DNA from: Streptomyces halstedii
Lineage (GTDB): Bacteria > Actinomycetota > Actinomycetes > Streptomycetales > Streptomycetaceae
Length of the DNA stretch: 64,000 nucleotides
Assembly: GCA_000720535.1 (NCBI GenBank)
Contig: JOAZ01000020.1
Location: 186,001 to 250,000 of the forward strand
Reading direction: 5' to 3'
Shown in pieces: positions 1-64,000 of the stretch. The translations under genes and the position numbers were made by a program. The notes under the pieces were generated by a model. It saw only the letters and a program-made list of their open reading frames with translations, had not been told where the DNA came from and searched no databases. Every line of letters begins with the position of its first letter. The first letter of the stretch is position 1.

Positions 1-780
1 GACCAGGCCCGGCACACCGTTGACCGACCGCACCAGGAGTTCGAGCCCGGGAGCCCTGTCGGCGACGGCGGCCATGTACCGGGCGATGCGCGCGCCGCCC
101 TCGACCGGGTGCGGGGCGCTACCGGCCATGCCGCCGCCGTCCGCGGTCATCACGGCGGCCGGGTCGAGGAGGTCGACGAGGGCCGCGATGTCCTTGGTCT
201 CCCACGCCGCCTTGACCCGCCGCACCGCGTCGGTGTGCCCGTCCGCCGCCACCGGGGTACGCGCCCCTTCCGCCCGCCGCCGGGCGGAGGCCGCCAACTG
301 CTTGCAGGCCCCGGGGGTCCGGCCGAGGACACCGGAGATCTCGGCGAAGGGGTACCGGAAGACGTCGTGCAGGACGAACGCCACCCGCTCGGCGGGCGTC
401 ATCGACTCCAGGACGACGAGGAAGGCCATGGTCACCGATTCGTCCAGGACGATCCGGTCGGCGGGATCGGCGCCATGGCCGTGGTCCCACTCGGCGCGGT
501 CGGGCAGCGGCTCGGGCAGCCACGCGCCGGCATAGCGTTCACGCCGGGCCCGCGCCGAGCCGAGCACGTCCAGGCAGACGCGGCCGGTCACCGTCGTCAG
601 CCAGCCTCCGGGGGACGCGATCTCCTCCCGCCGCCGCCGCGGCAGCGCGTACCAGCGCGCGTACGCCTCCTGCACGGCGTCCTCGGCCTCGGCCAGTGAG
701 CCGAGCAACCGGTAGGCGACATTGATCAGTTGGCGCCTCTCACCGGCTTCCCCCTCGGTGCCGGTCCCCGCCGCCCCCAT
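1..780 (-). CDS. ECF RNA polymerase sigma factor, SigJ-like, with C-terminal SnoaL-like domain (3' end outside window)
   Basis: The frame is open from an ATG at 780 to the window edge (260 codons, no stop reached). Residues 1-75 look like sigma-70 region 2 (ending in GGWLTTVTGRVCLDVLGSAR). Residues about 115-165 look like region 4, with MTPAERVAFVLHDVF followed by a helix-turn-helix. From about residue 178 the protein continues into a SnoaL/NTF2-like segment (AAWETKDIAALVDLLDPAAV). This layout is typical of SigJ-type (ECF41/ECF56-like) sigma factors, in which the extra domain tunes activity and no separate anti-sigma factor is needed. The adjacent divergent membrane-protein gene at 881 may be a target or functional partner; that is inference. 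Confidence 0.85.
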   Translation of the reverse strand, partial: MGAAGTGTEGEAGERRQLINVAYRLLGSLAEAEDAVQEAYARWYALPRRRREEIASPGGWLTTVTGRVCLDVLGSARARRERYAGAWLPEPLPDRAEWDHGHGADPADRIVLDESVTMAFLVVLESMTPAERVAFVLHDVFRYPFAEISGVLGRTPGACKQLAASARRRAEGARTPVAADGHTDAVRRVKAAWETKDIAALVDLLDPAAVMTADGGGMAGSAPHPVEGGARIARYMAAVADRAPGLELLVRSVNGVPGLV

Positions 781-880
781 GCTCCCGCCCGCCTCCCCGC
801 CTTACCTTTCGCAGGCCCGCGTCGTCGGTCCGGTGAGACCTTATCCATCTACCGCCCCGGGCGGGAAAGGGGACCGTGAC

Positions 881-1243
881 ATGGCCACCCAGGTGACGGC
901 ACAGCGCGGCTTCTCGTTTCTGCGGATCGCGATCGCCGTGCAGACCTTGACCATCTTCCTTCAAGCGATATCGGCCGGACTCCTGCTGACCTCGTCCTAC
1001 GGCGAGACGCCGCACGCTGTCGGAGCCCGTGTGATGTACGCGGCGTCGATGCTGTACGTGCTGGCGGCGGTACTGGCGTGGAAGCCGGGCGGCGGCTCGC
1101 CCCGGCCCGTCTGGCACGCGTCCGGCTTCCTCGTCCTGGCCTCGGTCCAGGTCGTGCTCGGCATCGCGCACGTGCCGTCGGTCCATCTCCCCCTGGGCGT
1201 GCTGATGTTCGGGCTGAGTGTGCTGGCGCTGGCGCGACGCTGA
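881..1243 (+). CDS. Small integral membrane protein, unknown function
   Basis: This 120-residue protein has four probable membrane segments, at about residues 14-34, 46-62, 74-94 and 98-117, joined by short polar loops. The ATG at 881 follows a purine-rich stretch (GGGAAAGGGG) at a plausible ribosome-binding distance. The gene diverges from the SigJ-like sigma factor with about 100 bp between starts, an arrangement often seen for ECF factors and the genes they switch on. No catalytic motif is visible. The membrane location is well supported, but the role is unknown. Confidence 0.7.
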   Translation: MATQVTAQRGFSFLRIAIAVQTLTIFLQAISAGLLLTSSYGETPHAVGARVMYAASMLYVLAAVLAWKPGGGSPRPVWHASGFLVLASVQVVLGIAHVPSVHLPLGVLMFGLSVLALARR

Positions 1244-1318
1244 ACGCCCGGCGGGGGAACACACCGGACCGGACACGGCGGGCCGGGGCCGCCTGGCCGT
1301 CTCCCGGCGCGGCTCCGC

Positions 1319-1349
1319 TTGACCTTGACACGGTGACAGGCTCTTCACT
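1319..1349 (+). promoter_or_regulatory. MerR-type promoter and operator with 19-bp spacer
   Basis: A -35 hexamer TTGACC (1319-1324) and a -10 TTCACT (1344-1349) are separated by 19 bp. This over-long spacing is the hallmark of promoters that MerR activators untwist. The spacer region holds an imperfect dyad at 1321-1343 (GAnCnTGnCAC-G-GTGnCAnGnTC). It sits directly before the operon that ends with a MerR-family gene, so autoregulation is likely. Confidence 0.7.
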
Positions 1350-1370
1350 GTGGCCGAGGAGGTGGTCCCC

Positions 1371-2042
1371 ATGACCGTGCCGGGCAAGGGCACGAACACG
1401 ACGCGTGCGCTCCGGGGGCTGGAGCACGACAGCTCGTCGGTCCGGCTGCGGGCCGCGCTGGCGGCCGGCACGACCCCGGACCCGGAATACGTCGGCGCGC
1501 TCATCGAGCGCTGCGCGGTCGAACCCGAGTTCTATGTACGCGACATGCTGACGTGGGCACTGACCCGCCACGCGGCGTCGACGACGCTCCCGGCACTTCT
1601 GGACGAACTCCGCTCGGAGCGCGCGCAGGCCCGGAGCCAGGCGCTGCACACGCTGTCCAAGATCGGGGACCGGCGGGCCTGGCCGGCGATCACACCGGCG
1701 CTGCTGTCCGACGCCGACGACGAGGTGGCCCGGAGCGCCTGGCGGGCAGCGGTCGTGCTCGTGCCCGGGGGTGAGGAGCACGGGCTGGCCGTAGGGTTGG
1801 CGGCACAGCTCGGGCGCGGCGAACGCGAGACGCGACTGAGCCTCAGCCGGGCACTGATCGCGCTCGGTGAGGTGATGGTGCCGACGCTGGACACCGCGGC
1901 GACGGCTCCCGACCCTCATGTGCGGGCGCACGCGATCGCCACGCAACGGCTGTGGCGCGACCCGGGTGCCGGCTTCGCGTACGCGGTCGAGGAGGCGAAG
2001 CGTGTCGTCGCCCTCGGTGAGGGCGGACAGGAGGGGCGATAG
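1371..2042 (+). CDS. HEAT-repeat protein, partner of the downstream MerR-HEAT regulator
   Basis: A roughly 223-residue all-helical protein with repeated helical pairs resembling HEAT/armadillo repeats (for example LPALLDELRSERAQARSQAL and later AVGLAAQLGRGE). An in-frame GTG at 1350 would overlap the promoter -10, so I chose the ATG at 1371, which has GAGGAGG eight bases upstream. Its stop is 3 bp from the start of the MerR-HEAT gene, so the two are almost certainly co-translated. HEAT repeats usually bind proteins, and this one may modulate or sense for the regulator. No enzyme motif is present. Confidence 0.75.
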   Translation: MTVPGKGTNTTRALRGLEHDSSSVRLRAALAAGTTPDPEYVGALIERCAVEPEFYVRDMLTWALTRHAASTTLPALLDELRSERAQARSQALHTLSKIGDRRAWPAITPALLSDADDEVARSAWRAAVVLVPGGEEHGLAVGLAAQLGRGERETRLSLSRALIALGEVMVPTLDTAATAPDPHVRAHAIATQRLWRDPGAGFAYAVEEAKRVVALGEGGQEGR

Positions 2043-2045
2043 GCG

Positions 2046-3050
2046 ATGTTGATCGGTGAGGTCGAGCGGCGGTCCGGGGTCAGCGCGCGCATGCTCAGAC
2101 ACTACGAATCGCTCGGCCTGGTGCGGCCGACGGGTCGTACCGGTTCCGGCTACCGCGCGTACTCCGACGAGAACATCAGGCGCGTCTTCCACATCGAGAG
2201 CCTGCGGTCCCTGGGGCTGTCGCTGGCTGACGTCGGACGGGCGCTCGACGACCCCGGCTTCGCGCCCGCGAAGCTGGTGGACGACCTCGTCCGCCGGACG
2301 CGCGAGCGCATCGCGGCGGAGACGGAACTGCTCACGCGGCTCCGCCGGATCGGTGCCGCGGAACCCGCCGGCTGGGAGGACGTCCTCCAGAGCGTCGCCC
2401 TGCTCCAGGCGTTGGGGTCGAAGAGCCCGGGGGCGCGGCAGCGTGCCGCCCTGTCCTCGGGCGAGGAAGTGCCCGTGCCGGTGGAGGCACTGGTCGAGGC
2501 GGTGCTGAGCGAGTCGGACCCGAACGTCGCCGGAGCCCTTCGCTGGGCTCTGGCGCGGTCGGGGAAGAACGCGCCGGCGCTGCTGGCGGAGGGCCTCGGC
2601 TCACCCGAGGCCGAGGTGCGGGAACGTGCCGTCCGGTCCATCGCCGAGATTCCGGACGACGCGGCGACCGCGCTGCTGCGGGACGCCCTCGCGAACCCCG
2701 ACGCCGTGGTCCGCGGGTACGCGGCTCTGGAACTCGGGGCACGTGGAGTGGCCGAGGCGGTCCCGACGCTCATCGACATGATCGTCGAGGAGAGGAACGA
2801 CGTCGACGCGGCCGACGCGCTCAGCGCGCCGGCGGGTGATCCCGCGTGGGCGGACCGGATCGCCACCGGTCTCATCGACCGTCTCGGCCGCGAGCCCAGG
2901 GGATCGTCCGCACGCCGGCGGCTGACCCAGGCGCTCGCGGACATCCCGGGTGACACCACCTCACGCGCCCTCGCGGAGCTGTCGCAGGACGAGGACCGCG
3001 CCGTCGCGCTCACCGCGACGTACCTTCTGACCCGGCGTACCGCCCGCTGA
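2046..3050 (+). CDS. MerR-family regulator fused to a HEAT-repeat domain
   Basis: Residues 1-70 are a MerR winged helix-turn-helix (MLIGEVERRSGVSARMLRHY, then GYRAYSDENIRRVFHI), followed by the usual dimerisation helix. From about residue 115 to 334 the chain consists of HEAT-like helical repeats (EALVEAVLSESDPNVAGALR; DPNVAG, SPEAEVRERAV, NPDAVVRGYA) instead of a small-molecule-binding domain or metal-binding cysteines. The protein probably binds the 19-bp-spacer promoter at 1319-1349 and controls its own operon. The upstream HEAT protein lies 3 bp away. The signal sensed is unknown; a protein or peptide ligand is a reasonable guess. Confidence 0.85.
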   Translation: MLIGEVERRSGVSARMLRHYESLGLVRPTGRTGSGYRAYSDENIRRVFHIESLRSLGLSLADVGRALDDPGFAPAKLVDDLVRRTRERIAAETELLTRLRRIGAAEPAGWEDVLQSVALLQALGSKSPGARQRAALSSGEEVPVPVEALVEAVLSESDPNVAGALRWALARSGKNAPALLAEGLGSPEAEVRERAVRSIAEIPDDAATALLRDALANPDAVVRGYAALELGARGVAEAVPTLIDMIVEERNDVDAADALSAPAGDPAWADRIATGLIDRLGREPRGSSARRRLTQALADIPGDTTSRALAELSQDEDRAVALTATYLLTRRTAR

Positions 3051-3338
3051 ACGCGCCTCTCCCCTGCCGCTCGTACGGCTGTGTCCCGCCGTCGTCCGGA
3101 AGAACGCCGGAAGGAGGAGTTGGGTCGGTGCGGGACCGATCACGAACGGGCGGTCGGGGCCGCGTCGACGAACCGAAGCGGGGACGGGCCCGGTTGTCCG
3201 CCACGGCCGGCCCGCCGAGCGCGCGCGGGGATCCGCGGGTGGGTGGTGGCGCAGCCAACGACGGCCGTGGCCGGGCCCGGGCGTCTCCGGGTGCCTCACT
3301 GCCGGGGTCTCCGCACCGGGCCCGGGGCGAGCGAGAAG

Positions 3339-3352
3339 TTAGGGTAACCTAA
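3339..3352 (+). promoter_or_regulatory. Iron box (DmdR/IdeR-type operator) before the AraC gene
   Basis: TTAGGGTAACCTAA is the core of the actinobacterial iron box and ends only 4 nt before the ATG at 3357. No ribosome-binding site fits between, so the transcript is probably leaderless and fully shut off by iron-loaded repressor. The rest of 3051-3338 shows no gene. Confidence 0.8.
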
Positions 3353-3356
3353 GTTC

Positions 3357-4211
3357 ATGCTGGCTACAGTCCCGGTCCGTGAGCGCGGCACGGCGCCCCC
3401 GGCGGTCGCGCTCCGATGGGCCGAGCCGTCGGCGGGCGGCATCGAAGTGTCCGCCCCCTATCTGCTCACCACCGCCGTCTTCGACGGCTCCCCGGCCGTA
3501 CCGGTCACCACCGGTGTGCACACACACGCCGACGGCCTGCTGGTCTGGCCGCACCACGGTTCGCTGACGCTGCACACCCGCAACACGGTGCGCCGGCTCG
3601 TACCCGGCCAGGGGTTCTGGCTGCCGCCCGGCACCCCGCACGACGCCTCGACCGACGCGGGCAGCGTCAGCTGCTACACGTACGTGACCCGGGCGGCGAT
3701 CCCGCCGCACTGGCTCACTCCGCGCCCGCTGCGCGTACGGCGCGCCCTCCAGGAGATGCTGCTCCACCTCGACGCCACCTCGATGCCGGACGATCTCCGG
3801 CTGCGGACCCAGCGCGTCGTCATCGAGCTGCTGGAGGAGGACCCGCGCCCGGCCGTCGACGTGCCCGTCCCCGGGGACGGGCGGATCCGTGCCCTGGCCG
3901 ACGACGTCATGCGCGACCCGGAGAGCGACCTCTCACTGGAGGCGTGGGCGGCACGGCACGCGCTGAGCGTCCGTACCGTCACCCGGGCGTTCAGCCGCGA
4001 TGTCGGCATGTCCTTCGCGCGGTGGCGCTCGCTGGTCCGGATGTCCGCGGCGACGACGCTGCTGGCGCAGGGCCGTCCGGTCAACCTCGTCGCGCACCGC
4101 TGCGGCTACTCCACGACGAGCGCGTTCTCCGCCGCCTTCCGCCGGGTGACGGGCATCAGCCCGACCGAGTACCTGCGCGAGCAGGCGGTACCGGCGCAAG
4201 CCGACCACTGA
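3357..4211 (+). CDS. AraC-family transcriptional regulator of the iron-uptake locus
   Basis: This 284-residue protein has an N-terminal cupin-like sensor half (HTHADGLLVWPHHG, then LVPGQGFWLPPGTPH) and a C-terminal pair of AraC helix-turn-helices at about residues 180-278 (LSLEAWAARHALSVRTVTRAF and YSTTSAFSAAFRRVTGISPTEY). The gene carries an iron box at its start and precedes the iron-regulated ferric-siderophore operon in the same orientation. It is therefore a likely activator of that operon, perhaps responding to the loaded siderophore as AraC-type PchR and YbtA do; that is inference from family and context. It is followed by a hairpin terminator, so it is a separate transcription unit. 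Confidence 0.85.
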   Translation: MLATVPVRERGTAPPAVALRWAEPSAGGIEVSAPYLLTTAVFDGSPAVPVTTGVHTHADGLLVWPHHGSLTLHTRNTVRRLVPGQGFWLPPGTPHDASTDAGSVSCYTYVTRAAIPPHWLTPRPLRVRRALQEMLLHLDATSMPDDLRLRTQRVVIELLEEDPRPAVDVPVPGDGRIRALADDVMRDPESDLSLEAWAARHALSVRTVTRAFSRDVGMSFARWRSLVRMSAATTLLAQGRPVNLVAHRCGYSTTSAFSAAFRRVTGISPTEYLREQAVPAQADH

Positions 4212-4309
4212 GCGCCGCCCCGGTGCGCGAAGGCCCCTGTCCGGGACCCGCCCGAAGGAGCGTCGCGAGACACCGCTGATCGACCGTCAGGCCCAGGAGC
4301 CCGGCGAGG

Positions 4310-4336
4310 CGCCCGGCCGGGCTTCCCGGTCGGGCG
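4310..4336 (+). terminator. Hairpin terminator after the AraC gene
   Basis: A 12-bp stem (CGCCCGGCCGGG with CCCGGTCGGGCG, one G-T pair) and a 3-nt loop are followed by TTT. It separates the AraC gene from the siderophore operon. The rest of 4212-4561 shows no gene. Confidence 0.6.
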
Positions 4337-4561
4337 TTTCACGTGGGCGGCCGTGGAGCTCTGCGCCCACCCCCGCCGCCGGCTGTCCGGGCGTACGGAC
4401 GGACAGCCGGTGCCCGCGACGGCCGGCGAACGGAAGGGGCGGGCCCCTTCGCGTAGCGCGACCACCTCGCCCCGGATACGCCGATTCGAGACATGGCCGA
4501 TTCTCGACACATCGTGGCCAGTCCGCGTCTCCCGCCGGCACTCCGGCCCTCTAGCGTTCAT

Positions 4562-4580
4562 TTAGGTGAGGGTTACCTAA
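4562..4580 (+). promoter_or_regulatory. Iron box controlling the siderophore-uptake operon
   Basis: The 19-bp dyad TTAGGTGAGGGTTACCTAA closely matches the DmdR1/IdeR consensus for Gram-positive high-GC bacteria. It lies 100 bp before the lipoprotein start, where a repressor would block the promoter when iron is plentiful. Confidence 0.85.
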
Positions 4581-4680
4581 GTAGGGCGTGGGTTCGATCG
4601 CATACGCGTCGCCCCGCCGAGGTCACCGTCCCCCGATCCGCCGTCGCACCACCGCGGCGTGCGCAGAACCGAGGAGAAGC

Positions 4681-5772
4681 ATGTCCATATCCATCCCGGC
4701 CGGACGCGGGCCGGGCGCTGTGGTGCGCCTCATGGCGCTGGTGTTCGCGGCCGTCGTCGTGCTGGCCGGCTGCGGCAGCGGCGGGGCCGAGCCGGACACG
4801 GCCAAGGCGAAGACCGGTGCCGCCTCGGGCGGATTCCCCGTGAGCATCAAGCACGGCCACGGGACCACGACGATCAAGGAGAAGCCGAAGCGCGTCGTGG
4901 CGGTCAGCTGGATGTCGCTGGACGTGGTCGCGGCGCTGGGCACGGTTCCGGTCGGCGTCGACGAGCAGTGGGGCGGCGACGAGCAGGGCTACACCCCGTG
5001 GTTCCGCGGCACGGTCGAGAAGCTCGGCGGGCCGCTGCCCGAGATCCTGAACTACGGGGACGCGGGCGAGATCGACTTCGAGCAGATCCTCTCGCTGGAG
5101 CCGGACCTCATCGTCGGCCTGTACTCCGGCATCACCGATGTCGACTACAAGCGCCTTTCCGAGATCGCTCCCACCGTCCCGTACCTGAACAAGCCCTGGG
5201 ACGGCGGGACCTGGCAGGAGATGACCCGCACGATCGGCAAGGCGATGGGCGAGACGAAGAAGGCCGAGAGCCTCGTCACCGACGTCCAGGGCCGGCTGAC
5301 CGCGGTGACCGCGGAGCATCCGGAGTTCAAGGACAAGACCTTCGCCTACGGGCTCGCCCTCACCCCGGGGTCCACGGAGGTCGGTCTGTACCTCAACTAC
5401 GACGCCCGCGTCCGGCTGCTGACCGAGATGGGCTTCAAGAACACCCCCTCGATGGAGTCGATCGCGTCCACGGCGAAGGGCACCAACTGGTACGGCGGAA
5501 TCAGCCTGGAGAAGCTCGACACGATCGAGGCCGACGTCTTCGTCGGCTGGGCCAACGGCGCCGACGAGGTCCCCTACACCCTCAAGGACCCGCTGTTCAC
5601 CCGCTGGAAGCCGATCGCGGGCAAGAACTACGCGTTCGTGCAGGACGCGACGCTGGGCATGGCCACCAGCGGACCGTCGGTGCTCTCCATCCCGTGGGCG
5701 CTGGAGCGCTACGTCCCGATGCTCGCCGACGCCGTCGCGGGCAAGGGCGACCGCATCGGCGCGGACTCCTGA
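4681..5772 (+). CDS. Ferric-siderophore-binding lipoprotein of an ABC importer
   Basis: A 363-residue substrate-binding protein of the FepB/FecB (periplasmic-binding fold III) type. The N-terminus has a hydrophobic signal segment ending in the lipobox LAGC, so the mature protein is anchored to the outer face of the membrane through a lipidated cysteine at about residue 32. The segment KPKRVVAVSWMSLDVVAALGTVPVG and the later EQILSLEPDLIVG are typical of the family. GAGGAGA precedes the ATG by a few bases. An iron box lies upstream, and the two permeases and ATPase follow in the same direction. It should deliver a hydroxamate, catecholate or mixed ferric siderophore; the exact ligand cannot be read. 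Confidence 0.92.
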   Translation: MSISIPAGRGPGAVVRLMALVFAAVVVLAGCGSGGAEPDTAKAKTGAASGGFPVSIKHGHGTTTIKEKPKRVVAVSWMSLDVVAALGTVPVGVDEQWGGDEQGYTPWFRGTVEKLGGPLPEILNYGDAGEIDFEQILSLEPDLIVGLYSGITDVDYKRLSEIAPTVPYLNKPWDGGTWQEMTRTIGKAMGETKKAESLVTDVQGRLTAVTAEHPEFKDKTFAYGLALTPGSTEVGLYLNYDARVRLLTEMGFKNTPSMESIASTAKGTNWYGGISLEKLDTIEADVFVGWANGADEVPYTLKDPLFTRWKPIAGKNYAFVQDATLGMATSGPSVLSIPWALERYVPMLADAVAGKGDRIGADS

Positions 5773-5819
5773 CCGCCGTCCGCCGCCCCCACAGGTGACA
5801 CCTCCTGCCTAGGACAACC

Positions 5820-6902
5820 ATGACCACCGCCTCACCCACGGGTGACCTCACCACCGGTACGGAGCGCGATGTACCGGGCCCGCGCCGCGGCGCGGGCCCG
5901 GCCCGGCGCACCCGGACCCGCCTGCTGATCCTGCTGACCGCGACCGGGCTGCTGCTCGTCCTCGCCGTCCTCAGCGTGATGGTCGGCGCCCGTCCCATCG
6001 CTCCCGGCACGGTGTGGGACGCGCTGTTCCGCTTCGACAGCTCCGACGAACACGTGATGGTGCGCGAACTGCGCGTACCGCGCACCGTGATCGGGCTGCT
6101 CGTCGGCGCGGCCCTCGGCCTCAGCGGCGCGCTGATCCAGGCCTTCACCCGTAACCCCCTGGCCGATCCCGGCATCCTCGGTGTGAACGCGGGCGCGAGC
6201 CTCGCGGTGACGTTCGCCGTCGCCGTACTCGGGTACACCGGCGCCGGCCAGTTCATCTGGTTCGCGCTGGCGGGGGCCTTCGGGCTCACCGTGCTCGTCT
6301 ACACGCTCGGCTCGGTCGGCGCCGACCGGGGCAGCCCGGCGAAACTCACCCTCGCGGGCGTCGCGTTCACCGCCGTGTGCGGCGGGTTCACCTCCGCCAT
6401 GGCGCTCAAGAACACGACGACATTCGACGTCATGCGGTTCTGGGGCGTCGGCTCCATCGGCGGACGGTCGCTCGACATCCTTCCCGTCGCCCTGCCCCTG
6501 ATCGGCGCCGGACTCCTGCTCGGGCTGTGCGGCGCCGGTTCGCTCAACGCCCTGGCGCTGGGCGACGACCTCGCGCGGTCCCTGGGCACCCGTCTCGCCC
6601 TGACCCGGGTGGTCCTGGTCCTCGCCGTCACCCTGCTGGCCGGGACCTCCGTCGCCGTCGCCGGTCCGATCGCGTTCGTCGGGCTGATGGTGCCGCACAT
6701 CGTGCGCTGGTTCGTGGGACCCGACCAGCGCTGGATCCTGCCCGTCACGATCATCGCCGCGCCCGCCTTCCTGCTGGCCGCCGACATCATCGGACGCGTG
6801 GTCCTGCCCTCCGGCGAGATGCGGGTCGGGCTCGTCACCGCGCTCGTCGGCGCGCCCGTCCTCGTCGCGCTCGTCCGGCGCCGGAAGGTGAGCACCCTGT
6901 GA
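5820..6902 (+). CDS. FecCD-family iron-siderophore ABC permease (first subunit)
   Basis: A 360-residue polytopic protein with about nine to ten membrane helices and FecCD signature stretches: RVPRTVIGLLVGAALGLSGA, FTRNPLADPGILGVNAGAS, and near the end GPIAFVGLMVPHIVR. The conserved cytoplasmic loop that docks on the ATPase is present (GDDLARSLGTR). Its stop codon overlaps the GTG start of the next permease (GTGA), so the two subunits are translationally coupled and should form the heterodimeric channel for the lipoprotein at 4681. Confidence 0.92.
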   Translation: MTTASPTGDLTTGTERDVPGPRRGAGPARRTRTRLLILLTATGLLLVLAVLSVMVGARPIAPGTVWDALFRFDSSDEHVMVRELRVPRTVIGLLVGAALGLSGALIQAFTRNPLADPGILGVNAGASLAVTFAVAVLGYTGAGQFIWFALAGAFGLTVLVYTLGSVGADRGSPAKLTLAGVAFTAVCGGFTSAMALKNTTTFDVMRFWGVGSIGGRSLDILPVALPLIGAGLLLGLCGAGSLNALALGDDLARSLGTRLALTRVVLVLAVTLLAGTSVAVAGPIAFVGLMVPHIVRWFVGPDQRWILPVTIIAAPAFLLAADIIGRVVLPSGEMRVGLVTALVGAPVLVALVRRRKVSTL

Positions 6903-7978
6903 CCAGCCGAACAACGCTTCTGCCCGCGCCGGACCGGGTCGACTTCGGCCGGACCGTCTGGACCTGGCGGCGGGCCGGAACGGCCCTGCGCGTCGACCGC
7001 CGCTCCGTCCTCGTCTGCGCCGCCCTGGCCGTCGTCCTGGCCGCCCTCGCCGTCCTCACCCTCGGCACCGGATCCCTCTCGTTCACCCCCGCGCAGGTGC
7101 TGTCCGCCCTGTTCGACCCGGACGCCGACTCCCGGGCGCGGCTGGTGGTCGTGAACTGGCGGCTGCCCCGGCTGCTGTTCGCGATCGTCTGCGGAGCGGC
7201 GCTCGCCATCAGCGGCGCGCTCTTCCAGTCGCTCACCAAGAACCCGCTGGGTTCGCCCGACGTGATCGGCTTCGCCTCCGGTTCGTACGCGGGCGCGAGC
7301 GTCGTGATGCTTCTGCTCGGCACCGCCGACTACCTGGCGGTCGCCTCGGGTTCGCTGATCGGCGGGGCGCTCACCGCGTTCCTGGTGTATCTGCTGGCCT
7401 ACCGCAACGGGCTGGCCCCCTTCCGCCTCATCATCGTCGGGATCGCCGTCGGCGCGTTCCTCAGCTCCCTCACCTCGATGATGCTCCTGTCCGTCAGCCC
7501 GCAGCAGGCGATGCTGGCGGCGACCTGGGGAGCGGGTTCCCTCAGCGGACTCGGCTTCGAGCAACTGCGGGCGACGGCGGTCGCCTTCGTCGTCCTGCTG
7601 ATCTGCTCGGCGGCCGTGGTGCGGCCCCTGGTCCATCTGGAGCTGGGCGACGACGCGGCCGTGGCCCTCGGGATCCGCGCGCAGCGCGCACGGCTCGCGG
7701 CCACGCTCGTCGGGGTGGCGCTCACCGCGCTGGTGACCGCGGCCGTCGGCCCGATCTCGTTCATCGCGCTCGCCGCACCACAGATCGCCCAGCGCCTGAC
7801 GCGCGCCTCCACCACGGTGCGGATCGTCCCGGCGGCGCTGACCGGCGCCGTGATCCTCGTCGGTGCCGACTTCGTCGCCCAGCGCGTCGACCTGCCCGTG
7901 GGGGTCGTCACGGTGTGCGTCGGCGGGGCCTATCTGGCCTGGCTGCTCGCCCGCCGGTACACGGGGCGGCGCGCATGA
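6899..7978 (+). CDS. FecCD-family iron-siderophore ABC permease (second subunit)
   Basis: A 359-residue paralogue of the preceding permease with the same signatures (RLPRLLFAIVCGAALAISGA, LTKNPLGSPDVIGFASGS, GPISFIALAAPQIAQRL). I chose the GTG at 6899 because it overlaps the previous stop in the usual GTGA arrangement and gives the family's normal length. Together with the first permease it forms the membrane pore of a type II ABC importer. Its own stop overlaps the ATG of a possible 32-codon reading frame at 7975. Confidence 0.92.
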   Translation: MTSRTTLLPAPDRVDFGRTVWTWRRAGTALRVDRRSVLVCAALAVVLAALAVLTLGTGSLSFTPAQVLSALFDPDADSRARLVVVNWRLPRLLFAIVCGAALAISGALFQSLTKNPLGSPDVIGFASGSYAGASVVMLLLGTADYLAVASGSLIGGALTAFLVYLLAYRNGLAPFRLIIVGIAVGAFLSSLTSMMLLSVSPQQAMLAATWGAGSLSGLGFEQLRATAVAFVVLLICSAAVVRPLVHLELGDDAAVALGIRAQRARLAATLVGVALTALVTAAVGPISFIALAAPQIAQRLTRASTTVRIVPAALTGAVILVGADFVAQRVDLPVGVVTVCVGGAYLAWLLARRYTGRRA

Positions 7979-8073
7979 CCGCACCGGCCCCGCCGCCCCG
8001 GCCGACCCGGCCCCGCCCCGTCGCCCCCACCGCTCCGGCCGCCCCGCCGCCCGTCCGCGAGGAGTACCCGTGA
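7975..8073 (+). CDS. Possible proline-rich mini-ORF bridging permease and ATPase genes
   Basis: A 32-codon frame starts at an ATG overlapping the permease stop (ATGA, 7975-7978) and ends in a TGA overlapping the GTG of the ATPase gene (8070-8073). The predicted peptide is very rich in proline, alanine and arginine, has no recognisable domain, and ends in VREEYP. The double overlap would let ribosomes pass from permease to ATPase without a gap. It may be a coupling device rather than a functional peptide, or chance. The purine-rich GAGGAG inside its last codons also serves as ribosome-binding site for the ATPase. Confidence 0.35.
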   Translation: MTAPAPPPRPTRPRPVAPTAPAAPPPVREEYP

Positions 8074-8897
8074 CCATCACCACGCAGCGCGTCCCGACCC
8101 CCGTCCCGGCACGGCTGGAAGTGCTCGACGCGTCCATCGGCTACGGCCGGCGGCCCATCTCGGAGCACCTGGACGTGCGCATCCCGGACCGGTCGTTCAC
8201 CGTCGTCATCGGCCCCAACGCCTGCGGGAAGTCGACCCTGTTGCGCGCCGTGTCCCGGCTGCTGAAGCCCAGCGCCGGAAGGGTCGTCCTCGACGGACGG
8301 TCCATAGCGGAGTACGGCTCCAGGGAGGTGGCACGGACGCTCGGCCTCCTGCCGCAGACGTCGCAGGCGCCCGACGGGATCACCGTCGCCGATCTGGTCG
8401 CCCGGGGGCGCCACCCGCACCAGAGGCTGATGCGCCAGTGGACCCGGCAGGACGAGAAGGCCGTCCTGGACGCCATGGCGGCCACCTCGGTCACGGAGCT
8501 GTCCGGCAGGCCGGTGGACGAACTCTCCGGCGGTCAGCGCCAACGCGTGTGGGTGGCGATGGTCCTCGCCCAGCAGACCCCGGTCCTGCTGCTGGACGAA
8601 CCGACCACGTTCCTCGACATCGCCCACCAGATCGACCTGCTGGAGCTGTTCACCGATCTGCACCGCGCCGGGCACACCCTCGTCGCCGTACTCCACGACC
8701 TGAACCACGCGGCCCGCTACGCGAGCCATCTCATCGCCATGCGCGACGGCCGGGTCGTCGCCGAGGGCACCCCGCAGGAGGTCGTGACGGCCGCCCTCGT
8801 GAAGGAGGTGTTCGACCTGCCCTGCCAGGTCGTCCCCGACCCGGTCACCGGCACGCCCATGGTCGTCCCCCTGGCCCGGCGGCGGGACGCGCTGTGA
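8070..8897 (+). CDS. Iron-siderophore ABC transporter ATP-binding protein (FepC-like)
   Basis: A 275-residue ABC ATPase with all motifs intact: Walker A GPNACGKST at about residue 45, Q-loop LLPQTSQ, signature LSGGQRQR, Walker B VLLLDEPTTFLD, and H-loop histidine in AVLHDLNHA. The final stretch (VFDLPCQVVPDPVTGTPMVVP) is typical of FepC/FhuC-type ATPases. I chose the GTG at 8070, preceded by GAGGAG, rather than an upstream extension lacking homology. It powers the two FecCD permeases. The next gene starts within its stop codon. Confidence 0.93.
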   Translation: MTITTQRVPTPVPARLEVLDASIGYGRRPISEHLDVRIPDRSFTVVIGPNACGKSTLLRAVSRLLKPSAGRVVLDGRSIAEYGSREVARTLGLLPQTSQAPDGITVADLVARGRHPHQRLMRQWTRQDEKAVLDAMAATSVTELSGRPVDELSGGQRQRVWVAMVLAQQTPVLLLDEPTTFLDIAHQIDLLELFTDLHRAGHTLVAVLHDLNHAARYASHLIAMRDGRVVAEGTPQEVVTAALVKEVFDLPCQVVPDPVTGTPMVVPLARRRDAL

Positions 8898-10573
8898 ACC
8901 GGACCGCCACCGCCCGCCCCGGCGGGCACGGACCGCACGCAGGCGTCCGCGAACCGAACTCCGTCCCGGCCCTGTTCCGGGTCGCGCTCCTGCGCGACGG
9001 GCGCGGCCGCCGGCTCACCCTGGTCACCCTCGCCTTCATGGTCCACCAGTTGTGCGAGGCGCTGGTGCCGGTCCTCATCGGCGTCGTCATCGACCGGGCA
9101 CTGGCCCCCTCGGACCGCTCCGCCCTGTTCTGGTGGCTCGGCGTGCTCGGCGTGGTCTTCGTCGTCCTGTCCCTGTCCTACCAGCGGGCGTCGGCGGCCA
9201 TGGTGGACGTCTACGGCTACGGTGAGCACGAGCTGCGGCAGCGTGTGATGACCCGTCTGCTCGACCCGCGCTCCCTGCGGCGCGGACCAGGCCCCGGAGA
9301 GGCGCTCTCCCTGGTCTCGTCCGACACCTACCGGGTCGCCGGGGTCTCCTGGAGCGTCGTGCAGCAGGCCTCGACCGTCACCGCGATCCTCACGGCGTCG
9401 ACGGCGCTGCTCCTGATCTCCGTACCCCTGGGCCTGGGCGTCATCGCCAGCACGGTCCTGGTGCTCGTCGTGATGCGCCGGGTCTCGATGCCCCTGGAGG
9501 CGCGGGGACTGGCCGAACAGAGTTCGGCGGCACGGGCCGGCGAGGTGGCCACCGACATGATCACCGGTCTCCGGGTGGTCGTCGGCATGAACGCCCGGCC
9601 GGAGGCGGCCCGCCGCTACCGCGCCGCGAGTGAGGAGTCGAGGCGCGGTGCCGTGGCCACCTCGCGCGCGGTCCTCGCGTACGGCAGCGTCAGCCTGCTG
9701 CTGTCGGGGGTGTTCCTCGCCGCGCTCTCGACGGCGTCGGGGTATCTCGCCCTCGACGGCGCCCTGACCATCGGCCAGCTCGTCACCGTCCTCGGACTCG
9801 CCCAGTTCCTCCAGGGTTCGCTGGCCCATGTCGGTACGTTCGCCTCCAACTGGATCCACAAGCGCGCCTCCGCCCGGCGGCTGGGCGGTCTGCTGGACGA
9901 ACCCCCGCTGATCGCTCCCGCCGAGAGCCCCGCCGAGACCACCCCTGCCCCCGGCCCCGCGCTGCGGTGGCATCCGCCCGGGCACGGCGAACCCCTCGAT
10001 CCGCTCCCCGGTGAACTCCTCGGCGTCGTCCCCCGCGACGCCGGGCACGCGAGGGAGCTCAGCGACCGGCTCGGCTACCGCGTCCCGCTCCCCCGCGGCG
10101 AACTCCTGGTCGGCGGCGTCGACGCCGTCGATCTCGGCCCGGACCCGGTGCGCGCCCGGATCACGGCCCCGCCCCACCACGGCGCGGTGTTCTCCGGCAC
10201 CCTGCGCTCCAACCTCACTCCTCCAGGAGGCGAGAGCGACCCGGCCGTCATCGCGGCCGCCATGCTCGACGACGTGCTCGAACTGGTCGGGGGCGGCCAG
10301 GCCGAGGTCGGCGAGCACGGCCGCAGGCTCTCCGGCGGCCAGCGTCAGCGCCTCCTGCTCGCCCGCGCGCTCCACACCGACGCGGACCTCGTCGTCCTCG
10401 ACGAACCCACCACCGCGGTCGACCCGGTGACCGAACAGCACATCGCCGCGGGGCTGCGCGGCCTGCCCTCCACGACACTCCTGATCACCACCAGCCGGAT
10501 CCTGCTCTCCGCCTGCGACCGGGTCGTCGACCTCGGCGCCGCCCGCCCCGAACCGAACGGAACCACCAGGTGA
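8894..10573 (+). CDS. ABC half-transporter with degenerate Walker A (IrtAB-like partner 1)
   Basis: A 559-residue half-transporter: six-helix transmembrane domain (about residues 30-320) and a C-terminal nucleotide-binding domain. The signature LSGGQRQR and Walker B LVVLDEPTTAVD are intact. However, the Walker A position reads LLGVVPRDAGHARELS, with no GxxGxGKS/T, and the H-loop histidine is replaced (LLITTSR). This domain can contribute a signature face but should not hydrolyse ATP at its own site. The start GTG overlaps the previous stop, and the partner half-transporter begins in its own stop. With the SIP gene downstream, the pair resembles mycobacterial IrtAB, which imports and reduces ferric mycobactin. 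Export of a siderophore is the alternative. Confidence 0.82.
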   Translation: MNRTATARPGGHGPHAGVREPNSVPALFRVALLRDGRGRRLTLVTLAFMVHQLCEALVPVLIGVVIDRALAPSDRSALFWWLGVLGVVFVVLSLSYQRASAAMVDVYGYGEHELRQRVMTRLLDPRSLRRGPGPGEALSLVSSDTYRVAGVSWSVVQQASTVTAILTASTALLLISVPLGLGVIASTVLVLVVMRRVSMPLEARGLAEQSSAARAGEVATDMITGLRVVVGMNARPEAARRYRAASEESRRGAVATSRAVLAYGSVSLLLSGVFLAALSTASGYLALDGALTIGQLVTVLGLAQFLQGSLAHVGTFASNWIHKRASARRLGGLLDEPPLIAPAESPAETTPAPGPALRWHPPGHGEPLDPLPGELLGVVPRDAGHARELSDRLGYRVPLPRGELLVGGVDAVDLGPDPVRARITAPPHHGAVFSGTLRSNLTPPGGESDPAVIAAAMLDDVLELVGGGQAEVGEHGRRLSGGQRQRLLLARALHTDADLVVLDEPTTAVDPVTEQHIAAGLRGLPSTTLLITTSRILLSACDRVVDLGAARPEPNGTTR

Positions 10574-12405
10574 CCCCCGCGCACGGCACCCTGCCCGTCG
10601 CCGGCGCCCGCCGCACCCGCCAGGAGCTCGTCCGGCGGCTCGGCGCGCACCGCGGCCGGCTCGCCGCCTCACTGCTCACCCTGCTCGGCGGTACGACCGT
10701 CACCCTCGCCACTCCCCCGCTCCTCGGCGGCATCGTGGACGCCGTCGCGGACTCGGGCGGGAAGGACCGCGTCCTGGTGCTCGGCGTCGCCCTCGTGCTC
10801 GTCGCCGTCGCCGGGGCCGCTCTCGCGTACGCCGGCGGCCGGATGCTGGTCGTCCTCGTCCAGGGTGTCCTCGCCGCCCTGCGCGAGGACGTGTTCGAGA
10901 CCGCGGTCCACCTTCCGGCGAGCACCCTGGAGTCCTCGGACAGCTCCGATGTCGTCTCGCGGGTGACCCGCGATGTCGAGGCGATCTCCGACGCGGCCTC
11001 CGACGTGCTTCCCGACGTCACCGCCGCGAGCTTCACGATCGGGCTGAGCCTCGTGGGCCTCGCGGTCCTCGACTTCCGCCTGGCACTCGCCGGCCTGGTC
11101 TGCCTGCCCGTCCACGTACTCGCCACCCGGCGGTTCCTCGCCCGCTCGCACCTCGTGTACGGGGACGTCCGCCGGCTGGAGTCCGCCCGCGGCCAGTCCG
11201 TCATCGAGGCGGTGCACGGCGCCGAGACGATCCGCGCGTACCGGACCCAGGACCGGCACCTCGGCGCGCTGGCCGCACACAGCGAACTGGCCGTCGCACG
11301 GCAGCGCGACGGTGTGCGGCTGCGCAACCGGTTCACGGGCCTGCTCAACGCGGCGGAGTTCCTCGGCCTCGCCGCCGTGCTCGTCACGGGCTTCGCGCTC
11401 CTCGGCTCCGGGGCCGTCTCGGTGGGTACGGCCACGGCCGCGGCCCTCTACTTCCACCGCCTCTTCGGCCCTGTCGGGGCGCTCCTCGGGAGCCTGGACG
11501 ACATCCAGCGGGCGACGGCGGGACTGTCACGGCTCGTCGGTGTCACCGACCTGGGCCGCGACACCCGTGACAGCGACGCCGGAGACCGCATAGGTGACGC
11601 CCACGAGCGGTCCGCCACGGCGGACACGCGCCACCGCCCGGCGGTCGACGTGAAGGGAGTCTCGTTCTCGTACGACGGCACACGCCAGGCCCTGCGCGAT
11701 GTCTCGCTCCACGTACCCGCGGGCACGAGCCTCGCGCTCGTCGGGGCCAGCGGCTCCGGCAAGAGCACGCTGGCCCATCTGATCGCGGGCCTGGGCGAAC
11801 CGGACCGCGGAGAGATCACCACCACCGACGCGGAGGCCGCCCGCGCCCCGTCCCGGTATCTGGTCACCCAGGAGGTCCATCTGTTCGGCGGCACCCTGGC
11901 GGACAACCTGAGGATCGCCCGGCCCACCGCCACCGACGACGAACTCCGCCGGGCCCTGCGCGAGGCCGGAGCGGACTGGGCGCTGGAAACCCCGTCCGGG
12001 CTCGGCACCGTCCTCGGCGCCGGCGGCACCCCCCTCGACGACGGGTCGGTCCAGCACCTCGCGCTGGCCCGCGCGCTCCTCGCCGACCCGGATCTCGTCG
12101 TCCTCGACGAGGCCACCGCACAGTCCGGTCCGCAGACCCGCACGCTTCTCCGGACAGCTCTCGAACGCGTCGTCCGGGGACGCACCAGCGTGATCGTGGC
12201 GCACCGCCTGGAACAGGCGCGCGACGCGGACCGCATCCTCATACTCCGGCGCGGGGAGGTCGCCGAGCAGGGCACCCACGACGAACTGCTGGCCTCCGCG
12301 GGCGAGTACGCCGCCCTCTGGCACGCGTACACCGGCACCGGGCCCTCCTCCCGCCCGCGCACGGATCCACACACCGACCCGCACACCAAGGAGCAGCACC
12401 CATGA
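10570..12405 (+). CDS. ABC half-transporter with intact Walker A but lost signature motif (IrtAB-like partner 2)
   Basis: A 611-residue half-transporter: six transmembrane helices up to about residue 330, then a nucleotide-binding domain. Walker A (GASGSGKST), Walker B (LVVLDEAT) and the H-loop histidine (VIVAHRLEQ) are intact, but the LSGGQ signature reads LDDGSVQ. This is the mirror image of the defects in the preceding half-transporter. The heterodimer should therefore have exactly one consensus ATP site (this Walker A plus the partner's LSGGQ) and one dead site. GTGA and ATGA overlaps at both ends couple it to its partner and to the SIP gene. Confidence 0.85.
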   Translation: MTPAHGTLPVAGARRTRQELVRRLGAHRGRLAASLLTLLGGTTVTLATPPLLGGIVDAVADSGGKDRVLVLGVALVLVAVAGAALAYAGGRMLVVLVQGVLAALREDVFETAVHLPASTLESSDSSDVVSRVTRDVEAISDAASDVLPDVTAASFTIGLSLVGLAVLDFRLALAGLVCLPVHVLATRRFLARSHLVYGDVRRLESARGQSVIEAVHGAETIRAYRTQDRHLGALAAHSELAVARQRDGVRLRNRFTGLLNAAEFLGLAAVLVTGFALLGSGAVSVGTATAAALYFHRLFGPVGALLGSLDDIQRATAGLSRLVGVTDLGRDTRDSDAGDRIGDAHERSATADTRHRPAVDVKGVSFSYDGTRQALRDVSLHVPAGTSLALVGASGSGKSTLAHLIAGLGEPDRGEITTTDAEAARAPSRYLVTQEVHLFGGTLADNLRIARPTATDDELRRALREAGADWALETPSGLGTVLGAGGTPLDDGSVQHLALARALLADPDLVVLDEATAQSGPQTRTLLRTALERVVRGRTSVIVAHRLEQARDADRILILRRGEVAEQGTHDELLASAGEYAALWHAYTGTGPSSRPRTDPHTDPHTKEQHP

Positions 12406-13295
12406 CCATTCACCGCGCCGTGGTGGCCCGCGTCCGGCCGCTCACCACGACCATGGTCCGCATCACGTTCCACGGCGAGGGCCTGGCCTCGTTCACGTCC
12501 ACGGGCGTCGGCGACGAATACGTCCGGCTGTTCCTCCCGCACGGCCCCGACCGCACCGACGTCTCCCTGCCCGACGCGACGGACAACGGCGGATGGCGAA
12601 CCCCTGAGGGGCGGCCCGAGGCCCCCGTACGCACGTACACCGTCCGGTCCGCCCGCCCGGAGACCGGTGAGATCGACATCGACTTCGTGCTGCACGGCCA
12701 CGGGACGGCCTCCGGCTGGGCCGCCGCGGCCCGGCCGGGCGACGTGATCGGCCTCAACTCCCCCACCGGCCTCTACAGTCCCCCGGCCGACCTCACCTGG
12801 CAGGTCCTGGTCTCCGACCTGAGCGGTCTGCCCGCCGTCGGACGCCTCGTCGAGAACACCCCGGACCACGTCACGACCCGGGCCGTCCTCGAAGTTCCCG
12901 GCCCGTCCTGCGTCCAGCCGCTCCCGGACCGGCCCGGCGTCCGGGCGGCCTGGACCTACGGCGGCAACGGCCACGGCCCCAGCCGCCTGGCCGAACTGGT
13001 GGGCGCCGCGGTCCCGCCCGGTACGGACCTGACCGGCGGCTATGTGTGGGTCGCCGGCCAGACGGACGCCCTGCGCGCCGTACGCCGGTATCTGCGCCGG
13101 GAGTTGAAGCTTCCCGCCGAGCGCTTCAAGGTCGTCGGCTACTGGATGCCGGACGGCACCTCCTGGACCCGGCGCTACGAGGCGCTGCCCGCCGCCGTAC
13201 GGTCCGAACTGGAGAGCATGTGGGCCGACCCGGCCGACGAGCCCGAGGACCTGGCCATCCGGTACGAGGACCGCCTCAGCAAGCTCGGCCTGTGA
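12402..13295 (+). CDS. Siderophore-interacting protein (SIP), FAD-dependent ferric-siderophore reductase
   Basis: A 297-residue protein of the SIP/ViuB/YqjH family. An N-terminal FAD-binding barrel carries the RTYTVR motif at about residue 76, followed by a substrate-binding and NAD(P)H-type domain with the family stretch VWVAGQTDALRAVRRYLRRE and the ending VVGYW. These cytoplasmic flavoenzymes reduce Fe(III)-siderophores so that iron is released. The ATG overlaps the stop of the ABC half-transporter. In mycobacterial IrtA a SIP domain is fused to the transporter; here it is separate but co-translated. It is the last gene of the operon before a strong hairpin. Confidence 0.9.
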   Translation: MTIHRAVVARVRPLTTTMVRITFHGEGLASFTSTGVGDEYVRLFLPHGPDRTDVSLPDATDNGGWRTPEGRPEAPVRTYTVRSARPETGEIDIDFVLHGHGTASGWAAAARPGDVIGLNSPTGLYSPPADLTWQVLVSDLSGLPAVGRLVENTPDHVTTRAVLEVPGPSCVQPLPDRPGVRAAWTYGGNGHGPSRLAELVGAAVPPGTDLTGGYVWVAGQTDALRAVRRYLRRELKLPAERFKVVGYWMPDGTSWTRRYEALPAAVRSELESMWADPADEPEDLAIRYEDRLSKLGL

Positions 13296-13302
13296 GTCTG
13301 TG

Positions 13303-13330
13303 AGCCCGCGGCCCCTGGAGGGGGCGGGCT
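13303..13330 (+). terminator. Nested hairpin terminator after the iron operon
   Basis: AGCCCGC pairs with GCGGGCT around an inner CCCC-TGGA-GGGG stem, beginning 7 nt after the SIP stop codon. There is no T-tract, as is usual for Streptomyces. It faces a gene transcribed in the opposite direction and could serve both. Confidence 0.6.
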
Positions 13331-13430
13331 GTGCGGTCCACCCGTTGACGCGGTGCCGGGGCGGGACCCTGGCACGGCGTCCTCCGCCCCGCCCGTCCGG
13401 CCCGGCCTCACCCCTGGCCGGATCGGTGGC

Positions 13431-14495
13431 CTACGGTGACTCGTCGGAGAGCGGTGTGCCGCCACTGGCACGAACGGCCTCTTCGTCGTACTCGATGCCG
13501 CCGGGGTACTCCGCGTAGGGCAGGGGTGAGAAGATCACGCCGTCGCGCACGGTCCAGCCCGCTTGGACGACCATGGCGACCGGGGCGACGCGCATGTAGT
13601 CCCGGGGGCTGCCGTCGGGGGTGTAGGCGTCTTCCACCGCGACGGCGACGCACGCGCCGAGTCCTTGGACGAACACGTACCAACGGGCCAGCTCGTCCGG
13701 CAGCGGGAGGGGGCTGGGCCGTCCGGGGACCACGTCCTCGTACGCGCACGCCGCTGTCATCAGGGTGGCCGCCAGCACATCGGGCAGACCGGTCTCGCCC
13801 GGAGGACGGCGCACCGCGATGCGGTCACGGGCGTGGGCGGCCCCGTCCCGCACCCACTGCCGGTACTCGTCGCCCGCGGCCAGTGCTCTGCGGGCCTTGC
13901 CGATGTCCCAGCCCAGCTCGGTCGCGGCCCTCGCCGCGGCGTCCGGGCCGGTGCCGTACCGTTCCTGGAGCATGCGGGAGCGCAGTGCGCCGGCTCGGGC
14001 GAGTTCCGCCTGTATCGGGATGAACAGCTCATGGTTCAGCTCCCGTTCCACCGCGCGGGGGCCGTGTGCCTCGCCCAGGAGTGAAAGGCCGGACAGCCAG
14101 ACGGCTTCCAGCTCGGCCAGCACCGCCAGGTCCCGTTCTTCGCGGCCCGGCTCCAGGGCGTACTCGCTCGCCGATCCCGGACGGGTCAGCCGGGCCAGGA
14201 CACCGGCCAAGGCCTCGCGCAGCCGGGGCATCGCGTCCCACGCGTCGTCCCGGTCCACGGCCCAGTACCTTCCCTCGGCCGGGGCCTTGTCCGTGCTCTT
14301 GCCCTTGCCCTTGCCCTTGTGCCACAGCCGGTAGACCTCTGACACCGCGAGTCCGGGTTCGGTCATCCACAGCCGCTCGCCCGGACCGCCGATCTCCGCG
14401 TTGATGGCGGTCAGCTCCACGACCCGGAGCTGACCTTCCACGAGGTCGACCAAGTCCTCGTAGACGTAGTCCGGTTCGCGGTAGATCGTGGGCAT
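13431..14495 (-). CDS. Hypothetical protein with Gly-Lys repeat
   Basis: A 354-residue, mainly charged, probably cytoplasmic protein that I do not recognise. No signal peptide or membrane helix is seen. A short low-complexity stretch, KGKGKGKS (about residues 60-67), is encoded by a hexanucleotide repeat near 14300 that could vary in copy number. The ATG at 14495 has GGAAGGA upstream. It is transcribed toward the end of the iron operon and has no obvious functional partner. Confidence 0.6.
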   Translation of the reverse strand: MPTIYREPDYVYEDLVDLVEGQLRVVELTAINAEIGGPGERLWMTEPGLAVSEVYRLWHKGKGKGKSTDKAPAEGRYWAVDRDDAWDAMPRLREALAGVLARLTRPGSASEYALEPGREERDLAVLAELEAVWLSGLSLLGEAHGPRAVERELNHELFIPIQAELARAGALRSRMLQERYGTGPDAAARAATELGWDIGKARRALAAGDEYRQWVRDGAAHARDRIAVRRPPGETGLPDVLAATLMTAACAYEDVVPGRPSPLPLPDELARWYVFVQGLGACVAVAVEDAYTPDGSPRDYMRVAPVAMVVQAGWTVRDGVIFSPLPYAEYPGGIEYDEEAVRASGGTPLSDESP

Positions 14496-14697
14496 GGCGC
14501 GTCCTTCCTCCGTGAGCGGCGGGTGCCGCTCGGCCCGACAGGCCGGGCGGGCACGGACGGGCGGCGCCGATCCTCTCGTCCGCCGCTTCCCCGATGACCG
14601 GCGCCGTCCGCACCGCCGGGCTGTCTCACCGAAGAAGGTAGGGCCGCGTGACCGGTTCCGGTCGGGAAACGCGGAGAAAACCGTGGTGGCCGGAGGG

Positions 14698-15033
14698 TCA
14701 GGCGTCCGCCGTGCCGCGCGGCCTGACACGGTCGCGGTGTTCTTCGTTGATGCGCTGGGCTTCTTCGAGCTGGTCTTCGAGGATGACGATGCGGCAGGCC
14801 GCGCCGACCGGGGTGCCCTGGTCGACGAGCTCGCGGGCGCGGGCGGCGATCCTCAACTGGTAGCGGGAGTAGCGGCGGTGGCCGCCCACCGAGCGCAGGG
14901 GGGCGATCAGGCCGGCTTCACCGATGGCCCGCAGGAAAGCGGGGGTGGTGCCCAGCATGTCGGCGGCCCGTCCCATGGTGTAGGCGGGGTAGTCGTCGTC
15001 GTCAAGACGGCTCAGGGAGTGGTCTGCGGTCAT
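14698..15033 (-). CDS. Small MerR/excisionase-like DNA-binding protein
   Basis: A 111-residue protein consisting mainly of a MerR-type winged helix (AYTMGRAADMLGTTPAFLRA, then GGHRRYSRYQLRIAARAREL) followed by a short coiled helix (ILEDQLEEAQRINEEH) and no ligand-binding domain. GGAGGT precedes the ATG at 15033. Proteins of this kind are widespread in Streptomyces and act as small DNA-binding regulators; the target is unknown. A 32-bp perfect palindrome lies 29 bp upstream of its start and could be an operator. Confidence 0.75.
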   Translation of the reverse strand: MTADHSLSRLDDDDYPAYTMGRAADMLGTTPAFLRAIGEAGLIAPLRSVGGHRRYSRYQLRIAARARELVDQGTPVGAACRIVILEDQLEEAQRINEEHRDRVRPRGTADA

Positions 15034-15061
15034 TCGCACCTCCGTCGGGGGAACGCGTCGG

Positions 15062-15093
15062 GGGGCCCTGGTGCCGTACGGCACCAGGGCCCC
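15062..15093. promoter_or_regulatory. 32-bp perfect palindrome upstream of the small MerR-like gene
   Basis: The palindrome has 16-bp arms and no loop, centred on GTGCCGT|ACGGCAC with flanking GGGGCCCTG and its complement. It may be a dimeric protein-binding site or a cruciform or terminator element. The rest of 15094-15674 shows no gene. Confidence 0.55.
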
Positions 15094-15674
15094 GAGGGAT
15101 TTGAACACCATCTCCCGGCCTATTCCGCTGCCGGGCTTCTCGTACCGCTCGCTCTCCCGGGAGAGGGGGATGCGTGCGGGGATCGCGAATGCGTGACCGT
15201 GGGACCACCTTCCGTTCCGGGGCCTGCGGTACCCGGGCGGACTACGTCCTCGCCCCGGGCGATCCTGATGGCGTCTGCCTCCTTCTCCTCTTGCTGATCC
15301 AGCTACTTGCACCTGCGGGTCCCGCGTACTGCGTGGCGGCTCCGGTGAGCCGCCCGGCCCGGCCGCCAGCGAGGGGACCCCGAGATCCGTCCGGCCCCGC
15401 CGCTCCACTGCCGTGCCACTGACTGCTGGTCCTGCGTGCGCGGCAGTTCGTGTCTGTCGCGCCTTCCCGACTTCTTGGCTACGGGCACGACATTAGCCTC
15501 CGCGCCCCCGCATGTCTACTCTCGCCGAGATAGATTTTCTGCGTGCCGTGACGGCGGTCTTCTCTCTTCACAGCCGCCGGAAATCTGTGCCGCACGAGTG
15601 GGCGGCAGCGGCCCTGACGGATCTCGGGATCCTTCCTCGCACTCGTGGACCGGGCCTCTCCTCGTGACGCGTCT

Positions 15675-16574
15675 CTACGCGGGCGGCTTGTTCGCGAACA
15701 CCCACCGGTTGCCCGCCAACGCGTCGTTCTCCTCGGGCAGCGGGCCGCGCCCGTGCCGACGGGTGAACTCGAAGGGGGTGTGGACCGAGGTCGACCAGCC
15801 CTTGCCGGACAGCTCACCGGCGGAGTCGGGCCGGGGTTCGCCGTCGAAGAGGGTGAGCAGGTCGATACCGATGTGGTGTCTCGTGGACGTGTAGAGCGAG
15901 CTGTCGCGGTACTCCATCAGGTCCTTTTCGAGCTTGACCTCGTACGCCAGAGCGCTGCCCCCGGCACTCAGCCGGTCCACGGTGTGGATGAGGTACGTCT
16001 CGGCGGTGACGGGCAGGTAGAACAGCAGCCCCTCGGCCAGCCAGACGCTGGGTGCGCCGGGGTCGAACCCGGCGTCGGTCAGCGCGTCGGCCCAGTCGGC
16101 ACGCAGATCGATCGGGATCGGTACGCGCGCCGCCTTCGGGGTGGCCGACAGCCCGCCGAGCACCTGGTGCTTGAACGCGAGCACGCCTTCCCTGTCGATC
16201 TCGAAGACCGCACAGCCGGGAGGCCAGTCGAGCCGGAAGGCGCGCGAATCCAGCCCCGCGCCGAGCAGGACCACCTGGCGTGCGCCGCCCGTGTGCGCCG
16301 CCCGCAGGAGGAAGTCGTCGAGGACCCGCGTCCGCAGACCGAAGTACCTCGCGAAACGCCCCCAGAGCGGGTTCGCGTCCCCGTCCGGGACCTGCTGTAT
16401 GCGCACCGGCCAGTGGGCGGACGCCGGGGCGGCGCGCACGAAGTGCTCCGCGAAGGCGTCCTGGGCCAGGCTGTCGTGCCGGTGGGTCTCGATCGCCCGT
16501 GCCGCGGCGACCATGAGAGCGGTCAGGCCGACGCCACCTTCCACGCCGGTCTTCCGATGCGCTGTGTCCGCCAT
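15675..16574 (-). CDS. SAM-dependent methyltransferase, leucine carboxyl methyltransferase-like (TIGR00027 type)
   Basis: A 299-residue class I methyltransferase. The SAM-binding glycine motif is VVLLGAGLDSRAFRLDWP (about residues 101-118), followed by an acidic FEIDRE strand end and the family segment WLAEGLLFYLPVTAE. This family includes O-methyltransferases acting on carboxyl groups and on polyketides or other natural products. AAGGGAG precedes the ATG. It lies 201 bp downstream of the alcohol dehydrogenase, same strand, so it may belong with the MfnB-ALDH-ADH group and methylate a carboxylate product. That link is inference; the gap between the genes shows no ORF. Confidence 0.8.
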   Translation of the reverse strand: MADTAHRKTGVEGGVGLTALMVAAARAIETHRHDSLAQDAFAEHFVRAAPASAHWPVRIQQVPDGDANPLWGRFARYFGLRTRVLDDFLLRAAHTGGARQVVLLGAGLDSRAFRLDWPPGCAVFEIDREGVLAFKHQVLGGLSATPKAARVPIPIDLRADWADALTDAGFDPGAPSVWLAEGLLFYLPVTAETYLIHTVDRLSAGGSALAYEVKLEKDLMEYRDSSLYTSTRHHIGIDLLTLFDGEPRPDSAGELSGKGWSTSVHTPFEFTRRHGRGPLPEENDALAGNRWVFANKPPA

Positions 16575-16775
16575 GTGTTCTCCCTTGTGACGAGTGGGTC
16601 GTGTGGGTCGAGTGGAGGCTGTCCCGTGATCCGTGGCGGATCAGCGCGCGGCGTCAGATGCGGTGCGTCGCAAGGCGGAGGGGCGTCCGCGTACGGGATG
16701 TATTCGGGCGTTCCGACAACGCGGCGAGGTGCCGTAGCTGTCGTCGCGCGCCCGCCAGGGATGACGGGACAGCCC

Positions 16776-17870
16776 TTAGGGAAGCAGTACGGGTTTGACC
16801 ACCCGGCCCGCTTCGCAGTCCCGTTCGGCCTCGTTGACGCCGGCGAGCGGATACGTGCGGATCAGTTGGTCGAAGGGGAACCGGCCGGCCTGCCACAGCC
16901 CGGTCAAGCGTGGAATCAACAGTCCCGGCACCGCGTCCCCCTCGCAGATGTGGGAGATCTTCCGGCCCCGGTCCAGTGCCCCTGGTTCGATCGGCAGCGC
17001 GGTGTGGAGCCGGGCCACCAGGCCGAGGTGGCCGGTCGGACGCAGGCCCAGGAGCGCGTCGTTGATCAGCCGGGCGGAACCCGTCGTGTCCAGCGCGTAC
17101 CGCGCGCCCCCGTCGGTCAGTTGCCGAAGGCGGCCGGGGAGGCCGGGCGACGCGGCGGACAGCGGGACCGCTCCGAGCCGCTCGGCGAGGGCCAGCCGTC
17201 CGGGGTGCCGGTCGACGGCCACAGTGGCCGCCCCGGCCGCGGTGGCCGCCATCACCGCGGCCAGGCCCACCGCTCCCGCGCCGAAGACCGCGACGGTGTC
17301 GCCGGGGCCGGCACCGAAGGAGTTGAGGACCGCCCCGGCACCGGTGAGGAAGCCGCAGCCGAGCGGCCCGAGCAGTTCGACGGGAAGCGAGGGATCGACC
17401 CGGACGGCGTTGCGGGCCGGGACGATCGCGTACTCGGCGAACGACGACTGCCCGAACCACCGGGGAGCCAGCTCGCCCCCGGCCGCGTCGGTGAATCTGC
17501 CCGCGCCCTCCTCGCGCCCTCCGTAGAGGTTGAGTGAGGCGAAGGAGTCGCAGTAGGCGGGCGCCGCGCCCATGCAGGTCCGGCAGCGTCCGCAGGAGTC
17601 GAAGCTCAGGACGACGTGGTCGCCGACGCTCAGGCCGGTGTCCCCTCCGCCCGTCTCCGCCACGGTCCCGGACCCCTCGTGGCCGAGGACCGCGGGCAGC
17701 GGCGAGCGGCCCGCCGAACGCCGGACCGCGAGATCGGTCCGGCACATCCCGCAGCCCGCGATCCTGACCAGGACCTCACCGTCGGCCGGTCCCGCGTTCA
17801 GGACCACCTCTTCCAGGGTGAACGCGCTGTCGTACGCACGCAGTACGGCCGCGCCGAACCTCATCGTCAT
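16776..17870 (-). CDS. Zinc-dependent alcohol dehydrogenase, aryl-alcohol dehydrogenase type
   Basis: A 364-residue medium-chain dehydrogenase. Catalytic zinc ligands are Cys in IAGCGMCRTD and His-Glu in GHEGSG. The four-cysteine structural zinc lobe is CGRCRTCMGAAPAYC. The NAD(P)-binding fold has GAGAVGLAAV. The segment SLNLYGGREEGAGRFTD followed by a gap and WFGQSSFAEYA resembles NAD-dependent benzyl/aryl-alcohol dehydrogenases such as XylB, which interconvert aromatic alcohols and aldehydes. The ATG overlaps the stop of the aldehyde dehydrogenase gene (ATGA). A hydroxymethylfuran, from the MfnB two genes upstream, would suit this enzyme class; the substrate is inferred. Confidence 0.85.
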   Translation of the reverse strand: MTMRFGAAVLRAYDSAFTLEEVVLNAGPADGEVLVRIAGCGMCRTDLAVRRSAGRSPLPAVLGHEGSGTVAETGGGDTGLSVGDHVVLSFDSCGRCRTCMGAAPAYCDSFASLNLYGGREEGAGRFTDAAGGELAPRWFGQSSFAEYAIVPARNAVRVDPSLPVELLGPLGCGFLTGAGAVLNSFGAGPGDTVAVFGAGAVGLAAVMAATAAGAATVAVDRHPGRLALAERLGAVPLSAASPGLPGRLRQLTDGGARYALDTTGSARLINDALLGLRPTGHLGLVARLHTALPIEPGALDRGRKISHICEGDAVPGLLIPRLTGLWQAGRFPFDQLIRTYPLAGVNEAERDCEAGRVVKPVLLP

Positions 17871-19270
17871 GCCTCCTCCGGGCGGTGCACGACGAAGGGT
17901 CTGAGGTTCCCGTGGAACCCCCACGGTCCGCCCGCGACCCCGACACCGCTTTCCTTGATGCCCGCGAAGGGCTGGGCGAGGGACAGTTCGGCGTGGTGGT
18001 TGACCCAGGCCGTCCCGCACTCCAGCCGGCCGGCCACCGCCTCGGCCGCGTCGAGGTCGGTGCCCCACACCGAGCCGCCCAGCCCGAAGCGGGTGCCGTT
18101 GGCCGCCTCCACGGCCTCGTCGACGCTCCGGTACGGCAGCACCGGCAGGACCGGGCCGAACTGCTCCTCGGTCACCACCGGGCTGTCCGGTGGGACGTCG
18201 GCCAGGATCGTCGGGGCGAAGAAGTATCCGGGCCGGTCCAGCCGGCCGCCGCCGGTCACCGCCCGTGCCCCGGCCGCCAGGGCCTGTGCGGTGCGGCGTT
18301 CGACCCGGGCCAGTTGGGGGGCGTTGTTGACCGGCCCCAGCCGCGAGCCCGGGGCGAGCCCGGCCCCGACGACGGTGGTCTTCGCGCGGTGCGCGAGGGC
18401 CTCGACCACCTGGGCGTACAGCCGGGCGGGGGCGTAGACGCGCTTGACCGCCATGCAGACCTGCCCGCAGTTGCGGAACGCCGCCCAGAAGAGCCGGTCC
18501 GCGATCCGCTCCACGTCCACGTCGTCCAGCAGGACGGCGGCGTCGTTGCCTCCCAGCTCCAGGGTGACCCGGGCGAGCGAGGCCGCCGCGCTCCGGGCGA
18601 CGGCCCGGCCGGTGGGAACCGAACCGGTGAAGGTCACGTGCCGGATTCCCGGGTGCGACGCGAGAGCGGCACCGAGGGGTTCACGACCGGTGACGATCAT
18701 CAGTACGTCCTCGGGGAGGGCCGTGGACATGACGGACCCCAGCATCCGTGTGGCGAGGGGTGTGAAGGGTGAGGGCTTGACCACCACCGTGTTGCCCGCG
18801 GCGAGGGCGGGCGCGATCTTCGCCGACGCGAGCTGGAGCGGGAAGTTCCACGGGACGATCGCGGCGACGGGACCGAGGGGACGCCAGCGGATCTCGCTGC
18901 GTACCGGCCGTCCGTCCGTGATCGGCTGGACCCGGGGGGCCAGCTCGGCGAAGTAGCGCAGGCGGGCCGCCGTGCGGGCGATCTCCGCGTACGACTCGGA
19001 CAGCGGCTTGCCCTGCTCGCGGGTGAGCAGCCGGGCGAGGTCGGCCCCGGCCGCCTCCACGGCGTCGGCCGCCGCCGACAGGGCCGTGGCCCGTGCGACG
19101 GAGTCGGTCCGCCAGCCGCGCCATGCCTCGTGGGCCCGGTCGACGACGGCGTCCAGCTCCTCCGGACGCTGGTCGGGGGCCTCGTCGAAGGTCTCGCCCG
19201 TCGCCGGGTCGAGGACGGCGAATCGCGCTCCGCTGCCCGCCGCCGCGCGACGGGGCCGAGTCACCTCCAC
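17867..19270 (-). CDS. NAD(P)-dependent aldehyde dehydrogenase
   Basis: A 467-residue ALDH-superfamily enzyme. It has the cofactor motif AIVPWNFPLQ, the strand TFTGSVPTGRAV, the general-base glutamate in LELGGND, the catalytic cysteine in NCGQVCMAVKR (about residue 267) and the ending FAGIKESGVG. It oxidises an aldehyde to a carboxylate. The best start is the GTG at 19270, 8 bp after the MfnB-like stop. It is tightly packed between the MfnB homologue and the alcohol dehydrogenase, which suggests oxidation of a formylfuran to a furoate; that substrate is a guess from context. Confidence 0.88.
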   Translation of the reverse strand: MEVTRPRRAAAGSGARFAVLDPATGETFDEAPDQRPEELDAVVDRAHEAWRGWRTDSVARATALSAAADAVEAAGADLARLLTREQGKPLSESYAEIARTAARLRYFAELAPRVQPITDGRPVRSEIRWRPLGPVAAIVPWNFPLQLASAKIAPALAAGNTVVVKPSPFTPLATRMLGSVMSTALPEDVLMIVTGREPLGAALASHPGIRHVTFTGSVPTGRAVARSAAASLARVTLELGGNDAAVLLDDVDVERIADRLFWAAFRNCGQVCMAVKRVYAPARLYAQVVEALAHRAKTTVVGAGLAPGSRLGPVNNAPQLARVERRTAQALAAGARAVTGGGRLDRPGYFFAPTILADVPPDSPVVTEEQFGPVLPVLPYRSVDEAVEAANGTRFGLGGSVWGTDLDAAEAVAGRLECGTAWVNHHAELSLAQPFAGIKESGVGVAGGPWGFHGNLRPFVVHRPEEA

Positions 19271-19278
19271 CGCGGGGG

Positions 19279-20058
19279 TCAGCTCGCGGCGGCGACGGCG
19301 GCCGCCGCGTGGTCCCGGGCATGCCGGTCCATCTCCGCGCGGAAGGCGGCCACGAGGTGCGGCTGGATGCTTCCGGTGTTCCGGTCGCCCCCCTCGCAGA
19401 CCGCTCCGCGCACCCCCACGATGTCCGTGCCGATACGGGTCAGCGCGCCGAGGTCTCCCACCGTGACGCTGCCGGCGAGGGCCGCGAGCAACCCGGCCTC
19501 ATGGGCCAGCCGGACGAACTCCCCGCAGACGTCGGGCGGAACGTGGTCGAACAACCGGGTTCCGTCCTTGACCGCGGTGTCCAGCATGGCCGCGTCGGAG
19601 CCGGAGCGACGGGCGATGTCGGGCAGCGCGAGGGGGTTGACGCAGCCGATCCGGTGGGCGTCGGCGTAGCCCGAGGCGACGACGAACGCGTCGGGCCGGT
19701 AGTCCTTCACCGCCCGGACGACCCCCCGCATGACCTCGACGGCCTGGTCGGGGGTCGTGCATCCGTACAGGCCGACCTTGATGTACGTGGCGCCGGAGAC
19801 CGCCGCGCCGAGCGCCGCCTGGGCCACCGTGCCGGGCTTGTACGGTACGTCTCCCACCGTGGCCGACACCGGCTTGTCCGCGGGGACCGAGTCGCGGATC
19901 TCCCTGATGACCCACGGGTAGTTCGCGCCGAGGGAGCCCTCATCGGGCTTCTTCACATCGACGATGTCCAGGTGCTCCGCCGCTTTCGCGCAGTCGAGAG
20001 CCTCGGCGACGCTGTCCGGAGAGACGAGAAGCAACAACGTGGGTTCCTTCCACCGCAT
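19279..20058 (-). CDS. mfnB: (5-formylfuran-3-yl)methyl phosphate synthase homologue (MfnB/UPF0264)
   Basis: A roughly 259-residue TIM-barrel protein of the MfnB (former DUF556/UPF0264) family. In methanogens MfnB condenses two glyceraldehyde-3-phosphate molecules into 4-(hydroxymethyl)-2-furancarboxaldehyde phosphate, the furan of methanofuran. Family stretches are clear: [33 protein letters not shown] (lysine pair near 36-37), [21 protein letters not shown], and the late [12 protein letters not shown]. Streptomyces make no methanofuran, so a furan-containing specialised product is likely. The start could also be the GTG at 20064; I prefer the ATG at 20058 because the GTG lacks a ribosome-binding site. 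It heads the ALDH-ADH genes. Confidence 0.85.
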
Positions 20059-20060
20059 GG

Positions 20061-20083
20061 CCACCTGACGGGAAGTCAGGTGG
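20061..20083. promoter_or_regulatory. Perfect inverted repeat over the mfnB start region
   Basis: CCACCTGAC-N5-GTCAGGTGG forms 9-bp perfect arms ending two bases before the mfnB ATG. It covers the alternative GTG and the probable ribosome-binding bases. It could be a repressor operator or, in mRNA, a hairpin hiding the ribosome-binding site. The stretch 20084-20521 shows no gene and holds the divergent promoters of mfnB and fruR. Confidence 0.6.
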
Positions 20084-20521
20084 TCGGAGCCTTGGGATCA
20101 CGTGCGATCGCGGCTCATCATCGCCGCGTCCACGGAGCCCTCGACAGGGCGTGCGGGGTGCCGAACGGGTCATTGCGCGCGGGGCCCACGCCCTTCCGTG
20201 CGCCGTCCACTCGGCGGTGCGGGGCACGTCCGTGTCAGGTCGTGCGCCGGCCGCCGCGCGGTCAGCCGGTCGGGGCCGACCGCACTTCCCCAGGCGGCCG
20301 ACGGGCCGCGGCCACGCTCTCCCGGACCGTCGAGACCTCCGGTCGGCCGCCCGCGCGCCCCGCCGCCCCCTGCCGCGGCCGGGTCGCCACTCCTCACAGA
20401 TACCCGATCACACATGTCCGATCGCGCCCACACGGAGCCCGAATGTGTTTACTTCCGCGTCTCAAGCACGTAATCTCGGCGTCAAACCACACAGTCGGGC
20501 ATGGAACGGATACGAAACCAC

Positions 20522-21283
20522 ATGTACGCACCGGAGCGGCAGCAAGAGATCCTCCGCCTGGCCCACGACAGCGGCCGGGTCGACGTGCTGTCTCTCGCCG
20601 AGGAGTTCCAGGTGACCGCCGAGACGATCCGGCGCGACCTCAAGGCGCTCGACCGCGCCGGGCTCCTGCGCAGGGTGCACGGGGGAGCCATTCCGGCCGG
20701 TCGCCTCGGTTTCGAGCCCGACCTCGCCGAGCGCGACGTGGTGGCCGCCGACGAGAAGGACCGCATCGCGGCCGCCGCACTGGGTGAGCTGCCCGCCGAG
20801 GGCAACGTGATCATCGACGCCGGGACGACGACCGCCAGACTGGCCGCCGCCGTCCCGCTCGGTTCCGTCCTCACCGTGGTGACCCACGCCCTGCCGGTCG
20901 CGGCCCGTCTCGCCGACCATCCGGGCATCTCACTGCATCTGGTCGGTGGCCGCGTCCGCCACAGGACCCGGGCGGCGGTGGACGCCTGGGCCCTGAGCGC
21001 CTACAGCCAGATCAACGCGGACGTCGTCTTCCTCGCCACCAACGGCTTCTCCCCGCAAGGGGGCCTGACGACTCCGGATCTCGCCGAGGCGGCGGTGAAA
21101 CGTGCCGTGATCTCCGCGGCGCGCCGGGTGGTGCTCCTCGCCGACTCGGCCAAGTTCGGCCAGGAGCACTTCGCCCGCTTCGGCGACCTCGACGGCATCG
21201 ACCTGCTCATCACGGACACCGGGCTCAGCCCCGAGAACGCCCTCTCCATCGAGAGCCGGGGCACGGAAGTAGTACGCGCATGA
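20522..21283 (+). CDS. fruR: DeoR-family repressor of the fructose operon
   Basis: A 253-residue DeoR/GlpR regulator: N-terminal helix-turn-helix (APERQQEILRLAHDSGRVDV, then VTAETIRRDLKALDRAGLLRRVHGGA) and a sugar-phosphate-sensing domain (IIDAGTTTARLA, then VVLLADSAKFGQEHF). In this family a phosphorylated sugar, here most likely fructose-1-phosphate, relieves repression. An ATG at 20501 is also in frame, but the family normally starts MYAPERQQ, so I chose 20522. The stop overlaps the fruK start (ATGA), making fruR the first gene of the fructose PTS operon. Confidence 0.9.
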   Translation: MYAPERQQEILRLAHDSGRVDVLSLAEEFQVTAETIRRDLKALDRAGLLRRVHGGAIPAGRLGFEPDLAERDVVAADEKDRIAAAALGELPAEGNVIIDAGTTTARLAAAVPLGSVLTVVTHALPVAARLADHPGISLHLVGGRVRHRTRAAVDAWALSAYSQINADVVFLATNGFSPQGGLTTPDLAEAAVKRAVISAARRVVLLADSAKFGQEHFARFGDLDGIDLLITDTGLSPENALSIESRGTEVVRA

Positions 21284-22227
21284 TCCTCACCGTCACACCC
21301 AATCCCAGCCTGGACCGCACCTACGAACTGCCCGCCCTCACCCGCGGCGCCGTCCTGCGGGCCACCGCCGACCGTGTCGATCCCGGCGGCAAGGGCATCA
21401 ACGTCTCGCGCGCGGTCGCGGCGGCGGGCCACCGTACGGTCGCGGTCGCGCCGCTCGGCGGGCCGGAAGGCGCCCTGCTCGCCCGGCTGCTGGGCGAGCA
21501 CGGCATCGAGGCCGCCGGGGTGCCGATCGCCGGCAGCACCCGTATCAACGTCACGCTCGTCGAGCCGGACGGCACACTCACCAAGGTGAACGCGGCCGGA
21601 CCGGAGATCACGGCGGCGGAGGCCGAGGGCCTGCTGGATGCCGTACGGGCGCGCTCGGCGGCCACGGACTGGATCGCCTGCTGCGGCAGCCTGCCCCGCG
21701 GGCTGCCCCCCGAGTGGTACGCCGAGCTGGTCGCGCGCAGCCATCGCGCCGGTGCCCGGATCGCCCTGGACACCTCCGGTGCCGCGCTCGTCGCGGCACT
21801 GCGGGAGCGGCCCGACGTGATCAAACCGAACGCCGAGGAGCTCGCCGAGGCCGTCGGCCGTCCGCTCGCCACGGTCGGGGAAGCCGTCAAGGCCGCCGAG
21901 GAGTTGCGCGCACGTGGCGCGCGGTGCGTCCTGGCCAGTCTCGGGGCCGACGGGCAACTGCTGGTCGACGGCTCCGGAGCCCACTTCGGCAGTGCGCGGG
22001 TGGACGCCGTCCGCAGCAATGTCGGCGCCGGGGACGCTTCCCTGGCGGGGTTCCTCGCCGCCGGCGGCACCGGCCCGGCCGCCCTCGCCGCCGCGGTGGC
22101 ACACGGGGCCGCGGCCGTCCAGCTGCCGGGGAGCGTCATGCCCACCCCGGCGGACCTCGATCTGTCCTCGGTCATCACGACCACGGACATCCCCATGGAC
22201 CGCGCTCTGACGGAGCCCGCTCCATGA
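21280..22227 (+). CDS. fruK: 1-phosphofructokinase
   Basis: A 315-residue PfkB-family sugar kinase. The N-terminus MILTVTPNPSLDRTYEL and GGKGINVSRAV match the substrate-binding half. The C-terminal motif with the catalytic aspartate reads NVGAGDASLAGFLAA (about residues 246-260). It phosphorylates fructose-1-phosphate, produced by the PTS transporter encoded next, to fructose-1,6-bisphosphate. Its ATG overlaps the fruR stop, and fruA starts 91 bp downstream. Gene order and sequence match the standard Streptomyces fructose operon. Confidence 0.93.
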   Translation: MILTVTPNPSLDRTYELPALTRGAVLRATADRVDPGGKGINVSRAVAAAGHRTVAVAPLGGPEGALLARLLGEHGIEAAGVPIAGSTRINVTLVEPDGTLTKVNAAGPEITAAEAEGLLDAVRARSAATDWIACCGSLPRGLPPEWYAELVARSHRAGARIALDTSGAALVAALRERPDVIKPNAEELAEAVGRPLATVGEAVKAAEELRARGARCVLASLGADGQLLVDGSGAHFGSARVDAVRSNVGAGDASLAGFLAAGGTGPAALAAAVAHGAAAVQLPGSVMPTPADLDLSSVITTTDIPMDRALTEPAP

Positions 22228-22318
22228 CCGCTCGCCCCCCGCGTACCCGCGACCACCTTCCCGTCCCCCACGTCCCCCGAGCCGCCCGCCCGGCGGTCCA
22301 CGAGCAAGGAGCCCCGCG

Positions 22319-24352
22319 ATGAGTGAGCTGATCACCGCGGAACTGGTCGATCTCGATCTGTCCGCCGAGACGAAGAACGACGCCGCCAGGTCCCTGGCAG
22401 AACGGATGGTCGCGGCCGGCCGCGTCACCGACCTCGACGGCTTCCTCGCCGACGTGGCGGCCCGGGAGGCCCAGATGCCGACCGGTCTGGACGGCGGGAT
22501 CGGCATTCCGCACTGCCGCAGCGAGCACGTCGCCGCACCGACACTCGCCTTCGGCCGCAGCGGCCGGGGCATCGACTTCGGCGCCGCGGACGGCCCCGCC
22601 GATCTGATCTTCCTGATCGCCGCGCCGGCCGGAGCGGACGACGCCCATCTCACCATCCTCTCGGGGCTGGCCCGGCGGCTGACGAACCCCGAGTTCACGG
22701 CCGCGCTGCGGGCCGAGCGGGACAGCGCCGGTGCCGCGGCGCTCATCCGTGGTGACCGGGACCCCGCGTCCGTCGTCGTCCCCGACGCGCCTGAATCCGA
22801 TGTCTCCGGCACGGCTTCGCCCGATGTCCCCGACGCGCCTTCGTCCGTCGTCCCCGACGCGGCGCCGGACGAGCCGTTCCGTATCGTCGCCGTCACGTCC
22901 TGTCCCACCGGTATCGCCCACACCTACATGGCCGCCGAGGCGCTGGAGAGCGCCGCCCGGTCCGAAGGCGTCGAGCTCAGCGTCGAGACGCAGGGCTCGG
23001 CCGGGTTCGAGCGGCTGGAGCCCGCCGTCATCGCCGCGGCGGACGCCGTGATCTGGGCCCATGACGTCGAGGTACGCGAGAAGGCACGGTTCGCCGGCAA
23101 GCCGGTCGTCGACGTCGGGGTGAAGGCCGGGATCAGCCGGCCCGCCGAGCTGATCGCCGAGGCCCGCGGCAAGGCCGAGCGCGGCGAGATCACCGCTCTC
23201 GCCGAGGGTCCCGCCCCGGACGGCGGGGGTGGAGGAGGGGCAGGTGGAGACCGCACGCACTTCGGTGTCCGGCTGCGGACCTACCTGATGTCCGGCGTCA
23301 GTTACATGGTGCCGTTCGTCGCGGCGGGCGGGCTCCTCATCGCCCTGTCCTTCGCCATCGGCGGCTACGAGATCGCCGGTGCCGCGTCGGTCGCCGACCA
23401 CTTCGTCTGGGGCGAGGCCGACAGCTGGGCCGCCCTGCTCAACCAGATCGGCAGCGCCGCGTTCGGCTTCCTCGTCCCGGTGCTGGCGGGTTACATCGCG
23501 TACGGCATGGCGGACCGGCCCGCGCTCGTCCCCGGCTTCGTGGGCGGCGCGATCGCGCTGACCATCGACGCGGGATTCCTCGGCGGTCTGGTCGCCGGGC
23601 TCCTGGCCGGTGCCGTGGTGATGGCGATCCAGCGGGTGAAGGTGCACCCCACGCTGCGCGGCATCATGCCGGTGCTCGTGATCCCCTTGCTCGCGTCCAT
23701 AGTCGTCGGCTTCCTGATGTTCGTCGTGGTCGGCAAGCCGATCGCCTCGCTCCAGAACGCGCTCACCGACTGGCTGAACGGTCTGTCCGGCTCCAACGCG
23801 GTCATCCTGGGCGTCGTCCTCGGCCTGATGATGTGCTTCGACATGGGCGGCCCGCTCAACAAGGTCGCCTACGCCTTCGCCGTCGGCGGCCTGGCCGACC
23901 CGACGCCCGGCAGTCTCAAGGTCATGGCGGCCGTCATGGCGGCGGGCATGGTCCCGCCGCTCGCTCTGGCACTCGCCACGACCGTACGCGGCAGGCTGTT
24001 CACCCACACCGAGCGGGAGAACGGCAGGGCGGCCTGGGTGCTGGGCGCCTCGTTCATCACCGAGGGCGCGATCCCGTTCGCCGCGGCCGACCCGCTGCGG
24101 GTGATCCCCTCGGTCATGGCGGGCGGAGCGGTCACCGGTGCCCTGTCGATGGCCTTCGGCTGCACGCTCCGCGCGCCGCACGGCGGAATCTTCGTCGTGC
24201 CGCTGATCGGGGAACCGTTCCTCTACCTGCTGGCCGTCGCCGCGGGTACGGCGGTGTCGGCCGCTCTCGTGGTCGTACTCAAGGGAACGCGCCGGACCTC
24301 GCGGGAGGCCGCCGCGGCACCCGGGAAGCCCGAGGCGTCCGTCGCCGCCTGA
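22319..24352 (+). CDS. fruA: Fructose-specific PTS transporter, fused EIIABC
   Basis: A 677-residue three-domain permease. The EIIA domain (about 1-145) has the phosphorylated histidine in GIGIPHCRSEH. A variable linker rich in Asp-Ala-Pro-Ser (about 155-185) precedes the EIIB domain, whose active cysteine lies in VTSCPTGIAHTYMAAE at about residue 197. The EIIC domain (about 320-660) has eight to ten membrane helices (LMSGVSYMVPFVAAGGLLIA; GVVLGLMMCFDMGGPLNKVAYAF in two parts). It imports fructose and phosphorylates it to fructose-1-phosphate. The ATG at 22319 has AAGGAG upstream. It belongs with fruR-fruK. Confidence 0.94.
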   Translation: MSELITAELVDLDLSAETKNDAARSLAERMVAAGRVTDLDGFLADVAAREAQMPTGLDGGIGIPHCRSEHVAAPTLAFGRSGRGIDFGAADGPADLIFLIAAPAGADDAHLTILSGLARRLTNPEFTAALRAERDSAGAAALIRGDRDPASVVVPDAPESDVSGTASPDVPDAPSSVVPDAAPDEPFRIVAVTSCPTGIAHTYMAAEALESAARSEGVELSVETQGSAGFERLEPAVIAAADAVIWAHDVEVREKARFAGKPVVDVGVKAGISRPAELIAEARGKAERGEITALAEGPAPDGGGGGGAGGDRTHFGVRLRTYLMSGVSYMVPFVAAGGLLIALSFAIGGYEIAGAASVADHFVWGEADSWAALLNQIGSAAFGFLVPVLAGYIAYGMADRPALVPGFVGGAIALTIDAGFLGGLVAGLLAGAVVMAIQRVKVHPTLRGIMPVLVIPLLASIVVGFLMFVVVGKPIASLQNALTDWLNGLSGSNAVILGVVLGLMMCFDMGGPLNKVAYAFAVGGLADPTPGSLKVMAAVMAAGMVPPLALALATTVRGRLFTHTERENGRAAWVLGASFITEGAIPFAAADPLRVIPSVMAGGAVTGALSMAFGCTLRAPHGGIFVVPLIGEPFLYLLAVAAGTAVSAALVVVLKGTRRTSREAAAAPGKPEASVAA

Positions 24353-24460
24353 CCTCCGTCCGTCTCCCCGCGCCGCCCCGGGTTCCCGGCCCCGTCTCCG
24401 AACGGAGGCGGAGCCGGCTCCGGGGCGCGCGGTCGCTCATCCGTCCCACAGGAGTGATCC

Positions 24461-24733
24461 ATGTACCAGCGCACCGTCACCGTCGGCTCCCCCAGGGGTC
24501 TGCACGCCCGCCCCGCCTCGCTGTTCGTCCAGGCGGCCACCCGCCAGCCCGTCAAGGTGACGATCGCGCGGGACGGAGGAGAGCCGGTCGACGCCCGGAG
24601 CATGCTCTCGGTCCTCGCCCTGGCCGCTCAGCACGGTGACTCCGTCGTCCTGACCGCCATCGGTGACGGGGGGCGGGAGGCCGTCGAGGAGCTGGCGACC
24701 CTTCTCTCCCAGGACCTCGACGCCACGGGCTGA
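24461..24733 (+). CDS. ptsH: HPr phosphocarrier protein
   Basis: A 90-residue HPr. The phosphorylated histidine is His15 in GLHARPAS, and the regulatory-site region has Ser47 in DARSMLSVL. It passes phosphate from EI to the EIIA domain of FruA encoded 108 bp upstream. ACAGGAG precedes the ATG. HPr genes are usually solitary or with ptsI in other bacteria; its place behind fruA makes this a self-contained fructose uptake unit apart from EI. A large hairpin follows. Confidence 0.92.
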   Translation: MYQRTVTVGSPRGLHARPASLFVQAATRQPVKVTIARDGGEPVDARSMLSVLALAAQHGDSVVLTAIGDGGREAVEELATLLSQDLDATG

Positions 24734-24747
24734 CCGCTTCATTTCGT

Positions 24748-24792
24748 GTGACGCCACGTCATGTGACAAAACGTCATGTGACGTGGCGTCAC
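24748..24792. terminator. Long bidirectional hairpin between convergent ptsH and thpR
   Basis: Perfect 14-bp arms (GTGACGCCACGTCA and TGACGTGGCGTCAC) enclose an inner TGAC-N5-GTCA dyad. The element lies between two convergent genes, which fits a bidirectional terminator. The repeated GTGAC/GTCAC half-sites could instead bind a regulator. Confidence 0.6.
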
Positions 24793-24835
24793 CTGTGGTG
24801 ATCGATCGCCTCCCCCGGCGGGTGCCCGCTCCGGA

Positions 24836-25432
24836 TCAGGGCTCGGTGCGGTCGCCGTCGCCCAGAGGCCACGCCGCGATGTCGCGGTAGTGGATCGGCC
24901 CACGGCTGCGTCCCACGTTGCTGCCGACCAGGTGCAGGCGTTCGGCGGGCCACCGTCGGCCGGTGAATCCGGCGAGCCCCTCGGCGATCTCCGCCGCCGA
25001 GGTCCTGTCTCCCCGGCGGGCGCGGGCCAGGGTCAGATGGGGCCAGAGGGGGCGGCCCTCGAAGGCGACACCGCAGTCCCTGACGACGGTACGCACGTCG
25101 GTGGCGAGCGTGTGCAGCGCGTCGAGGTCACCGTCGATCCCGGTCCACAGCACCCGGTCGTCGAAGTCCCCGCTGCCGCGCAGGGACAGCCAGGGCGGTC
25201 GGTGGGCCGACGCGAGGCCGGCGAGCGGCCGGCGCAGGAGCGGAACGGTCTCGGCCGGTAGTTCCCCGAGGAACGCCAGGGTGATGTGCCAGTCCTCGAC
25301 ACGGTTCCACCGCATGTGAGGGTGTGTGCCGTAGGCGGGGCGCAGCAGCCGGGCGAGTTCTTCCTTGGCGTGGTCGGGCGGGGCGAGGGCGATGAACACG
25401 CGGTGGGTCGCGGGCTGGGTCTGTTCGTTCAC
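24836..25432 (-). CDS. thpR: RNA 2',3'-cyclic phosphodiesterase (LigT/ThpR family)
   Basis: A 198-residue 2H phosphoesterase with the two diagnostic HxTx motifs, HITLAF (about residue 49) and HLTLAR (about residue 132), arranged in the usual two-lobed pattern. These enzymes open 2',3'-cyclic phosphates on RNA to 2'-phosphomonoesters. The start is a GTG at 25432 (MNEQTQPATHRVFIAL) with a weak ribosome-binding site. It stands alone between the fructose operon terminator and a VOC gene and shows no functional link to either. Confidence 0.88.
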   Translation of the reverse strand: MNEQTQPATHRVFIALAPPDHAKEELARLLRPAYGTHPHMRWNRVEDWHITLAFLGELPAETVPLLRRPLAGLASAHRPPWLSLRGSGDFDDRVLWTGIDGDLDALHTLATDVRTVVRDCGVAFEGRPLWPHLTLARARRGDRTSAAEIAEGLAGFTGRRWPAERLHLVGSNVGRSRGPIHYRDIAAWPLGDGDRTEP

Positions 25433-25534
25433 ACCGCACTTCGTACCGCATCGGGTGTCCGGGGCGACGGCCGCGTACGGGGAAGAAGCCGGTCCTGGGT
25501 GCCCGGTGCCGTGCCGGAGCCTGGCCGCTGAGCG

Positions 25535-25915
25535 TCAGAGCGGGTTGAGGCGGGCCTTCAGCAGGCAGAACTCATTGCCTTCGGGGTCGACCAGGACGTG
25601 CCACTGCTCCTCCCCCGTCTGGCCGATGTCGGCCGGGCGCGCACCGAGTTCCAGCAGGCGTTCGAGCTCGGCGTCCTGATCGCGGTCGGTGGCGTTGACG
25701 TCGATGTGCAGCCGGGACTTCCCCTTCTCCGGCTCGTCCCTGCGGCTGAGGATGATCGTCGGCTGCGGCCCGCCGAACCCCTCGCGCGGTCCGATCTCCA
25801 AGGTGCCGTCGTCCTCGCGGTCGAGTACGACGAAGTCCAGGACCTCGCACCAGAACCGGGCCAGTACCTCGGGGTCGCGGCAACCGAGCACGAGTTCACT
25901 GATACGACATGCCAT
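25535..25915 (-). CDS. VOC-superfamily (glyoxalase-fold) protein
   Basis: A 126-residue single-domain protein with the paired beta-alpha-beta-beta-beta units of the vicinal-oxygen-chelate fold (ISELVLGCRDPEVLARFWCE; later SRLHIDVNATDRD and WHVLVDPEGNEFCLL). The glutamate in NEFCLL and the histidine in LHIDV sit where metal ligands occur in active members. Glyoxalase, resistance or dioxygenase-like roles are possible; the substrate is not readable. The ATG at 25915 gives the normal family N-terminus although the ribosome-binding site is poor. Confidence 0.8.
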   Translation of the reverse strand: MACRISELVLGCRDPEVLARFWCEVLDFVVLDREDDGTLEIGPREGFGGPQPTIILSRRDEPEKGKSRLHIDVNATDRDQDAELERLLELGARPADIGQTGEEQWHVLVDPEGNEFCLLKARLNPL

Positions 25916-26043
25916 GGACGAAGACCTGCTCTCGGCGTGGGAACGTGCCGGGGCCACCCGCGAACGCGTGGACTCCCAGTGGGGGAACTCCGCGACCGTA
26001 CCGGACGAGGCGAGCGCGGGCGACAAGATTTCGGGGCCCCTCG

Positions 26044-26146
26044 CACGGGGGCGGACGGGCAGACGCGCCCCGCCCGTCCGTCCCCGTGCGTGGGGTGGAC
26101 GGGCGGGGCCGTGGTGCGGGCCGGGCCGTGTGGCGTCCCGGCCCGC
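26044..26146 (-). terminator. Two hairpins after the GH87-like glucanase gene
   Basis: The nearer hairpin (26116-26146) has perfect 10-bp arms GCGGGCCGGG and CCCGGCCCGC and lies 7 bp from the glucanase stop. A second, nearly perfect 17-bp stem spans 26044-26088. Together they should end the long minus-strand transcript. Confidence 0.6.
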
Positions 26147-26152
26147 GGCGGG

Positions 26153-29100
26153 TCAGCGGCGGGCCGCCTTGGCGGGCGAGCCGTTGAAGACGAACTGCGA
26201 GCCCGGCTCGACCGTGACGTCACCGTCACGCGAGTGGGAGATGGTGACGTTCGTCAGGGTCGCGCTGCCCCGGGCACCGCCCATCGCGAGGATGCCGGAG
26301 CCGTTGTTGGACCTGTCGATCCGGACGTCGGTGATCTTCACGTCCGGGTACTGCCCGCCACCCGTCTTGAACTGGATGCCGTCGTACGTCGAGTCCAGGA
26401 TGTCCGTGTCCCGGATGGTGAGCCCGGGAATGTCGGTGGCCTGGGCGAAGAGCGTGATGGCGCCGAACTCCTGGGCCTCGTTCCAGAACGCCCCGCCGGT
26501 GCGGTGCAGGGTGTTGCCCGCGATGAGGGTCTGCCCGGAGAAGGGGATCGGGTCGTGGTCGGTGGCGAGCATGATGCCCGGGTAGTTCATCGTGTCGGAG
26601 ATGACGTTGTTCTCGATCGTGTTGCCGAAGCCTCCGTAGACGGCGATCCCGTTGGCCCGCCAGGGCAGCTGGATCGTGTTGTTGCGGAAGTGGTTGTCGG
26701 AGCCGATGTCCACCGAGGTGTCCTTGACGTACTTGCTGGCCCAGACGGCGAGCGAGTCGTCACCCGTGTTGCGGAAGGACGAGTTGAAGACGGTCGACTT
26801 ACGTGTCCCGTTGGAGAAGTTGATGCCGTCGGCGTAGGTGTTGCGGATGCGCATGCCGCTGAACTCCAGGCCGTTGCCCGGCCCCCACAGCTCGGGGATG
26901 TTGGAGTAGTCGCGGCCAGCCCAGACCGCCACGTTGGCGTGCTCGATCCAGACGTTCTTGATTTTGGTGTCCTTGCCGAAGCGGCCGTTGAGACCGACTC
27001 CGCCCTCGGCGTCGCCGTCGCCGCCCCGGATGGTGCCGGAACCGAAGATGGCGATGTCGGAGATCTGCGTGTTGTCGTCGATGTCGAAGCCGAAGTTGCC
27101 CTCGTGCGGGTGGTTGATGCCACCCGCGTCCTGCGGGGCGGTGAGGGTGTAGAGCTGGGAGTGCCACATCCCGGCACCCTTGATGGTGACGTCCCTGATG
27201 CCGACCTGGTTGTACTGCCCTCGGTTCTGCGGGTCGTCGGTCAGGATCTTCTGCTCCTGGCGCCACTGGCCGGCCGGGATCCAGACGCAGGAGATCTGGC
27301 CGTTCTGGTTGGCGGTCACGGCGCGCTGGAGGGCGTCGGTGTCGTCGATGCCGTCGTTGGGCACGGCACCGTACTCGGTGATCGAGGTGCAGTTCGCCGG
27401 CTTGGCGGCCGGGGGCGCGACCTGCTCCAGGTCGACGAGGTCCACGATGTAGAAGCCCGCCGTGTCGTCCGCGTCCCGCTGGAGGCGGAAGGTGGTGCCC
27501 TCGGGGTAGGTCCGGCTGAGCAGCGCGTGGGACTCGTCGAAGAGCCGCCGGGCGTCGCCGCCGGGGCGGTTGGTGAGACCTTCGGGGTCGTCGGTGCTGC
27601 CGTACAGCCAGGAGTGCTTGGAGGAGAGGTTCAGTTTGCGGACGAAGGTGCCGTCCGCGTAGAGGCTGAGCGTCGCCTCCTGTCCGCCGCCGGCGGCCGC
27701 GTCCGGGATGGAGTTGCGTACGACGATCGAGTTGGACGGGTTGGTGGAGGTGAACTCCACGTACTGTCCGGTGGAGTTGAGCCGGACCGACTCGCGGCCC
27801 GAGGACTCGGTGGCGAAGTTGGTGTGGCCGAAGGTACGCAGCGCGTCGGTGGTGAGGAGGGTACCGGTGTAGGTGCCGTCCTCCGCCTCGTACTCGGTGT
27901 ACGGCACGGCGGCGCCGCGGCCGACGACCAGGGAGCGGGAGAAGGTGTTGTTGTTCTCGTCGGTCTCGGTGACGGTGTCGGTGGCGTCGGCGGTGGCGGT
28001 GAGCGTGACTCCGCCGTCGGTGGCCTTCCAGGTGCCGGCGATCGGCACGGTGACGGACTGGCCTGCCGGGACGGCCGGGGTGGTGCCGTCGAGCGTGGTG
28101 GTGCCGGCCGTCAGCCGGGTGACCGTACCGGCCGGGACGGCGGTGGTCCCGCGGTTGTGCACGGTGACGGTGAAGCTCACGTCGGCGCCGGTGGCCGGGT
28201 TCTCCGGGTTGCCGGCGATGGCGAGCACCTGGAGGTCGGGGCCGGGGGCCTGCGAGACGACGAGCTTGCCGTCGCCCGTACGGCTGTTGTTGCTGTCGTC
28301 CAGCTCGATGACGGTGTCCGTCGGGTCGACCACGGCGGAGACGGTGTACGAGCCGGTCGGCCTGCGGCCCACGTCCACCGGGACGGTGACGGAGGCTCCG
28401 GCGGCGAGCGCGCCGACCGGGGCGCTGCCCGCGACGGTGCCGTCCACGCTGACGTCCACGGTGGTGGCGGGCGAGGCCGCGCTGCCGGCGTTGCGCACGG
28501 TGGCGCGGACGGTGACCGCGTCCTTCTCGGACGGGGTCACCGGGGTCCACGTCAGGTCGGTGAGCGTGAGGTCCGGGTTGGGCGCGGCGGTGCCGACGAC
28601 CTGGATCTCGGCGACCTGGGCGCCGGGGGCCCCGGTGTTGGAGGAGAAGGTGAGGCGGACGTCGGCGGCGCGCGCCGCGACCGGGATCGTCACGGTGTTC
28701 TCGTTGCCGGCCGGGCTGAAGGAGTAGTCGGCTCGGGCCTTGAGCGAGGTGAAGCCGGAGGCGGTCTGGCCCCGGCCGAGGACCTCTATGGCCTGGGTAC
28801 GGGCCGACCAGGCGTGGTCCGGGTTCAGCTTGACCACGACGGCCTCGATGTCCGCGTCGGCGCCGAGCCGGGTGGTGAGCGAGGCGGGTGTGCCGGACGA
28901 CTCCCAGTAGGTGTTCAGGCTGTCGTCGTTGGCGTTGGCCGCGACGAAGTTCTGGGTGTGCGAGGTCGCCTCGATCGGCTTGCCGCGGGCGAGGTTGGTA
29001 CCGGTGACCGGCGTCCCGCCCGGGTCGGTGGATCCGTCGTCGCCCCCGGCGCCGCGGACCTCCACCTCGGAGAGCTGAGCGGCGGGCCAGCCGGTGTTGG

Positions 29101-29569
29101 CCGTCACCTGGACGCGTACGTAGCGGACCTCGGCGGCGTCGAAGTCGAGGGTCACGGTGTTGGCCGTGGAGGGGCCGAAGGTGCGGGAGGCCGGGGCGGC
29201 GAGGGTGGAGTAGGTGTCGCCGTCGTTGCCGCCCTGCACGCTCAGCGTCTCGTCGCGGGCTTCCCAGGTGGTCGGGAGCTTGAGCGTCACCTGGTTCACG
29301 GAGGTCTTGGCGCCGAGGTCGATCCGGACCCACTGGGGGAAGGAGTTGTCCGGACCCTCCCAGTACGAGCCCTGGTTTCCGTCGGTGACGTTGCCCGCGC
29401 CGTAGGAACCGTTGACGCCACTCGCGGTGGCGGGCCGGCCGAGCGCCAGGTTGGGGCCTGGTGCGGCCTTCTCGGCGGCGTGCGCCGTGGCCGGGAGCAG
29501 TCCGAGCGGGATCAGGCAGGCCGCGAGCAGCCCGGTGATCATCCGCCGGACGGATGGCTTCCGTCTCAT
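26153..29569 (-). CDS. Secreted multidomain glycoside hydrolase, GH87 alpha-1,3-glucanase/mycodextranase-like
   Basis: An 1138-residue exported protein. The N-terminal signal peptide ends near ATAHAAE (residues 1-32). Two discoidin/F5-8-type binding modules follow (about 38-170 and 190-325; GRPATASG, WVRIDLG, YVRVQV). Next come two CARDB-like beta domains (about 335-440 and 450-550; LTDLTWTP, VRNAGSAASPAT, DSNNS). A CBM6/35-type module lies at about 555-715 (YEAEDGTYTG). The C-terminal catalytic right-handed beta-helix begins ITEYGAVPNDGIDDTDALQ and contains YADGINFSNG and RNTGDDSLAVW. The aspartates there fit the acidic catalytic cluster of GH87. Likely role: degrading fungal or bacterial alpha-1,3-glucan. 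Pectate-lyase-like enzymes share the fold, so the family call is moderately sure. Confidence 0.78.
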   Translation of the reverse strand: MRRKPSVRRMITGLLAACLIPLGLLPATAHAAEKAAPGPNLALGRPATASGVNGSYGAGNVTDGNQGSYWEGPDNSFPQWVRIDLGAKTSVNQVTLKLPTTWEARDETLSVQGGNDGDTYSTLAAPASRTFGPSTANTVTLDFDAAEVRYVRVQVTANTGWPAAQLSEVEVRGAGGDDGSTDPGGTPVTGTNLARGKPIEATSHTQNFVAANANDDSLNTYWESSGTPASLTTRLGADADIEAVVVKLNPDHAWSARTQAIEVLGRGQTASGFTSLKARADYSFSPAGNENTVTIPVAARAADVRLTFSSNTGAPGAQVAEIQVVGTAAPNPDLTLTDLTWTPVTPSEKDAVTVRATVRNAGSAASPATTVDVSVDGTVAGSAPVGALAAGASVTVPVDVGRRPTGSYTVSAVVDPTDTVIELDDSNNSRTGDGKLVVSQAPGPDLQVLAIAGNPENPATGADVSFTVTVHNRGTTAVPAGTVTRLTAGTTTLDGTTPAVPAGQSVTVPIAGTWKATDGGVTLTATADATDTVTETDENNNTFSRSLVVGRGAAVPYTEYEAEDGTYTGTLLTTDALRTFGHTNFATESSGRESVRLNSTGQYVEFTSTNPSNSIVVRNSIPDAAAGGGQEATLSLYADGTFVRKLNLSSKHSWLYGSTDDPEGLTNRPGGDARRLFDESHALLSRTYPEGTTFRLQRDADDTAGFYIVDLVDLEQVAPPAAKPANCTSITEYGAVPNDGIDDTDALQRAVTANQNGQISCVWIPAGQWRQEQKILTDDPQNRGQYNQVGIRDVTIKGAGMWHSQLYTLTAPQDAGGINHPHEGNFGFDIDDNTQISDIAIFGSGTIRGGDGDAEGGVGLNGRFGKDTKIKNVWIEHANVAVWAGRDYSNIPELWGPGNGLEFSGMRIRNTYADGINFSNGTRKSTVFNSSFRNTGDDSLAVWASKYVKDTSVDIGSDNHFRNNTIQLPWRANGIAVYGGFGNTIENNVISDTMNYPGIMLATDHDPIPFSGQTLIAGNTLHRTGGAFWNEAQEFGAITLFAQATDIPGLTIRDTDILDSTYDGIQFKTGGGQYPDVKITDVRIDRSNNGSGILAMGGARGSATLTNVTISHSRDGDVTVEPGSQFVFNGSPAKAARR

Positions 29570-29732
29570 GCTGTCCTCTGTTCGATGAGGGGGAGAAGAG
29601 GTGGTGGGACGGTGGTGCCCCGCCCTCCGGACCGCTGCGGGGCGGAGCGGGCAGGGCGAACGCCCTGCCCCTGAAGGCAGGTTGATAAGTTTTTGAGCGA
29701 ACTCGTCTGTATTTTGCGGCTACTTGGGGCAC

Positions 29733-29761
29733 AGATTCTCGACCGGTCAAAGATTTGTCAA
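29733..29761 (-). promoter_or_regulatory. Candidate sigma-70 promoter for the glucanase gene
   Basis: On the minus strand TTGACA (29761-29756) and GAATCT (29738-29733) are 17 bp apart, within the unusually AT-rich stretch 29680-29815. This would give a leader of about 160 nt before the ATG at 29569. Confidence 0.4.
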
Positions 29762-29893
29762 CGGCCGGTGCGAGATCAACACGTACGGCGATTCTTATAT
29801 GACTGTGCGTCAACGACATGGCCTCGCGCTCGCGGGGCGTCCGGACCCGGAGCGGTCGGAGGACACCGCCCCTCCCCCGCACGCAGGCCCGCG

Positions 29894-29911
29894 CTGTCAT
29901 TTTTTTGACAG
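29894..29911. promoter_or_regulatory. AT-rich dyad CTGTCA-N6-TGACAG
   Basis: A perfect 6-bp-arm inverted repeat with six T residues between the arms, in the 555-bp gap between the glucanase and the biosynthetic cluster. It could be a regulator-binding site for either side. Confidence 0.35.
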
Positions 29912-29969
29912 AGACCGAGCAAAAACCTTACGGGTCAGCGACGTTGTCGCGGTGGTGGCGGCACTCCGG

Positions 29970-30023
29970 CGCCGCACCGCGATCCGCCGCACCGCGATCC
30001 GCCGTACCAGGGCCCGCCGTACC
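29970..30023. repeat. 15-bp tandem repeat, about 3.6 copies
   Basis: Units of CGCCGCACCGCGATC occur twice exactly, then twice with changes (CGCCGTACC...). The repeat lies upstream of the promoter of the first cluster gene and contains no gene. Confidence 0.6.
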
Positions 30024-30086
30024 ACTCACGCGCCCCTGTTCCGCCTTGCGCGGGCAATTCGACTTGACGTACCCGTGGCCCTTACC

Positions 30087-30117
30087 TTGACCGGCCCCCC
30101 GACGGCTCTGTCAGTAT
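30087..30117 (+). promoter_or_regulatory. Candidate promoter for a leaderless SRPBCC transcript
   Basis: TTGACC (30087-30092) and CAGTAT (30112-30117) lie 19 bp apart. The -10 is only 7 nt from the ATG at 30125, and no ribosome-binding site is present, so transcription probably starts at or next to the start codon. Confidence 0.45.
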
Positions 30118-30124
30118 CCTCGGC

Positions 30125-30667
30125 ATGAGTGAGATCAACGACGAAAAGACGCCTCTATTCCGGTCACGGGCCGCCGTTCGTATTGCGGCCGCGCCCCATG
30201 AGGTCTATTCGGTGATCAGCGATCTGCCGCGCAGTGGTGAGTGGAGTCCGGAATGCCGGGGAGGAGCCTGGGTCGCCGGGGAACCCGGTGCCGTGGGTGC
30301 CGTGTTCCAGGGGGAGAACGTGCGCGGTCCGGAGGTCGTCTCCTGGGCGCCGGTGGTGCGCGGGGGATGGACCACCAGGGCGGAGGTGGTGGCCGCCGAG
30401 CCGGGGCGCTCCTTCCGCTGGGCCATGCACAACGCGGCCGGGGTCAAGCAGGACAGCGTGTGGGGCTTCGACGTCGAGGAGGACGGCGAGGAGAGCGTGC
30501 TGATCCACCACTTCCGGATGGGCACGGCCACCGAGGGCGTCCTCGGGATCACCGCGGAGATGGACGAGAGCGGGAAAAGGCGATTCTTCGCGGAGTGGGG
30601 GGAGAAGATCGACGGCGATCTCGCCGCCACCCTTCGACGTATCAAGGACGTCATCGAGAAACGGTGA
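30125..30667 (+). CDS. SRPBCC-fold (polyketide cyclase/START-like) protein
   Basis: A 180-residue protein with the SRPBCC helix-grip pattern: AAVRIAAAPHEVYSVISDL, the following RSGEWSPECRGGAW, the strand FRWAMHNAAG and a long C-terminal helix (FFAEWGEKIDGDLAATLRRI). These folds bind hydrophobic ligands and serve as cyclases, aromatases or ligand carriers in biosynthetic clusters. It is the first gene of the cluster and runs in the same direction as the two ligases that start 109 bp downstream. No catalytic residue can be assigned. A role in handling the aromatic intermediate is inference. Confidence 0.72.
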   Translation: MSEINDEKTPLFRSRAAVRIAAAPHEVYSVISDLPRSGEWSPECRGGAWVAGEPGAVGAVFQGENVRGPEVVSWAPVVRGGWTTRAEVVAAEPGRSFRWAMHNAAGVKQDSVWGFDVEEDGEESVLIHHFRMGTATEGVLGITAEMDESGKRRFFAEWGEKIDGDLAATLRRIKDVIEKR

Positions 30668-30775
30668 TCCGATTTCCGTCCGTTGCGGTCCGCTTGTTTC
30701 CGGGACGTCTTTTTCAGCGGACTGCCACCCGTCAGTTGAAGGCACATCGGAAAGCCGTGGCAGAGAAGGACGCAG

Positions 30776-32359
30776 ATGCTTCTTCAGCGTATCGGAAATC
30801 AGGGTATTCAACTCGGGCGGCTCTTCGAACGGGCCGCCTCCCGGCATGGAGCGAACATCCTCGTCCTGGACCACGACCTCGACATCGCACCGGAGCTGGG
30901 CCGCCGGGCGACCGTCGCCGAAGTGGCGGACGTGGTGGACGACATCGCGTCCCGGCTGTGGGCAGCGCGGGTCCGCCCCGGCGAGCGTGTCGTCGTCCAC
31001 AAGTCCGACGGTTTCGACATCATGCTGCTGGCCTGCGCGGCGGCGCGCATCGGCGCCGTGCCGGTGCTGCTCTCACCGGCGCTCGACGGCGAGACGGTCG
31101 CCGAGCTGGTCCGCCGGACGGACCGGCCGTACCTGATCACCGATCAGGAGAAGCTGGAGAACGAGCTGCCGGCGGAGGTTGCCGGTCTCGCCGAGCGGGT
31201 GATCCTCACCTCCGGCAGCCACCCGGGCTGTCTGGAGCTGGCCGCGCTGGCGGGCGTGGAGCGTGTCGCCCCCGTCGTCATGCCCGCCCGGCACCCGATG
31301 CTGATCACCCACACCTCGGGCACCACGGGTACGCCCAAACTGGCCGTGCACACCGGGTTCAGCCTCCAGTCGCGCTACCGCCCGCAGGCCTCCGTCACCC
31401 GGCCGCTGATACCGGGCCGGGAGACCATCGCGATCCACGTCTCCTTCGTGCACTCCCGGCTCGTGACCGCGCTCGCCATCGCACTGCGCCGGGGCTTCCC
31501 CGTCGTCGTGCTCCGCGATCCGGACCCCAAGCGGGTCGGTGATCTCTTCGCCCGGCTGAAGCCGGGCATCCTGGAGGCGCACCCCAACTCGTTCATGGAG
31601 TGGGAGGAGCTGGCGGACGACCCGCGTGGACCGCTGTCCAACGTCAAGCTGTTCAGCAGCACCTTCGACGCCATCCACCCGCGCACCGTGCACCGGCTGC
31701 TGCGGGCGAGCAGGCGCAGGGCGCCGTTGTTCGGGCAGTTGTACGGGCAGAGCGAGGTGGGCCCGGCGGTGGTACGGGGATTCACCCGGCGCCGCACCCT
31801 GGACGACGACGGCCGCTGCGTCGGCATGCCGTTCCCCGGGATGACGGACGTACGGGTGGTCAGCCGCGACGGGAACCCGTCCTCCGCGCGGAACCCCGGC
31901 TACATCGAGGTCCGCAGCGACGGACGGATCGTCACCTACCTCGGGGAGCGGGCACGGTACGACGCCCAGGTGTCCGACGGCGGCTGGTGGCGCATGGGCG
32001 ACGTCGGCTACCGGACCCGGTGGGGCTGCGTGCACCTGCTGGACCGCGAGGTCGACCTCATCGAGGGGTTCGGCAGCACGCTCGCCGCCGAGGACACGCT
32101 CTTCGGGAAGCTGCCGGAACTCACCGAGGCCATCATCATCCCCGGACCGGACGGCAGGGCCGTACCCGTGGTGTGCACCAGGGACGACAAGCCCCTCGAC
32201 CCGGTGTCCTGGAAGCGCGCCGCGGCCTCCCTGCCGCCGATGGCGGAACCGGTGCAGTGGCGGCTCGGGGATCTGCCGCAGACCGCCACCACGAAGATCA
32301 AGCGGCTGGAGCTCGCCCGGCTGCTGGCCGACGGGAGCGGGAAGCCGCCCCGGCCGTAG
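30776..32359 (+). CDS. Acyl-AMP/CoA ligase-family enzyme, tandem copy 1 (candidate diazotase)
   Basis: A 527-residue ANL-superfamily adenylating enzyme. It has the phosphate loop HTSGTTGTPK (about residue 180), YGQSEVG, the hinge region WWRMGDVGYRTRWGC, LLDREVDLIEG, and the adenylation lysine region TATTKIKRLEL near the end. GAAGGA precedes the ATG. Together with copy 2 it starts MxLQRIGNxGIxLG, and both diverge from ordinary fatty-acid ligases. In cremeomycin and related pathways an ANL-family ligase (CreM, AvaA6, CmaA6) uses ATP to condense nitrous acid with an aromatic amine, giving a diazo group. The nitrous-acid genes nearby make one of these two ligases a good candidate for that step. 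CoA or amide ligation is the alternative. Confidence 0.8.
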   Translation: MLLQRIGNQGIQLGRLFERAASRHGANILVLDHDLDIAPELGRRATVAEVADVVDDIASRLWAARVRPGERVVVHKSDGFDIMLLACAAARIGAVPVLLSPALDGETVAELVRRTDRPYLITDQEKLENELPAEVAGLAERVILTSGSHPGCLELAALAGVERVAPVVMPARHPMLITHTSGTTGTPKLAVHTGFSLQSRYRPQASVTRPLIPGRETIAIHVSFVHSRLVTALAIALRRGFPVVVLRDPDPKRVGDLFARLKPGILEAHPNSFMEWEELADDPRGPLSNVKLFSSTFDAIHPRTVHRLLRASRRRAPLFGQLYGQSEVGPAVVRGFTRRRTLDDDGRCVGMPFPGMTDVRVVSRDGNPSSARNPGYIEVRSDGRIVTYLGERARYDAQVSDGGWWRMGDVGYRTRWGCVHLLDREVDLIEGFGSTLAAEDTLFGKLPELTEAIIIPGPDGRAVPVVCTRDDKPLDPVSWKRAAASLPPMAEPVQWRLGDLPQTATTKIKRLELARLLADGSGKPPRP

Positions 32360-32370
32360 CGACGCTCCCG

Positions 32371-32445
32371 GCACCCCGTACGCCGGCCCGCACCCCGTAC
32401 GCCGACCGGCACCCGTACTCCGTCCCGCACCCCGTACGCCGGCCG
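32371..32445. repeat. 19-bp tandem repeat between the two ligase genes
   Basis: Four units based on GCACCCCGTACGCCGGCCC (19, 19, 18 and 19 bp, with changes in copies 2 to 4). It begins 11 bp after the first ligase stop. It may be a replication-slippage product or mRNA structure. Confidence 0.6.
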
Positions 32446-32514
32446 GCCCGCCGACCGCCCGGGGCCGCGTCCGGGTGCGTGTCGTTCCGAGACCAACCGA
32501 ACGGGAAGGCAAGC

Positions 32515-34089
32515 ATGTTCCTGCAACGCATCGGCAACAAGGGCATCCGGCTCGGCACGGTCTTCGACCGGGCGGCCGCGCGTCATCCCGCGAACCCCGT
32601 CTACCTGGACCACGCGCTCGACATCGCGCCGGAGCTGGGCCACCGGGTGACGCTGACCGAGATCGCGGATCTGGTGGACGACTTCGCCTCCCGGCTGTGG
32701 GCCTCGCGGGTGCGGCCCGGGGACCATGTGGTCGTCCACAAGTCGGACAGCTTCGACATCTCCCTGCTCGCCTACAGCGTGGCGCGCGTCGGGGCGGTGC
32801 CGGTCCTGCTGTCGCCGAAGCTGGACGGCGAGACCGTCGCCCGGCTGCTGGGGCGGCTGCGCCGGCCGACCCTGGTGACCGACCAGGCGAAGCTGGAGAA
32901 GGAACTGCCGCCCGCCGTGTTCGAGTTGACGGAACGGGTGCTGCTGGCGGCCGGGAGCTTCCCGGAGGCGGTCTCGCTGGACTCGCTCGCCGGGGTCGCT
33001 CGGGTCCGTCCGGTGACCCGGCCGCAGAACCTGCCGGCGCTGATCACCCACACCTCGGGCACCACCGGGCTGCCGAAGCTCGCGGTCCAGACCGGGCACA
33101 CGATCCAGGCCCGCTGCCGCCCTCAGTCCGTCCTGCTCGCGCCGGTGAGCCGCCGCGAACCCATCGCCGTCCACGTCTCGTTCGCGCATTCGAGGATGAT
33201 CAGCGGGGCGGCGCTGTTCGCGTTGCGTGGTCATCCGCTCATCGTGCTGCGGGACGACGAACCGGAGCGGGTGGCCGAGCTCTTCTCCCGTATCCCCCCG
33301 GGCGTGGTCGAGTCGCACCCCAACACGCTGCTGCACTGGGAGGTTCTGGCGGACCATCCCGCCAGGCCGCTGGCCCGGGTGCGCTGCTTCAGCAACACCT
33401 TCGACGCCATCCACCCCCGTACGGTGGAGACGCTGCTGGGTGCCTCGGAGCGGCGCGTGCCGTTCTTCGCGCAGACCTACGGGCAGAGCGAGACCGGGGC
33501 AATCTGCGCGCGGACCTACACCCGGCGCCACCGGCTGGGCGCCGACGGCCGGTGCGTGGGCCGGAACTTCTCCGGGCTGACCGAGGTGCGGGTGGTGAGC
33601 CGGGACGGGCGCACGCCCACCAAGGACTCCCCCGGGCACATCGAGGCGCGCAGCGGCGGGCAGATCGTCACCTACTTCGGTGAACAGGAGCGGTTCGACG
33701 GGCAGTTCTCGGCGGACGGCTGGTGGCGGATGGGGGACCTCGGATACCGCACCCGGTGGGGGTGCGTGCACCTGCTGGACCGGGAGGTCGACGAGATCCC
33801 GGGCATCAGCAGCACGCTGGAGCTGGAGGACAAGCTGTTCACGCGGCTTCCGGAGCTGCTGGAGGTGATCATCGTCCCGGGCGGGGGCGGGGCGCCGGTT
33901 CCCGTGGTGTGCACCCGCGGGGACGCGCCGCTCGACCGTGCCCGGTGGCGGAGCGCGGTGGTGGATCTGCCGGAGCTGGCGGAGCCGGTGCAGCGGCGGC
34001 TGGAGGAGCTGCCGCACACCGCCACCACCAAGGTCAAGCGGCTGGAGCTGGCCCGGCTGCTGGCCGGGCCCGAGGGTGCCGCCGACTGA
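32515..34089 (+). CDS. Acyl-AMP/CoA ligase-family enzyme, tandem copy 2
   Basis: A 524-residue paralogue of the preceding gene, similar over its full length by eye (MFLQRIGNKGIRLGTVFDRA at the start). Adenylation motifs are intact: HTSGTTGLPK, TYGQSETG, WWRMGDLGYRTRWGC, LLDREVDEIPG and TATTKVKRLEL. GGGAAGG lies before the ATG. Tandem duplication followed by divergence suggests that the pair act on different partners: for example, one activates nitrite for diazotisation and the other activates the aromatic carboxylate. The sequence alone does not say which. A 17-bp-stem terminator follows directly. Confidence 0.8.
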   Translation: MFLQRIGNKGIRLGTVFDRAAARHPANPVYLDHALDIAPELGHRVTLTEIADLVDDFASRLWASRVRPGDHVVVHKSDSFDISLLAYSVARVGAVPVLLSPKLDGETVARLLGRLRRPTLVTDQAKLEKELPPAVFELTERVLLAAGSFPEAVSLDSLAGVARVRPVTRPQNLPALITHTSGTTGLPKLAVQTGHTIQARCRPQSVLLAPVSRREPIAVHVSFAHSRMISGAALFALRGHPLIVLRDDEPERVAELFSRIPPGVVESHPNTLLHWEVLADHPARPLARVRCFSNTFDAIHPRTVETLLGASERRVPFFAQTYGQSETGAICARTYTRRHRLGADGRCVGRNFSGLTEVRVVSRDGRTPTKDSPGHIEARSGGQIVTYFGEQERFDGQFSADGWWRMGDLGYRTRWGCVHLLDREVDEIPGISSTLELEDKLFTRLPELLEVIIVPGGGGAPVPVVCTRGDAPLDRARWRSAVVDLPELAEPVQRRLEELPHTATTKVKRLELARLLAGPEGAAD

Positions 34090-34096
34090 GCGGGCG

Positions 34097-34136
34097 GGCC
34101 CGGCGCCCGGCCCTTCCACGGGCCGGGCGCCGGGCC
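34097..34136. terminator. Perfect 17-bp-stem bidirectional terminator
   Basis: GGCCCGGCGCCCGGCCC pairs with GGGCCGGGCGCCGGGCC around a 6-nt loop. It sits between the convergent ligase 2 and acetolactate synthase genes, with 7 and 14 nt on either side. Confidence 0.8.
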
Positions 34137-34150
34137 TTCGCGCGAGGTGG

Positions 34151-36019
34151 TCAGTCGGCCACGTCGCCGAAGTCGGGGCGCACGCCCCGCGCGGACCGGA
34201 TCTCGTCGTTGCTGGTGCCGGCGGCGACCATCGGCCAGACCATGGCGTCCTGGTGGACGATGAAGTCCACGACGACGGGCCGGTCGTCGACGGCGTTGGC
34301 CTTCTGGATGACGGCGTCGAGGTCGGACGGGTCCTCGCAGCGCAGGCCGACGCAGCCCATCGCCTCGGCGAGCTTGACGAAGTCCGGCACGCGGGTGCCG
34401 TGCACGGGCGCGGCGGCGCCGGACTCGGCCGGGGGCCGGTGCAGCGCGGTGTGGGAGTAGCGCTGGTCGTAGAAGAGGGTCTGCCACTGGCGGACCATCC
34501 CGAGGGCGCCGTTGTTGATGACGGCGACCTTGATCGGGATGTTGTTGAGCGCGCAGGTGGTGAGCTCCTGGTTGGTCATCTGGAAGCAGCCGTCGCCGTC
34601 GATCGCCCAGACCGTGCGGTCCGGCATGCCCGCCTTGGCGCCCATCGCGGCCGGGACGGCGTAGCCCATGGTGCCCGCGCCCCCGGAGTTCAGCCAGTGG
34701 CGGGGCTCCTGGAAGCGGAGGAACTGCGAGGCCCACATCTGGTGCTGGCCGACGCCCGCCGCGAAGACGGTCCCCTCGGGGGCGAGCCGGCCGATCCGCT
34801 CGATGACCCGCTGGGGTGACAGTCGGCCCTCGGGCGCGGGTTCGTAGCCGAGCGGATAGCGGGTCCGCCAGTCGTCGAGCCGTTCCCACCAGGCGGTGCG
34901 GTCGCCGTGGTTGCCCGCCTCGTGCTCGGACCGGACGACATGGAGCAGGGCCTCCAGCACCTCGCGGGCGTCGCCGACGATCGGCACGTCGGCGGCGCGG
35001 TTCTTGCCGATCTCGGCCGGGTCGACGTCCGCGTGCACGACCTTGGCGTACGGGGCGAAGCTGTCCAGCCTGCCGGTCACCCGGTCGTCGAAGCGCGCGC
35101 CGACGGCGAAGATCAGGTCCGCCTTCTGGAGCGCGGTCACCGCGGCCACCGTGCCGTGCATGCCGGGCATGCCCAGGCAGCGCGGATGATCAGCCGGGAT
35201 GGTGCCCAGTGCCATCAGGGTGGTGACGACGGGGACCCCGGTCAGCTCCACCAGGGACCTCAGTTCGTCGGCGGCCCCGGCCTTGACGACGCCTCCGCCG
35301 ACGTAGAGGACCGGGCGTTCGGCCGCCAGGAGCAGCTCGGCGGCCTGGCGGATCTGCCGGTCGTGCGGCCTGCCGACGCGCTGGTAGCCGGGCAGTTCGG
35401 TCCGCTGCGGCGGGCAGTACGCGGCCGGCCGCTGGAGGGCGTCCTTGGTGATGTCGACCAGGACCGGTCCGGGGCGCCCGGTGGAGGCGACGTGGAACGC
35501 CTCCGCGATCACGCGCGGGATGTCGGCCGGGTCGGTGACCAGGTAGTTGTGTTTGGTGATCGGCACGGTGATGCCGCAGATGTCCGCCTCCTGGAAGGAG
35601 TCGGTGCCGATCGACGAGGAGGGCACCTGCCCCGTCACGGCGACGATCGGCACCGAGTCCATGTAGGCGTCGGCGATGGCCGTGACCAGGTTGGTGGCGC
35701 CCGGCCCTGACGTGGCCATGCAGACGCCGACCTTGCCGGTGGCCTGGGCGTAACCGGTGGCCGCGTGGCCGGCGCCCTGCTCGTGGCGGACCAGGATGTG
35801 CCGGAGCTTGACGGAGTCCATCAGCGGGTCGTAGGCGGGCAGGACCGCACCGCCCGGGATGCCGAAGACGGTGTCGGCCCCGGCTTCCTCCAGCGAGCGG
35901 ATGAGGGCCTGGGCGCCGGTCAGGCGGGGCGCGGCGTCGCCGGTCCCGGGCTCCAGGGCGGTGGGCGGGGCGGCGGTCTCCGCCCGCTCCGCGCGGTCAG
36001 CTGTCGCGTATTCGGTCAT
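34151..36019 (-). CDS. ilvB: Acetolactate (acetohydroxyacid) synthase catalytic subunit, extra copy inside the cluster
   Basis: A 622-residue ThDP enzyme. The catalytic glutamate lies in [15 protein letters not shown], and ThDP/Mg motifs read [15 protein letters not shown] and [15 protein letters not shown]-domain and substrate-channel motifs (GARFDDRV) are intact. GGAGAG precedes the ATG. It joins two pyruvates, or pyruvate and 2-oxobutyrate, in branched-chain amino-acid synthesis. No regulatory subunit (ilvH) or ilvC is adjacent, unlike the usual housekeeping locus. The herbicide-sensitivity stretch reads [15 protein letters not shown], with Ser where the plant enzyme has Ala205 (a known resistance site). 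It may be a resistant target copy or a biosynthetic ThDP enzyme. Confidence 0.9.
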
Positions 36020-36279
36020 CTTTCTCTCCAGCCTCTCGGTTTCTTCGACGTGGGTCCCCCTGGGGCGGGGGCGGGTTCTGGCCGGGCCTCGCGTCCGCCG
36101 AGGTGCGCGTGCGCGTCGGGGGCCGGGCCGTCGTCGTGAGAACCGGGGCAGCAGGGTCGCCTCCGCGCCGGTCGTCCGGTGCCGCGTGCCGGGGGTGGTC
36201 CGGCGGGGGTGCGGCGCCACGACGTCGAACGGCGGCCGGGACTCTGGTCGTCCGGGCCGCGGCGGACATCGGGTACGGC

Positions 36280-37500
36280 TCAGTCCGCGCGGGCGGCCGA
36301 GCGTGCCGTGACGCGCAGGAAGAGCAGGGCCACGAACGCCAGGGCGGCGCCCAGTCCGTACACGGTCGCCATTCCGGCCGGGAGCGTGAGGCCGCCGAGC
36401 ACGGTGCCGAGGCCGATGCCGAGGTAGATCGAGGAGGAGTTCAGGGAGACCACCAGGGGGGCCTCCTGGGGTGCGACCTCGATGAGCCGGTGCTGCTGCG
36501 GGGGCGTCTGGCACCAGCTGCTCGCTCCCCAGAGCAGGACCAGGAGGCCGACCGCCACGCGCAGCGAGACATCGGCGGCGGCGAGCCAGGCCAGCAGGCC
36601 GAGGGCGAGCACCATGCAGACGTATCCGGTGGTCAGGACCCGGACGGAGCCCCAGCGGTCGGTCGCGTAGCCGGCGGCGAGGTTGCCGATGACGGCGCCC
36701 AGGCCGTAGAGGAAGAGCATCCAGAGCAGGGCGCTCTCCGGGATGTCCACCGCGGCGAGGGCGGGGACGCTGTAGGCGTAGGCCGTGTAGCACGCTCCCA
36801 TGCCGAGCACGGTGAGGGGCAGTACGGCGAGTACGGCCGGACGGCGCAGCACCGCGAGCCGGGTGCGCAGCGGCACGCGCGCGTTGCCGGGCAGCGCGGG
36901 CATGATCACCCGCAGCCAGACGGCGACGAGCAGGCACAGCGCGGCCACCAGGCCGAGCGCGGTCCGCCATCCCAGCCAGTGGCTCGCCAGGTTGCCGAGG
37001 GGCACCCCGAGCGCGGTGGCGACGGTGAGGCCCCCGACGACCACGGCCAGGGCACGGGCCCGGAGTTCGGGGCGGACGAGCGCGGCGCTGACCGCACCGG
37101 CGCAGGGTGTGTAGGCGGCGGCGCCCGCGGCCGCCAGGACCCGGCTGGCGATCAGTACGGCGAAGTTCGGTGCCAGCGCCGAGCCGAGGTTGGCCACACC
37201 GAGCGTGAGCAGGGCGAGCACCAGCAGGGTCCGGCGCGGCAGGCGGGCGGTGGCGGTGGCGAGCACCGGTGAGAGGACGGCGTAGGCGCCCGCGAACACC
37301 GTGACGGACTGGCCGGCCCGTGCCGCCGACACGTGCAGGGAGTCGGCCATGGAGGGCAGGAACCCGGCCACCACGAAGGCGTCCGTGCCGACGGCGAACG
37401 TGCCTAAGGCCAGGACCAGGGTGGAGGAGAGTCCCCCCGGCTCGGCTTTCGACTCCCGGCCGACGGCCGGGCGGCCGGACGAAACAGAGACATCAGACAT
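36280..37500 (-). CDS. MFS drug/metabolite exporter (DHA1-like), with a TTA codon
   Basis: A 406-residue transporter with about 12 membrane helices. Motif A-like segments are visible between helices 2 and 3 ([17 protein letters not shown]) and between helices 8 and 9 ([12 protein letters not shown]). The start MSDVSVSSG is preceded by AAGGAGA. Codon 32 is TTA (minus strand 37407-37405), which is rare in Streptomyces and makes translation depend on the bldA tRNA. Position inside the cluster suggests export of, or resistance to, its product. The 260 bp between this gene and the acetolactate synthase start hold no gene. Confidence 0.87.
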
Positions 37501-37562
37501 CCAGATTCTCCTTACATGTGTGCGCGGGGGTGGGAGCCGCGCGGCGGGCGGCTCGTCCTGGC

Positions 37563-37658
37563 GCGTACGGTCGGCGCCTCGTGCGGGCGTACGGTCAGCG
37601 GCTCGTGCGGGCGTGTGGCCGGCGCCTCGTGCGGGCCTGCGGTCAGCGGCTCGTCCGG
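37563..37658. repeat. 24-bp tandem repeat, four copies
   Basis: Units beginning GCGTACGGTCGGCGCCTCGT recur at 24-bp spacing with a few changes. The last copy runs into the final codons of the Rrf2 gene. The array lies between the Rrf2 and MFS genes. Confidence 0.7.
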
Positions 37659-38128
37659 GTGTAGCGGCGCCGGTTGCGGTCGGCCGCTCCGGGGGGCGCG
37701 GCCGCCATCAGGTCCGCGACGCTCTGTCCGGCGAGCTCACGGCGCCAGGCCAGTTCGGCCCGGCGCATCGCGGAGGCGACCCCGCAGGGCCGCTGGAACT
37801 CCTGGATGAGCTCGGCGGTCTCCGCCTCTTCCGCCCGCTGCCGGATCTCGGTGCAGCGGAAGACGTCGTCGCGTCCCTCGATGGCGGTCACCACGTCCAT
37901 GAGGGTGATCCGCTCCGGGGGCCGGGCCAGCCGGAACCCGCCCCGGGCCCCGGCCGTGGAGCTGAGGATGCCCGCCCGGACCAAGGCTTGCAGGCGCTTG
38001 TTCAGGTACGCGGGCGGCAGCCCGAACCAGGCCGCCAGTGTCGCCGTCGGCACCGGTTCGTCGTCTTCGAGCCAGGCCAGCGCCAGACAGCAGTGCAGGC
38101 CCCACTCGACTCCCTCACCCATCCGCAT
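37643..38128 (-). CDS. Rrf2-family transcriptional regulator
   Basis: A 161-residue winged-helix protein of the Rrf2/IscR/NsrR family (PTATLAAWFGLPPAYLNKRL; the wing GARGGFRLARPPERITLMDV). Family members often bind an Fe-S cluster through three cysteines in the loop after the wing; here only two are present (FRCTE and RPCGV), so an NsrR-type nitric-oxide-sensing cluster is uncertain. A reactive-nitrogen sensor would fit a nitrous-acid-producing cluster, but this is speculation. It diverges from the quinone-oxidoreductase gene and precedes the exporter. The ATG at 38128 has no clear ribosome-binding site, and TATCAT just upstream suggests a leaderless transcript. Confidence 0.82.
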   Translation of the reverse strand: MRMGEGVEWGLHCCLALAWLEDDEPVPTATLAAWFGLPPAYLNKRLQALVRAGILSSTAGARGGFRLARPPERITLMDVVTAIEGRDDVFRCTEIRQRAEEAETAELIQEFQRPCGVASAMRRAELAWRRELAGQSVADLMAAAPPGAADRNRRRYTRTSR

Positions 38129-38321
38129 AACCAGGATGATAGATGTCCAGGTTCCTCTTCCGCGCGGACTCGGCGGGAACGCGCCAAAGTTGACGCGTCG
38201 TCATGTGTCCGGAACGGCACCGGACCTGGAAGCGCCCGGGGACCTCCCGGGTTCCGTACGCGCCGCGCCCACCCCCCGTACGCGCCGCCCCGCCCGGTGC
38301 GCGTTCCCGGCCGCGCCGACC

Positions 38322-38392
38322 TGACGGACCGGTGGCGCCGACCTGACGGATCGGTGGCCGAGGTGACGGACCCGGGACACGGAGGTGACGGG
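38322..38392 (+). promoter_or_regulatory. SARP-box-like direct repeats upstream of the QOR-creE-creD operon
   Basis: Four copies of TGACGGA (the last is TGACGGG) start at 38322, 38344, 38364 and 38386, spaced 22, 20 and 22 bp. Direct heptamer repeats in phase with two helical turns are typical SARP-binding architecture. The same motif occurs before the 3-hydroxyanthranilate genes. The rest of 38129-38454 has no gene. Confidence 0.65.
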
Positions 38393-38454
38393 TCCTGGAC
38401 GGTGCCGCGCCCTCAACCGGCCGAAGGGGCCGGGCGCGAGGAGAATCCAGCACC

Positions 38455-39459
38455 ATGCGTGCCGCCTACGTCGAAGAGCTCGGTCCCCCTGACCTCATCC
38501 GGGTCGGCGAGGTGCCCCCGCCCCGGCCAGGTCCCGACGACGTGCTCGTGGACGTCGAGGTGACCGCCGTCAACCACGTCGACACCTTCGTACGGTCGGG
38601 CGCGTGGCGCACCCCCGTGCCCTTTCCCTTCGTCATCGGACGGGATGTGGTGGGCACGGTCACCCGGGCCGGACCCGGAGCACCGGGCTTCGCCGCCGGA
38701 GACCGGGTGTGGTGCAGCAGCCTGGGGCACGCGGGCCGTCAGGGCGCGGCCGCCGAGCGGGTGGCGGTGCCCGCCGACCGGCTGTACCGGCTGCCGGAGG
38801 GCGTCGACGCGGTGGACGCGGTGGCGCTCTCCCACCCGGCCTCGACCGCCTACCTCGCGCTCTTCACCCACGGGCGGATGCGCGCGGGCGAGACGGTCGT
38901 CGTCCTCGGGGGCGCGGGAAACGTCGGCGGTGCCGCCGTGGTGATGGCCGCTCAGGCCGGTGCGCGTGTGGTGGCCGTCGCCTCCGCCGAGGACGCGGAC
39001 CACTGCCGGGGGCTCGGCGCCCACCATGTCGTGGACTACCGGGACCCCGAAGCACCGCGGTCGATCCGCGCGTACGCCCCGCGAGGCGTCGACCTGCACG
39101 TCGACACCTCCGGCACCAACGACCTGGAAACGGCGGTGGACCTCCTCGCCCCGCGCGGGCGCGCCGTCGTCCTCGCCGGTCTGCGGACCCGGCCGGTGCT
39201 GCCCGCCGGGGCGCTGTACCTCCAGGACCGGTCGGTGCGCGGATTCGCCATCTCCAACGCCCGGCCGGACGAACTCGCCGACGCGGCCGCGCACATCAAC
39301 ACCCTGCTGGCCGACGGGACCCTGCGTCCCCGGACCACGGAGGTGCTGCCGCTGGGCGAGGCCGCCGAGGCCCACCGGAGGCTGGAGGCGGGCGCGGTCG
39401 ACGGAAAACTGGTGCTGCGCGTCGCCAAGGGCCGTCCCGTCGGCGGTACGGCGGCCTGA
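38455..39459 (+). CDS. NADPH:quinone oxidoreductase-type medium-chain reductase (zinc-free)
   Basis: A 334-residue MDR-superfamily enzyme of the quinone oxidoreductase (QOR/zeta-crystallin) branch. The N-terminal half shows the family pattern VTAVNHVDTFVRSG and PFPFVIGRDVVGTV and has no zinc-binding cysteine set. The Rossmann motif is VLGGAGNVGGAAVVMA, followed by AHHVVDYRD. It transfers hydride from NADPH to a quinone or enone. It is the first gene after the SARP-box repeats and is followed by the nitrous-acid genes. It may reduce an o-diazoquinone or quinone-like intermediate, or remove a diazo group; that role is a guess. Confidence 0.82.
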   Translation: MRAAYVEELGPPDLIRVGEVPPPRPGPDDVLVDVEVTAVNHVDTFVRSGAWRTPVPFPFVIGRDVVGTVTRAGPGAPGFAAGDRVWCSSLGHAGRQGAAAERVAVPADRLYRLPEGVDAVDAVALSHPASTAYLALFTHGRMRAGETVVVLGGAGNVGGAAVVMAAQAGARVVAVASAEDADHCRGLGAHHVVDYRDPEAPRSIRAYAPRGVDLHVDTSGTNDLETAVDLLAPRGRAVVLAGLRTRPVLPAGALYLQDRSVRGFAISNARPDELADAAAHINTLLADGTLRPRTTEVLPLGEAAEAHRRLEAGAVDGKLVLRVAKGRPVGGTAA

Positions 39460-39544
39460 CGCGCCTCCTCGCACGAGCCCCCGCACATCTCCCCGCCCGC
39501 ACGACGACGTGCCGCCGCCCCCCTCTGAGAGAAGGAGACTCCCC

Positions 39545-41524
39545 ATGACGAAACGCCGGCTGGAGATCGCCGTCGTCGGTGCCGGACCACGCGGACTGTC
39601 GGTCCTGGAACGGCTCTGCGCCAACGAGCGCCGGGCACCGTCGCACGACGTCCTGGTGGTGCACATGATCGACCCGTCGCCTCCCGGGGCGGGCGCGGTC
39701 TGGCGCACCGCGCAGTCCCGCCACCTGCTGATGAACACCGTCACGTCCCAGATCACCGTGTTCACGGACGACAGCGTGCGCATCGACGGCCCGGTCGAGC
39801 CCGGCCCCTCGCTGTACGAGTGGGCCCGCGGCCTCGCGCTGCTGGGCGACGTCGACCGGTACGGGCCCGAGACCATCGCCGAGGCCCGTGCCCTCGGCCC
39901 CGACGCCTACCCCAGCCGCGCCTTCTACGGCCACTACCTCGACGACTGCTTCCGCCGGGTCGTCGCCGACGCGCCCGGACACATCAGGGTGGTGGCGCAC
40001 CGCTCGCGGGCGGTCGCCATGGCCGACACCCACGGCTCGCCCTCCGGCCCGCAGGGCGTCCGGCTGGAGAACGGGGTCCGGCTCAACCGTCTGGACGCGG
40101 TCGTGCTGGCGCAGGGGCACCTGCCGTCCCGGCTCACCCGGCGCGACGCGCGCACCGCGAGCCTGGCCCGGATCCACCACCTCGCGTACGTCGCCCCGGC
40201 CAACCCCGCCGATGTGGACCTGAGCGGTGTCCGCCCGGGGCGCAACGTGCTGCTGCGGGGGCTGGGCCTGAACTTCTTCGACCACATGGCGCTGCTGACC
40301 GCGGGCCGCGGCGGAACCTTCGTACAGGTGGACGGCCGTCTCGTGTACCGGCCTTCGGGGCAGGAGCCACGGCTGTACGCGTTCTCCCGGCGCGGTGTGC
40401 CCTACCACGCCCGCGGCGAGAACGAGAAGGGCGCGCACGGCCGCCACCTCCCCCGGTTCCTCGACGCCGACCGCGTCGCCGCGCTGCGCCGCCGCGCCGC
40501 ACGGGGTGAACGGGTCGACTTCCGCGCCGACCTGTGGCCGCTGATCTCCCGCGAGGTGGAGGGCGTCCACTACGGCGCCCTGCTCGCCGCGCGCGGAAAG
40601 GAGACGGAACGGGAGCGCTTCACCGAGCGCTGGGCCGCCCTCGGGCCGGACGCGGACCCGGGGCCGCTGCTGGCGGAGTCCGGGATCACCGAGGACGAGC
40701 ACTGGGACTGGGACCGGCTGGCCCACCCGCTCAAGGGCCGTACGTTCACCGGCCGGGCCGACTTCCGGGCGTGGCTGCTGGACCACCTGGCCCGGGACGT
40801 CGTGGCGGCGCGCGAGGGCAACGTCAGCGGGCCGCTGAAGGCCGCGCTGGACGTGCTGCGCGACCTGCGCAACGAGATCCGGCTGGTCGTCGACCACGGC
40901 GGGCTGGCGGGCGACTCGCACCGCGACGACCTGGAGGGCTGGTACACGCCGCTGAACGCGTTCTTGTCCATCGGGCCGCCGGTGTCGCGGATCGAGGAGA
41001 TGGCGGCGCTGATCGAGGCGGGGGTGCTCACGGTGCTCGGGCCCGGGGTGCAGGTGCGGCTCGACACCAACGCCCAGTTGTTCGTGGCACGTTCGGAGGC
41101 GGTGCCGGGCGAGCCGGTGCGGGCGACCACGCTGATCGAGGCCAGGCTGCCCGAGCCGGACCTCAGGTGCACCGCCGATCCGCTGCTGCGCCATCTGCTC
41201 GACACCGACCAGGTGTCCGCGTACCGGATCGACGGTCCCCCGGGCACGCGCTACGAGACGGGGGGCCTCGCCGTGACCGAGCGGCCGTACCACCTCCTGG
41301 ACGGCCGGGGCCGGGCCCATCCGCGCCGGTTCGCCTACGGGGTGCCCACGGAGGCCGTGCACTGGGTGACGGCGGCGGGCATCCGGCCGGGCGTGGACTC
41401 GGTGACGCTCGGCGACTCGGACGCCATCGCGCGCACCGTGCTGGCGCTGCCGCCGGTCGCCCGGACGCCCGCCGCCGTGGGGGCCCTGGAGTCCGGGACC
41501 GACCTCACCGAGGTGGTCGTATGA
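39545..41524 (+). CDS. FAD-dependent aspartate N-oxygenase, nitrosuccinate-forming (CreE-like)
   Basis: A 659-residue flavoprotein with an N-terminal FAD-binding motif VVGAGPRGLSVLERL (about residues 10-24) and a long FAD/NAD(P)-binding body of the PF13454 type (SRAFYGHYLDDCFRRV; FYGHYL). Such proteins are usually annotated only as FAD/NAD(P)-binding. CreE of cremeomycin oxidises L-aspartate to nitrosuccinate, and it is always paired with a lyase that releases nitrous acid. Here the stop overlaps the start of exactly such a lyase (4-bp ATGA overlap), which is the main reason for the call. GAAGGAG precedes the ATG. The assignment rests on family and pairing, not on alignment. Confidence 0.75.
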   Translation: MTKRRLEIAVVGAGPRGLSVLERLCANERRAPSHDVLVVHMIDPSPPGAGAVWRTAQSRHLLMNTVTSQITVFTDDSVRIDGPVEPGPSLYEWARGLALLGDVDRYGPETIAEARALGPDAYPSRAFYGHYLDDCFRRVVADAPGHIRVVAHRSRAVAMADTHGSPSGPQGVRLENGVRLNRLDAVVLAQGHLPSRLTRRDARTASLARIHHLAYVAPANPADVDLSGVRPGRNVLLRGLGLNFFDHMALLTAGRGGTFVQVDGRLVYRPSGQEPRLYAFSRRGVPYHARGENEKGAHGRHLPRFLDADRVAALRRRAARGERVDFRADLWPLISREVEGVHYGALLAARGKETERERFTERWAALGPDADPGPLLAESGITEDEHWDWDRLAHPLKGRTFTGRADFRAWLLDHLARDVVAAREGNVSGPLKAALDVLRDLRNEIRLVVDHGGLAGDSHRDDLEGWYTPLNAFLSIGPPVSRIEEMAALIEAGVLTVLGPGVQVRLDTNAQLFVARSEAVPGEPVRATTLIEARLPEPDLRCTADPLLRHLLDTDQVSAYRIDGPPGTRYETGGLAVTERPYHLLDGRGRAHPRRFAYGVPTEAVHWVTAAGIRPGVDSVTLGDSDAIARTVLALPPVARTPAAVGALESGTDLTEVVV

Positions 41525-42954
41525 CGTCCGTGCCCGAGCGGGCGCCCGACACGTCCGGGGCCGACGCGGCCCTCGTGGACGCGGGGCTGTTGTCGCCGGT
41601 CCGCGCGGGCACCCCGGTGGAGGCCGTCGTCGGCGACACGGCGTGGTTGCAGGCCATGCTCGACGCCGAGGCCGCACTGGCCCGCGCCCAGGCCGGTCTG
41701 GGAACCGTCCCCGACCGGGCCGCCCAGGCCGTCACCGCCGCCGCCCGCGCCGAGCGGCTGGACCTGCGTGCCATCGCGCTCGCCGCGCGGGAGACCGCCA
41801 ATCCCGTCGTCCCGCTCGTCCAGGCGCTCGCCCGGGAGGTCGCCCGCACCGACCCGCGGGCCGCGGAGTACGTGCACCGCGGATCCACCAGCCAGGACGT
41901 GCTGGACACCGGTGCCATGCTGGTGGCGCACCGGGCGCTGGCCGTCATCCGGGCCGACCTGGCCGCCACCGAGGAGGCGGTCGCCCGGCTCGCCGGGCGC
42001 TACCGCGACACCCCGGTCGCGGGGCGGACCCTGGCGCTGCACGCGGTTCCCACGACCTTCGGTCTCAAGGCGGCGGGCTGGCTGCGGCTGGTGCGGGACG
42101 CCGACGCGCGACTGGCGCGGGTGCGTGAGCACGGGCTGCCCGTCTCGCTCGGCGGCGCGGCCGGGACCCTCGCCGGATACGTCGAGTACGCGCGGCTCGA
42201 CGGCCCGGACCCCGAGGTGGACGCCGGGGTGTTCACGGACCGGCTCACGGAGGCGTACGCGCGGGAGACGGGTCTCGCCGTGCCCGTGCTGCCCTGGCAC
42301 ACGCTGCGCACGCCGATCGCGGACCTGGCCTCCGCGCTCGCGTTCACGGCCGGGGCGCTCGGGAAGATCGCCGTCGATGTGCAGGGGATGGCGAGGACCG
42401 AGGTCGCCGAGGTGCGGGAACCCGGCGGCCCCGGGCACGGCCGGTCCTCCGCGATGCCGCACAAACGCAATCCCGTGCTGTCCACCCTGGTGCGCTGCGC
42501 CGCCCTCCAGGTGCCGGCGCTGGCGGCGGCCCTGACGCAGAGCCTCGTCTCGGAGGACGAGCGCTCGGCCGGTGCCTGGCACGCCGAGTGGCTGCTGTCA
42601 CGTGAGTGCCTGCGCCTGGTCGGCGGGGCCGCGCACACCTGCGCGGCCCTGACACGGGGCCTGGAGGCCGATCCGGGGCGTATGCGCGAGAACCTGGACC
42701 TCACCGGGGGCCTGGTGACCTCCGAGCGGATCGCGGCCGTCCTGGCCCCTCGCGTCGGCAAGGCGGCGGCCAAGCGGCTGCTGGACGAGGCCGCCACCAC
42801 CGCCGTGCGCACCGGGCGGGACCTGGCCGGGGTCCTGGCGGACGTGAAGGAGGTGTCGGAGCACCTGAGCGCGGCCGAACTGGCCGACCTGTGCGACCCG
42901 GCCCGGTACACCGGCGCCGCGCCGCAACTCGTGGACCGGGCCCTGCGGCCGTGA
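41521..42954 (+). CDS. Aspartase/fumarase-superfamily lyase, probable nitrosuccinate lyase (CreD-like)
   Basis: A 477-residue member of the aspartase/fumarase superfamily. The signature loop reads SSAMPHKRNPVL, and HRGSTSQDVLDTG carries the conserved His/Ser/Thr substrate-binding residues. CreD enzymes of this type cleave nitrosuccinate to fumarate and nitrous acid, which is then used to build a diazo group. It resembles PcaB, and a true PcaB is encoded at 55835, but this copy is fused by overlap to a FAD oxygenase instead of lying in a pca operon. A muconate cycloisomerase role is therefore less likely. A 13-bp-stem terminator follows 7 nt after the stop. Confidence 0.77.
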   Translation: MTSVPERAPDTSGADAALVDAGLLSPVRAGTPVEAVVGDTAWLQAMLDAEAALARAQAGLGTVPDRAAQAVTAAARAERLDLRAIALAARETANPVVPLVQALAREVARTDPRAAEYVHRGSTSQDVLDTGAMLVAHRALAVIRADLAATEEAVARLAGRYRDTPVAGRTLALHAVPTTFGLKAAGWLRLVRDADARLARVREHGLPVSLGGAAGTLAGYVEYARLDGPDPEVDAGVFTDRLTEAYARETGLAVPVLPWHTLRTPIADLASALAFTAGALGKIAVDVQGMARTEVAEVREPGGPGHGRSSAMPHKRNPVLSTLVRCAALQVPALAAALTQSLVSEDERSAGAWHAEWLLSRECLRLVGGAAHTCAALTRGLEADPGRMRENLDLTGGLVTSERIAAVLAPRVGKAAAKRLLDEAATTAVRTGRDLAGVLADVKEVSEHLSAAELADLCDPARYTGAAPQLVDRALRP

Positions 42955-42961
42955 CCTCCGC

Positions 42962-42995
42962 GGGGCGTGCCGGGCGGTCCCTCCCGGCACGCCCC
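42962..42995 (+). terminator. Hairpin terminator after the nitrosuccinate lyase gene
   Basis: A perfect 13-bp stem, GGGGCGTGCCGGG with CCCGGCACGCCCC, around an 8-nt loop. The rest of 42955-43264 contains a 22-bp direct duplication (GGGCCCTCGGCCTTTCCCGG, twice, near 43010-43055) and no gene. Confidence 0.75.
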
Positions 42996-43264
42996 GGCTT
43001 TGCCCGGCCGGGCCCTCGGCCTTTCCCGGTCGGGCCCTCGGCCTTTCCCGGTCGGCCCCCGGCGGAGGCGCCGGTTCCGGCAGTTCACCGCCGGCCCGGA
43101 ACTGACCTGCGCGTTTGCCGATCCTCTCCCGTCTCTTAGCTGCCCTGTGTGACGCTCCGACACCGAATCGTGACGTCCGGATCGTTGACCATCGGCCGTC
43201 GTGCACCGCACGGATCCGCGCCGGCCGGTCCCACGAGGGTCCCGGCCGGCCGAGGGAGGTAGTC

Positions 43265-44575
43265 GTGAGAGGTAGCGTGCCGTCACAGCACGACGGTTCG
43301 GGCCGGGCCGGCCCGGAACCGGTCGAACGCGCAGGGCCGTTCGAGGAGGCCGGGCCCTTCCGGCCGTTGGAGCACGTCGGGCGGCTCCAGGCGGTCGGGC
43401 CCATGGACCCGGCGGAGTCCACGGCGTACGTCGCCGCGCTCTCGGAGCTGGGGCCCCGGCTGTTCTCCTCCATGCCGCGCAGCGACCAGCGCGCCAAGGG
43501 CATGCACTACCTGCGTGGTCTGCTGGAGGCCGAGGGGCGCAAGTCCATCCGCAACATCGCGACGCTCTTCGGCGGCGACGCGACGGAGCAGAGCCTGCAC
43601 CACTTCATCACCAGTTCCACCTGGGACTGGGTGCCGGTGCGGCGCGCGCTGGCGCAGTACGTGGAGCGGGTGGCGCCACCGCAGGCGTACGTGGTCCACC
43701 CGCTGGTCATCCCCAGGGCGGGGGCGACGTCGGTGGGGGTCGAGCGGCGCTATGTGCCCGCGCTGGGCCAGGTGGTCAACTCCCAGCAGGCGGTGGGGGT
43801 GTGGGCCGCGGCCCCGTACTGGAGCACCCCGCTGAACTGGAGGCTCCAGCTGCCCCGGAGGTGGCTGGCGGACCAGCGCACGCGCCGTCAGGCCGCCATA
43901 CCCGAGGCCGAGGTGGCGGAGAGTCTGGGCCAGTGCTCCGTCGCGGCCTGTCTGGAGCTGATCAGGAAGTACCGGCTGCCGGTCAGACCGGTGGTGATGG
44001 ACGCCCGCGAGACGGACGTGACCACGGCCATCGGGCGGCTGCGTGACGCGGACACCCCGATGCTGCTGCGGATCGACGGTGCCCTGCGGCTGATCGTCGA
44101 GGAGCCCGCGTTCCCCCGGAGGGGCGTCGGCATGACGGCGCAGCAGATCATGTCGACCGTGTGGCACATGCGGCGCCCGGGGCTGCGGGCGGGCCCGCGC
44201 ACGCTGTCCCCCGACCCGGTGGGGGCGGTCGGCGGGGTGGTCACCGTCGCGGCCACGCCGGCCGCCGACGCGGGCCGGCCGGCGGACAGGAACGACATGC
44301 TGCTGATCGGGGTCGCGGAGCGGGGGCAGTGGCCCGCGCAACTGTGGCTCACCGACCTGACCGCCCTGAGCCCCGGCGAGCTGCTCCGGCTGACCCGGCT
44401 GACCCTCCGGGTGGAGCGGGACCAGGCGGAGATCGGCGGCGAGGTGGGGTTCAGGGACTTCTCGGGGCGGCTGTTCACCGGGTGGCACCGCCACATCACC
44501 CTCGCCTCGGCGGCCCACACGGTCAGGGTGCAGCACCGGCTGGCGGGATCGCTGCTGCCGGCCGGATCGGGCTGA
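43265..44575 (+). CDS. IS701-family transposase-like protein with altered catalytic site, possibly domesticated
   Basis: A 436-residue protein clearly related to IS701/DDE_5 transposases ([59 protein letters not shown]). Active IS701 enzymes have aspartates in a WVIDDTGFxKxG-like stretch; here it reads [11 protein letters not shown], so the first catalytic aspartate is lost, while a later one (VVMDARE) remains. No terminal inverted repeats or target duplications are seen beside the gene. I chose the GTG at 43265 because GGGAGG lies six bases upstream. It sits cleanly between cluster operons, so it is more likely a co-opted DNA-binding protein, perhaps regulatory, than a mobile element. Confidence 0.72.
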
Positions 44576-44730
44576 GCGGCGCGCCCCGCCGCGCGGCGCA
44601 CGGCGGACGGCGGACGGCGCCTTCCGCCGCTCCCGCCGCCTCGTGACGGCGGTCCCGGTCTCCTCGTACGGCCCCGGCACCGGCCGTCGGACGCTGCCGC
44701 GCCGTACGGCCGTGCGGGCGGGGCCGGGAG

Positions 44731-44818
44731 AGGGTCCGTCAGGTCGGCGTGACCGGTGCCGGTGGGACCTGACGGACCCTGGAGGCGACCTGACGGACCG
44801 GCCGGGCCAGTTGACGGA
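44731..44818 (+). promoter_or_regulatory. SARP-box-like repeats and 15-bp inverted repeat before the 3-hydroxyanthranilate operon
   Basis: TGACGGA occurs at 44770, 44791 and 44812 with exact 21-bp spacing. A fourth, inverted copy lies in AGGGTCCGTCAGGTC (44731-44745), which pairs perfectly with 44766-44780. The extended unit CGACCTGACGGACC is identical to one at the QOR promoter, which implies one shared regulator. Confidence 0.65.
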
Positions 44819-44901
44819 TGGTTGCGGCGGGCGTTGGCCGGGGCCCCGGCTCCCGCACAGGATCGGGCGTCGGAGCCGATCGCCCAAGGAGATCCCCGGA
44901 C

Positions 44902-45078
44902 ATGACCGCCGCCCCGCCCCGTGCCGTCCGCCCCGAAGAAGTGCTCTCCCGGCGGGCCCGATCCGTACACCCCGCCGAAGCCGCTGCCCCGGGCACGCGT
45001 CACCCGGCCGCCGCCCGTGACGGACGGGCCCGCGCCCGGCCGGGGATCGCGCGCCGCGTGGCCCGGCGGACCCGGTGA
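44902..45078 (+). CDS. Possible small arginine-rich ORF between SARP boxes and the DAHP synthase gene
   Basis: A 58-codon frame starts at an ATG with AAGGAG ten bases upstream ([20 protein letters not shown] at the N-terminus). It encodes an arginine- and alanine-rich peptide without a recognisable domain. It lies 90 bp after the SARP-box repeats and 100 bp before the DAHP synthase. It may be a short leader peptide or chance. The remainder of the 605-bp gap 44576-45180 shows no other gene. Confidence 0.3.
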
Positions 45079-45180
45079 ACCGCATGTGCGCCACCCTGCC
45101 GCCCCGGCGCGGGTCCCTTCCCCTTTCCGCACGACGCCGGCTCCGTACGGCCGGCCGTGTCCGTCCTGTCGGAGGCAACC

Positions 45181-46362
45181 GTGGAGAACACCCTGCTCGG
45201 CATCCGGCTCGAACCGGCCCCGCACCAGCCCGCCTGGGAAGACGCCGCGCAGGTCGCGCGGGTCAGGACGGAACTGGCCGCCCGGCCGCCGCTGGTGTCC
45301 TCCGGCGACGTCCGCCTGCTGCGGTCGCTGCTGGCCCGGGTGGCCGCGGGCGAGGCCCAGGTGATCCAGGCGGGCGACTGCGCCGAGGACCCCGACGAGT
45401 GCACGGCGGGGCACGTCGCGCGCAAGGCCGCCCTGCTGGACCTGATGGCCGGCGCCCTGGGTCTGCTGACGCACCGTCCGGTGCTGCGGGCGGGCCGGAT
45501 CGCCGGCCAGTACGCGAAACCGCGCTCCAGGCCGAGCGAGACGGTCGGCGGAGTCGAACTGCCCGTGTTCCGGGGCCACATGGTCAACAGTCCCGAACCG
45601 GACCCGGACGCCAGACGCCCGGATCCGCTGCGGCTGCTCACCGGCTACATGGCCGCCCGGGACGTGCTGCGGCACCTCGGCTGGCCTCCCTCGGCCGGGG
45701 CCGGCGGGCACGGGACCGGCGGCCGGGTGTGGACGAGCCACGAGGCGTTGCTCCTCGACTACGAGGTGCCGATGCTGCGCCGCGACGACGACGGCCGGCT
45801 GCTGCTGGCGTCCACCCACTGGCCGTGGATCGGCGAGCGGACCCGGCAGGTGGACGGCGCCCACGTCGCGCTCCTCGCCGAGGTGGCCAACCCGGTCGCC
45901 TGCAAGGTGGGGCCGCGCATGACGGCGGAGGACCTGCTGGCGCTGTGTTCCCGGCTCGACCCGGAGCGCGAGCCGGGGCGGCTCACCCTGATCGCGCGCA
46001 TGGGCGCCGGCACCGTCGCCGACGCGCTGCCGCCGCTGGTGGCGGCGGTCCACGGGGCCGGGCACCCGGTGATCTGGCTGACCGATCCGCTGCACGGCAA
46101 CACCGTGACCGCGCCCGGCGGCCTCAAGACCCGGTTCGTCGGGACCGTCGCGCGCGAGGCCGCCGCCTTCCGCCGGGCGGTGGAGGACGCGGGTGGCGTC
46201 GCCGGGGGGCTCCATCTGGAGACCACGCCCGACGCGGTCGCCGAGTGCGTCGAGGACGCCTCGGCCGTCCACCGGGTCGGAGAAGGGGCGTACACGACCT
46301 TCTGCGACCCACGGCTCAACCCGGACCAGGCGCTCTCGGTGATCTCGGCCTGGGGCGGGTGA
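45181..46362 (+). CDS. Class II 3-deoxy-7-phosphoheptulonate (DAHP) synthase, PhzC/CalB1-like
   Basis: A 393-residue plant-type (class II) DAHP synthase. It has the substrate-binding segment [14 protein letters not shown], the [14 protein letters not shown] stretch, the [11 protein letters not shown] motif and the metal-ligand histidine in DPLHGNT. It joins phosphoenolpyruvate and erythrose-4-phosphate, feeding the shikimate pathway. I preferred the GTG at 45181, with GGAGG upstream, over the in-frame GTG at 45157. The remaining genes of the operon make 3-hydroxyanthranilate. An extra DAHP synthase often accompanies such genes, as in phenazine and calcimycin clusters, to raise chorismate supply. 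Confidence 0.9.
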
Positions 46363-46483
46363 CCCGGCCTCGGCGAAGGACCGCACGGTACCGGTCGCAC
46401 CGCACGTCCCGCACCGTCCTGTCCGCACCGCACCGCACCGCACGACCGTACTGTCCGCACCGCACGGATGGAGGTCCGTAGAA

Positions 46484-47254
46484 GTGAAGAAGACCATCGC
46501 CCTCGTCACGGGGGCGGCAGGAGGCATCGGCAGTGCCGTCACCCGCGCCCTGGCGGAGCGGGGGACGGCCGTGGCCGCCGTCGACCGCGACGCGGAACCG
46601 CTCGAACAGGTCACCGCCGCCTTCGCCGCGAAGGGGCTGGACGTCACCGCGTTCCCGGCGGACGTCACCCGCGCCGACGACGTGGAGCGCGCGGTGGCGG
46701 CGGTCGAGCGGCGCCTCGGCCCGGTGGACCACCTCGTCAACGCGGCGGGCGTGCTGCGGACGGGCGAAGCGGTCACGCTCACCGACGACGACTGGAACAC
46801 CACCTTCGCGGTCAACACCGCCGGTGTCTTCCACGTCTCGCGCGCCGTGGTGGGCCGCATGGCCCGGCGCGGACACGGCAGCGTGGTCACGGTGGCGTCC
46901 AACGCGGCCGGGACACCCCGCACGGGGATGGCCGCGTACGCCGCGTCCAAGGCGGCGGCGGCCATGTTCACCAAGTGCCTCGGCCTGGAGGTCGCCCGGT
47001 ACGGCGTCCGCTGCAACGTCGTCGCGCCGGGGTCCACGGACACACCCATGCTCAGCTCGATGTGGAAGGACGCCTCGGGTCCCCGCAGGACGATCGAGGG
47101 CATCCCCGAGAGCTTCAAGGTCGGCATCCCGCTCGGGAAGCTCGCCCGGCCCGACGACATCGCGGACGCCGTGGTGTTCCTGCTCTCGGACCGGGCGTCC
47201 CACATCACCCTGCACAGCCTCCTCGTGGACGGCGGCGCCTCCCTGGGCAACTGA
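46484..47254 (+). CDS. DhbA/EntA-type short-chain dehydrogenase, probable DHHA to 3-hydroxyanthranilate dehydrogenase
   Basis: A 256-residue SDR. The cofactor motif is [11 protein letters not shown], the strand NAAGVLR, the catalytic Tyr-Lys pair YAASKAAA, and the family stretch [12 protein letters not shown] is typical of 2,3-dihydro-2,3-dihydroxybenzoate dehydrogenases. With PhzD and PhzE beside it, the likely substrate is trans-2,3-dihydro-3-hydroxyanthranilate, oxidised to 3-hydroxyanthranilate, as proposed for CalB4 in calcimycin. The start is GTG 46484, preceded by GGAGGT. Synthesis of 2,3-dihydroxybenzoate is the alternative but would need an isochorismate synthase, which is not here. 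Confidence 0.87.
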
Positions 47255-47294
47255 CCACGACCCCGCCGGACCCACGAGACAACGAGAGGACGTC

Positions 47295-47918
47295 ATGGCC
47301 GGCATCCCGACCATCGAGCCCTACGCCCTGCCCACGGCCGGAGAGCTGCCCCGCAACACGGCCCCCTGGACCATCGACCCCGCGCGCGCCGTGCTGCTCG
47401 TCCACGACATGCAGCGCTACTTCCTGGCCGCGCTGCCCGAGGCCCTGCGTTCCCCACTGGTCGAGAACGCGGCCCTGGTGCGCCGGCAGTGTGCCGAACT
47501 CGGCGTCCCGGTCGCCTACACGGCGCAGCCGGGCGGCATGACGGAGCGGCAGCGGGGCCTGCTGAAGGACTTCTGGGGCGCGGGCATGCGCCCCTCCCCC
47601 GCCGACCGCGAGGTCGTCGAGCCGCTCGCCCCGCGCCCCGGGGACTGGCTGCTCACCAAGTGGCGGTACAGCGCCTTCTTCCGTACCGACCTGCTCGACC
47701 GGATGCGCGGCCACGGGCGCGACCAGCTGGTCGTCTGCGGGGTGTACGCGCACATCGGCGTGCTCGCCACGGCCGTGGAGTCCTTCAGCCACGACATGGA
47801 GACCTTCCTGGTGGCGGACGCCGTGGCCGACTTCTGCCGGGACGACCACCGCATGGCCGTGGAGTACGCCGCCCGGCGCTGTGCCGTGGTCACCACGGTC
47901 AAGGAGGCGTTCGCGTGA
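47295..47918 (+). CDS. phzD: PhzD-type isochorismatase
   Basis: A 207-residue isochorismatase without the carrier-protein domain of EntB. The catalytic residues fall exactly at the PhzD positions, Asp38 ([10 protein letters not shown]) and Lys122 ([10 protein letters not shown]). The GVYAHIGVL stretch replaces the cysteine of related amidases. It hydrolyses the vinyl ether of 2-amino-2-deoxyisochorismate (ADIC) to trans-2,3-dihydro-3-hydroxyanthranilate plus pyruvate. GAGAGGA precedes the ATG. Its stop overlaps the GTG start of the PhzE gene, which provides its substrate. Confidence 0.92.
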
Positions 47919-49867
47919 CCCCGTCGCCCGAGCCGGCGGGGCCGTCCGGGCCGCTCGGACGGATCCTCGGCGGCGATCCGCCGCCGTTCGCCGTGCTGCA
48001 CCGCCCCGAGACCACCGGCCCCGGTGTGCTGGAGGTCCTGGTCGGTGAGGTGTCCGAGCCCGCGTCGCTCGCGGATCTGCCCCTGCGGGCGGCGGGCGCG
48101 GGCGCGCCGGGCGGGCACGACACCCTCGTCGTCATGCCGTACCGCCAGATCGCCGAGCGGGGGTTCGCGGCGCCCGACGACGGGTCGCCGCTGCTCGCGC
48201 TGGCGGTCACCGGGCAGGAGACCGTGCCCCTCGCCGAGGCGGTGGCGCGGATCGGCGACCGGCCGATCCGGGTGGACGGCGGCCGGTTCGACATCGGTGA
48301 CGAGCCGTACGCGGAGCTGGTGCGCCGGGTCGTCACCGACGAGATCGGCCAGGGGGCCGGCTCCAACTTCGTCGTCAAGCGCACGTTCACCGCCGAGATC
48401 GCCTCCTACGGCCCGCGCAGCGCCCTCACGCTCTTCCGGCGGCTGCTGGAGCGGGAGACGGGCTCCTACTGGACGTTCGTCGTCCACACGGGTGACCGTA
48501 CGTTCGTCGGGGCCACTCCGGAGCGGCACATCAGCGTGCGCGGCGGCACGGCGGTGATGAACCCCGTCAGCGGCACGTACCGCTATCCGCCGTCGGGGCC
48601 CACCCTGCCGGAGGTGATGGCCTTCCTCGCGGACCGCAAGGAGACCGACGAACTCACCATGGTGGTCGACGAAGAGCTGAAGATGATGGCCCGGATCTGC
48701 GACGGCGGCGGCCGGGTCACCGGCCCGCACCTGAAGGAGATGGCCCGGCTCGCGCACACCGAGTACTTCATCGAGGGCCGCACCACGCGCGACCCCCGGG
48801 AGATCCTGCGCGAGACCATGTTCGCCCCCACGGTGACGGGCAGTCCGCTGGAGAGCGCAGCCCGGGTCATCAGCCGTTACGAACCCGAGGGGCGCGGCTA
48901 CTACAGCGGGGTCGTCGCGCTGGTGGGGCGGGACGCGCGGGGGGCGGCGGAACTGGACTCCGCGATCCTCATCCGCACCGCCGACATCGCGGCCGACGGC
49001 GCGCTGCGGATCGGTGTCGGGGCGACGCTGGTGCGCCACTCCGACCCGGTCTCCGAGGTCGCCGAGACCCGGGCGAAGGCCGAAGGGCTGATCTCCGCCC
49101 TGCACGCGGGGCCGTCCGCCCGCTTCGCGGACCACCCCGAGGTGCGGTCGGCGCTGGCCCGCCGCAACGAGGACTTGGCCGCGTTCTGGCTGGCCGGGGG
49201 CGCGGGGCCGGACGGGTGCGACCCGGCGCTCACCGGGCGGCGGGTGCTGGTCGTGGACGCCGAGGACACCTTCACCTCGATGCTCGGACATCAACTGCGC
49301 GCCCTGGGGCTGGCGGTGACGGTGCGCCGCTTCGACGAGCCGTACGCGCTGGAGGGACACGACCTGGTCGTCCTGGGGCCGGGGCCCGGTGACCCGCGCG
49401 ATGCCGCGCATCCCAAGATCGGTCATCTGCGCGGCACGGTCCGCCGTCTCCTGCGTGGGCGGCGGCAGCCCTTCCTGGCCGTCTGTCTCAGCCATCAGGT
49501 GCTCGCCGCCGAGCTGGGCTTCGGCCTGGTGCGCCGGCCGGTGCCCAACCAGGGCGCGCGGCGGGAGATCGAGCTGTTCGGCCGCCTCGAACAGGTCGGC
49601 TTCTACAACACGTTCGCCGCCCGCAGCGGCGAGGACAAGCGGGACTGCGGCGGGGTCGGGGCCGTGGAGGTGAGCCGCGACCCGGACACCGGCGAGGTGC
49701 ACGCCCTGCGGGGCCCGCACTTCGCGTCGGTGCAGTTCCATCCGGAATCGGTCCTCACGCGGGACGGGGTGCGCATCGTCGGCGCGCTGCTCACCGGGCT
49801 GCCGGGGGGCGGTCCCACGGGAGGGGGTCCGCCCGGCGGCGGGGCGGCGGCCCCGTCCGGATCCTGA
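47915..49867 (+). CDS. phzE: PhzE-type 2-amino-2-deoxyisochorismate (ADIC) synthase
   Basis: A 650-residue fusion. The chorismate-binding domain (about 1-410) has [35 protein letters not shown] and [13 protein letters not shown]. The class I glutamine amidotransferase domain (about 435-630) has the nucleophilic cysteine in [10 protein letters not shown] (near residue 522) and the His-Glu pair in FHPESVL. It aminates chorismate to ADIC using ammonia from glutamine. The GTG start overlaps the phzD stop. A glycine/proline-rich tail ends the protein. Anthranilate synthase is related, but pairing with PhzD and DhbA points to ADIC. Confidence 0.91.
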
Positions 49868-49892
49868 CAGGCGTCTCACATCGTGGCACGTG

Positions 49893-49918
49893 GGGGTAGG
49901 CGGAAAAGTCACTACCCC
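49893..49918 (+). terminator. Candidate hairpin after the phzE gene
   Basis: GGGGTAG pairs with CTACCCC around a 12-nt loop, 26 bp after the phzE stop. There is no T-tract. The rest of 49868-50282 shows no gene and should contain the promoter of the SARP gene. Confidence 0.4.
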
Positions 49919-50282
49919 GCGCCCCGCGCATCCACGATCATTGGAGGCACCGCTGAGCACAGACGACCATCGATGCGCCGTTGACAGGTGACACCAGGCA
50001 GCCTTGCACCCGGGGGATGGCAAGTGATCTGCGTTTCCTCTTCGAACGACGGGGCTGTGCACGGGCCCCTCGGCACGCGACCGGCGCGGGTGCGCCCCTT
50101 GTGCCGTCGTGTGAGACGGCCGGAGCGGTGTTGCCGCCCGTGCGGTGATCCGTAGGAGCGCGCGTGCGCTCCGGCCGGCGTGACGCCTGTGGCCCGGACG
50201 GACCGGCCCGCCGCGGAAGACCCTGCCGCGACGGGCCGGTCCATGGGCCGAACCCGAGTCGACGAACGGTGAGGACCTGGTG

Positions 50283-52124
50283 ATGTTGCACTTCGCTCTG
50301 CTGGGACCGATGGAGATCCGCGTGGACGGGGAGGTCCGCACCCCGAGCCCGCCCATGGCCCGCCGGGTCCTCGCGGTGCTGCTGACCCATGCGTACCGTG
50401 TGGTGCCCACGGAACTGCTGATCGACGAGCTGTGGGGCGAGCATCCCCCCAAGCGGGCGCGCAAGACCGTCCAGACGTACATCTGCCACTTACGCAAGGC
50501 CCTCGGCGGTGACGGGGGTTCCGGACCGGGGGGAGGTGATCCCGTGGAGACCCATCCGTACGGCTACCGGCTGCGGCTCCAGGGATGCCAGTCGGACGTG
50601 TGGCTGTTCCAGGAGCGGGTGCGCGCGGGGCGCGAGGCGCTGGCCCGGGGCGAGGCGAGCGAGGGCGTCGCGACGCTGCGGAGCGGGCTGGAGCTGTGGC
50701 GGGGCGCGGCCCTGGAGGGCGTGGAGACGGGCACGGTCCTGGGGGCGCGGGCCACCCGGCTCGAAGAGCTCAGGATGCGGGCGCTGGAGCAGCGCGTCGC
50801 GGGCGAACTCGCCCTGGGCCGACACCACTCACTGCTGGAGGAGATCCGGGATCTGGCGTCCCAGCATCCGCTGAACGAGGAGTTCTGCGCCCAGCTGATG
50901 ACGGCGGCGAGTGCCTGCGGGCAGCGCGGTGAGGCGCTCGGCGCCTACGCCCGGATGCGCCGGGCCATGGCCGAGCAGCTGGGGCTGGAGCCCTCCGAAC
51001 GGCTGCGGGAGCTGCAACGCGACATCCTGACGGGCCAGGGCGAGTCCCCGTCCGCGCGTACGGCGGCCCGGGGTCCGGGCCGGAGCGGGGAACCGGGCGC
51101 TCCCTTCCATCTGCCCGCGGCCATCGGCGACTTCGTGGGACGGCTGGACGAACTGGACCGGATCGAGCGGGCGGTGAGCGGCGACGGCCGCGCCTCGGAG
51201 GTACGGGTGGTGACGGTGACCGGCAGCCCGGGGGTGGGGAAAACGGAGGCGGCGCTCCAGGTGGCGCACCGCCTGCGGGGCCGTTTTCCCGACGGGCAGC
51301 TCAGGGGGCTGCTGTGCCGGAAGGACCGGACGCCGCGCGATCCGGGCGAGGTCCTGGGCGAGTTGCTCGCCGCCGTGGGGTACGACCGCGCGGTCCTGCC
51401 GGAGCGGGTGGACGACCTCGCCCGGATGTTCCGCGGGTGGGCGGCCGGCCGGCGTTTCCTGCTCGTGCTGGACGACGCGGTGAGCCGGGACCAGGTCGTG
51501 CCGTTGCTGCCCGCCGGGACGGACAACACGGTGATCGTCACGTCCCGCTGCCGGCTGTCGGGGCTTCCCGGCTCGGTGACGGATGTCGAACTGGGGCCGC
51601 TGCCCGAGGCCGTGAGCAGGCAGTTGCTGACCCAGGTGATCGGCCCCACCCGGGCGCGGCGGGAACCCGCCGCGGTGTCGGCCGTCGTGGCCAAGTGCGA
51701 GGGCATGCCCGCCGCCGTCCGGGCGGTGGGCGGCCGGATCGCCACCTGGCCGCACCGCAGCCTGGCGGACTTCGCGGCGCGTCTGGAGGACGACGGGCAG
51801 CGCCTGGAGGAGCTGAGCAGTCCGCACCTGGACATGCGGCGCTACCTCGTCGAGTCCGCCGACCGGCTGCCGCGCAGTGCGAGGGACGTGCTGGCCGCGC
51901 TGGGCCGGGCGGCGACGGCCGAGGTCACGGTCGCGGACCTCGCGCTGGGCCTGTGCCGCTCCACGTCGTCCATCGAACGTTCGGTGGAGCTGCTGGCGGC
52001 CTTCCACGTGGTCAGGCCGGTCGTCCGCGACGGCGGTTACGTCCTGCGGCTCGCGCCGCTGATCCGGCTCGCCTTCGCGGGCGGAGGCCACACCACCCCG
52101 GCTCCCGAACTCGCGGCGCGGTGA
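50283..52124 (+). CDS. SARP-family pathway activator with BTAD and NB-ARC domains, containing a TTA codon
   Basis: A 613-residue regulator. An OmpR-like winged helix (about 1-95; RRVLAVLLTHAYRVVPTELL, then KRARKTVQTYICHLRKALGG) is followed by a BTAD bacterial transcriptional activation domain (about 100-250) and an NB-ARC-type ATPase with P-loop TGSPGVGKTEAAL near residue 313 and Walker B LLVLDDAV. It lacks a long TPR tail, so it is shorter than AfsR. Codon 70 (50490-50492) is TTA, placing it under bldA control. It closes the cluster and probably binds the TGACGGA repeats at 38322 and 44770. A GTG at 50280 is an alternative start. Confidence 0.9.
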   Translation: MLHFALLGPMEIRVDGEVRTPSPPMARRVLAVLLTHAYRVVPTELLIDELWGEHPPKRARKTVQTYICHLRKALGGDGGSGPGGGDPVETHPYGYRLRLQGCQSDVWLFQERVRAGREALARGEASEGVATLRSGLELWRGAALEGVETGTVLGARATRLEELRMRALEQRVAGELALGRHHSLLEEIRDLASQHPLNEEFCAQLMTAASACGQRGEALGAYARMRRAMAEQLGLEPSERLRELQRDILTGQGESPSARTAARGPGRSGEPGAPFHLPAAIGDFVGRLDELDRIERAVSGDGRASEVRVVTVTGSPGVGKTEAALQVAHRLRGRFPDGQLRGLLCRKDRTPRDPGEVLGELLAAVGYDRAVLPERVDDLARMFRGWAAGRRFLLVLDDAVSRDQVVPLLPAGTDNTVIVTSRCRLSGLPGSVTDVELGPLPEAVSRQLLTQVIGPTRARREPAAVSAVVAKCEGMPAAVRAVGGRIATWPHRSLADFAARLEDDGQRLEELSSPHLDMRRYLVESADRLPRSARDVLAALGRAATAEVTVADLALGLCRSTSSIERSVELLAAFHVVRPVVRDGGYVLRLAPLIRLAFAGGGHTTPAPELAAR

Positions 52125-52178
52125 GGCGGGGTGTCATGGGCGGGTGCGGTGCCGTGAGGGCGTCGCCCCGGACAACGC

Positions 52179-52213
52179 CTGGCGGAGGCGGCGGAGGCGG
52201 CGGAAGCGGCCGG
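52179..52213. repeat. Short GGCGGAGGC-type repeat after the SARP gene
   Basis: About three and a half copies of a 9-bp purine-rich unit (GGCGGAGGC with changes), in the 130 bp between the SARP gene and the convergent LLM-class oxidoreductase gene. Confidence 0.4.
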
Positions 52214-52253
52214 GGCCGTCGCCTCCCGCCCCAACCCCCGCCCCCACTACGCT

Positions 52254-53150
52254 CTACCGGGCCTTGTCGAGCAGGCTCCGGACCAGTTCGAGCGCGTGGT
52301 CGACGTCGTGCGCGATGTTCATCAGCTCCACGAAGCAGTGATCGACGTCGGTCTCCCGCCCGGCGCCCGAGATCGCTTCGAGGATCTCGTCAAGAGGGGT
52401 GTCCGGAGCGGGGTTCACCCGAAGGATGACGCCGACCTCGGACGGATCCCGGCCGGCCTCGGCGGCCAGCCGCCGGATCTCCGCCAGGGGGACGTTGACG
52501 GACTCCGGGGCGAAGGGGCCGGAGCCCGGCTTGGCGACGGGGAGCCAGCCGTCTGCTCTGCGGGCGACGCGGCGCATCGCGGCCGGGGCGAAGCCGGCCA
52601 GGTAGACGGGGGGACGCGGTCGGCGGGCGGGTTTGAGGCCCACATGGGTGGCCGGGATCCGCGTGTACTTGCCCTCGAACTCCACCGGATCGGTGGTCCA
52701 CCACGCCTCCAGCGCGTCCAGGGCCTCGTCCAGCCGAGCGCCGCGCTCCTTCATCGGCACGCCGACGGCCTCGTACTCCTCGGGGGACCAGCCCGTGCCG
52801 AAGCCGGGCAGCAGACGCCCTCCGCTGATCAGGTCGATGGTCGTCAGCGAGCGGGCGAGCAGGGCGGGCGCGTACCAGGGCGCCTGAAGGACGTTGGATC
52901 CGATCTCGGCCCGTTCCGTGGCGGCGGCGGCCACGGTCATCATGGCGAACGGGTCGAGGACGGTCCGGAAGGCGTCCGGGATCGTGTCCCCGCCTCCGTA
53001 TCCCACGGTGGGCTCGACGGGGGCCAGGAGCCGGTCGCCGACCCAGAGGCTGTCCGCCCCCAGCGCCTCGGCCTCCTTGGCGAAGCGGCCGGCCTCGTCG
53101 GCCTGGCGGGCCAACGAGCCCATCTGCGGGATGGTGAATCCGATACGCAT
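52254..53150 (-). CDS. LLM-class F420/FMN-dependent oxidoreductase
   Basis: A 298-residue luciferase-like TIM-barrel enzyme of the bacterial LLM (TIGR03619-like) type: MRIGFTIPQMGSLARQADE, GADSLWVGDRL, NVLQAPWYAPALLARSLTTI, and GRLLPGFGTGWSPEEYEAVG. These proteins use F420 or FMN for hydride transfer or monooxygenation. CGGAGGCA precedes the ATG. It lies just beyond the SARP gene, convergent to it, and may or may not belong to the biosynthetic cluster. The substrate cannot be read from the sequence. Confidence 0.85.
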   Translation of the reverse strand: MRIGFTIPQMGSLARQADEAGRFAKEAEALGADSLWVGDRLLAPVEPTVGYGGGDTIPDAFRTVLDPFAMMTVAAAATERAEIGSNVLQAPWYAPALLARSLTTIDLISGGRLLPGFGTGWSPEEYEAVGVPMKERGARLDEALDALEAWWTTDPVEFEGKYTRIPATHVGLKPARRPRPPVYLAGFAPAAMRRVARRADGWLPVAKPGSGPFAPESVNVPLAEIRRLAAEAGRDPSEVGVILRVNPAPDTPLDEILEAISGAGRETDVDHCFVELMNIAHDVDHALELVRSLLDKAR

Positions 53151-53257
53151 GCTGCCTCCGGGGAACGGTCGGTCGAAGAAGGACGGGGGACGGGGTCCTG
53201 GGCGACCGCACCGCCGAGATCGCCCAGGGGACGTGAAAGCTGGTCCTTGCACCGGTG

Positions 53258-53773
53258 TCAGACCCGCTCGAACGGCTCCGCGTACGCGAAGGTGCCCCGC
53301 AGCGCCGGGTCGTGGGCGGTCAGGGTGCGGACCTGGAAGTACGCGCCCCACGCGGGGTCCGGTGCGGCGATGCCGTGGTCCGTGCCGGCGCGGAACCCGA
53401 AGCGGCCGTAGTACGCGGGGCTGCCGAGCAGTGCGACGAGGGGCTCGCCCAGGGCGTCCGCCGCCCCGAGCACCGTGTGGACGAGGGCGAGGCCGACGCC
53501 CCGGCGCTGGTGGCCGGGGTGCACGCCGAGCGGGCCGAGGCCCACGGCCGGGACCGTGCCGGCACGGCCCCGGGTGCAGACCACGTGGCCTACCACCTCG
53601 CCCTTGTCGCCGAGTGCCACGAGCGACAGTTCCGGCAGCCAGCCGTCGCAGGTACGCAGTTCGTCGAGGAGGGTCACCTCCACCGGAACCGGAGTCTCCG
53701 GCGTGGCGAACGCCGCCGCGGTGACGGCGCGTACGGCGGGGACATCGGCGGGCGTTTCGCGGCGGATCAGCAT
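53258..53773 (-). CDS. GNAT-family N-acetyltransferase
   Basis: A 171-residue acetyltransferase of the YhbS-like kind. The acetyl-CoA motif is VGLGPLGVHPGHQRRGVGLAL (split here: LGVHPGHQRRGVG). It is followed by PLVALLGSPAYYGRFGF, typical of the family. I chose the ATG at 53773 over a GTG two codons upstream. The substrate is unknown. It is on the same strand as, and 107 bp upstream of, the LLM oxidoreductase. The gap 53774-54099 shows no gene apart from the promoter region of the next one. Confidence 0.85.
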   Translation of the reverse strand: MLIRRETPADVPAVRAVTAAAFATPETPVPVEVTLLDELRTCDGWLPELSLVALGDKGEVVGHVVCTRGRAGTVPAVGLGPLGVHPGHQRRGVGLALVHTVLGAADALGEPLVALLGSPAYYGRFGFRAGTDHGIAAPDPAWGAYFQVRTLTAHDPALRGTFAYAEPFERV

Positions 53774-54099
53774 CGGCACAGTCTGCGCCCCGGGCCCCGG
53801 CGCCGCAAAGGGTTTGCCCGTGTTCCGGACGGTCTTGGGAGCGGGCGGCCCCGTCGTTGCCCCCTACTCCCCGACGAGGCCGGTGTCTTGGCGCCGGCCG
53901 CCGGACCGGAACCGGGCATCGGCGCCGGCCGCACCGGCGCACCACCCGGCGGGACGGGCCGTGCCGCGCCGACCCGCGGGGCGGATTGCACCCGATCAGG
54001 TTGGTTGTTCCGCGTGTCCGCGCGTGCTCCCCGCAATCGCCCCGTCAGCGTGGATGGTTGGGACGACACATCAAGCACGCGTTCCTGAGGGGAAGCACT

Positions 54100-54351
54100 A
54101 TGGTTCGTCGTATCGCGATCACTCTGGCCACCGTCGCCGCCGCCGGTTTCGTCGCCGCCGCACCGGCCGCCGCCGGCGACTGGGAGGGCGGCCAGCTGGG
54201 CGCCGCCTACCAGTCGGTCGAGGGGTCCCGCCAGGCCGGAGAGTTCGTCAACGTGGGCGGCCCGTACGGGATCACGTTCGCCAAGGAGAACAAGGCGCAC
54301 TTCGAGTCCGTGGACGCCTACCTCTGGGCCGAGTACGCGCGCGGCCACTGA
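54100..54351 (+). CDS. Small secreted protein, unknown function
   Basis: An 83-residue protein with a clear Sec signal peptide (RRIAITLATVAAAGFVAAAP, cleaved near AAAG-DW) and a mature part of about 57 residues rich in Gly, Ala and aromatic residues (GPYGITFAKENKAHFESVDA). There are no cysteines and no lipobox. GAGGGGAAG precedes the ATG. I do not recognise the family. It is followed at once by a strong terminator, so it is a single-gene unit. Confidence 0.72.
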   Translation: MVRRIAITLATVAAAGFVAAAPAAAGDWEGGQLGAAYQSVEGSRQAGEFVNVGGPYGITFAKENKAHFESVDAYLWAEYARGH

Positions 54352-54362
54352 GCGCTGACGTA

Positions 54363-54404
54363 GCGGCGAGACCCCGGACCCGCGAGGGACCGGGGTCTCG
54401 CCGC
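54363..54404 (+). terminator. Hairpin terminator after the small secreted protein gene
   Basis: A perfect 15-bp stem, GCGGCGAGACCCCGG with CCGGGGTCTCGCCGC, and a 12-nt loop. It also lies downstream of the convergent pca operon. Confidence 0.8.
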
Positions 54405-54521
54405 GTCCCCCGCAGGCCACGGCACGGCTCAACACCGCACTCGCGCCGGGTCTCGCACTCCTGCGCACCCGTGAGCCCTCGTGCGATGCTCGGCCCGAGC
54501 GCCGGTGTGCGGGGCGCGGGG

Positions 54522-55709
54522 CTAGTTCTCCTCCACGGCGAGCGTGTTCTCCGCGAGGACGCGGTCCGCGAGGGCGAAAGCCGCGTTGGCGGCCGGGACT
54601 CCGCAGTAGACGGCGGATTGGAGCAGCACTTCCTGCACGTCGGCGGGCGTCAGGTCGCCGCTGCGCAGGGCGGCGCGCAGGTGCATCTCCAGCTCGGCGT
54701 GGTGCCCCAGGGCGATCATCGCGGTGATGGTGAGGCAGCGGCGGGTCCGGTGGTCGAGGCCGGGCCTGCTCCACACCTCGCCCCACGCGTAGCGGGTGAT
54801 GAAGTCCTGGAAAACCGAGGTGAACGGGGTGGTGTGGGCGACGGCCCGGTCCACGTGCTCGGCGCCGAGGACCTGGCGGCGCACCGCCGTTCCCGCCGCG
54901 TGCCGGGTGCCGTCGTCCGCCGCGGGCTCCACGGCGGCAGCGAAGTGCCCCAGCAGGGCGGACAGCACGGGGCCGGGCCGCTCGACGCCCGCCAGGTGTG
55001 CCGCGCCCGGTACCTCGACCAGTCCGGCGCCGGTGATCCCGTCGGTGAGCTCCCGGGCGTGGGCCACGGGGGTCGCGGGGTCCTCCCGGCCGGCCACCAC
55101 CAGGGTGGGCGCCGTGATCCGGGCCAGGTCGCCGCGCATGTCGTACGAGGCGATGGCGTCGCACAGGGTGGCGTACGCGCCCGGGTCGGCGGCCCTCAGG
55201 TCGTCGACGAGGGCCACCGCGGCCCGATCCCCCGCGAACCCGGGGGTGAACCAGCGGCCCGCCGACGCGTCCGCGACCTGCCCGGTGCCGGCCGAGCGCA
55301 CGTGCGCGGCCCGGTCCCGCCAGTTCCGCGGATCGCCGAAGTGCGCGGAGGAGCACACGAGCGCCAGTGCGGTCACCCGCTCCGGGTGGTGGACGGCGAG
55401 CCAGGTGCCGACCGCGCCTCCGAGGGAGACGCCGGCGTACGCGAACCGGTCGACGCCGAGAGCGTCGGCCAGCCGCAGCACCTCGCGGCCCAGGTCGGAG
55501 ACCTGGCCGTCCTCGGGCAGCATCGAGGCGGGGCAGCGGCCGTGGCCGGGCAGGTCCCAGCGGATCACGCGGTGGGCGCGGGCCAGCCCGGCGACCTGCG
55601 GGGCCCAGACGGCGAGCGACGTGCCGAGGGACGGGCCGAGCAGCAGCGGCGGGGCGGAAGCCGGACCGTCCACCTGATGGTGCAGCAGGCCCGTGGTGCG
55701 GGTGGTCAT
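54522..55709 (-). CDS. pcaL: Fused 3-oxoadipate enol-lactonase / 4-carboxymuconolactone decarboxylase
   Basis: A 395-residue bifunctional enzyme. Residues 1-260 form an alpha/beta-hydrolase (PcaD) with nucleophile Ser in GVSLGGAVG and histidine in VPGAAHLAG. Residues about 275-395 form a carboxymuconolactone decarboxylase domain (PcaC; FQDFITRYAWGEVWSRPGLD, LGHHAELEMHLRAAL). It performs two consecutive steps of the protocatechuate branch, from 4-carboxymuconolactone to 3-oxoadipate. Such fusions are usual in actinomycetes. It is the last gene of the pca operon, 125 bp after pcaB. Confidence 0.93.
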   Translation of the reverse strand: MTTRTTGLLHHQVDGPASAPPLLLGPSLGTSLAVWAPQVAGLARAHRVIRWDLPGHGRCPASMLPEDGQVSDLGREVLRLADALGVDRFAYAGVSLGGAVGTWLAVHHPERVTALALVCSSAHFGDPRNWRDRAAHVRSAGTGQVADASAGRWFTPGFAGDRAAVALVDDLRAADPGAYATLCDAIASYDMRGDLARITAPTLVVAGREDPATPVAHARELTDGITGAGLVEVPGAAHLAGVERPGPVLSALLGHFAAAVEPAADDGTRHAAGTAVRRQVLGAEHVDRAVAHTTPFTSVFQDFITRYAWGEVWSRPGLDHRTRRCLTITAMIALGHHAELEMHLRAALRSGDLTPADVQEVLLQSAVYCGVPAANAAFALADRVLAENTLAVEEN

Positions 55710-55834
55710 GGGGCTCCTTGCGTGACGACCTGGTCGAGGCCGGTGGTGGAGGTGTGCGCGGGGCGCGTGATGTCCGGAGCCGGCGGCGCCCCGGCGTGTG
55801 GGCGGGCGCCCCTGCGTGTGGGGCGGGCGGCGGC

Positions 55835-57259
55835 TCAGGCGGGTGGCGGGCCGCCCGGCCGCCGGTCCAGGGCCCGGTCGACGAGTGGGCCCGCCGAGCC
55901 CGGATATCCGGTGGGGTCGATGAGGGCGCGCAGCCGTTCCCCGGGCAGCAGGCCCGTGAGCACCGGCTCCGCGAGCACGGGCTCCGCGAGCAACGAGGCG
56001 TACAGCCCGGTTCCTTCGCGCACCGCGCGTTCGCCGGCGCGTGTCACGGCTTCGCGTGCCTCGGCGTGGCCCACCAGCGGCGCGTAGGCGGAGGCCAGCC
56101 GTTCGGTGGTGATCAGCCCGTGGGTGGCGTCGAGGTTGTCCCGCATCCGTCCCGGATGGACCCGGAGCCCCTCCGCCAGGTCGGCCGCGGTGGCGGCGGC
56201 GCCGCCGACGGCGCGGAGCGCGTCCCGCAGCGTCTGCCACTCCGCGTGCCAGGCACCGGCGGGGCGTTCGTCCTCGGCGACGAGTGAGCCGTAGAGGATC
56301 CCGGCCAGCGCCGGCACCCGGCGGGCGGCGCCGGCGATCAGGGTGGCGCGGGCGGGATTGGCTTTGTGCGGCATGGCCGACGACTCGCCGCCGCCGCCTT
56401 CGGAGACCTCTCCGATCTCCGTCCGTGAGAGCACCAGTACGTCGGCGGCGAGCTTGCCGAGCGCCCCCGCCGCGAACGCCAGGGCGCCGCCCAGGTCGGC
56501 GACCGGGGTGCGGAGCACGTGCCAGGGCAGGGCGGGTTCGGCGAGCCCCACCCCGGCGGCGTAGGCGGCCAGCAGCCGTACTCCGGGATCCGGGCCGTCC
56601 TCGGCCGGGGCGGGGCCGTCCGCCGCTTCGGCGAACGCGGCCAAGGTGCCTGCGGCACCGCCCAGTTGGGCCGGGAGCGCGGACCGTGCGGCGGCGACCC
56701 GGTCGTGGGCGTCGAGCACGAGGGCCCGCCAGCCCGCCGCCTTCAGCCCGAAGGTCGTCGGCACCGCGTGCTGGGTCAGCGTGCGGCCCGGCATGGCGGT
56801 GTCCCGGTGCTCGGCGGCCAGCCGGCCGAGGGCGACGCCGACCCGGACGAGGTCGTCGAGGACCGGTTCCAGGGCGCGGGAGGCCACCAGCATCGTGGCG
56901 GTGTCCAGGACGTCCTGGCTGGTCGCCCCCCGGTGCACGTACGCCGCCGCCTCCGGGTCCCTCTCCCGTACGGCCGCCCTGAGGTCGGTCACCAGCGGGA
57001 TGACCGGATTGCCGCCGGAGCGGGACCGCAGCGCGAGGTCGCGGGCGTCGAAGCGGCCCGGCGGACCGGCGGCGGCCGCCACCGCGTCCGCCGCGCTGCC
57101 GGGGGCGAGCCCCAGCGTCGCCTGGGCACGGGTCAGCGCCACCTCGGCGTCCAGCATCGCCCGGAGGTAGGCCGCGTCGCCCGTCAGCTCCTCCACGGCC
57201 GAACCCGCCTGGACCGGGGAGAGCAGACCGACGTCCGCGGCGGATTCAGCCGAAGTCAA
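55835..57259 (-). CDS. pcaB: 3-carboxy-cis,cis-muconate cycloisomerase
   Basis: A 474-residue aspartase/fumarase-superfamily enzyme (HRGATSQDVLDTA; signature SSAMPHKANP) that turns 3-carboxy-cis,cis-muconate into 4-carboxymuconolactone. The best start is a TTG at 57259, which overlaps the end of pcaG by 14 nt and has GAGGAG ten bases upstream; no better ATG or GTG fits the family N-terminus. Its position between pcaG and pcaL confirms the role. It closely resembles the nitrosuccinate-lyase candidate at 41521, from which it is distinguished by context. Confidence 0.92.
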   Translation of the reverse strand: MTSAESAADVGLLSPVQAGSAVEELTGDAAYLRAMLDAEVALTRAQATLGLAPGSAADAVAAAAGPPGRFDARDLALRSRSGGNPVIPLVTDLRAAVRERDPEAAAYVHRGATSQDVLDTATMLVASRALEPVLDDLVRVGVALGRLAAEHRDTAMPGRTLTQHAVPTTFGLKAAGWRALVLDAHDRVAAARSALPAQLGGAAGTLAAFAEAADGPAPAEDGPDPGVRLLAAYAAGVGLAEPALPWHVLRTPVADLGGALAFAAGALGKLAADVLVLSRTEIGEVSEGGGGESSAMPHKANPARATLIAGAARRVPALAGILYGSLVAEDERPAGAWHAEWQTLRDALRAVGGAAATAADLAEGLRVHPGRMRDNLDATHGLITTERLASAYAPLVGHAEAREAVTRAGERAVREGTGLYASLLAEPVLAEPVLTGLLPGERLRALIDPTGYPGSAGPLVDRALDRRPGGPPPA

Positions 57260-57848
57260 GGAACACCGTCTCCTCGTGTGGCGCGTCGCCCTGCAGACGG
57301 ATGTCGAAGCGGTGCACACCGGCCCGCTCGGGCGTCGTGACCAGCGTGGCACGGCGCTCGGCGGGGAGCGCGGCGAGCAGGGGGTCGGTCGTGAGGCCGC
57401 TCGCGTCGTGCAGGTAGGCCCGGGTGTACAGATGGTGCAGCAGCCCGCGGGCGAAGACGGCGAGCGACACGTACGGCACTCCGCCCGGCGGCAGGGTCCG
57501 TACGGCGAAGTGGCCGTCGGCGTCCGTGTCCACCCGGCCGAAGCCGGTGAAGACCAGCCCGTTGCGGCCGATGAACGCACCGTCCACCGGGTCGCGGCGC
57601 ATCGATCCCGGCGCGCCGTCGCGCGAACCGTCCGGAGCCGGCTGCCACACCTCTATGACGGCGTCCGGCACCGGTGTGCCGGCCCCGTCCAGGACGTACC
57701 CGTGCAGGGTGACGGTCTCCGGGTGCCCGGCCGGGGCGATGTCGCCGCCGCCCAGGAACGGCAGCGCGTAGCCGTAGAAGGGGCCGACCGTCTGGGACGG
57801 GGTGGGTGCCAGATCGGCGCGGGGTCCGGGAAGCGTGGGACGGGACAT
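57246..57848 (-). CDS. pcaG: Protocatechuate 3,4-dioxygenase alpha subunit
   Basis: A 200-residue intradiol dioxygenase alpha chain (TPSQTVGPFYGYALPF; HGYVLDGAGTPVPDAVIEVWQ; FGRVDTDADGHFAVRTLPPG). The alpha chain lacks the iron ligands and pairs with the beta chain encoded upstream to cleave protocatechuate between its two hydroxyl carbons. ATG 57848 overlaps the pcaH stop (ATGA), so the subunits are coupled 1:1. Confidence 0.94.
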   Translation of the reverse strand: MSRPTLPGPRADLAPTPSQTVGPFYGYALPFLGGGDIAPAGHPETVTLHGYVLDGAGTPVPDAVIEVWQPAPDGSRDGAPGSMRRDPVDGAFIGRNGLVFTGFGRVDTDADGHFAVRTLPPGGVPYVSLAVFARGLLHHLYTRAYLHDASGLTTDPLLAALPAERRATLVTTPERAGVHRFDIRLQGDAPHEETVFLDFG

Positions 57849-58618
57849 CAGCGGCCCTCCTCGATCCAGGTGGCGGACGGTCCGTCCAGGACGATGTCCC
57901 AGCGGTAGCCGAGCGACCACTCCGGGGTGGACAGGTCGTGGTCGTACGTGGCGACCAGGCGGTCGCGGGCGGCGTCGTCGGTGACCGACTGGAGGATCGG
58001 GTCGTACGCGAACAGCGGGTCGCCGGGGAAGTACATCTGGGTGATCAGGCGTTGCGCGAACGCGGAGCCGAACAGCGAGAAGTGGATGTGCGCGGGTCGC
58101 CAGGCGTTGGTGTGGTTGCGCCAGGGATAGGCGCCCGGCTTGACGGTGACGAAGGAGTACACACCCTGATCGTCCGTCAGGCAGCGGCCCACACCGGTGA
58201 AGTTGGGGTCGAGCGGCGCGGGGTGCTGGTCGCGCTGGTGGGCGTACCGGCCCGACGCGTTGGCCTGCCAGATCTCCACCAGCTGGCCGCGTACCGGCCG
58301 GCCCGAGCGGTCCAGGACCCGGCCGGTGACGGTGATCCGCTCGCCGAGCGGCTCGCCCGGGTGCTGACGCACCAGGTCGCTGTCCAGCTCGGTGACGTCG
58401 GTGACGCCGAAGACCGGACCGGTCAGCTCGACCGCCTCCGGATCCCCGGTGGGCAGCAAGGGCCGCTTCGGGTGGCGGAGCACGCTGCTGCGGTACGGGG
58501 CGTAGTCCCGGTCCGGGTGCGGGCGGACGGGGCCGCCGGCGGTGAGGTGCCCGGCATACCGCTGGTGCGCTTCGTGGATTTCGGCGGTGATGTCGCCCTG
58601 GGTGAGCGGGGTGGTCAT
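57848..58618 (-). CDS. pcaH: Protocatechuate 3,4-dioxygenase beta subunit (iron-binding)
   Basis: A 256-residue beta chain carrying the non-haem Fe(III) site: tyrosine ligands in ASGRYAHQRD and PGAYPWRN and the two histidines in RPAHIHFSLFG. VEIWQANASGRY is a family hallmark. It opens the protocatechuate ring to 3-carboxy-cis,cis-muconate. The start ATG at 58618 is 8 bp from the pcaF stop. Confidence 0.95.
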   Translation of the reverse strand: MTTPLTQGDITAEIHEAHQRYAGHLTAGGPVRPHPDRDYAPYRSSVLRHPKRPLLPTGDPEAVELTGPVFGVTDVTELDSDLVRQHPGEPLGERITVTGRVLDRSGRPVRGQLVEIWQANASGRYAHQRDQHPAPLDPNFTGVGRCLTDDQGVYSFVTVKPGAYPWRNHTNAWRPAHIHFSLFGSAFAQRLITQMYFPGDPLFAYDPILQSVTDDAARDRLVATYDHDLSTPEWSLGYRWDIVLDGPSATWIEEGR

Positions 58619-58626
58619 GCGGGGTC

Positions 58627-59841
58627 CTACCTTTCCAGTACGAGGGCTGAGCCCTGGCCCACGCCGATGCACAGCGTGGCCACGCCGACGCCGGACCCGG
58701 CTGCCTTGAGCTGGTGGGCGACCGCGCCCGCCAGCCGGGCGCCGGAGGCTCCGAGCGGGTGGCCGAGCGCGATCGCGCCGCCGCGCGGGTTGAGGATCGC
58801 GGGGTCGAGGTCGGGCCACTCGGCGACGCAGCCCAGCACCTGGGCGGCGAAAGCCTCGTTGAGTTCGAGCGTGGTGAGGTCGGCGAAGGTCCTGCCCGCC
58901 CGGTCCAGCGCCCGGTTCACGGCCTCGACGGGCGCGAGGCCGAAGTAGTGCGGCTGTCCGGCGGACAGGCCCGTGGCCGAGATCCGGGCCAGTGGCTCGC
59001 GGCCGGTGGCCCGCAGCCCCTCCTCGTCGGCCAGCAGAAGCGCGGCCGCCCCGTCGTTGAGCGGTGAGGAGTTGCCCGCGGTGACGGTGCCGTTCTCCGT
59101 CCGGAACGAGGTGCGGAGCTTGGCCATGGCCTCCAGCGAGGCGTCGTCCCTGACGCACTCGTCGCGGTCCACGACACGTGCGTCGCCCGTGCGTCGTGGG
59201 ACGGTGACCGGCACGATCTCCTCGTCGAAGAGCCCGGCGGCCCATGCCTCGGACGCCTTGCGGTGGGAGGCGAGGGCGAACGCGTCCTGCCGCTCGCGGC
59301 CGAGGGAGTGCTTCTCCGCGATCAGTTCGGCGCTCTCGCCGAGCGCCACCGTCCACCGCGGGTCCATCTTCGGGTTGACCATGCGCCAGCCGAGGGTGGT
59401 CGAGTACATCTCGGTGTGCCCCGCCGGGAAGGCGCGGTCACTCTTCGGCAGCACGTACGGGGCGCGGGTCATCGACTCGACACCGCCCGCCACGACCAGC
59501 GAGTGGTCGCCGAGGGCGATCGCGCGGGCCGCCTGCACCACGGCCTCCAGGCCCGAGGCGCACAGCCGGTTGACGGTGACGCCCGGTACGGTGACGGGCA
59601 GTCCCGCCAGGAGCGCGGCCATCCGGCCGACGTTGCGGTTCTCCTCCCCGGCGCCGTTGGCGTTGCCGAGCACCACGTCTCCGACACGCGCCGGATCGAG
59701 CTCCGGGGTTCGGGCCAGAAGCGCGCGGATGGCGTGGGCGGCCAGGTCGTCGGGGCGCACCTGGGCCAGCGCCCCGTTGTACCGGCCGATCGGCGTGCGG
59801 ACGGCATCGACGACGTAGACGTCGCGCGGTCGGAAACTCAT
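58627..59841 (-). CDS. pcaF: 3-oxoadipyl-CoA thiolase
   Basis: A 404-residue thiolase. The nucleophilic cysteine lies in [11 protein letters not shown] (about residue 94). It also has [12 protein letters not shown], the histidine in [11 protein letters not shown] and the second cysteine in [10 protein letters not shown]. It splits 3-oxoadipyl-CoA into succinyl-CoA and acetyl-CoA, the last step of the pathway. The ATG overlaps the pcaJ stop (ATGA). Confidence 0.94.
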
Positions 59842-60485
59842 GAGCCGGTCCTTTCGGCTGCTCGTACGGGGGCCGCGGTCGCGGTCAGTACGTCGTCGAC
59901 GCTCACCCCGGGGGCGGTCTCCACCAGAACGAGCCCGTCCTCGGTCACGTCGAGCACGGCCAGATCGGTGATCACGCGGTGGACGCACGCCCTGCCGGTC
60001 AGCGGCAGCGTGCACTCCTCCACGATCTTCGGGCTGCCGTCCTTGGCGGTGTGCGTCATGGTCACTATGACGCGGCGCGCGCCGTGCACCAGGTCCATGG
60101 CCCCGCCGATACCGGTCACCATCTTCCCCGGCACCGCCCAGTTGGCCAGGTCGCCGCGGGCCGAGACCTCCATGGCGCCGAGCACGGCGGTGTCGATGTG
60201 GCCGCCGCGGATCATGCCGAAGGACAGCGCCGAGTCGAAGAACGAGGCGCCGGGCCGGACGGTCACCGTCTCCTTGCCCGCGTTGATCAGGTCGGGGTCG
60301 ACGTCCTCGTCGTACGGGAAGGCGCCGGTGCCCAGGATTCCGTTCTCGGACTCCAGGACCACGTGCACCCCCTTGGGCAGGTGGTTCGGGATCAGCGTCG
60401 GCAGTCCGATGCCGAGGTTGACGTACTCGCCGTCGCGCAGTTCGGCCGCGGCCCTGGCGGCCATCTCGTTCCGGTTCCAGGCCAT
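59838..60485 (-). CDS. pcaJ: 3-oxoadipate CoA-transferase beta subunit
   Basis: A 215-residue beta subunit with the catalytic glutamate in LESENGILG and family stretches [28 protein letters not shown] and [13 protein letters not shown]. Together with PcaI it moves CoA from succinyl-CoA to 3-oxoadipate. It overlaps pcaI (ATGA) and pcaF by 4 nt each. Confidence 0.94.
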
Positions 60486-61255
60486 CAGCCCCGCACCTCC
60501 CGCTCGGTCACCGTGCGCTGCTCGATCTTCTTGTCCGTGGCCTGTTCCGGGGTCAGCCCGACCACGCGCTGCACGAATATGCCGGGGAGGTGGACGTGGT
60601 CCGGGTCGATCTCGCCCGGCTCGACCAGCTCCTCGACCTCCGCGACCGTGACCCGGCCCGCCATGGCCGCGAGCGGGTTGAAGTTGCGCGCGGACTTGTT
60701 GAACACGAGGTTGCCGTGCCGGTCGCCCTTGGCCGCTCGCACGAGCGCGAAGTCGGTGCGGATGCCGCGTTCCAGTACGTACTCGGTGCCGTCGAACGCG
60801 CGCACCTCCTTGGCCGGCGACGCCAGGGCCACGCCGCCCGCACCGTCGTAGCGCCAGGGCAGCCCGCCCTCCGCGACCTGGGTGCCGACACCGGCGGGGG
60901 TGTAGAACGCGGGGACGCCGGCCCCGCCGGCCCGCAGCCGCTCGGCCAGCGTGCCCTGGGGGATGAGTTCGAGCTCCAGCTCGCCCCCGAGGTACTGCCG
61001 GGCGAACTCCTTGTTCCCGCCGATGTAGGAGCCGGTGACCCTGCTGATCCGCCCTGCGGCGAGCAGCACCGCGAGTCCGGAGTCCATCGCCCCGCAGTTG
61101 TTGGAGACGACTTCGAGTCCGCCGACGCCTCGCGCGTACAGGGCGTCGATCAACACGTTCGGCACACCACTGAGACCGAAGCCTCCCACCGCCATCGACG
61201 CGCCGTCCGGCACGTCGGCGACGGCCAGTGCCGCCGACGCGACCACCTTGTCCAT
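60485..61255 (-). CDS. pcaI: 3-oxoadipate CoA-transferase alpha subunit
   Basis: A 256-residue alpha subunit ([46 protein letters not shown]). It is the first gene of the pca operon. The start is either ATG 61255 ([10 protein letters not shown]) or ATG 61267, four codons earlier; neither has a convincing ribosome-binding site, and a CATACT -10-like element just upstream suggests a very short or absent leader. The dyad at 61284-61299 is the likely operator. Confidence 0.92.
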
Positions 61256-61283
61256 GGGACCGCCCATCCAGTATGTTCGCCTG

Positions 61284-61299
61284 GTGAAATTTTCTTCAC
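61284..61299. promoter_or_regulatory. Candidate pca operator GTGAA-N6-TTCAC
   Basis: A perfect inverted repeat with AT-rich centre, 17-29 bp upstream of the two possible pcaI starts and beside the CATACT -10-like element. A regulator bound here would control the whole pca operon. The IclR-type gene diverging 200 bp away is the first candidate. Confidence 0.5.
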
Positions 61300-61498
61300 T
61301 TTGAACCATGAGTCTGCTGCCGAGACGGGGGTCTGTCAATGGCCGCGCCATGGATCAGGAAGGACGCGGGCCCGTCCCGCCGGCCGTCAGCCCTGGGCAC
61401 CTGGCCTGGAAGTATGGGGTTCGGCGGCCGCCCGCGACGCGGCCGCGCGCCGCCCCGCACCGCCTCCTCGTGGTGCGGATCCACCCGACGGAGAGCTG

Positions 61499-63163
61499 AT
61501 GCCACCGACCCGGAACCTTCCGCCCGAGACACCGGCACCGGCCGAGGCCGTCGCCCCGCTCATGCGGGGAATCACCGTCCTGCGACGGCTCACCGACGGC
61601 GACGGGACGATGAGCCTCAGCGCGCTGGAACGCGCGACCGGTCTCGCCCGCTCCACCGTCGACCGCGTCGCCACCACACTCGCCCGCATGGGGTACGTAC
61701 GCCTCGACGGCCGCGACGTCACCCTCGCCCCGCCCCTGATGGAACTCGGCAACGCCTATCTGGCCTCCATCCGCCTTCCCGCCCTCCTCGGCGAGCGGGC
61801 CGACGCCCTCGCGGACGAACTCGACGAGTCCGTCTCCCTGGCCGTGAGCGACGGCGACGGCATCCGCTTCATCCATCAGGCCACCCGGCGCCGCGCCATG
61901 TCCCTCAGCTTCCGCATCGGCGACCTGCTGCCCGCCGAACGGACCGCCCCGGGGCCCCTGTTCGCGGCCGGCTGGGACAGCGACAGTTGGACGGCCTGGC
62001 GTGAGCGGCGGGCCGGGGACCCGGAAGGCGGCCACTTCCCGTCCGTGCCGCACCGCCCGCTCCCGGCGGCCGAACGGTTCGAGGACAGGGTGGCCCGTGC
62101 GCGTACCGAGCGGTGGGCGCTGGACGACCAGTTGATCGAACCCGGCCTGGTGGCACTCGCGGTCCTGGTCCGCGGGCCCGCCACGGTCCCCACCTGCGCG
62201 CTGAGCGTGGTGAGCCACACCAGCCGGCACACCGCCCGGGAGCTGCGCGACAGTCTGCTCCCCCGCCTGCGCACCGCCGCCCAGGAGATGGAACGCCACC
62301 TGCGCGATGCCCCGCCCGCGCCAGCCGCGGCCGCGCCCGAGGCGCTCGCCTCCTGGACGGGTGCGTCGAAACAGGAACTGGGCCGCGGGTTCATCGAATC
62401 CCTCGCGCGCGGCCTGACCGTCCTGACCGCGTTCGGCGACGGCGGTGACCACCTCACGCTCAGCGGTGTCGCCCAGGCCACCGGCCTCTCCAGGGCCTCC
62501 GCCCGCCGGGCCCTCATCACCCTGGAACACCTCGGCTACGCCGCTTCCGAGGGCCGCCACCACCGGCTCACCCCACGCGTCCTGGGCCTCGGCTACCCGC
62601 CGCTCTCCCGCACGACCCTCGCCCAGATCGCCCAGCCCCATCTCGCGGCGCTGGCCGGGCGGATCGGGGACTCGGTGTCACTCGCGGTGCTCGCCGACGA
62701 CTCCGTGCAGTACGTCGCCCGAGCGGCGACCCACAGCATCATGAACGTCAACATCACCGTGGGCACCCGCTTCCCCGCCTACGCCACGTCCCTCGGCCGC
62801 GTCCTGCTGGCCGACCTGCCCGCCGCCGACCTCGCCGCCGTGCTCGCCCGCACCGAGTTCCGCCCCCTCGCCGAGCACACCCTGACCCGCCGCGGCGCCC
62901 TCGAAGCCGCTCTGGACCGCGTCCGGGAGCAGGGGCACGCCCTGGTGGACGAGGAGTTGGAAGCGGGACTCCGCTCGATCGCCGTCCCCGTCCGCGACCG
63001 CACCGGCGGCGCCGTCGCGTCGATCAACGTGGCCATGCACAGCGGCAGCCGCACGATCGAGGAGTGCGAGGAGCAGGTCCTCCCCCGACTCCGCGCCACG
63101 GCGGGAGGGATCGAGGCCGAGCTGCACACCGCGGAGCGCTTCGCACGGGTCGCGGTGGCGTGA
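61499..63163 (+). CDS. Tandem IclR-family regulator of the pca operon (two fused IclR units)
   Basis: A 554-residue protein made of two complete IclR modules. Unit 1 (about 1-265) has the helix-turn-helix LSALERATGLARSTVDRVATT and a ligand-binding GAF-like domain. Unit 2 (about 295-545) has LSGVAQATGLSRASARRALIT followed by the ligand-binding signature ATSLGRVLLA. Single-unit PcaR/PcaU proteins bind DNA as dimers and respond to protocatechuate or beta-ketoadipate; a fused pair could act as a built-in dimer. GGAGAG precedes the ATG at 61499. It diverges from pcaI. Confidence 0.88.
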   Translation: MPPTRNLPPETPAPAEAVAPLMRGITVLRRLTDGDGTMSLSALERATGLARSTVDRVATTLARMGYVRLDGRDVTLAPPLMELGNAYLASIRLPALLGERADALADELDESVSLAVSDGDGIRFIHQATRRRAMSLSFRIGDLLPAERTAPGPLFAAGWDSDSWTAWRERRAGDPEGGHFPSVPHRPLPAAERFEDRVARARTERWALDDQLIEPGLVALAVLVRGPATVPTCALSVVSHTSRHTARELRDSLLPRLRTAAQEMERHLRDAPPAPAAAAPEALASWTGASKQELGRGFIESLARGLTVLTAFGDGGDHLTLSGVAQATGLSRASARRALITLEHLGYAASEGRHHRLTPRVLGLGYPPLSRTTLAQIAQPHLAALAGRIGDSVSLAVLADDSVQYVARAATHSIMNVNITVGTRFPAYATSLGRVLLADLPAADLAAVLARTEFRPLAEHTLTRRGALEAALDRVREQGHALVDEELEAGLRSIAVPVRDRTGGAVASINVAMHSGSRTIEECEEQVLPRLRATAGGIEAELHTAERFARVAVA

Positions 63164-63211
63164 GGGCCGGGGTGCGGCCGGCCGCGCGGACGCTCCGGAT
63201 AGAGTCGTGGA

Positions 63212-64000
63212 GTGGACATCCCCCGCCTGCTCGACGGCCGGCTGAAGTTCCGGCACCTGATCCTCGTGGACGCCCTCTCCCGGCAGGGCAGCGTCGTCGG
63301 GGCCGCGGCGGAACTGCACGTGACACAGCCCGCGGCCACCCGGAGCCTGCACGAACTGGAGGACATCCTCGGAGTCGCGCTGTTCGAACGCAGGCCCCGG
63401 GGCGTCACCGCCACGGTCTTCGGCGAGGCGTTCACCCAGCACGCGCGGGCCGTGCTCGCGCAACTGGCGCAGGCGGGGCGTCATGTGGTGGAACTCGCCG
63501 ACGCGGACCGGGGGACGGTGATCGTCGGCACACACCTGGCCGGATCCAATGTGCTCCTGCCACGGGCCATCACCGGGATCAAAAAGGAGCGCCCGTATCT
63601 GACGGTGATCGTGCGGGAGGCGTCGCCCGAGGCGCTGCTGCTGGAGCTGGAAGCCGGGCGCGTCGACTTCGTCGTGGGCCGGCTGACCGCGCCGTCCGAC
63701 GAGCGGATGGTGCGCCGCAAGCTCTACGACGAGTCGGTCGACCTGGTCGTCCGGGCCGGGCACGTCCTCGTCGGGCGGCCGCACGTCGAGCTGGCCGAGC
63801 TGGTGGACTACCCGTGGATCCTGCCGGGCGGGGAAACGGCGCTGCGCCGGGAGATCGAGGAGTTCTTCACCCGCAACGGCTTCGCCCTCCCGCTGAACCG
63901 GGTCGAGACCACCTCGTTCCTGACGGTACGCCAGCTCCTGCTGGAGACGAACGTCGTCGCCGTACTGCCCAGCCTGATCATCCGGGACGACCCCCGGATC
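63212..64000 (+). CDS. LysR-family regulator, PcaQ/GbpR-like (3' end outside window)
   Basis: The first 263 codons of a LysR protein, cut by the window end. The N-terminal helix-turn-helix is GSVVGAAAELHVTQPAATRSL followed by ELEDILGVALFERRPRGVTAT. The substrate-binding domain follows (VIVGTHLAGSNVLLPRAI, KRV-like ERMVRRKLYDESVDLVVRAGH). The pattern matches the PcaQ/GbpR/CbbR-like group that controls aromatic catabolism. The GTG at 63212 gives the normal family length before the helix-turn-helix. It lies 48 bp after the tandem IclR gene and may be a second regulator of pca genes. Confidence 0.85.
   Translation, partial: MDIPRLLDGRLKFRHLILVDALSRQGSVVGAAAELHVTQPAATRSLHELEDILGVALFERRPRGVTATVFGEAFTQHARAVLAQLAQAGRHVVELADADRGTVIVGTHLAGSNVLLPRAITGIKKERPYLTVIVREASPEALLLELEAGRVDFVVGRLTAPSDERMVRRKLYDESVDLVVRAGHVLVGRPHVELAELVDYPWILPGGETALRREIEEFFTRNGFALPLNRVETTSFLTVRQLLLETNVVAVLPSLIIRDDPRI

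Follow-up and report, generated by a model that had tools for sequence, protein, structure and literature searches.

The gene cluster described here, which lies in a 64,000-nucleotide window of Streptomyces halstedii contig JOAZ01000020.1, is the already published penzonemycin (pzm) cluster; it represents a further copy and not a discovery. Taken together, this identity and the route to penzonemycins outlined below very probably provide the correct explanation of the locus. Penzonemycins are small Streptomyces aromatics with a rare nitrogen-nitrogen bond (PMC9323291; here and below, the available text of that paper). Comparison of our own gene calls with the published gene table revealed that pzm2 through pzm22, 21 of the 22 published genes, are all present in unchanged order. 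Predicted lengths are equal for 15 of these 21 genes, among them those for the transposase (432 aa) and the acetolactate synthase (622 aa); five others differ by 2–36 aa and the SARP regulator by 39 aa. The match to the published record (ON345781) was judged by gene order, size, and function. The cluster of Streptomyces sp. SCSIO 40020 (PMC9323291) also has its transposase in the same position, but differs in carrying pzm1 (LysR) and in encoding a SARP of 653 aa instead of 614; the open reading frame of the latter is limited here by an in-frame stop upstream. We did not find pzm1 at the locus, where a protocatechuate (pca) operon adjoins instead. The initial annotation knew of no described cluster with this combination of genes, a statement overturned by the 2022 report of the pzm cluster, whose genes show this combination in identical order. 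The published link between pzm and penzonemycins is a bioinformatic proposal, and the available text of that report describes no gene deletion. The SCSIO 40020 strain also yielded demethylmycemycin A, which combines salicylate and 3-hydroxyanthranilate (3-HAA) (PMC9323291). Our genome contains a second locus (L018) with salicylate synthase and 3-HAA genes, which fits the isolation of this compound from the pzm strain and is therefore counted in favor of the pzm identity. The genes of the locus are as follows (window coordinates and strand).

30125..30667, +: SRPBCC / polyketide-cyclase-fold protein, 180 aa (pzm19); PF10604, 47 bits
30776..32359, +: ANL1, CreM-like AMP-binding ligase, 527 aa (pzm18); PF00501, 135.5 bits
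32515..34089, +: ANL2, second ligase of the ANL1 family (pzm17, annotated with an earlier start in the published cluster)
34151..36019, -: acetolactate synthase large subunit, extra copy, 622 aa (pzm16); NF005860, 1059.6 bits, cut-off 881
36280..37500, -: MFS exporter, 406 aa (pzm15); PF07690
37643..38128, -: Rrf2-family regulator, 161 aa (pzm14); PF02082
38455..39459, +: quinone-oxidoreductase-like zinc ADH family protein, 334 aa (pzm13); PF00107/PF13602
39545..41524, +: CreE-type aspartate N-oxygenase, 659 aa (pzm12); PF13454, FAD/NAD(P)-binding; PDB 8cp2, 693 bits
41521..42954, +: CreD-type nitrosuccinate lyase (pzm11); NF052556, 749.7 bits, cut-off 650; PDB 5xny, CreD
43277..44575, +: IS701-family transposase between the two modules (pzm10); NF033540, 273.9 bits, cut-off 150
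45181..46362, +: class II DAHP synthase, PhzC-like (pzm9); PF01474, 409.7 bits
46484..47254, +: DhbA-type dehydrogenase (pzm8); TIGR04316, 354.5 bits, cut-off 300
47295..47918, +: PhzD-type isochorismatase, 207 aa (pzm7); PDB 1nf9, PhzD, 320 bits
47915..49867, +: PhzE-type synthase, 650 aa (pzm6); PDB 3r74, 736 bits
50280..52124, +: SARP regulator, 614 aa (pzm5, listed as 653 aa); PF03704, 140 bits
52254..53150, -: F420-dependent LLM oxidoreductase, 298 aa (pzm4); PF00296; TIGR03619, 212.7 bits, cut-off 166.9
53258..53779, -: GNAT N-acetyltransferase (pzm3); PF13527/PF00583
54100..54351, +: small protein, 83 aa (pzm2); matched by position and size, no Pfam match

The genes named in the initial annotation were recovered at about the positions it gave by our own gene caller and in the list of open reading frames. 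It had left unnamed the SRPBCC protein, the acetolactate synthase large subunit, the quinone-reductase-like protein, and the IS701 transposase as well as, to the right of position 52124, the F420-dependent oxidoreductase and the GNAT acetyltransferase. Whether the small pzm2 protein belongs to the cluster is uncertain. The Rrf2 regulator does not appear to be a nitric-oxide sensor of the NsrR type (28.5 bits with the NsrR model versus a cut-off of 182); its cysteines at positions 13, 14, 92, and 115 are spaced differently from what we take to be the NsrR arrangement. Assignment of the quinone oxidoreductase as a diazo reductase of the AvaA7 type was likewise rejected, as AvaA7 is likened in its own paper to NADPH-dependent sugar epimerases, which form another family.

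The nitrous-acid module consists of two genes that overlap by 4 bases. For the CreE-type protein, 8cp2, which we take to be the aspartate N-hydroxylase FzmM, is the sole PDB match at E ≤ 0.01, and no NCBIfam model matched. Crystallized CreD (5xny) ranks first among PDB matches of the lyase with 576 bits versus 301 for the runner-up. These matches, together with the score of the lyase above the nitrosuccinate lyase cut-off, bear out the earlier assignment of the FAD enzyme and lyase to the CreE/CreD type. In the DNA around the transposase, which is GC-rich, 16 pairs of inverted repeats were found, none of them convincing as ends of the insertion sequence. In the second module, the DAHP synthase falls under its NCBIfam cut-off (393 versus 615), and the PhzE-type synthase matches a structure, 3r74, that is deposited as anthranilate/PABA synthase component I and that we take to be PhzE. 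Matches to PDB entries and family models indicate that the 3-HAA set of PhzE, PhzD, and DhbA-type dehydrogenase is complete at the locus. Thus, family matches support the view, already put forward in the initial annotation, that a nitrous-acid pathway, 3-HAA synthesis, and CreM-like ligases are joined in one diazo-type cluster. Identities reported between pzm and cremeomycin (cre) proteins are 62% for CreE, 67% for CreD, and 48% for CreM (PMC9323291); the last figure, which refers to pzm18, serves as the CreM comparison here.

ANL1 and ANL2 are 62% identical and lie on opposite sides of a 100/100 split in the ligase-family tree, from which three ligases shorter than 480 aa (the second copy of L031, the first copy of L042, and L091) were left out. 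Judged by sequence, they are two different lineages, and four other strains likewise have them as a pair alongside 3-HAA genes. The motif YGQSE contains a glutamate that is invariant in all 17 aligned ligases, and a looser form of the motif occurs in 77 of the 78 longer members of the family (L062, which has a stop codon at the coordinates used, was omitted from alignment A2). This residue may correspond to E352 of CreM, described in the available text of a review as a conserved, essential Mg-binding glutamate. Neither ligase passes the model for the diazotase AvaA6 (77 and 83 bits versus a cut-off of 975), and a profile of the 17 sequences ranks FadD and 4-chlorobenzoyl-CoA ligases over Tri17 in the PDB.

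In comparing the locus with the sister clusters of these four strains, we found that the SRPBCC protein, ANL1, ANL2, PhzC/D/E, and DhbA are common to all; CreE and CreD are present in three of the four, as is a PF00797-type (arylamine N-acetyltransferase-type) gene. The block formed by the quinone reductase, Rrf2, MFS, and acetolactate synthase genes is kept in all three sister clusters whose contig reaches it, with neighbors in three clusters that are 75–82% (MFS) and 75–78% (Rrf2) identical. An apparent lack of this block in the sisters was refuted when it was located just beyond the first 20-kb stretches (in MJM8645, the acetolactate synthase lies ~8 kb off). Genes pzm3–5 and pzm20–22 were not found in the stretches of the four sister clusters that were compared, and the roles published for Pzm4 and Pzm21 thus receive no support from these clusters, as far as gene content indicates. 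Homologs of pzm22 occur in 8 of 41 genomes, including its own, and are surrounded by different genes in the three relatives compared; most genes of the pca operon to the right of the cluster are present without pzm genes in 20 kb of the relative L175. This comparison of the cluster edge says little about pzm20–21. The relatives mark the conserved core as the first genes to test and render pzm1, pzm2, pzm4, and pzm20–22 doubtful.

What the analysis shows directly is which genes and families are present, how they are ordered, that they agree with the published table, and that relatives keep the core. From this we infer every reaction of the following route, including the substrates of the ligases and the origin of the nitrogen at C-4. 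PhzC, PhzE, PhzD, and the DhbA-type dehydrogenase would convert chorismate to 3-HAA, while CreE and CreD would produce nitrous acid from aspartate. The amine of 3-HAA would be acylated, likely by the GNAT acetyltransferase pzm3, and kept, and C-4, the position ortho to the phenol, would receive a second nitrogen. Using ATP and nitrous acid, one or both CreM-family ligases, together with the SRPBCC protein, would then convert this nitrogen into a C-4 diazonium or o-quinone diazide. Either this species or a hydrazine derived from it, for which the quinone reductase is a possible reductant, would be caught by an acetolactate-derived four-carbon unit, most simply diacetyl, to give Ar-NH-N=C(CH3)-CO-CH3.

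The published proposal introduces the C-4 nitrogen by transamination and needs an unknown transaminase (PMC9323291). It is tempting to speculate that both nitrogens of the N-N unit come instead from nitrous acid, which would remove the need for that enzyme. One ligase would C-nitrosate the ring of N-acyl-3-HAA ortho to the phenol, reduction would follow and leave the C-N bond, and the second ligase would diazotize the resulting amine. This is our preferred guess for the C-4 nitrogen because ligases of the two lineages are found together; we hold it tentatively, as one possibility with less than even chances. It would explain why ANL1 and ANL2 are paired with 3-HAA genes in five loci as well as the absence of an aminotransferase, none of which was found among the pzm genes examined.

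The initial annotation had favored a different chemistry, in which the amine of 3-HAA is itself diazotized to an o-diazoquinone carboxylate. 3-HAA is indeed an o-aminophenol, as is the cremeomycin precursor, and in some relatives (e.g., L045 and L080) 3-HAA genes and CreE/CreD accompany a single ligase, and no N-acetyltransferase group was called in the vicinity; in such relatives, diazotization of this amine may occur. For the pzm locus this chemistry is unlikely. In the published penzonemycins, the 3-HAA nitrogen is retained in an acetamide or propionamide group, and the N-N unit is attached at C-4; penzonemycin A bears an acetamide at this amine and its hydrazone nitrogen on C-4, adjacent to the hydroxyl-bearing C-3 (PMC9323291). 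Moreover, the cluster contains an acetyltransferase gene, and the PF00797-type genes of the sister clusters point in the same direction.

It is similarly improbable that the hydrazone tail of the penzonemycins is an artefact, formed when a C-4 diazo derivative (o-quinone diazide) of N-acyl-3-HAA coupled at C-3 of butan-2-one during extraction. On chemical grounds, such coupling would yield exactly the penzonemycin connectivity, but coupling between an unactivated ketone and a quinone diazide is slow. The tail is called a butanone hydrazone, and n-butanone was used to extract both the broth and the mycelial extract (PMC9323291). Against a solvent origin, all three sister clusters whose contig reaches this region have an acetolactate synthase gene or gene end at the equivalent place next to the MFS gene, and an acetolactate synthase gene also lies beside the truncated ligase gene of S. 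mexicanus (L091). This conservation makes it plausible that the four-carbon unit of the proposed route is made on purpose, and we rate the artefact lower because the whole block is present in those three sister clusters.

An additional explanation for the extra acetolactate synthase, that it serves as a self-resistance copy against a product aimed at the synthesis of branched-chain amino acids, is quite improbable. The enzyme is 75% identical to IlvB encoded in the ilvB-ilvN-ilvC region of the same genome (G000:C31), and no small subunit was found among the pzm genes. This duplication and the retention of the slot in the sister clusters would fit resistance. Yet alignment with ilvB and other copies at positions that we take to be herbicide-resistance sites revealed no clear resistant pattern: proline replaces an alanine of ilvB, serine replaces another alanine, and the tryptophan is kept. 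The cluster copy in MJM8645 is 97% identical to the other copy of that strain, which is unexpected for a resistant variant. Duplicated acetolactate synthase genes do mark an inhibitor of the enzyme in a fungal cluster (PMC12616698, available text), but penzonemycin A is weakly cytotoxic only, with no antibacterial or antifungal activity (PMC9323291). Finally, a phenazine cluster with unrelated neighbors, as the PhzC-, PhzD-, and PhzE-like genes might suggest, is hardly credible, as the PhzF, PhzA/B, and PhzG families were not found among the 21 pzm-equivalent genes examined and the DhbA equivalog scores above its cut-off, which points to 3-HAA.

The aromatic precursor of cremeomycin is 3,4-AHBA. 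The cre cluster shares CreE, CreD, and a CreM-type ligase with the pzm locus, which differs in its 3-HAA precursor, its two ligases, and its acylated amine. The avenalumic acid (ava) and p-coumaric acid (cma) clusters also combine a nitrous-acid pathway with an ATP-dependent diazotase, but they employ 3,4-AHBA and a type II PKS. We know of no nitrous-acid genes in the calcimycin and limazepine clusters, which possess the same chorismate-derived 3-HAA gene set (cited in PMC9323291). Mycemycin clusters, also considered and rejected, use tryptophan dioxygenase and kynureninase (PMC5867642, available text). In the tasikamide (aha) cluster, ANS nitrous acid and a ligase (Aha11) are used and an aryl diazonium is caught as a hydrazone, as proposed here, but the aryl group is an alkyl 5-hydroxyanthranilate and the partner a peptide (review, available text). 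The crexazone (crx) cluster likewise joins diazo-type genes to an aminohydroxybenzoate pathway, although one based on 3,4-AHBA; the crexazones named in its report comprise a 3-acetamido-4-hydroxybenzoic acid, a phenoxazinone, and another 3,4-AHBA compound (PMC11429834, available text).

What is new in this analysis is the pairing of two ligase lineages with 3-HAA genes, which suggests two nitrous-acid steps, the conserved block in the sister clusters, and the ligase-linked nitrate reductases. The comparison reveals a family of actinomycete clusters built around one ligase; for many of these clusters, a dedicated nitrate reductase appears to be the nitrite source. We found 74 loci of this family and kept 73, dropping L094 (Acinetobacter, 23% identity). 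Homologs of the SRPBCC protein are present in 57 of the 73 loci and those of the quinone reductase in at least 47, as well as, outside the flanks examined for that count, in three sister clusters. In 50 of the 73 loci, CreE/CreD or a nitrate reductase is encoded close to the ligase. A nitrate reductase accompanies it in 27, and in the nine of these 27 whose genomes were checked it is an extra copy.

The window contains the published penzonemycin (pzm) cluster, as judged by gene order, gene family and predicted protein length. Liu et al. (2022) list pzm1–pzm22 for penzonemycins A and B (PMC9323291, Table 3). Read from right to left, the window (G000:C20:186001-250000; assembly size 7.74 Mb) carries pzm2 through pzm22 in the published order, and their families match those in the table. 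Predicted lengths are equal in 15 of the 21 comparisons of pzm2–22. Of the six unequal pairs, five are 2 to 36 amino acids apart, and in the sixth the SARP open reading frame encodes 614 amino acids versus 653 published. The initial annotation named no described cluster with this exact gene combination; the combination is already known. New here are the paired ligase lineages, the finding that pzm1 is absent, a smaller core, and an association with nitrate reductase in relatives. We found no other experimental study of the penzonemycin pathway in the literature searched, which included few subscription papers. All genes named in the initial annotation are present, according to gene calls made with a simple codon-position scorer and checked against the list of open reading frames:

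30776-32359, plus strand: ANL1 (pzm18), CreM-like AMP-binding ligase
32515-34089, plus strand: ANL2 (pzm17), CreM-like AMP-binding ligase, 62% identical to ANL1
39545-41524: CreE-like protein; its single PDB relative at E<=0.01 is 8cp2, nearly full length
41521-42954: CreD-like protein; passes the curated nitrosuccinate lyase model and matches crystallised CreD
43277-44575: IS701 transposase (family model match)
45181-49867: PhzC-, DhbA-, PhzD- and PhzE-like genes for 3-hydroxyanthranilate (3-HAA)
elsewhere in the cluster: MFS exporter; SARP; Rrf2 regulator; SRPBCC protein (Pzm19); acetolactate synthase large subunit (pzm16; family model match); quinone-oxidoreductase-like protein, F420-dependent oxidoreductase and GNAT acetyltransferase (family matches)

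The LysR regulator gene pzm1 is absent beside pzm2, where the pca operon and an IclR gene stand; pzm1 is therefore probably dispensable. A second full 3-HAA gene set lies elsewhere in the genome (L018, G000:C1:307001-327000, at 1030-12123), joined to genes for a salicylate synthase (446 bits, cut-off 325), KAS III, a ligase, a carrier protein and an amidohydrolase. This content fits demethylmycemycin A, a compound of salicylate and 3-HAA whose source strain also yields penzonemycins (PMC9323291), and L018 is probably a dibenzoxazepinone or benzoxazole cluster. That two clusters parallel two co-isolated compound classes supports the pzm identification; the L018 set may also hide the effect of deleting phzE from the pzm cluster.

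The structure reported for penzonemycin A contradicts the earlier proposal that 3-HAA itself is diazotised. The compound is 2-acetamido-3-hydroxybenzoic acid bearing -NH-N=C(CH3)-CO-CH3 at C-4 (PMC9323291), so that the 3-HAA nitrogen is acylated and retained and a second nitrogen, on C-4, forms the N-N unit. In the authors' scheme, Pzm19 and Pzm21 account for two oxidations, an unassigned enzyme for a transamination and Pzm18 for diazotisation; Japp-Klingemann coupling then joins a unit that reductions attributed to Pzm4 make from acetolactate. The accessible text describes no gene deletion (PMC9323291). Pzm19, listed there as a proposed oxidase, matches the polyketide-cyclase/START-like fold in Pfam and accompanies the ligase in at least 57 of 73 related loci. 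We infer that this SRPBCC protein more likely handles or dehydrates a nitroso or diazo intermediate than acts as an oxidase.

Comparison with four sister loci, from Streptomyces sp. MJM8645 (60 kb examined), S. rubellomurinus and Kitasatospora phosalacinea NBRC 14627 (45 kb each) and a fourth stretch (35 kb), points to a smaller core. All four contain SRPBCC, ANL1, ANL2, PhzC/D/E and DhbA genes. CreE and CreD are found in three and were not found in the 35 kb examined of the K. phosalacinea NRRL contig. Clustering places an arylamine-type N-acetyltransferase in three of the four, and Pfam PF00797 was checked for two (L176, L178). In all three contigs that continue, the 3-HAA genes are followed by a block of quinone reductase, Rrf2, MFS exporter and acetolactate synthase, complete in L186 and with the synthase cut at the contig end in L188 (83 matched residues) and L190 (60); the fourth contig stops within the cluster. 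Homologues of pzm3, pzm4, pzm5 and pzm20–22 were not found in these stretches (a luciferase-type gene in L191, 33% identical, was not counted as pzm4), and the short pzm2 may escape detection. The conserved and missing genes together indicate that the core is likely pzm6–9 and pzm11–19, plus an acetyltransferase whose family differs between clusters. The sister clusters lend no support to the roles published for Pzm4 and Pzm21 but do support that of acetolactate synthase. An IS701-type transposase gene adjoins the quinone reductase in three sister clusters (L186 3126-4355, L188 3686-4999, L190 3728-4957). These are 76–85% identical to one another and about 50% identical to the window's transposase, which is placed elsewhere in the cluster; possibly they encode a domesticated, cluster-associated protein and are not chance insertions.

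The cluster acetolactate synthase duplicates the ilvB that adjoins ilvN and ilvC, with 75% identity between the two. In a 7-row tree it groups (support 99/98; 80% identity) with an S. mexicanus copy beside a truncated ligase gene, and in MJM8645 the cluster copy and the strain's other copy share 97% identity. The slot has therefore persisted through at least one replacement of its occupant, as would suit a demand for acetolactate as such. Decarboxylation of acetolactate and its oxidation to diacetyl both proceed without an enzyme. Reaction of diacetyl with an aryl hydrazine would give exactly the penzonemycin tail, by a simpler route than the double reduction of the published scheme. An alternative way to draw the tail is as butan-2-one that the diazonium has coupled at C-3, and the published extraction used n-butanone (PMC9323291); we consider an extraction artefact unlikely, since the acetolactate synthase gene occurs in sister clusters. 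In S. mexicanus (L091, 9953-12800), a 303-residue ANL1-type ligase remnant lies beside acetolactate synthase in the same relative orientation as in the window, possibly a decayed pzm-like cluster.

The two ligases have separate histories. In a tree of 80 rows (78 of 81 family members, three short ones omitted, plus the window's two; midpoint root for drawing only), a split into 48 and 32 rows with 100/100 support separates ANL1 from ANL2, which rules out recent tandem duplication. Each lies in a 5-row group (support 100/99 and 100/100, respectively) with the same members: the window, MJM8645 (L021), S. rubellomurinus (L023) and two K. phosalacinea strains (L030, L037). The pair thus derives from two lineages that have stayed together. 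All five paired loci contain 3-HAA genes, which, in one related group, counts as one observation. L041, L042 and L044 also carry two ligases each, from different tree branches; the second adjoins an FAD-binding monooxygenase in L042 and L044 and an arylamine N-acetyltransferase-group gene in L041.

ANL1 was used for a pattern-based scan of the genome_contigs collection, a method that recovers close relatives only; it gave 74 loci, or 73 after removal of L094 (23% identity). Flanks reach at most 10 kb and several contigs break off early, so that little weight falls on absences and each count is a minimum: quinone oxidoreductase in at least 47 loci, CreE in 30, CreD in 29, PhzD or PhzE in 26, and NarK-like transporter, NasA-like nitrate reductase and FAD monooxygenase in 27 each. 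A nitrite source is present in at least 50 (CreE/CreD only, 23; NasA only, 18; both, 9); neither was seen within these flanks in 23. The window's ligases miss the AvaA6 model by a wide margin, and a 17-row ligase profile does not rank Tri17 first in the PDB; nitrite-source neighbours are better evidence than sequence models that the family uses nitrite. Eight loci (L045, L080, L043, L036, L081, L083, L084, L093) combine 3-HAA genes with a ligase outside the ANL1–ANL2 pairing, several with CreE/CreD or nitrate reductase; diazotisation of 3-HAA may apply there.

The NasA-like gene starts within 8 kb and six genes of the ligase in 27 of the 73 loci, on the same strand in 24:

L022, L024-L027, L031-L033, L047, L051-L055, L057, L059-L062, L065, L067, L073, L077, L083, L090, L092, L093

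All except L031 have a NarK-like transporter (26/27), and nine also have CreE/CreD. Single representatives score below curated cut-offs (NasC model, 732 bits versus 1100; NarK family, 250 versus 311.7). The linked reductase looks dedicated to nitrite supply because a second homologue, 64–71% identical to the query (one match partial), occurs elsewhere in all nine hand-picked genomes. No description of a CreM-type ligase with a dedicated nitrate reductase next to it was found in the literature searched, which lay mostly outside subscription papers. In the accessible texts, non-dedicated nitrate reductases are mentioned as enzymes that might supply the nitrite for alanosine (PMC12154649), and the 8-azaguanine cluster contains a nitrate/nitrite-type MFS transporter (PMC7674941).

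Two further stretches of the window lie outside the pzm cluster. On the minus strand, 15675-20058 encodes a methyltransferase, a zinc alcohol dehydrogenase, an aldehyde dehydrogenase and a (5-formylfuran-3-yl)methyl phosphate synthase (390.7 bits, cut-off 341); these genes may form an operon for making a furan. Immediately right of the cluster is the protocatechuate/beta-ketoadipate (pca) operon (54522-61255), whose PcaB-like lyase (55835-57196) shares a superfamily with CreD.
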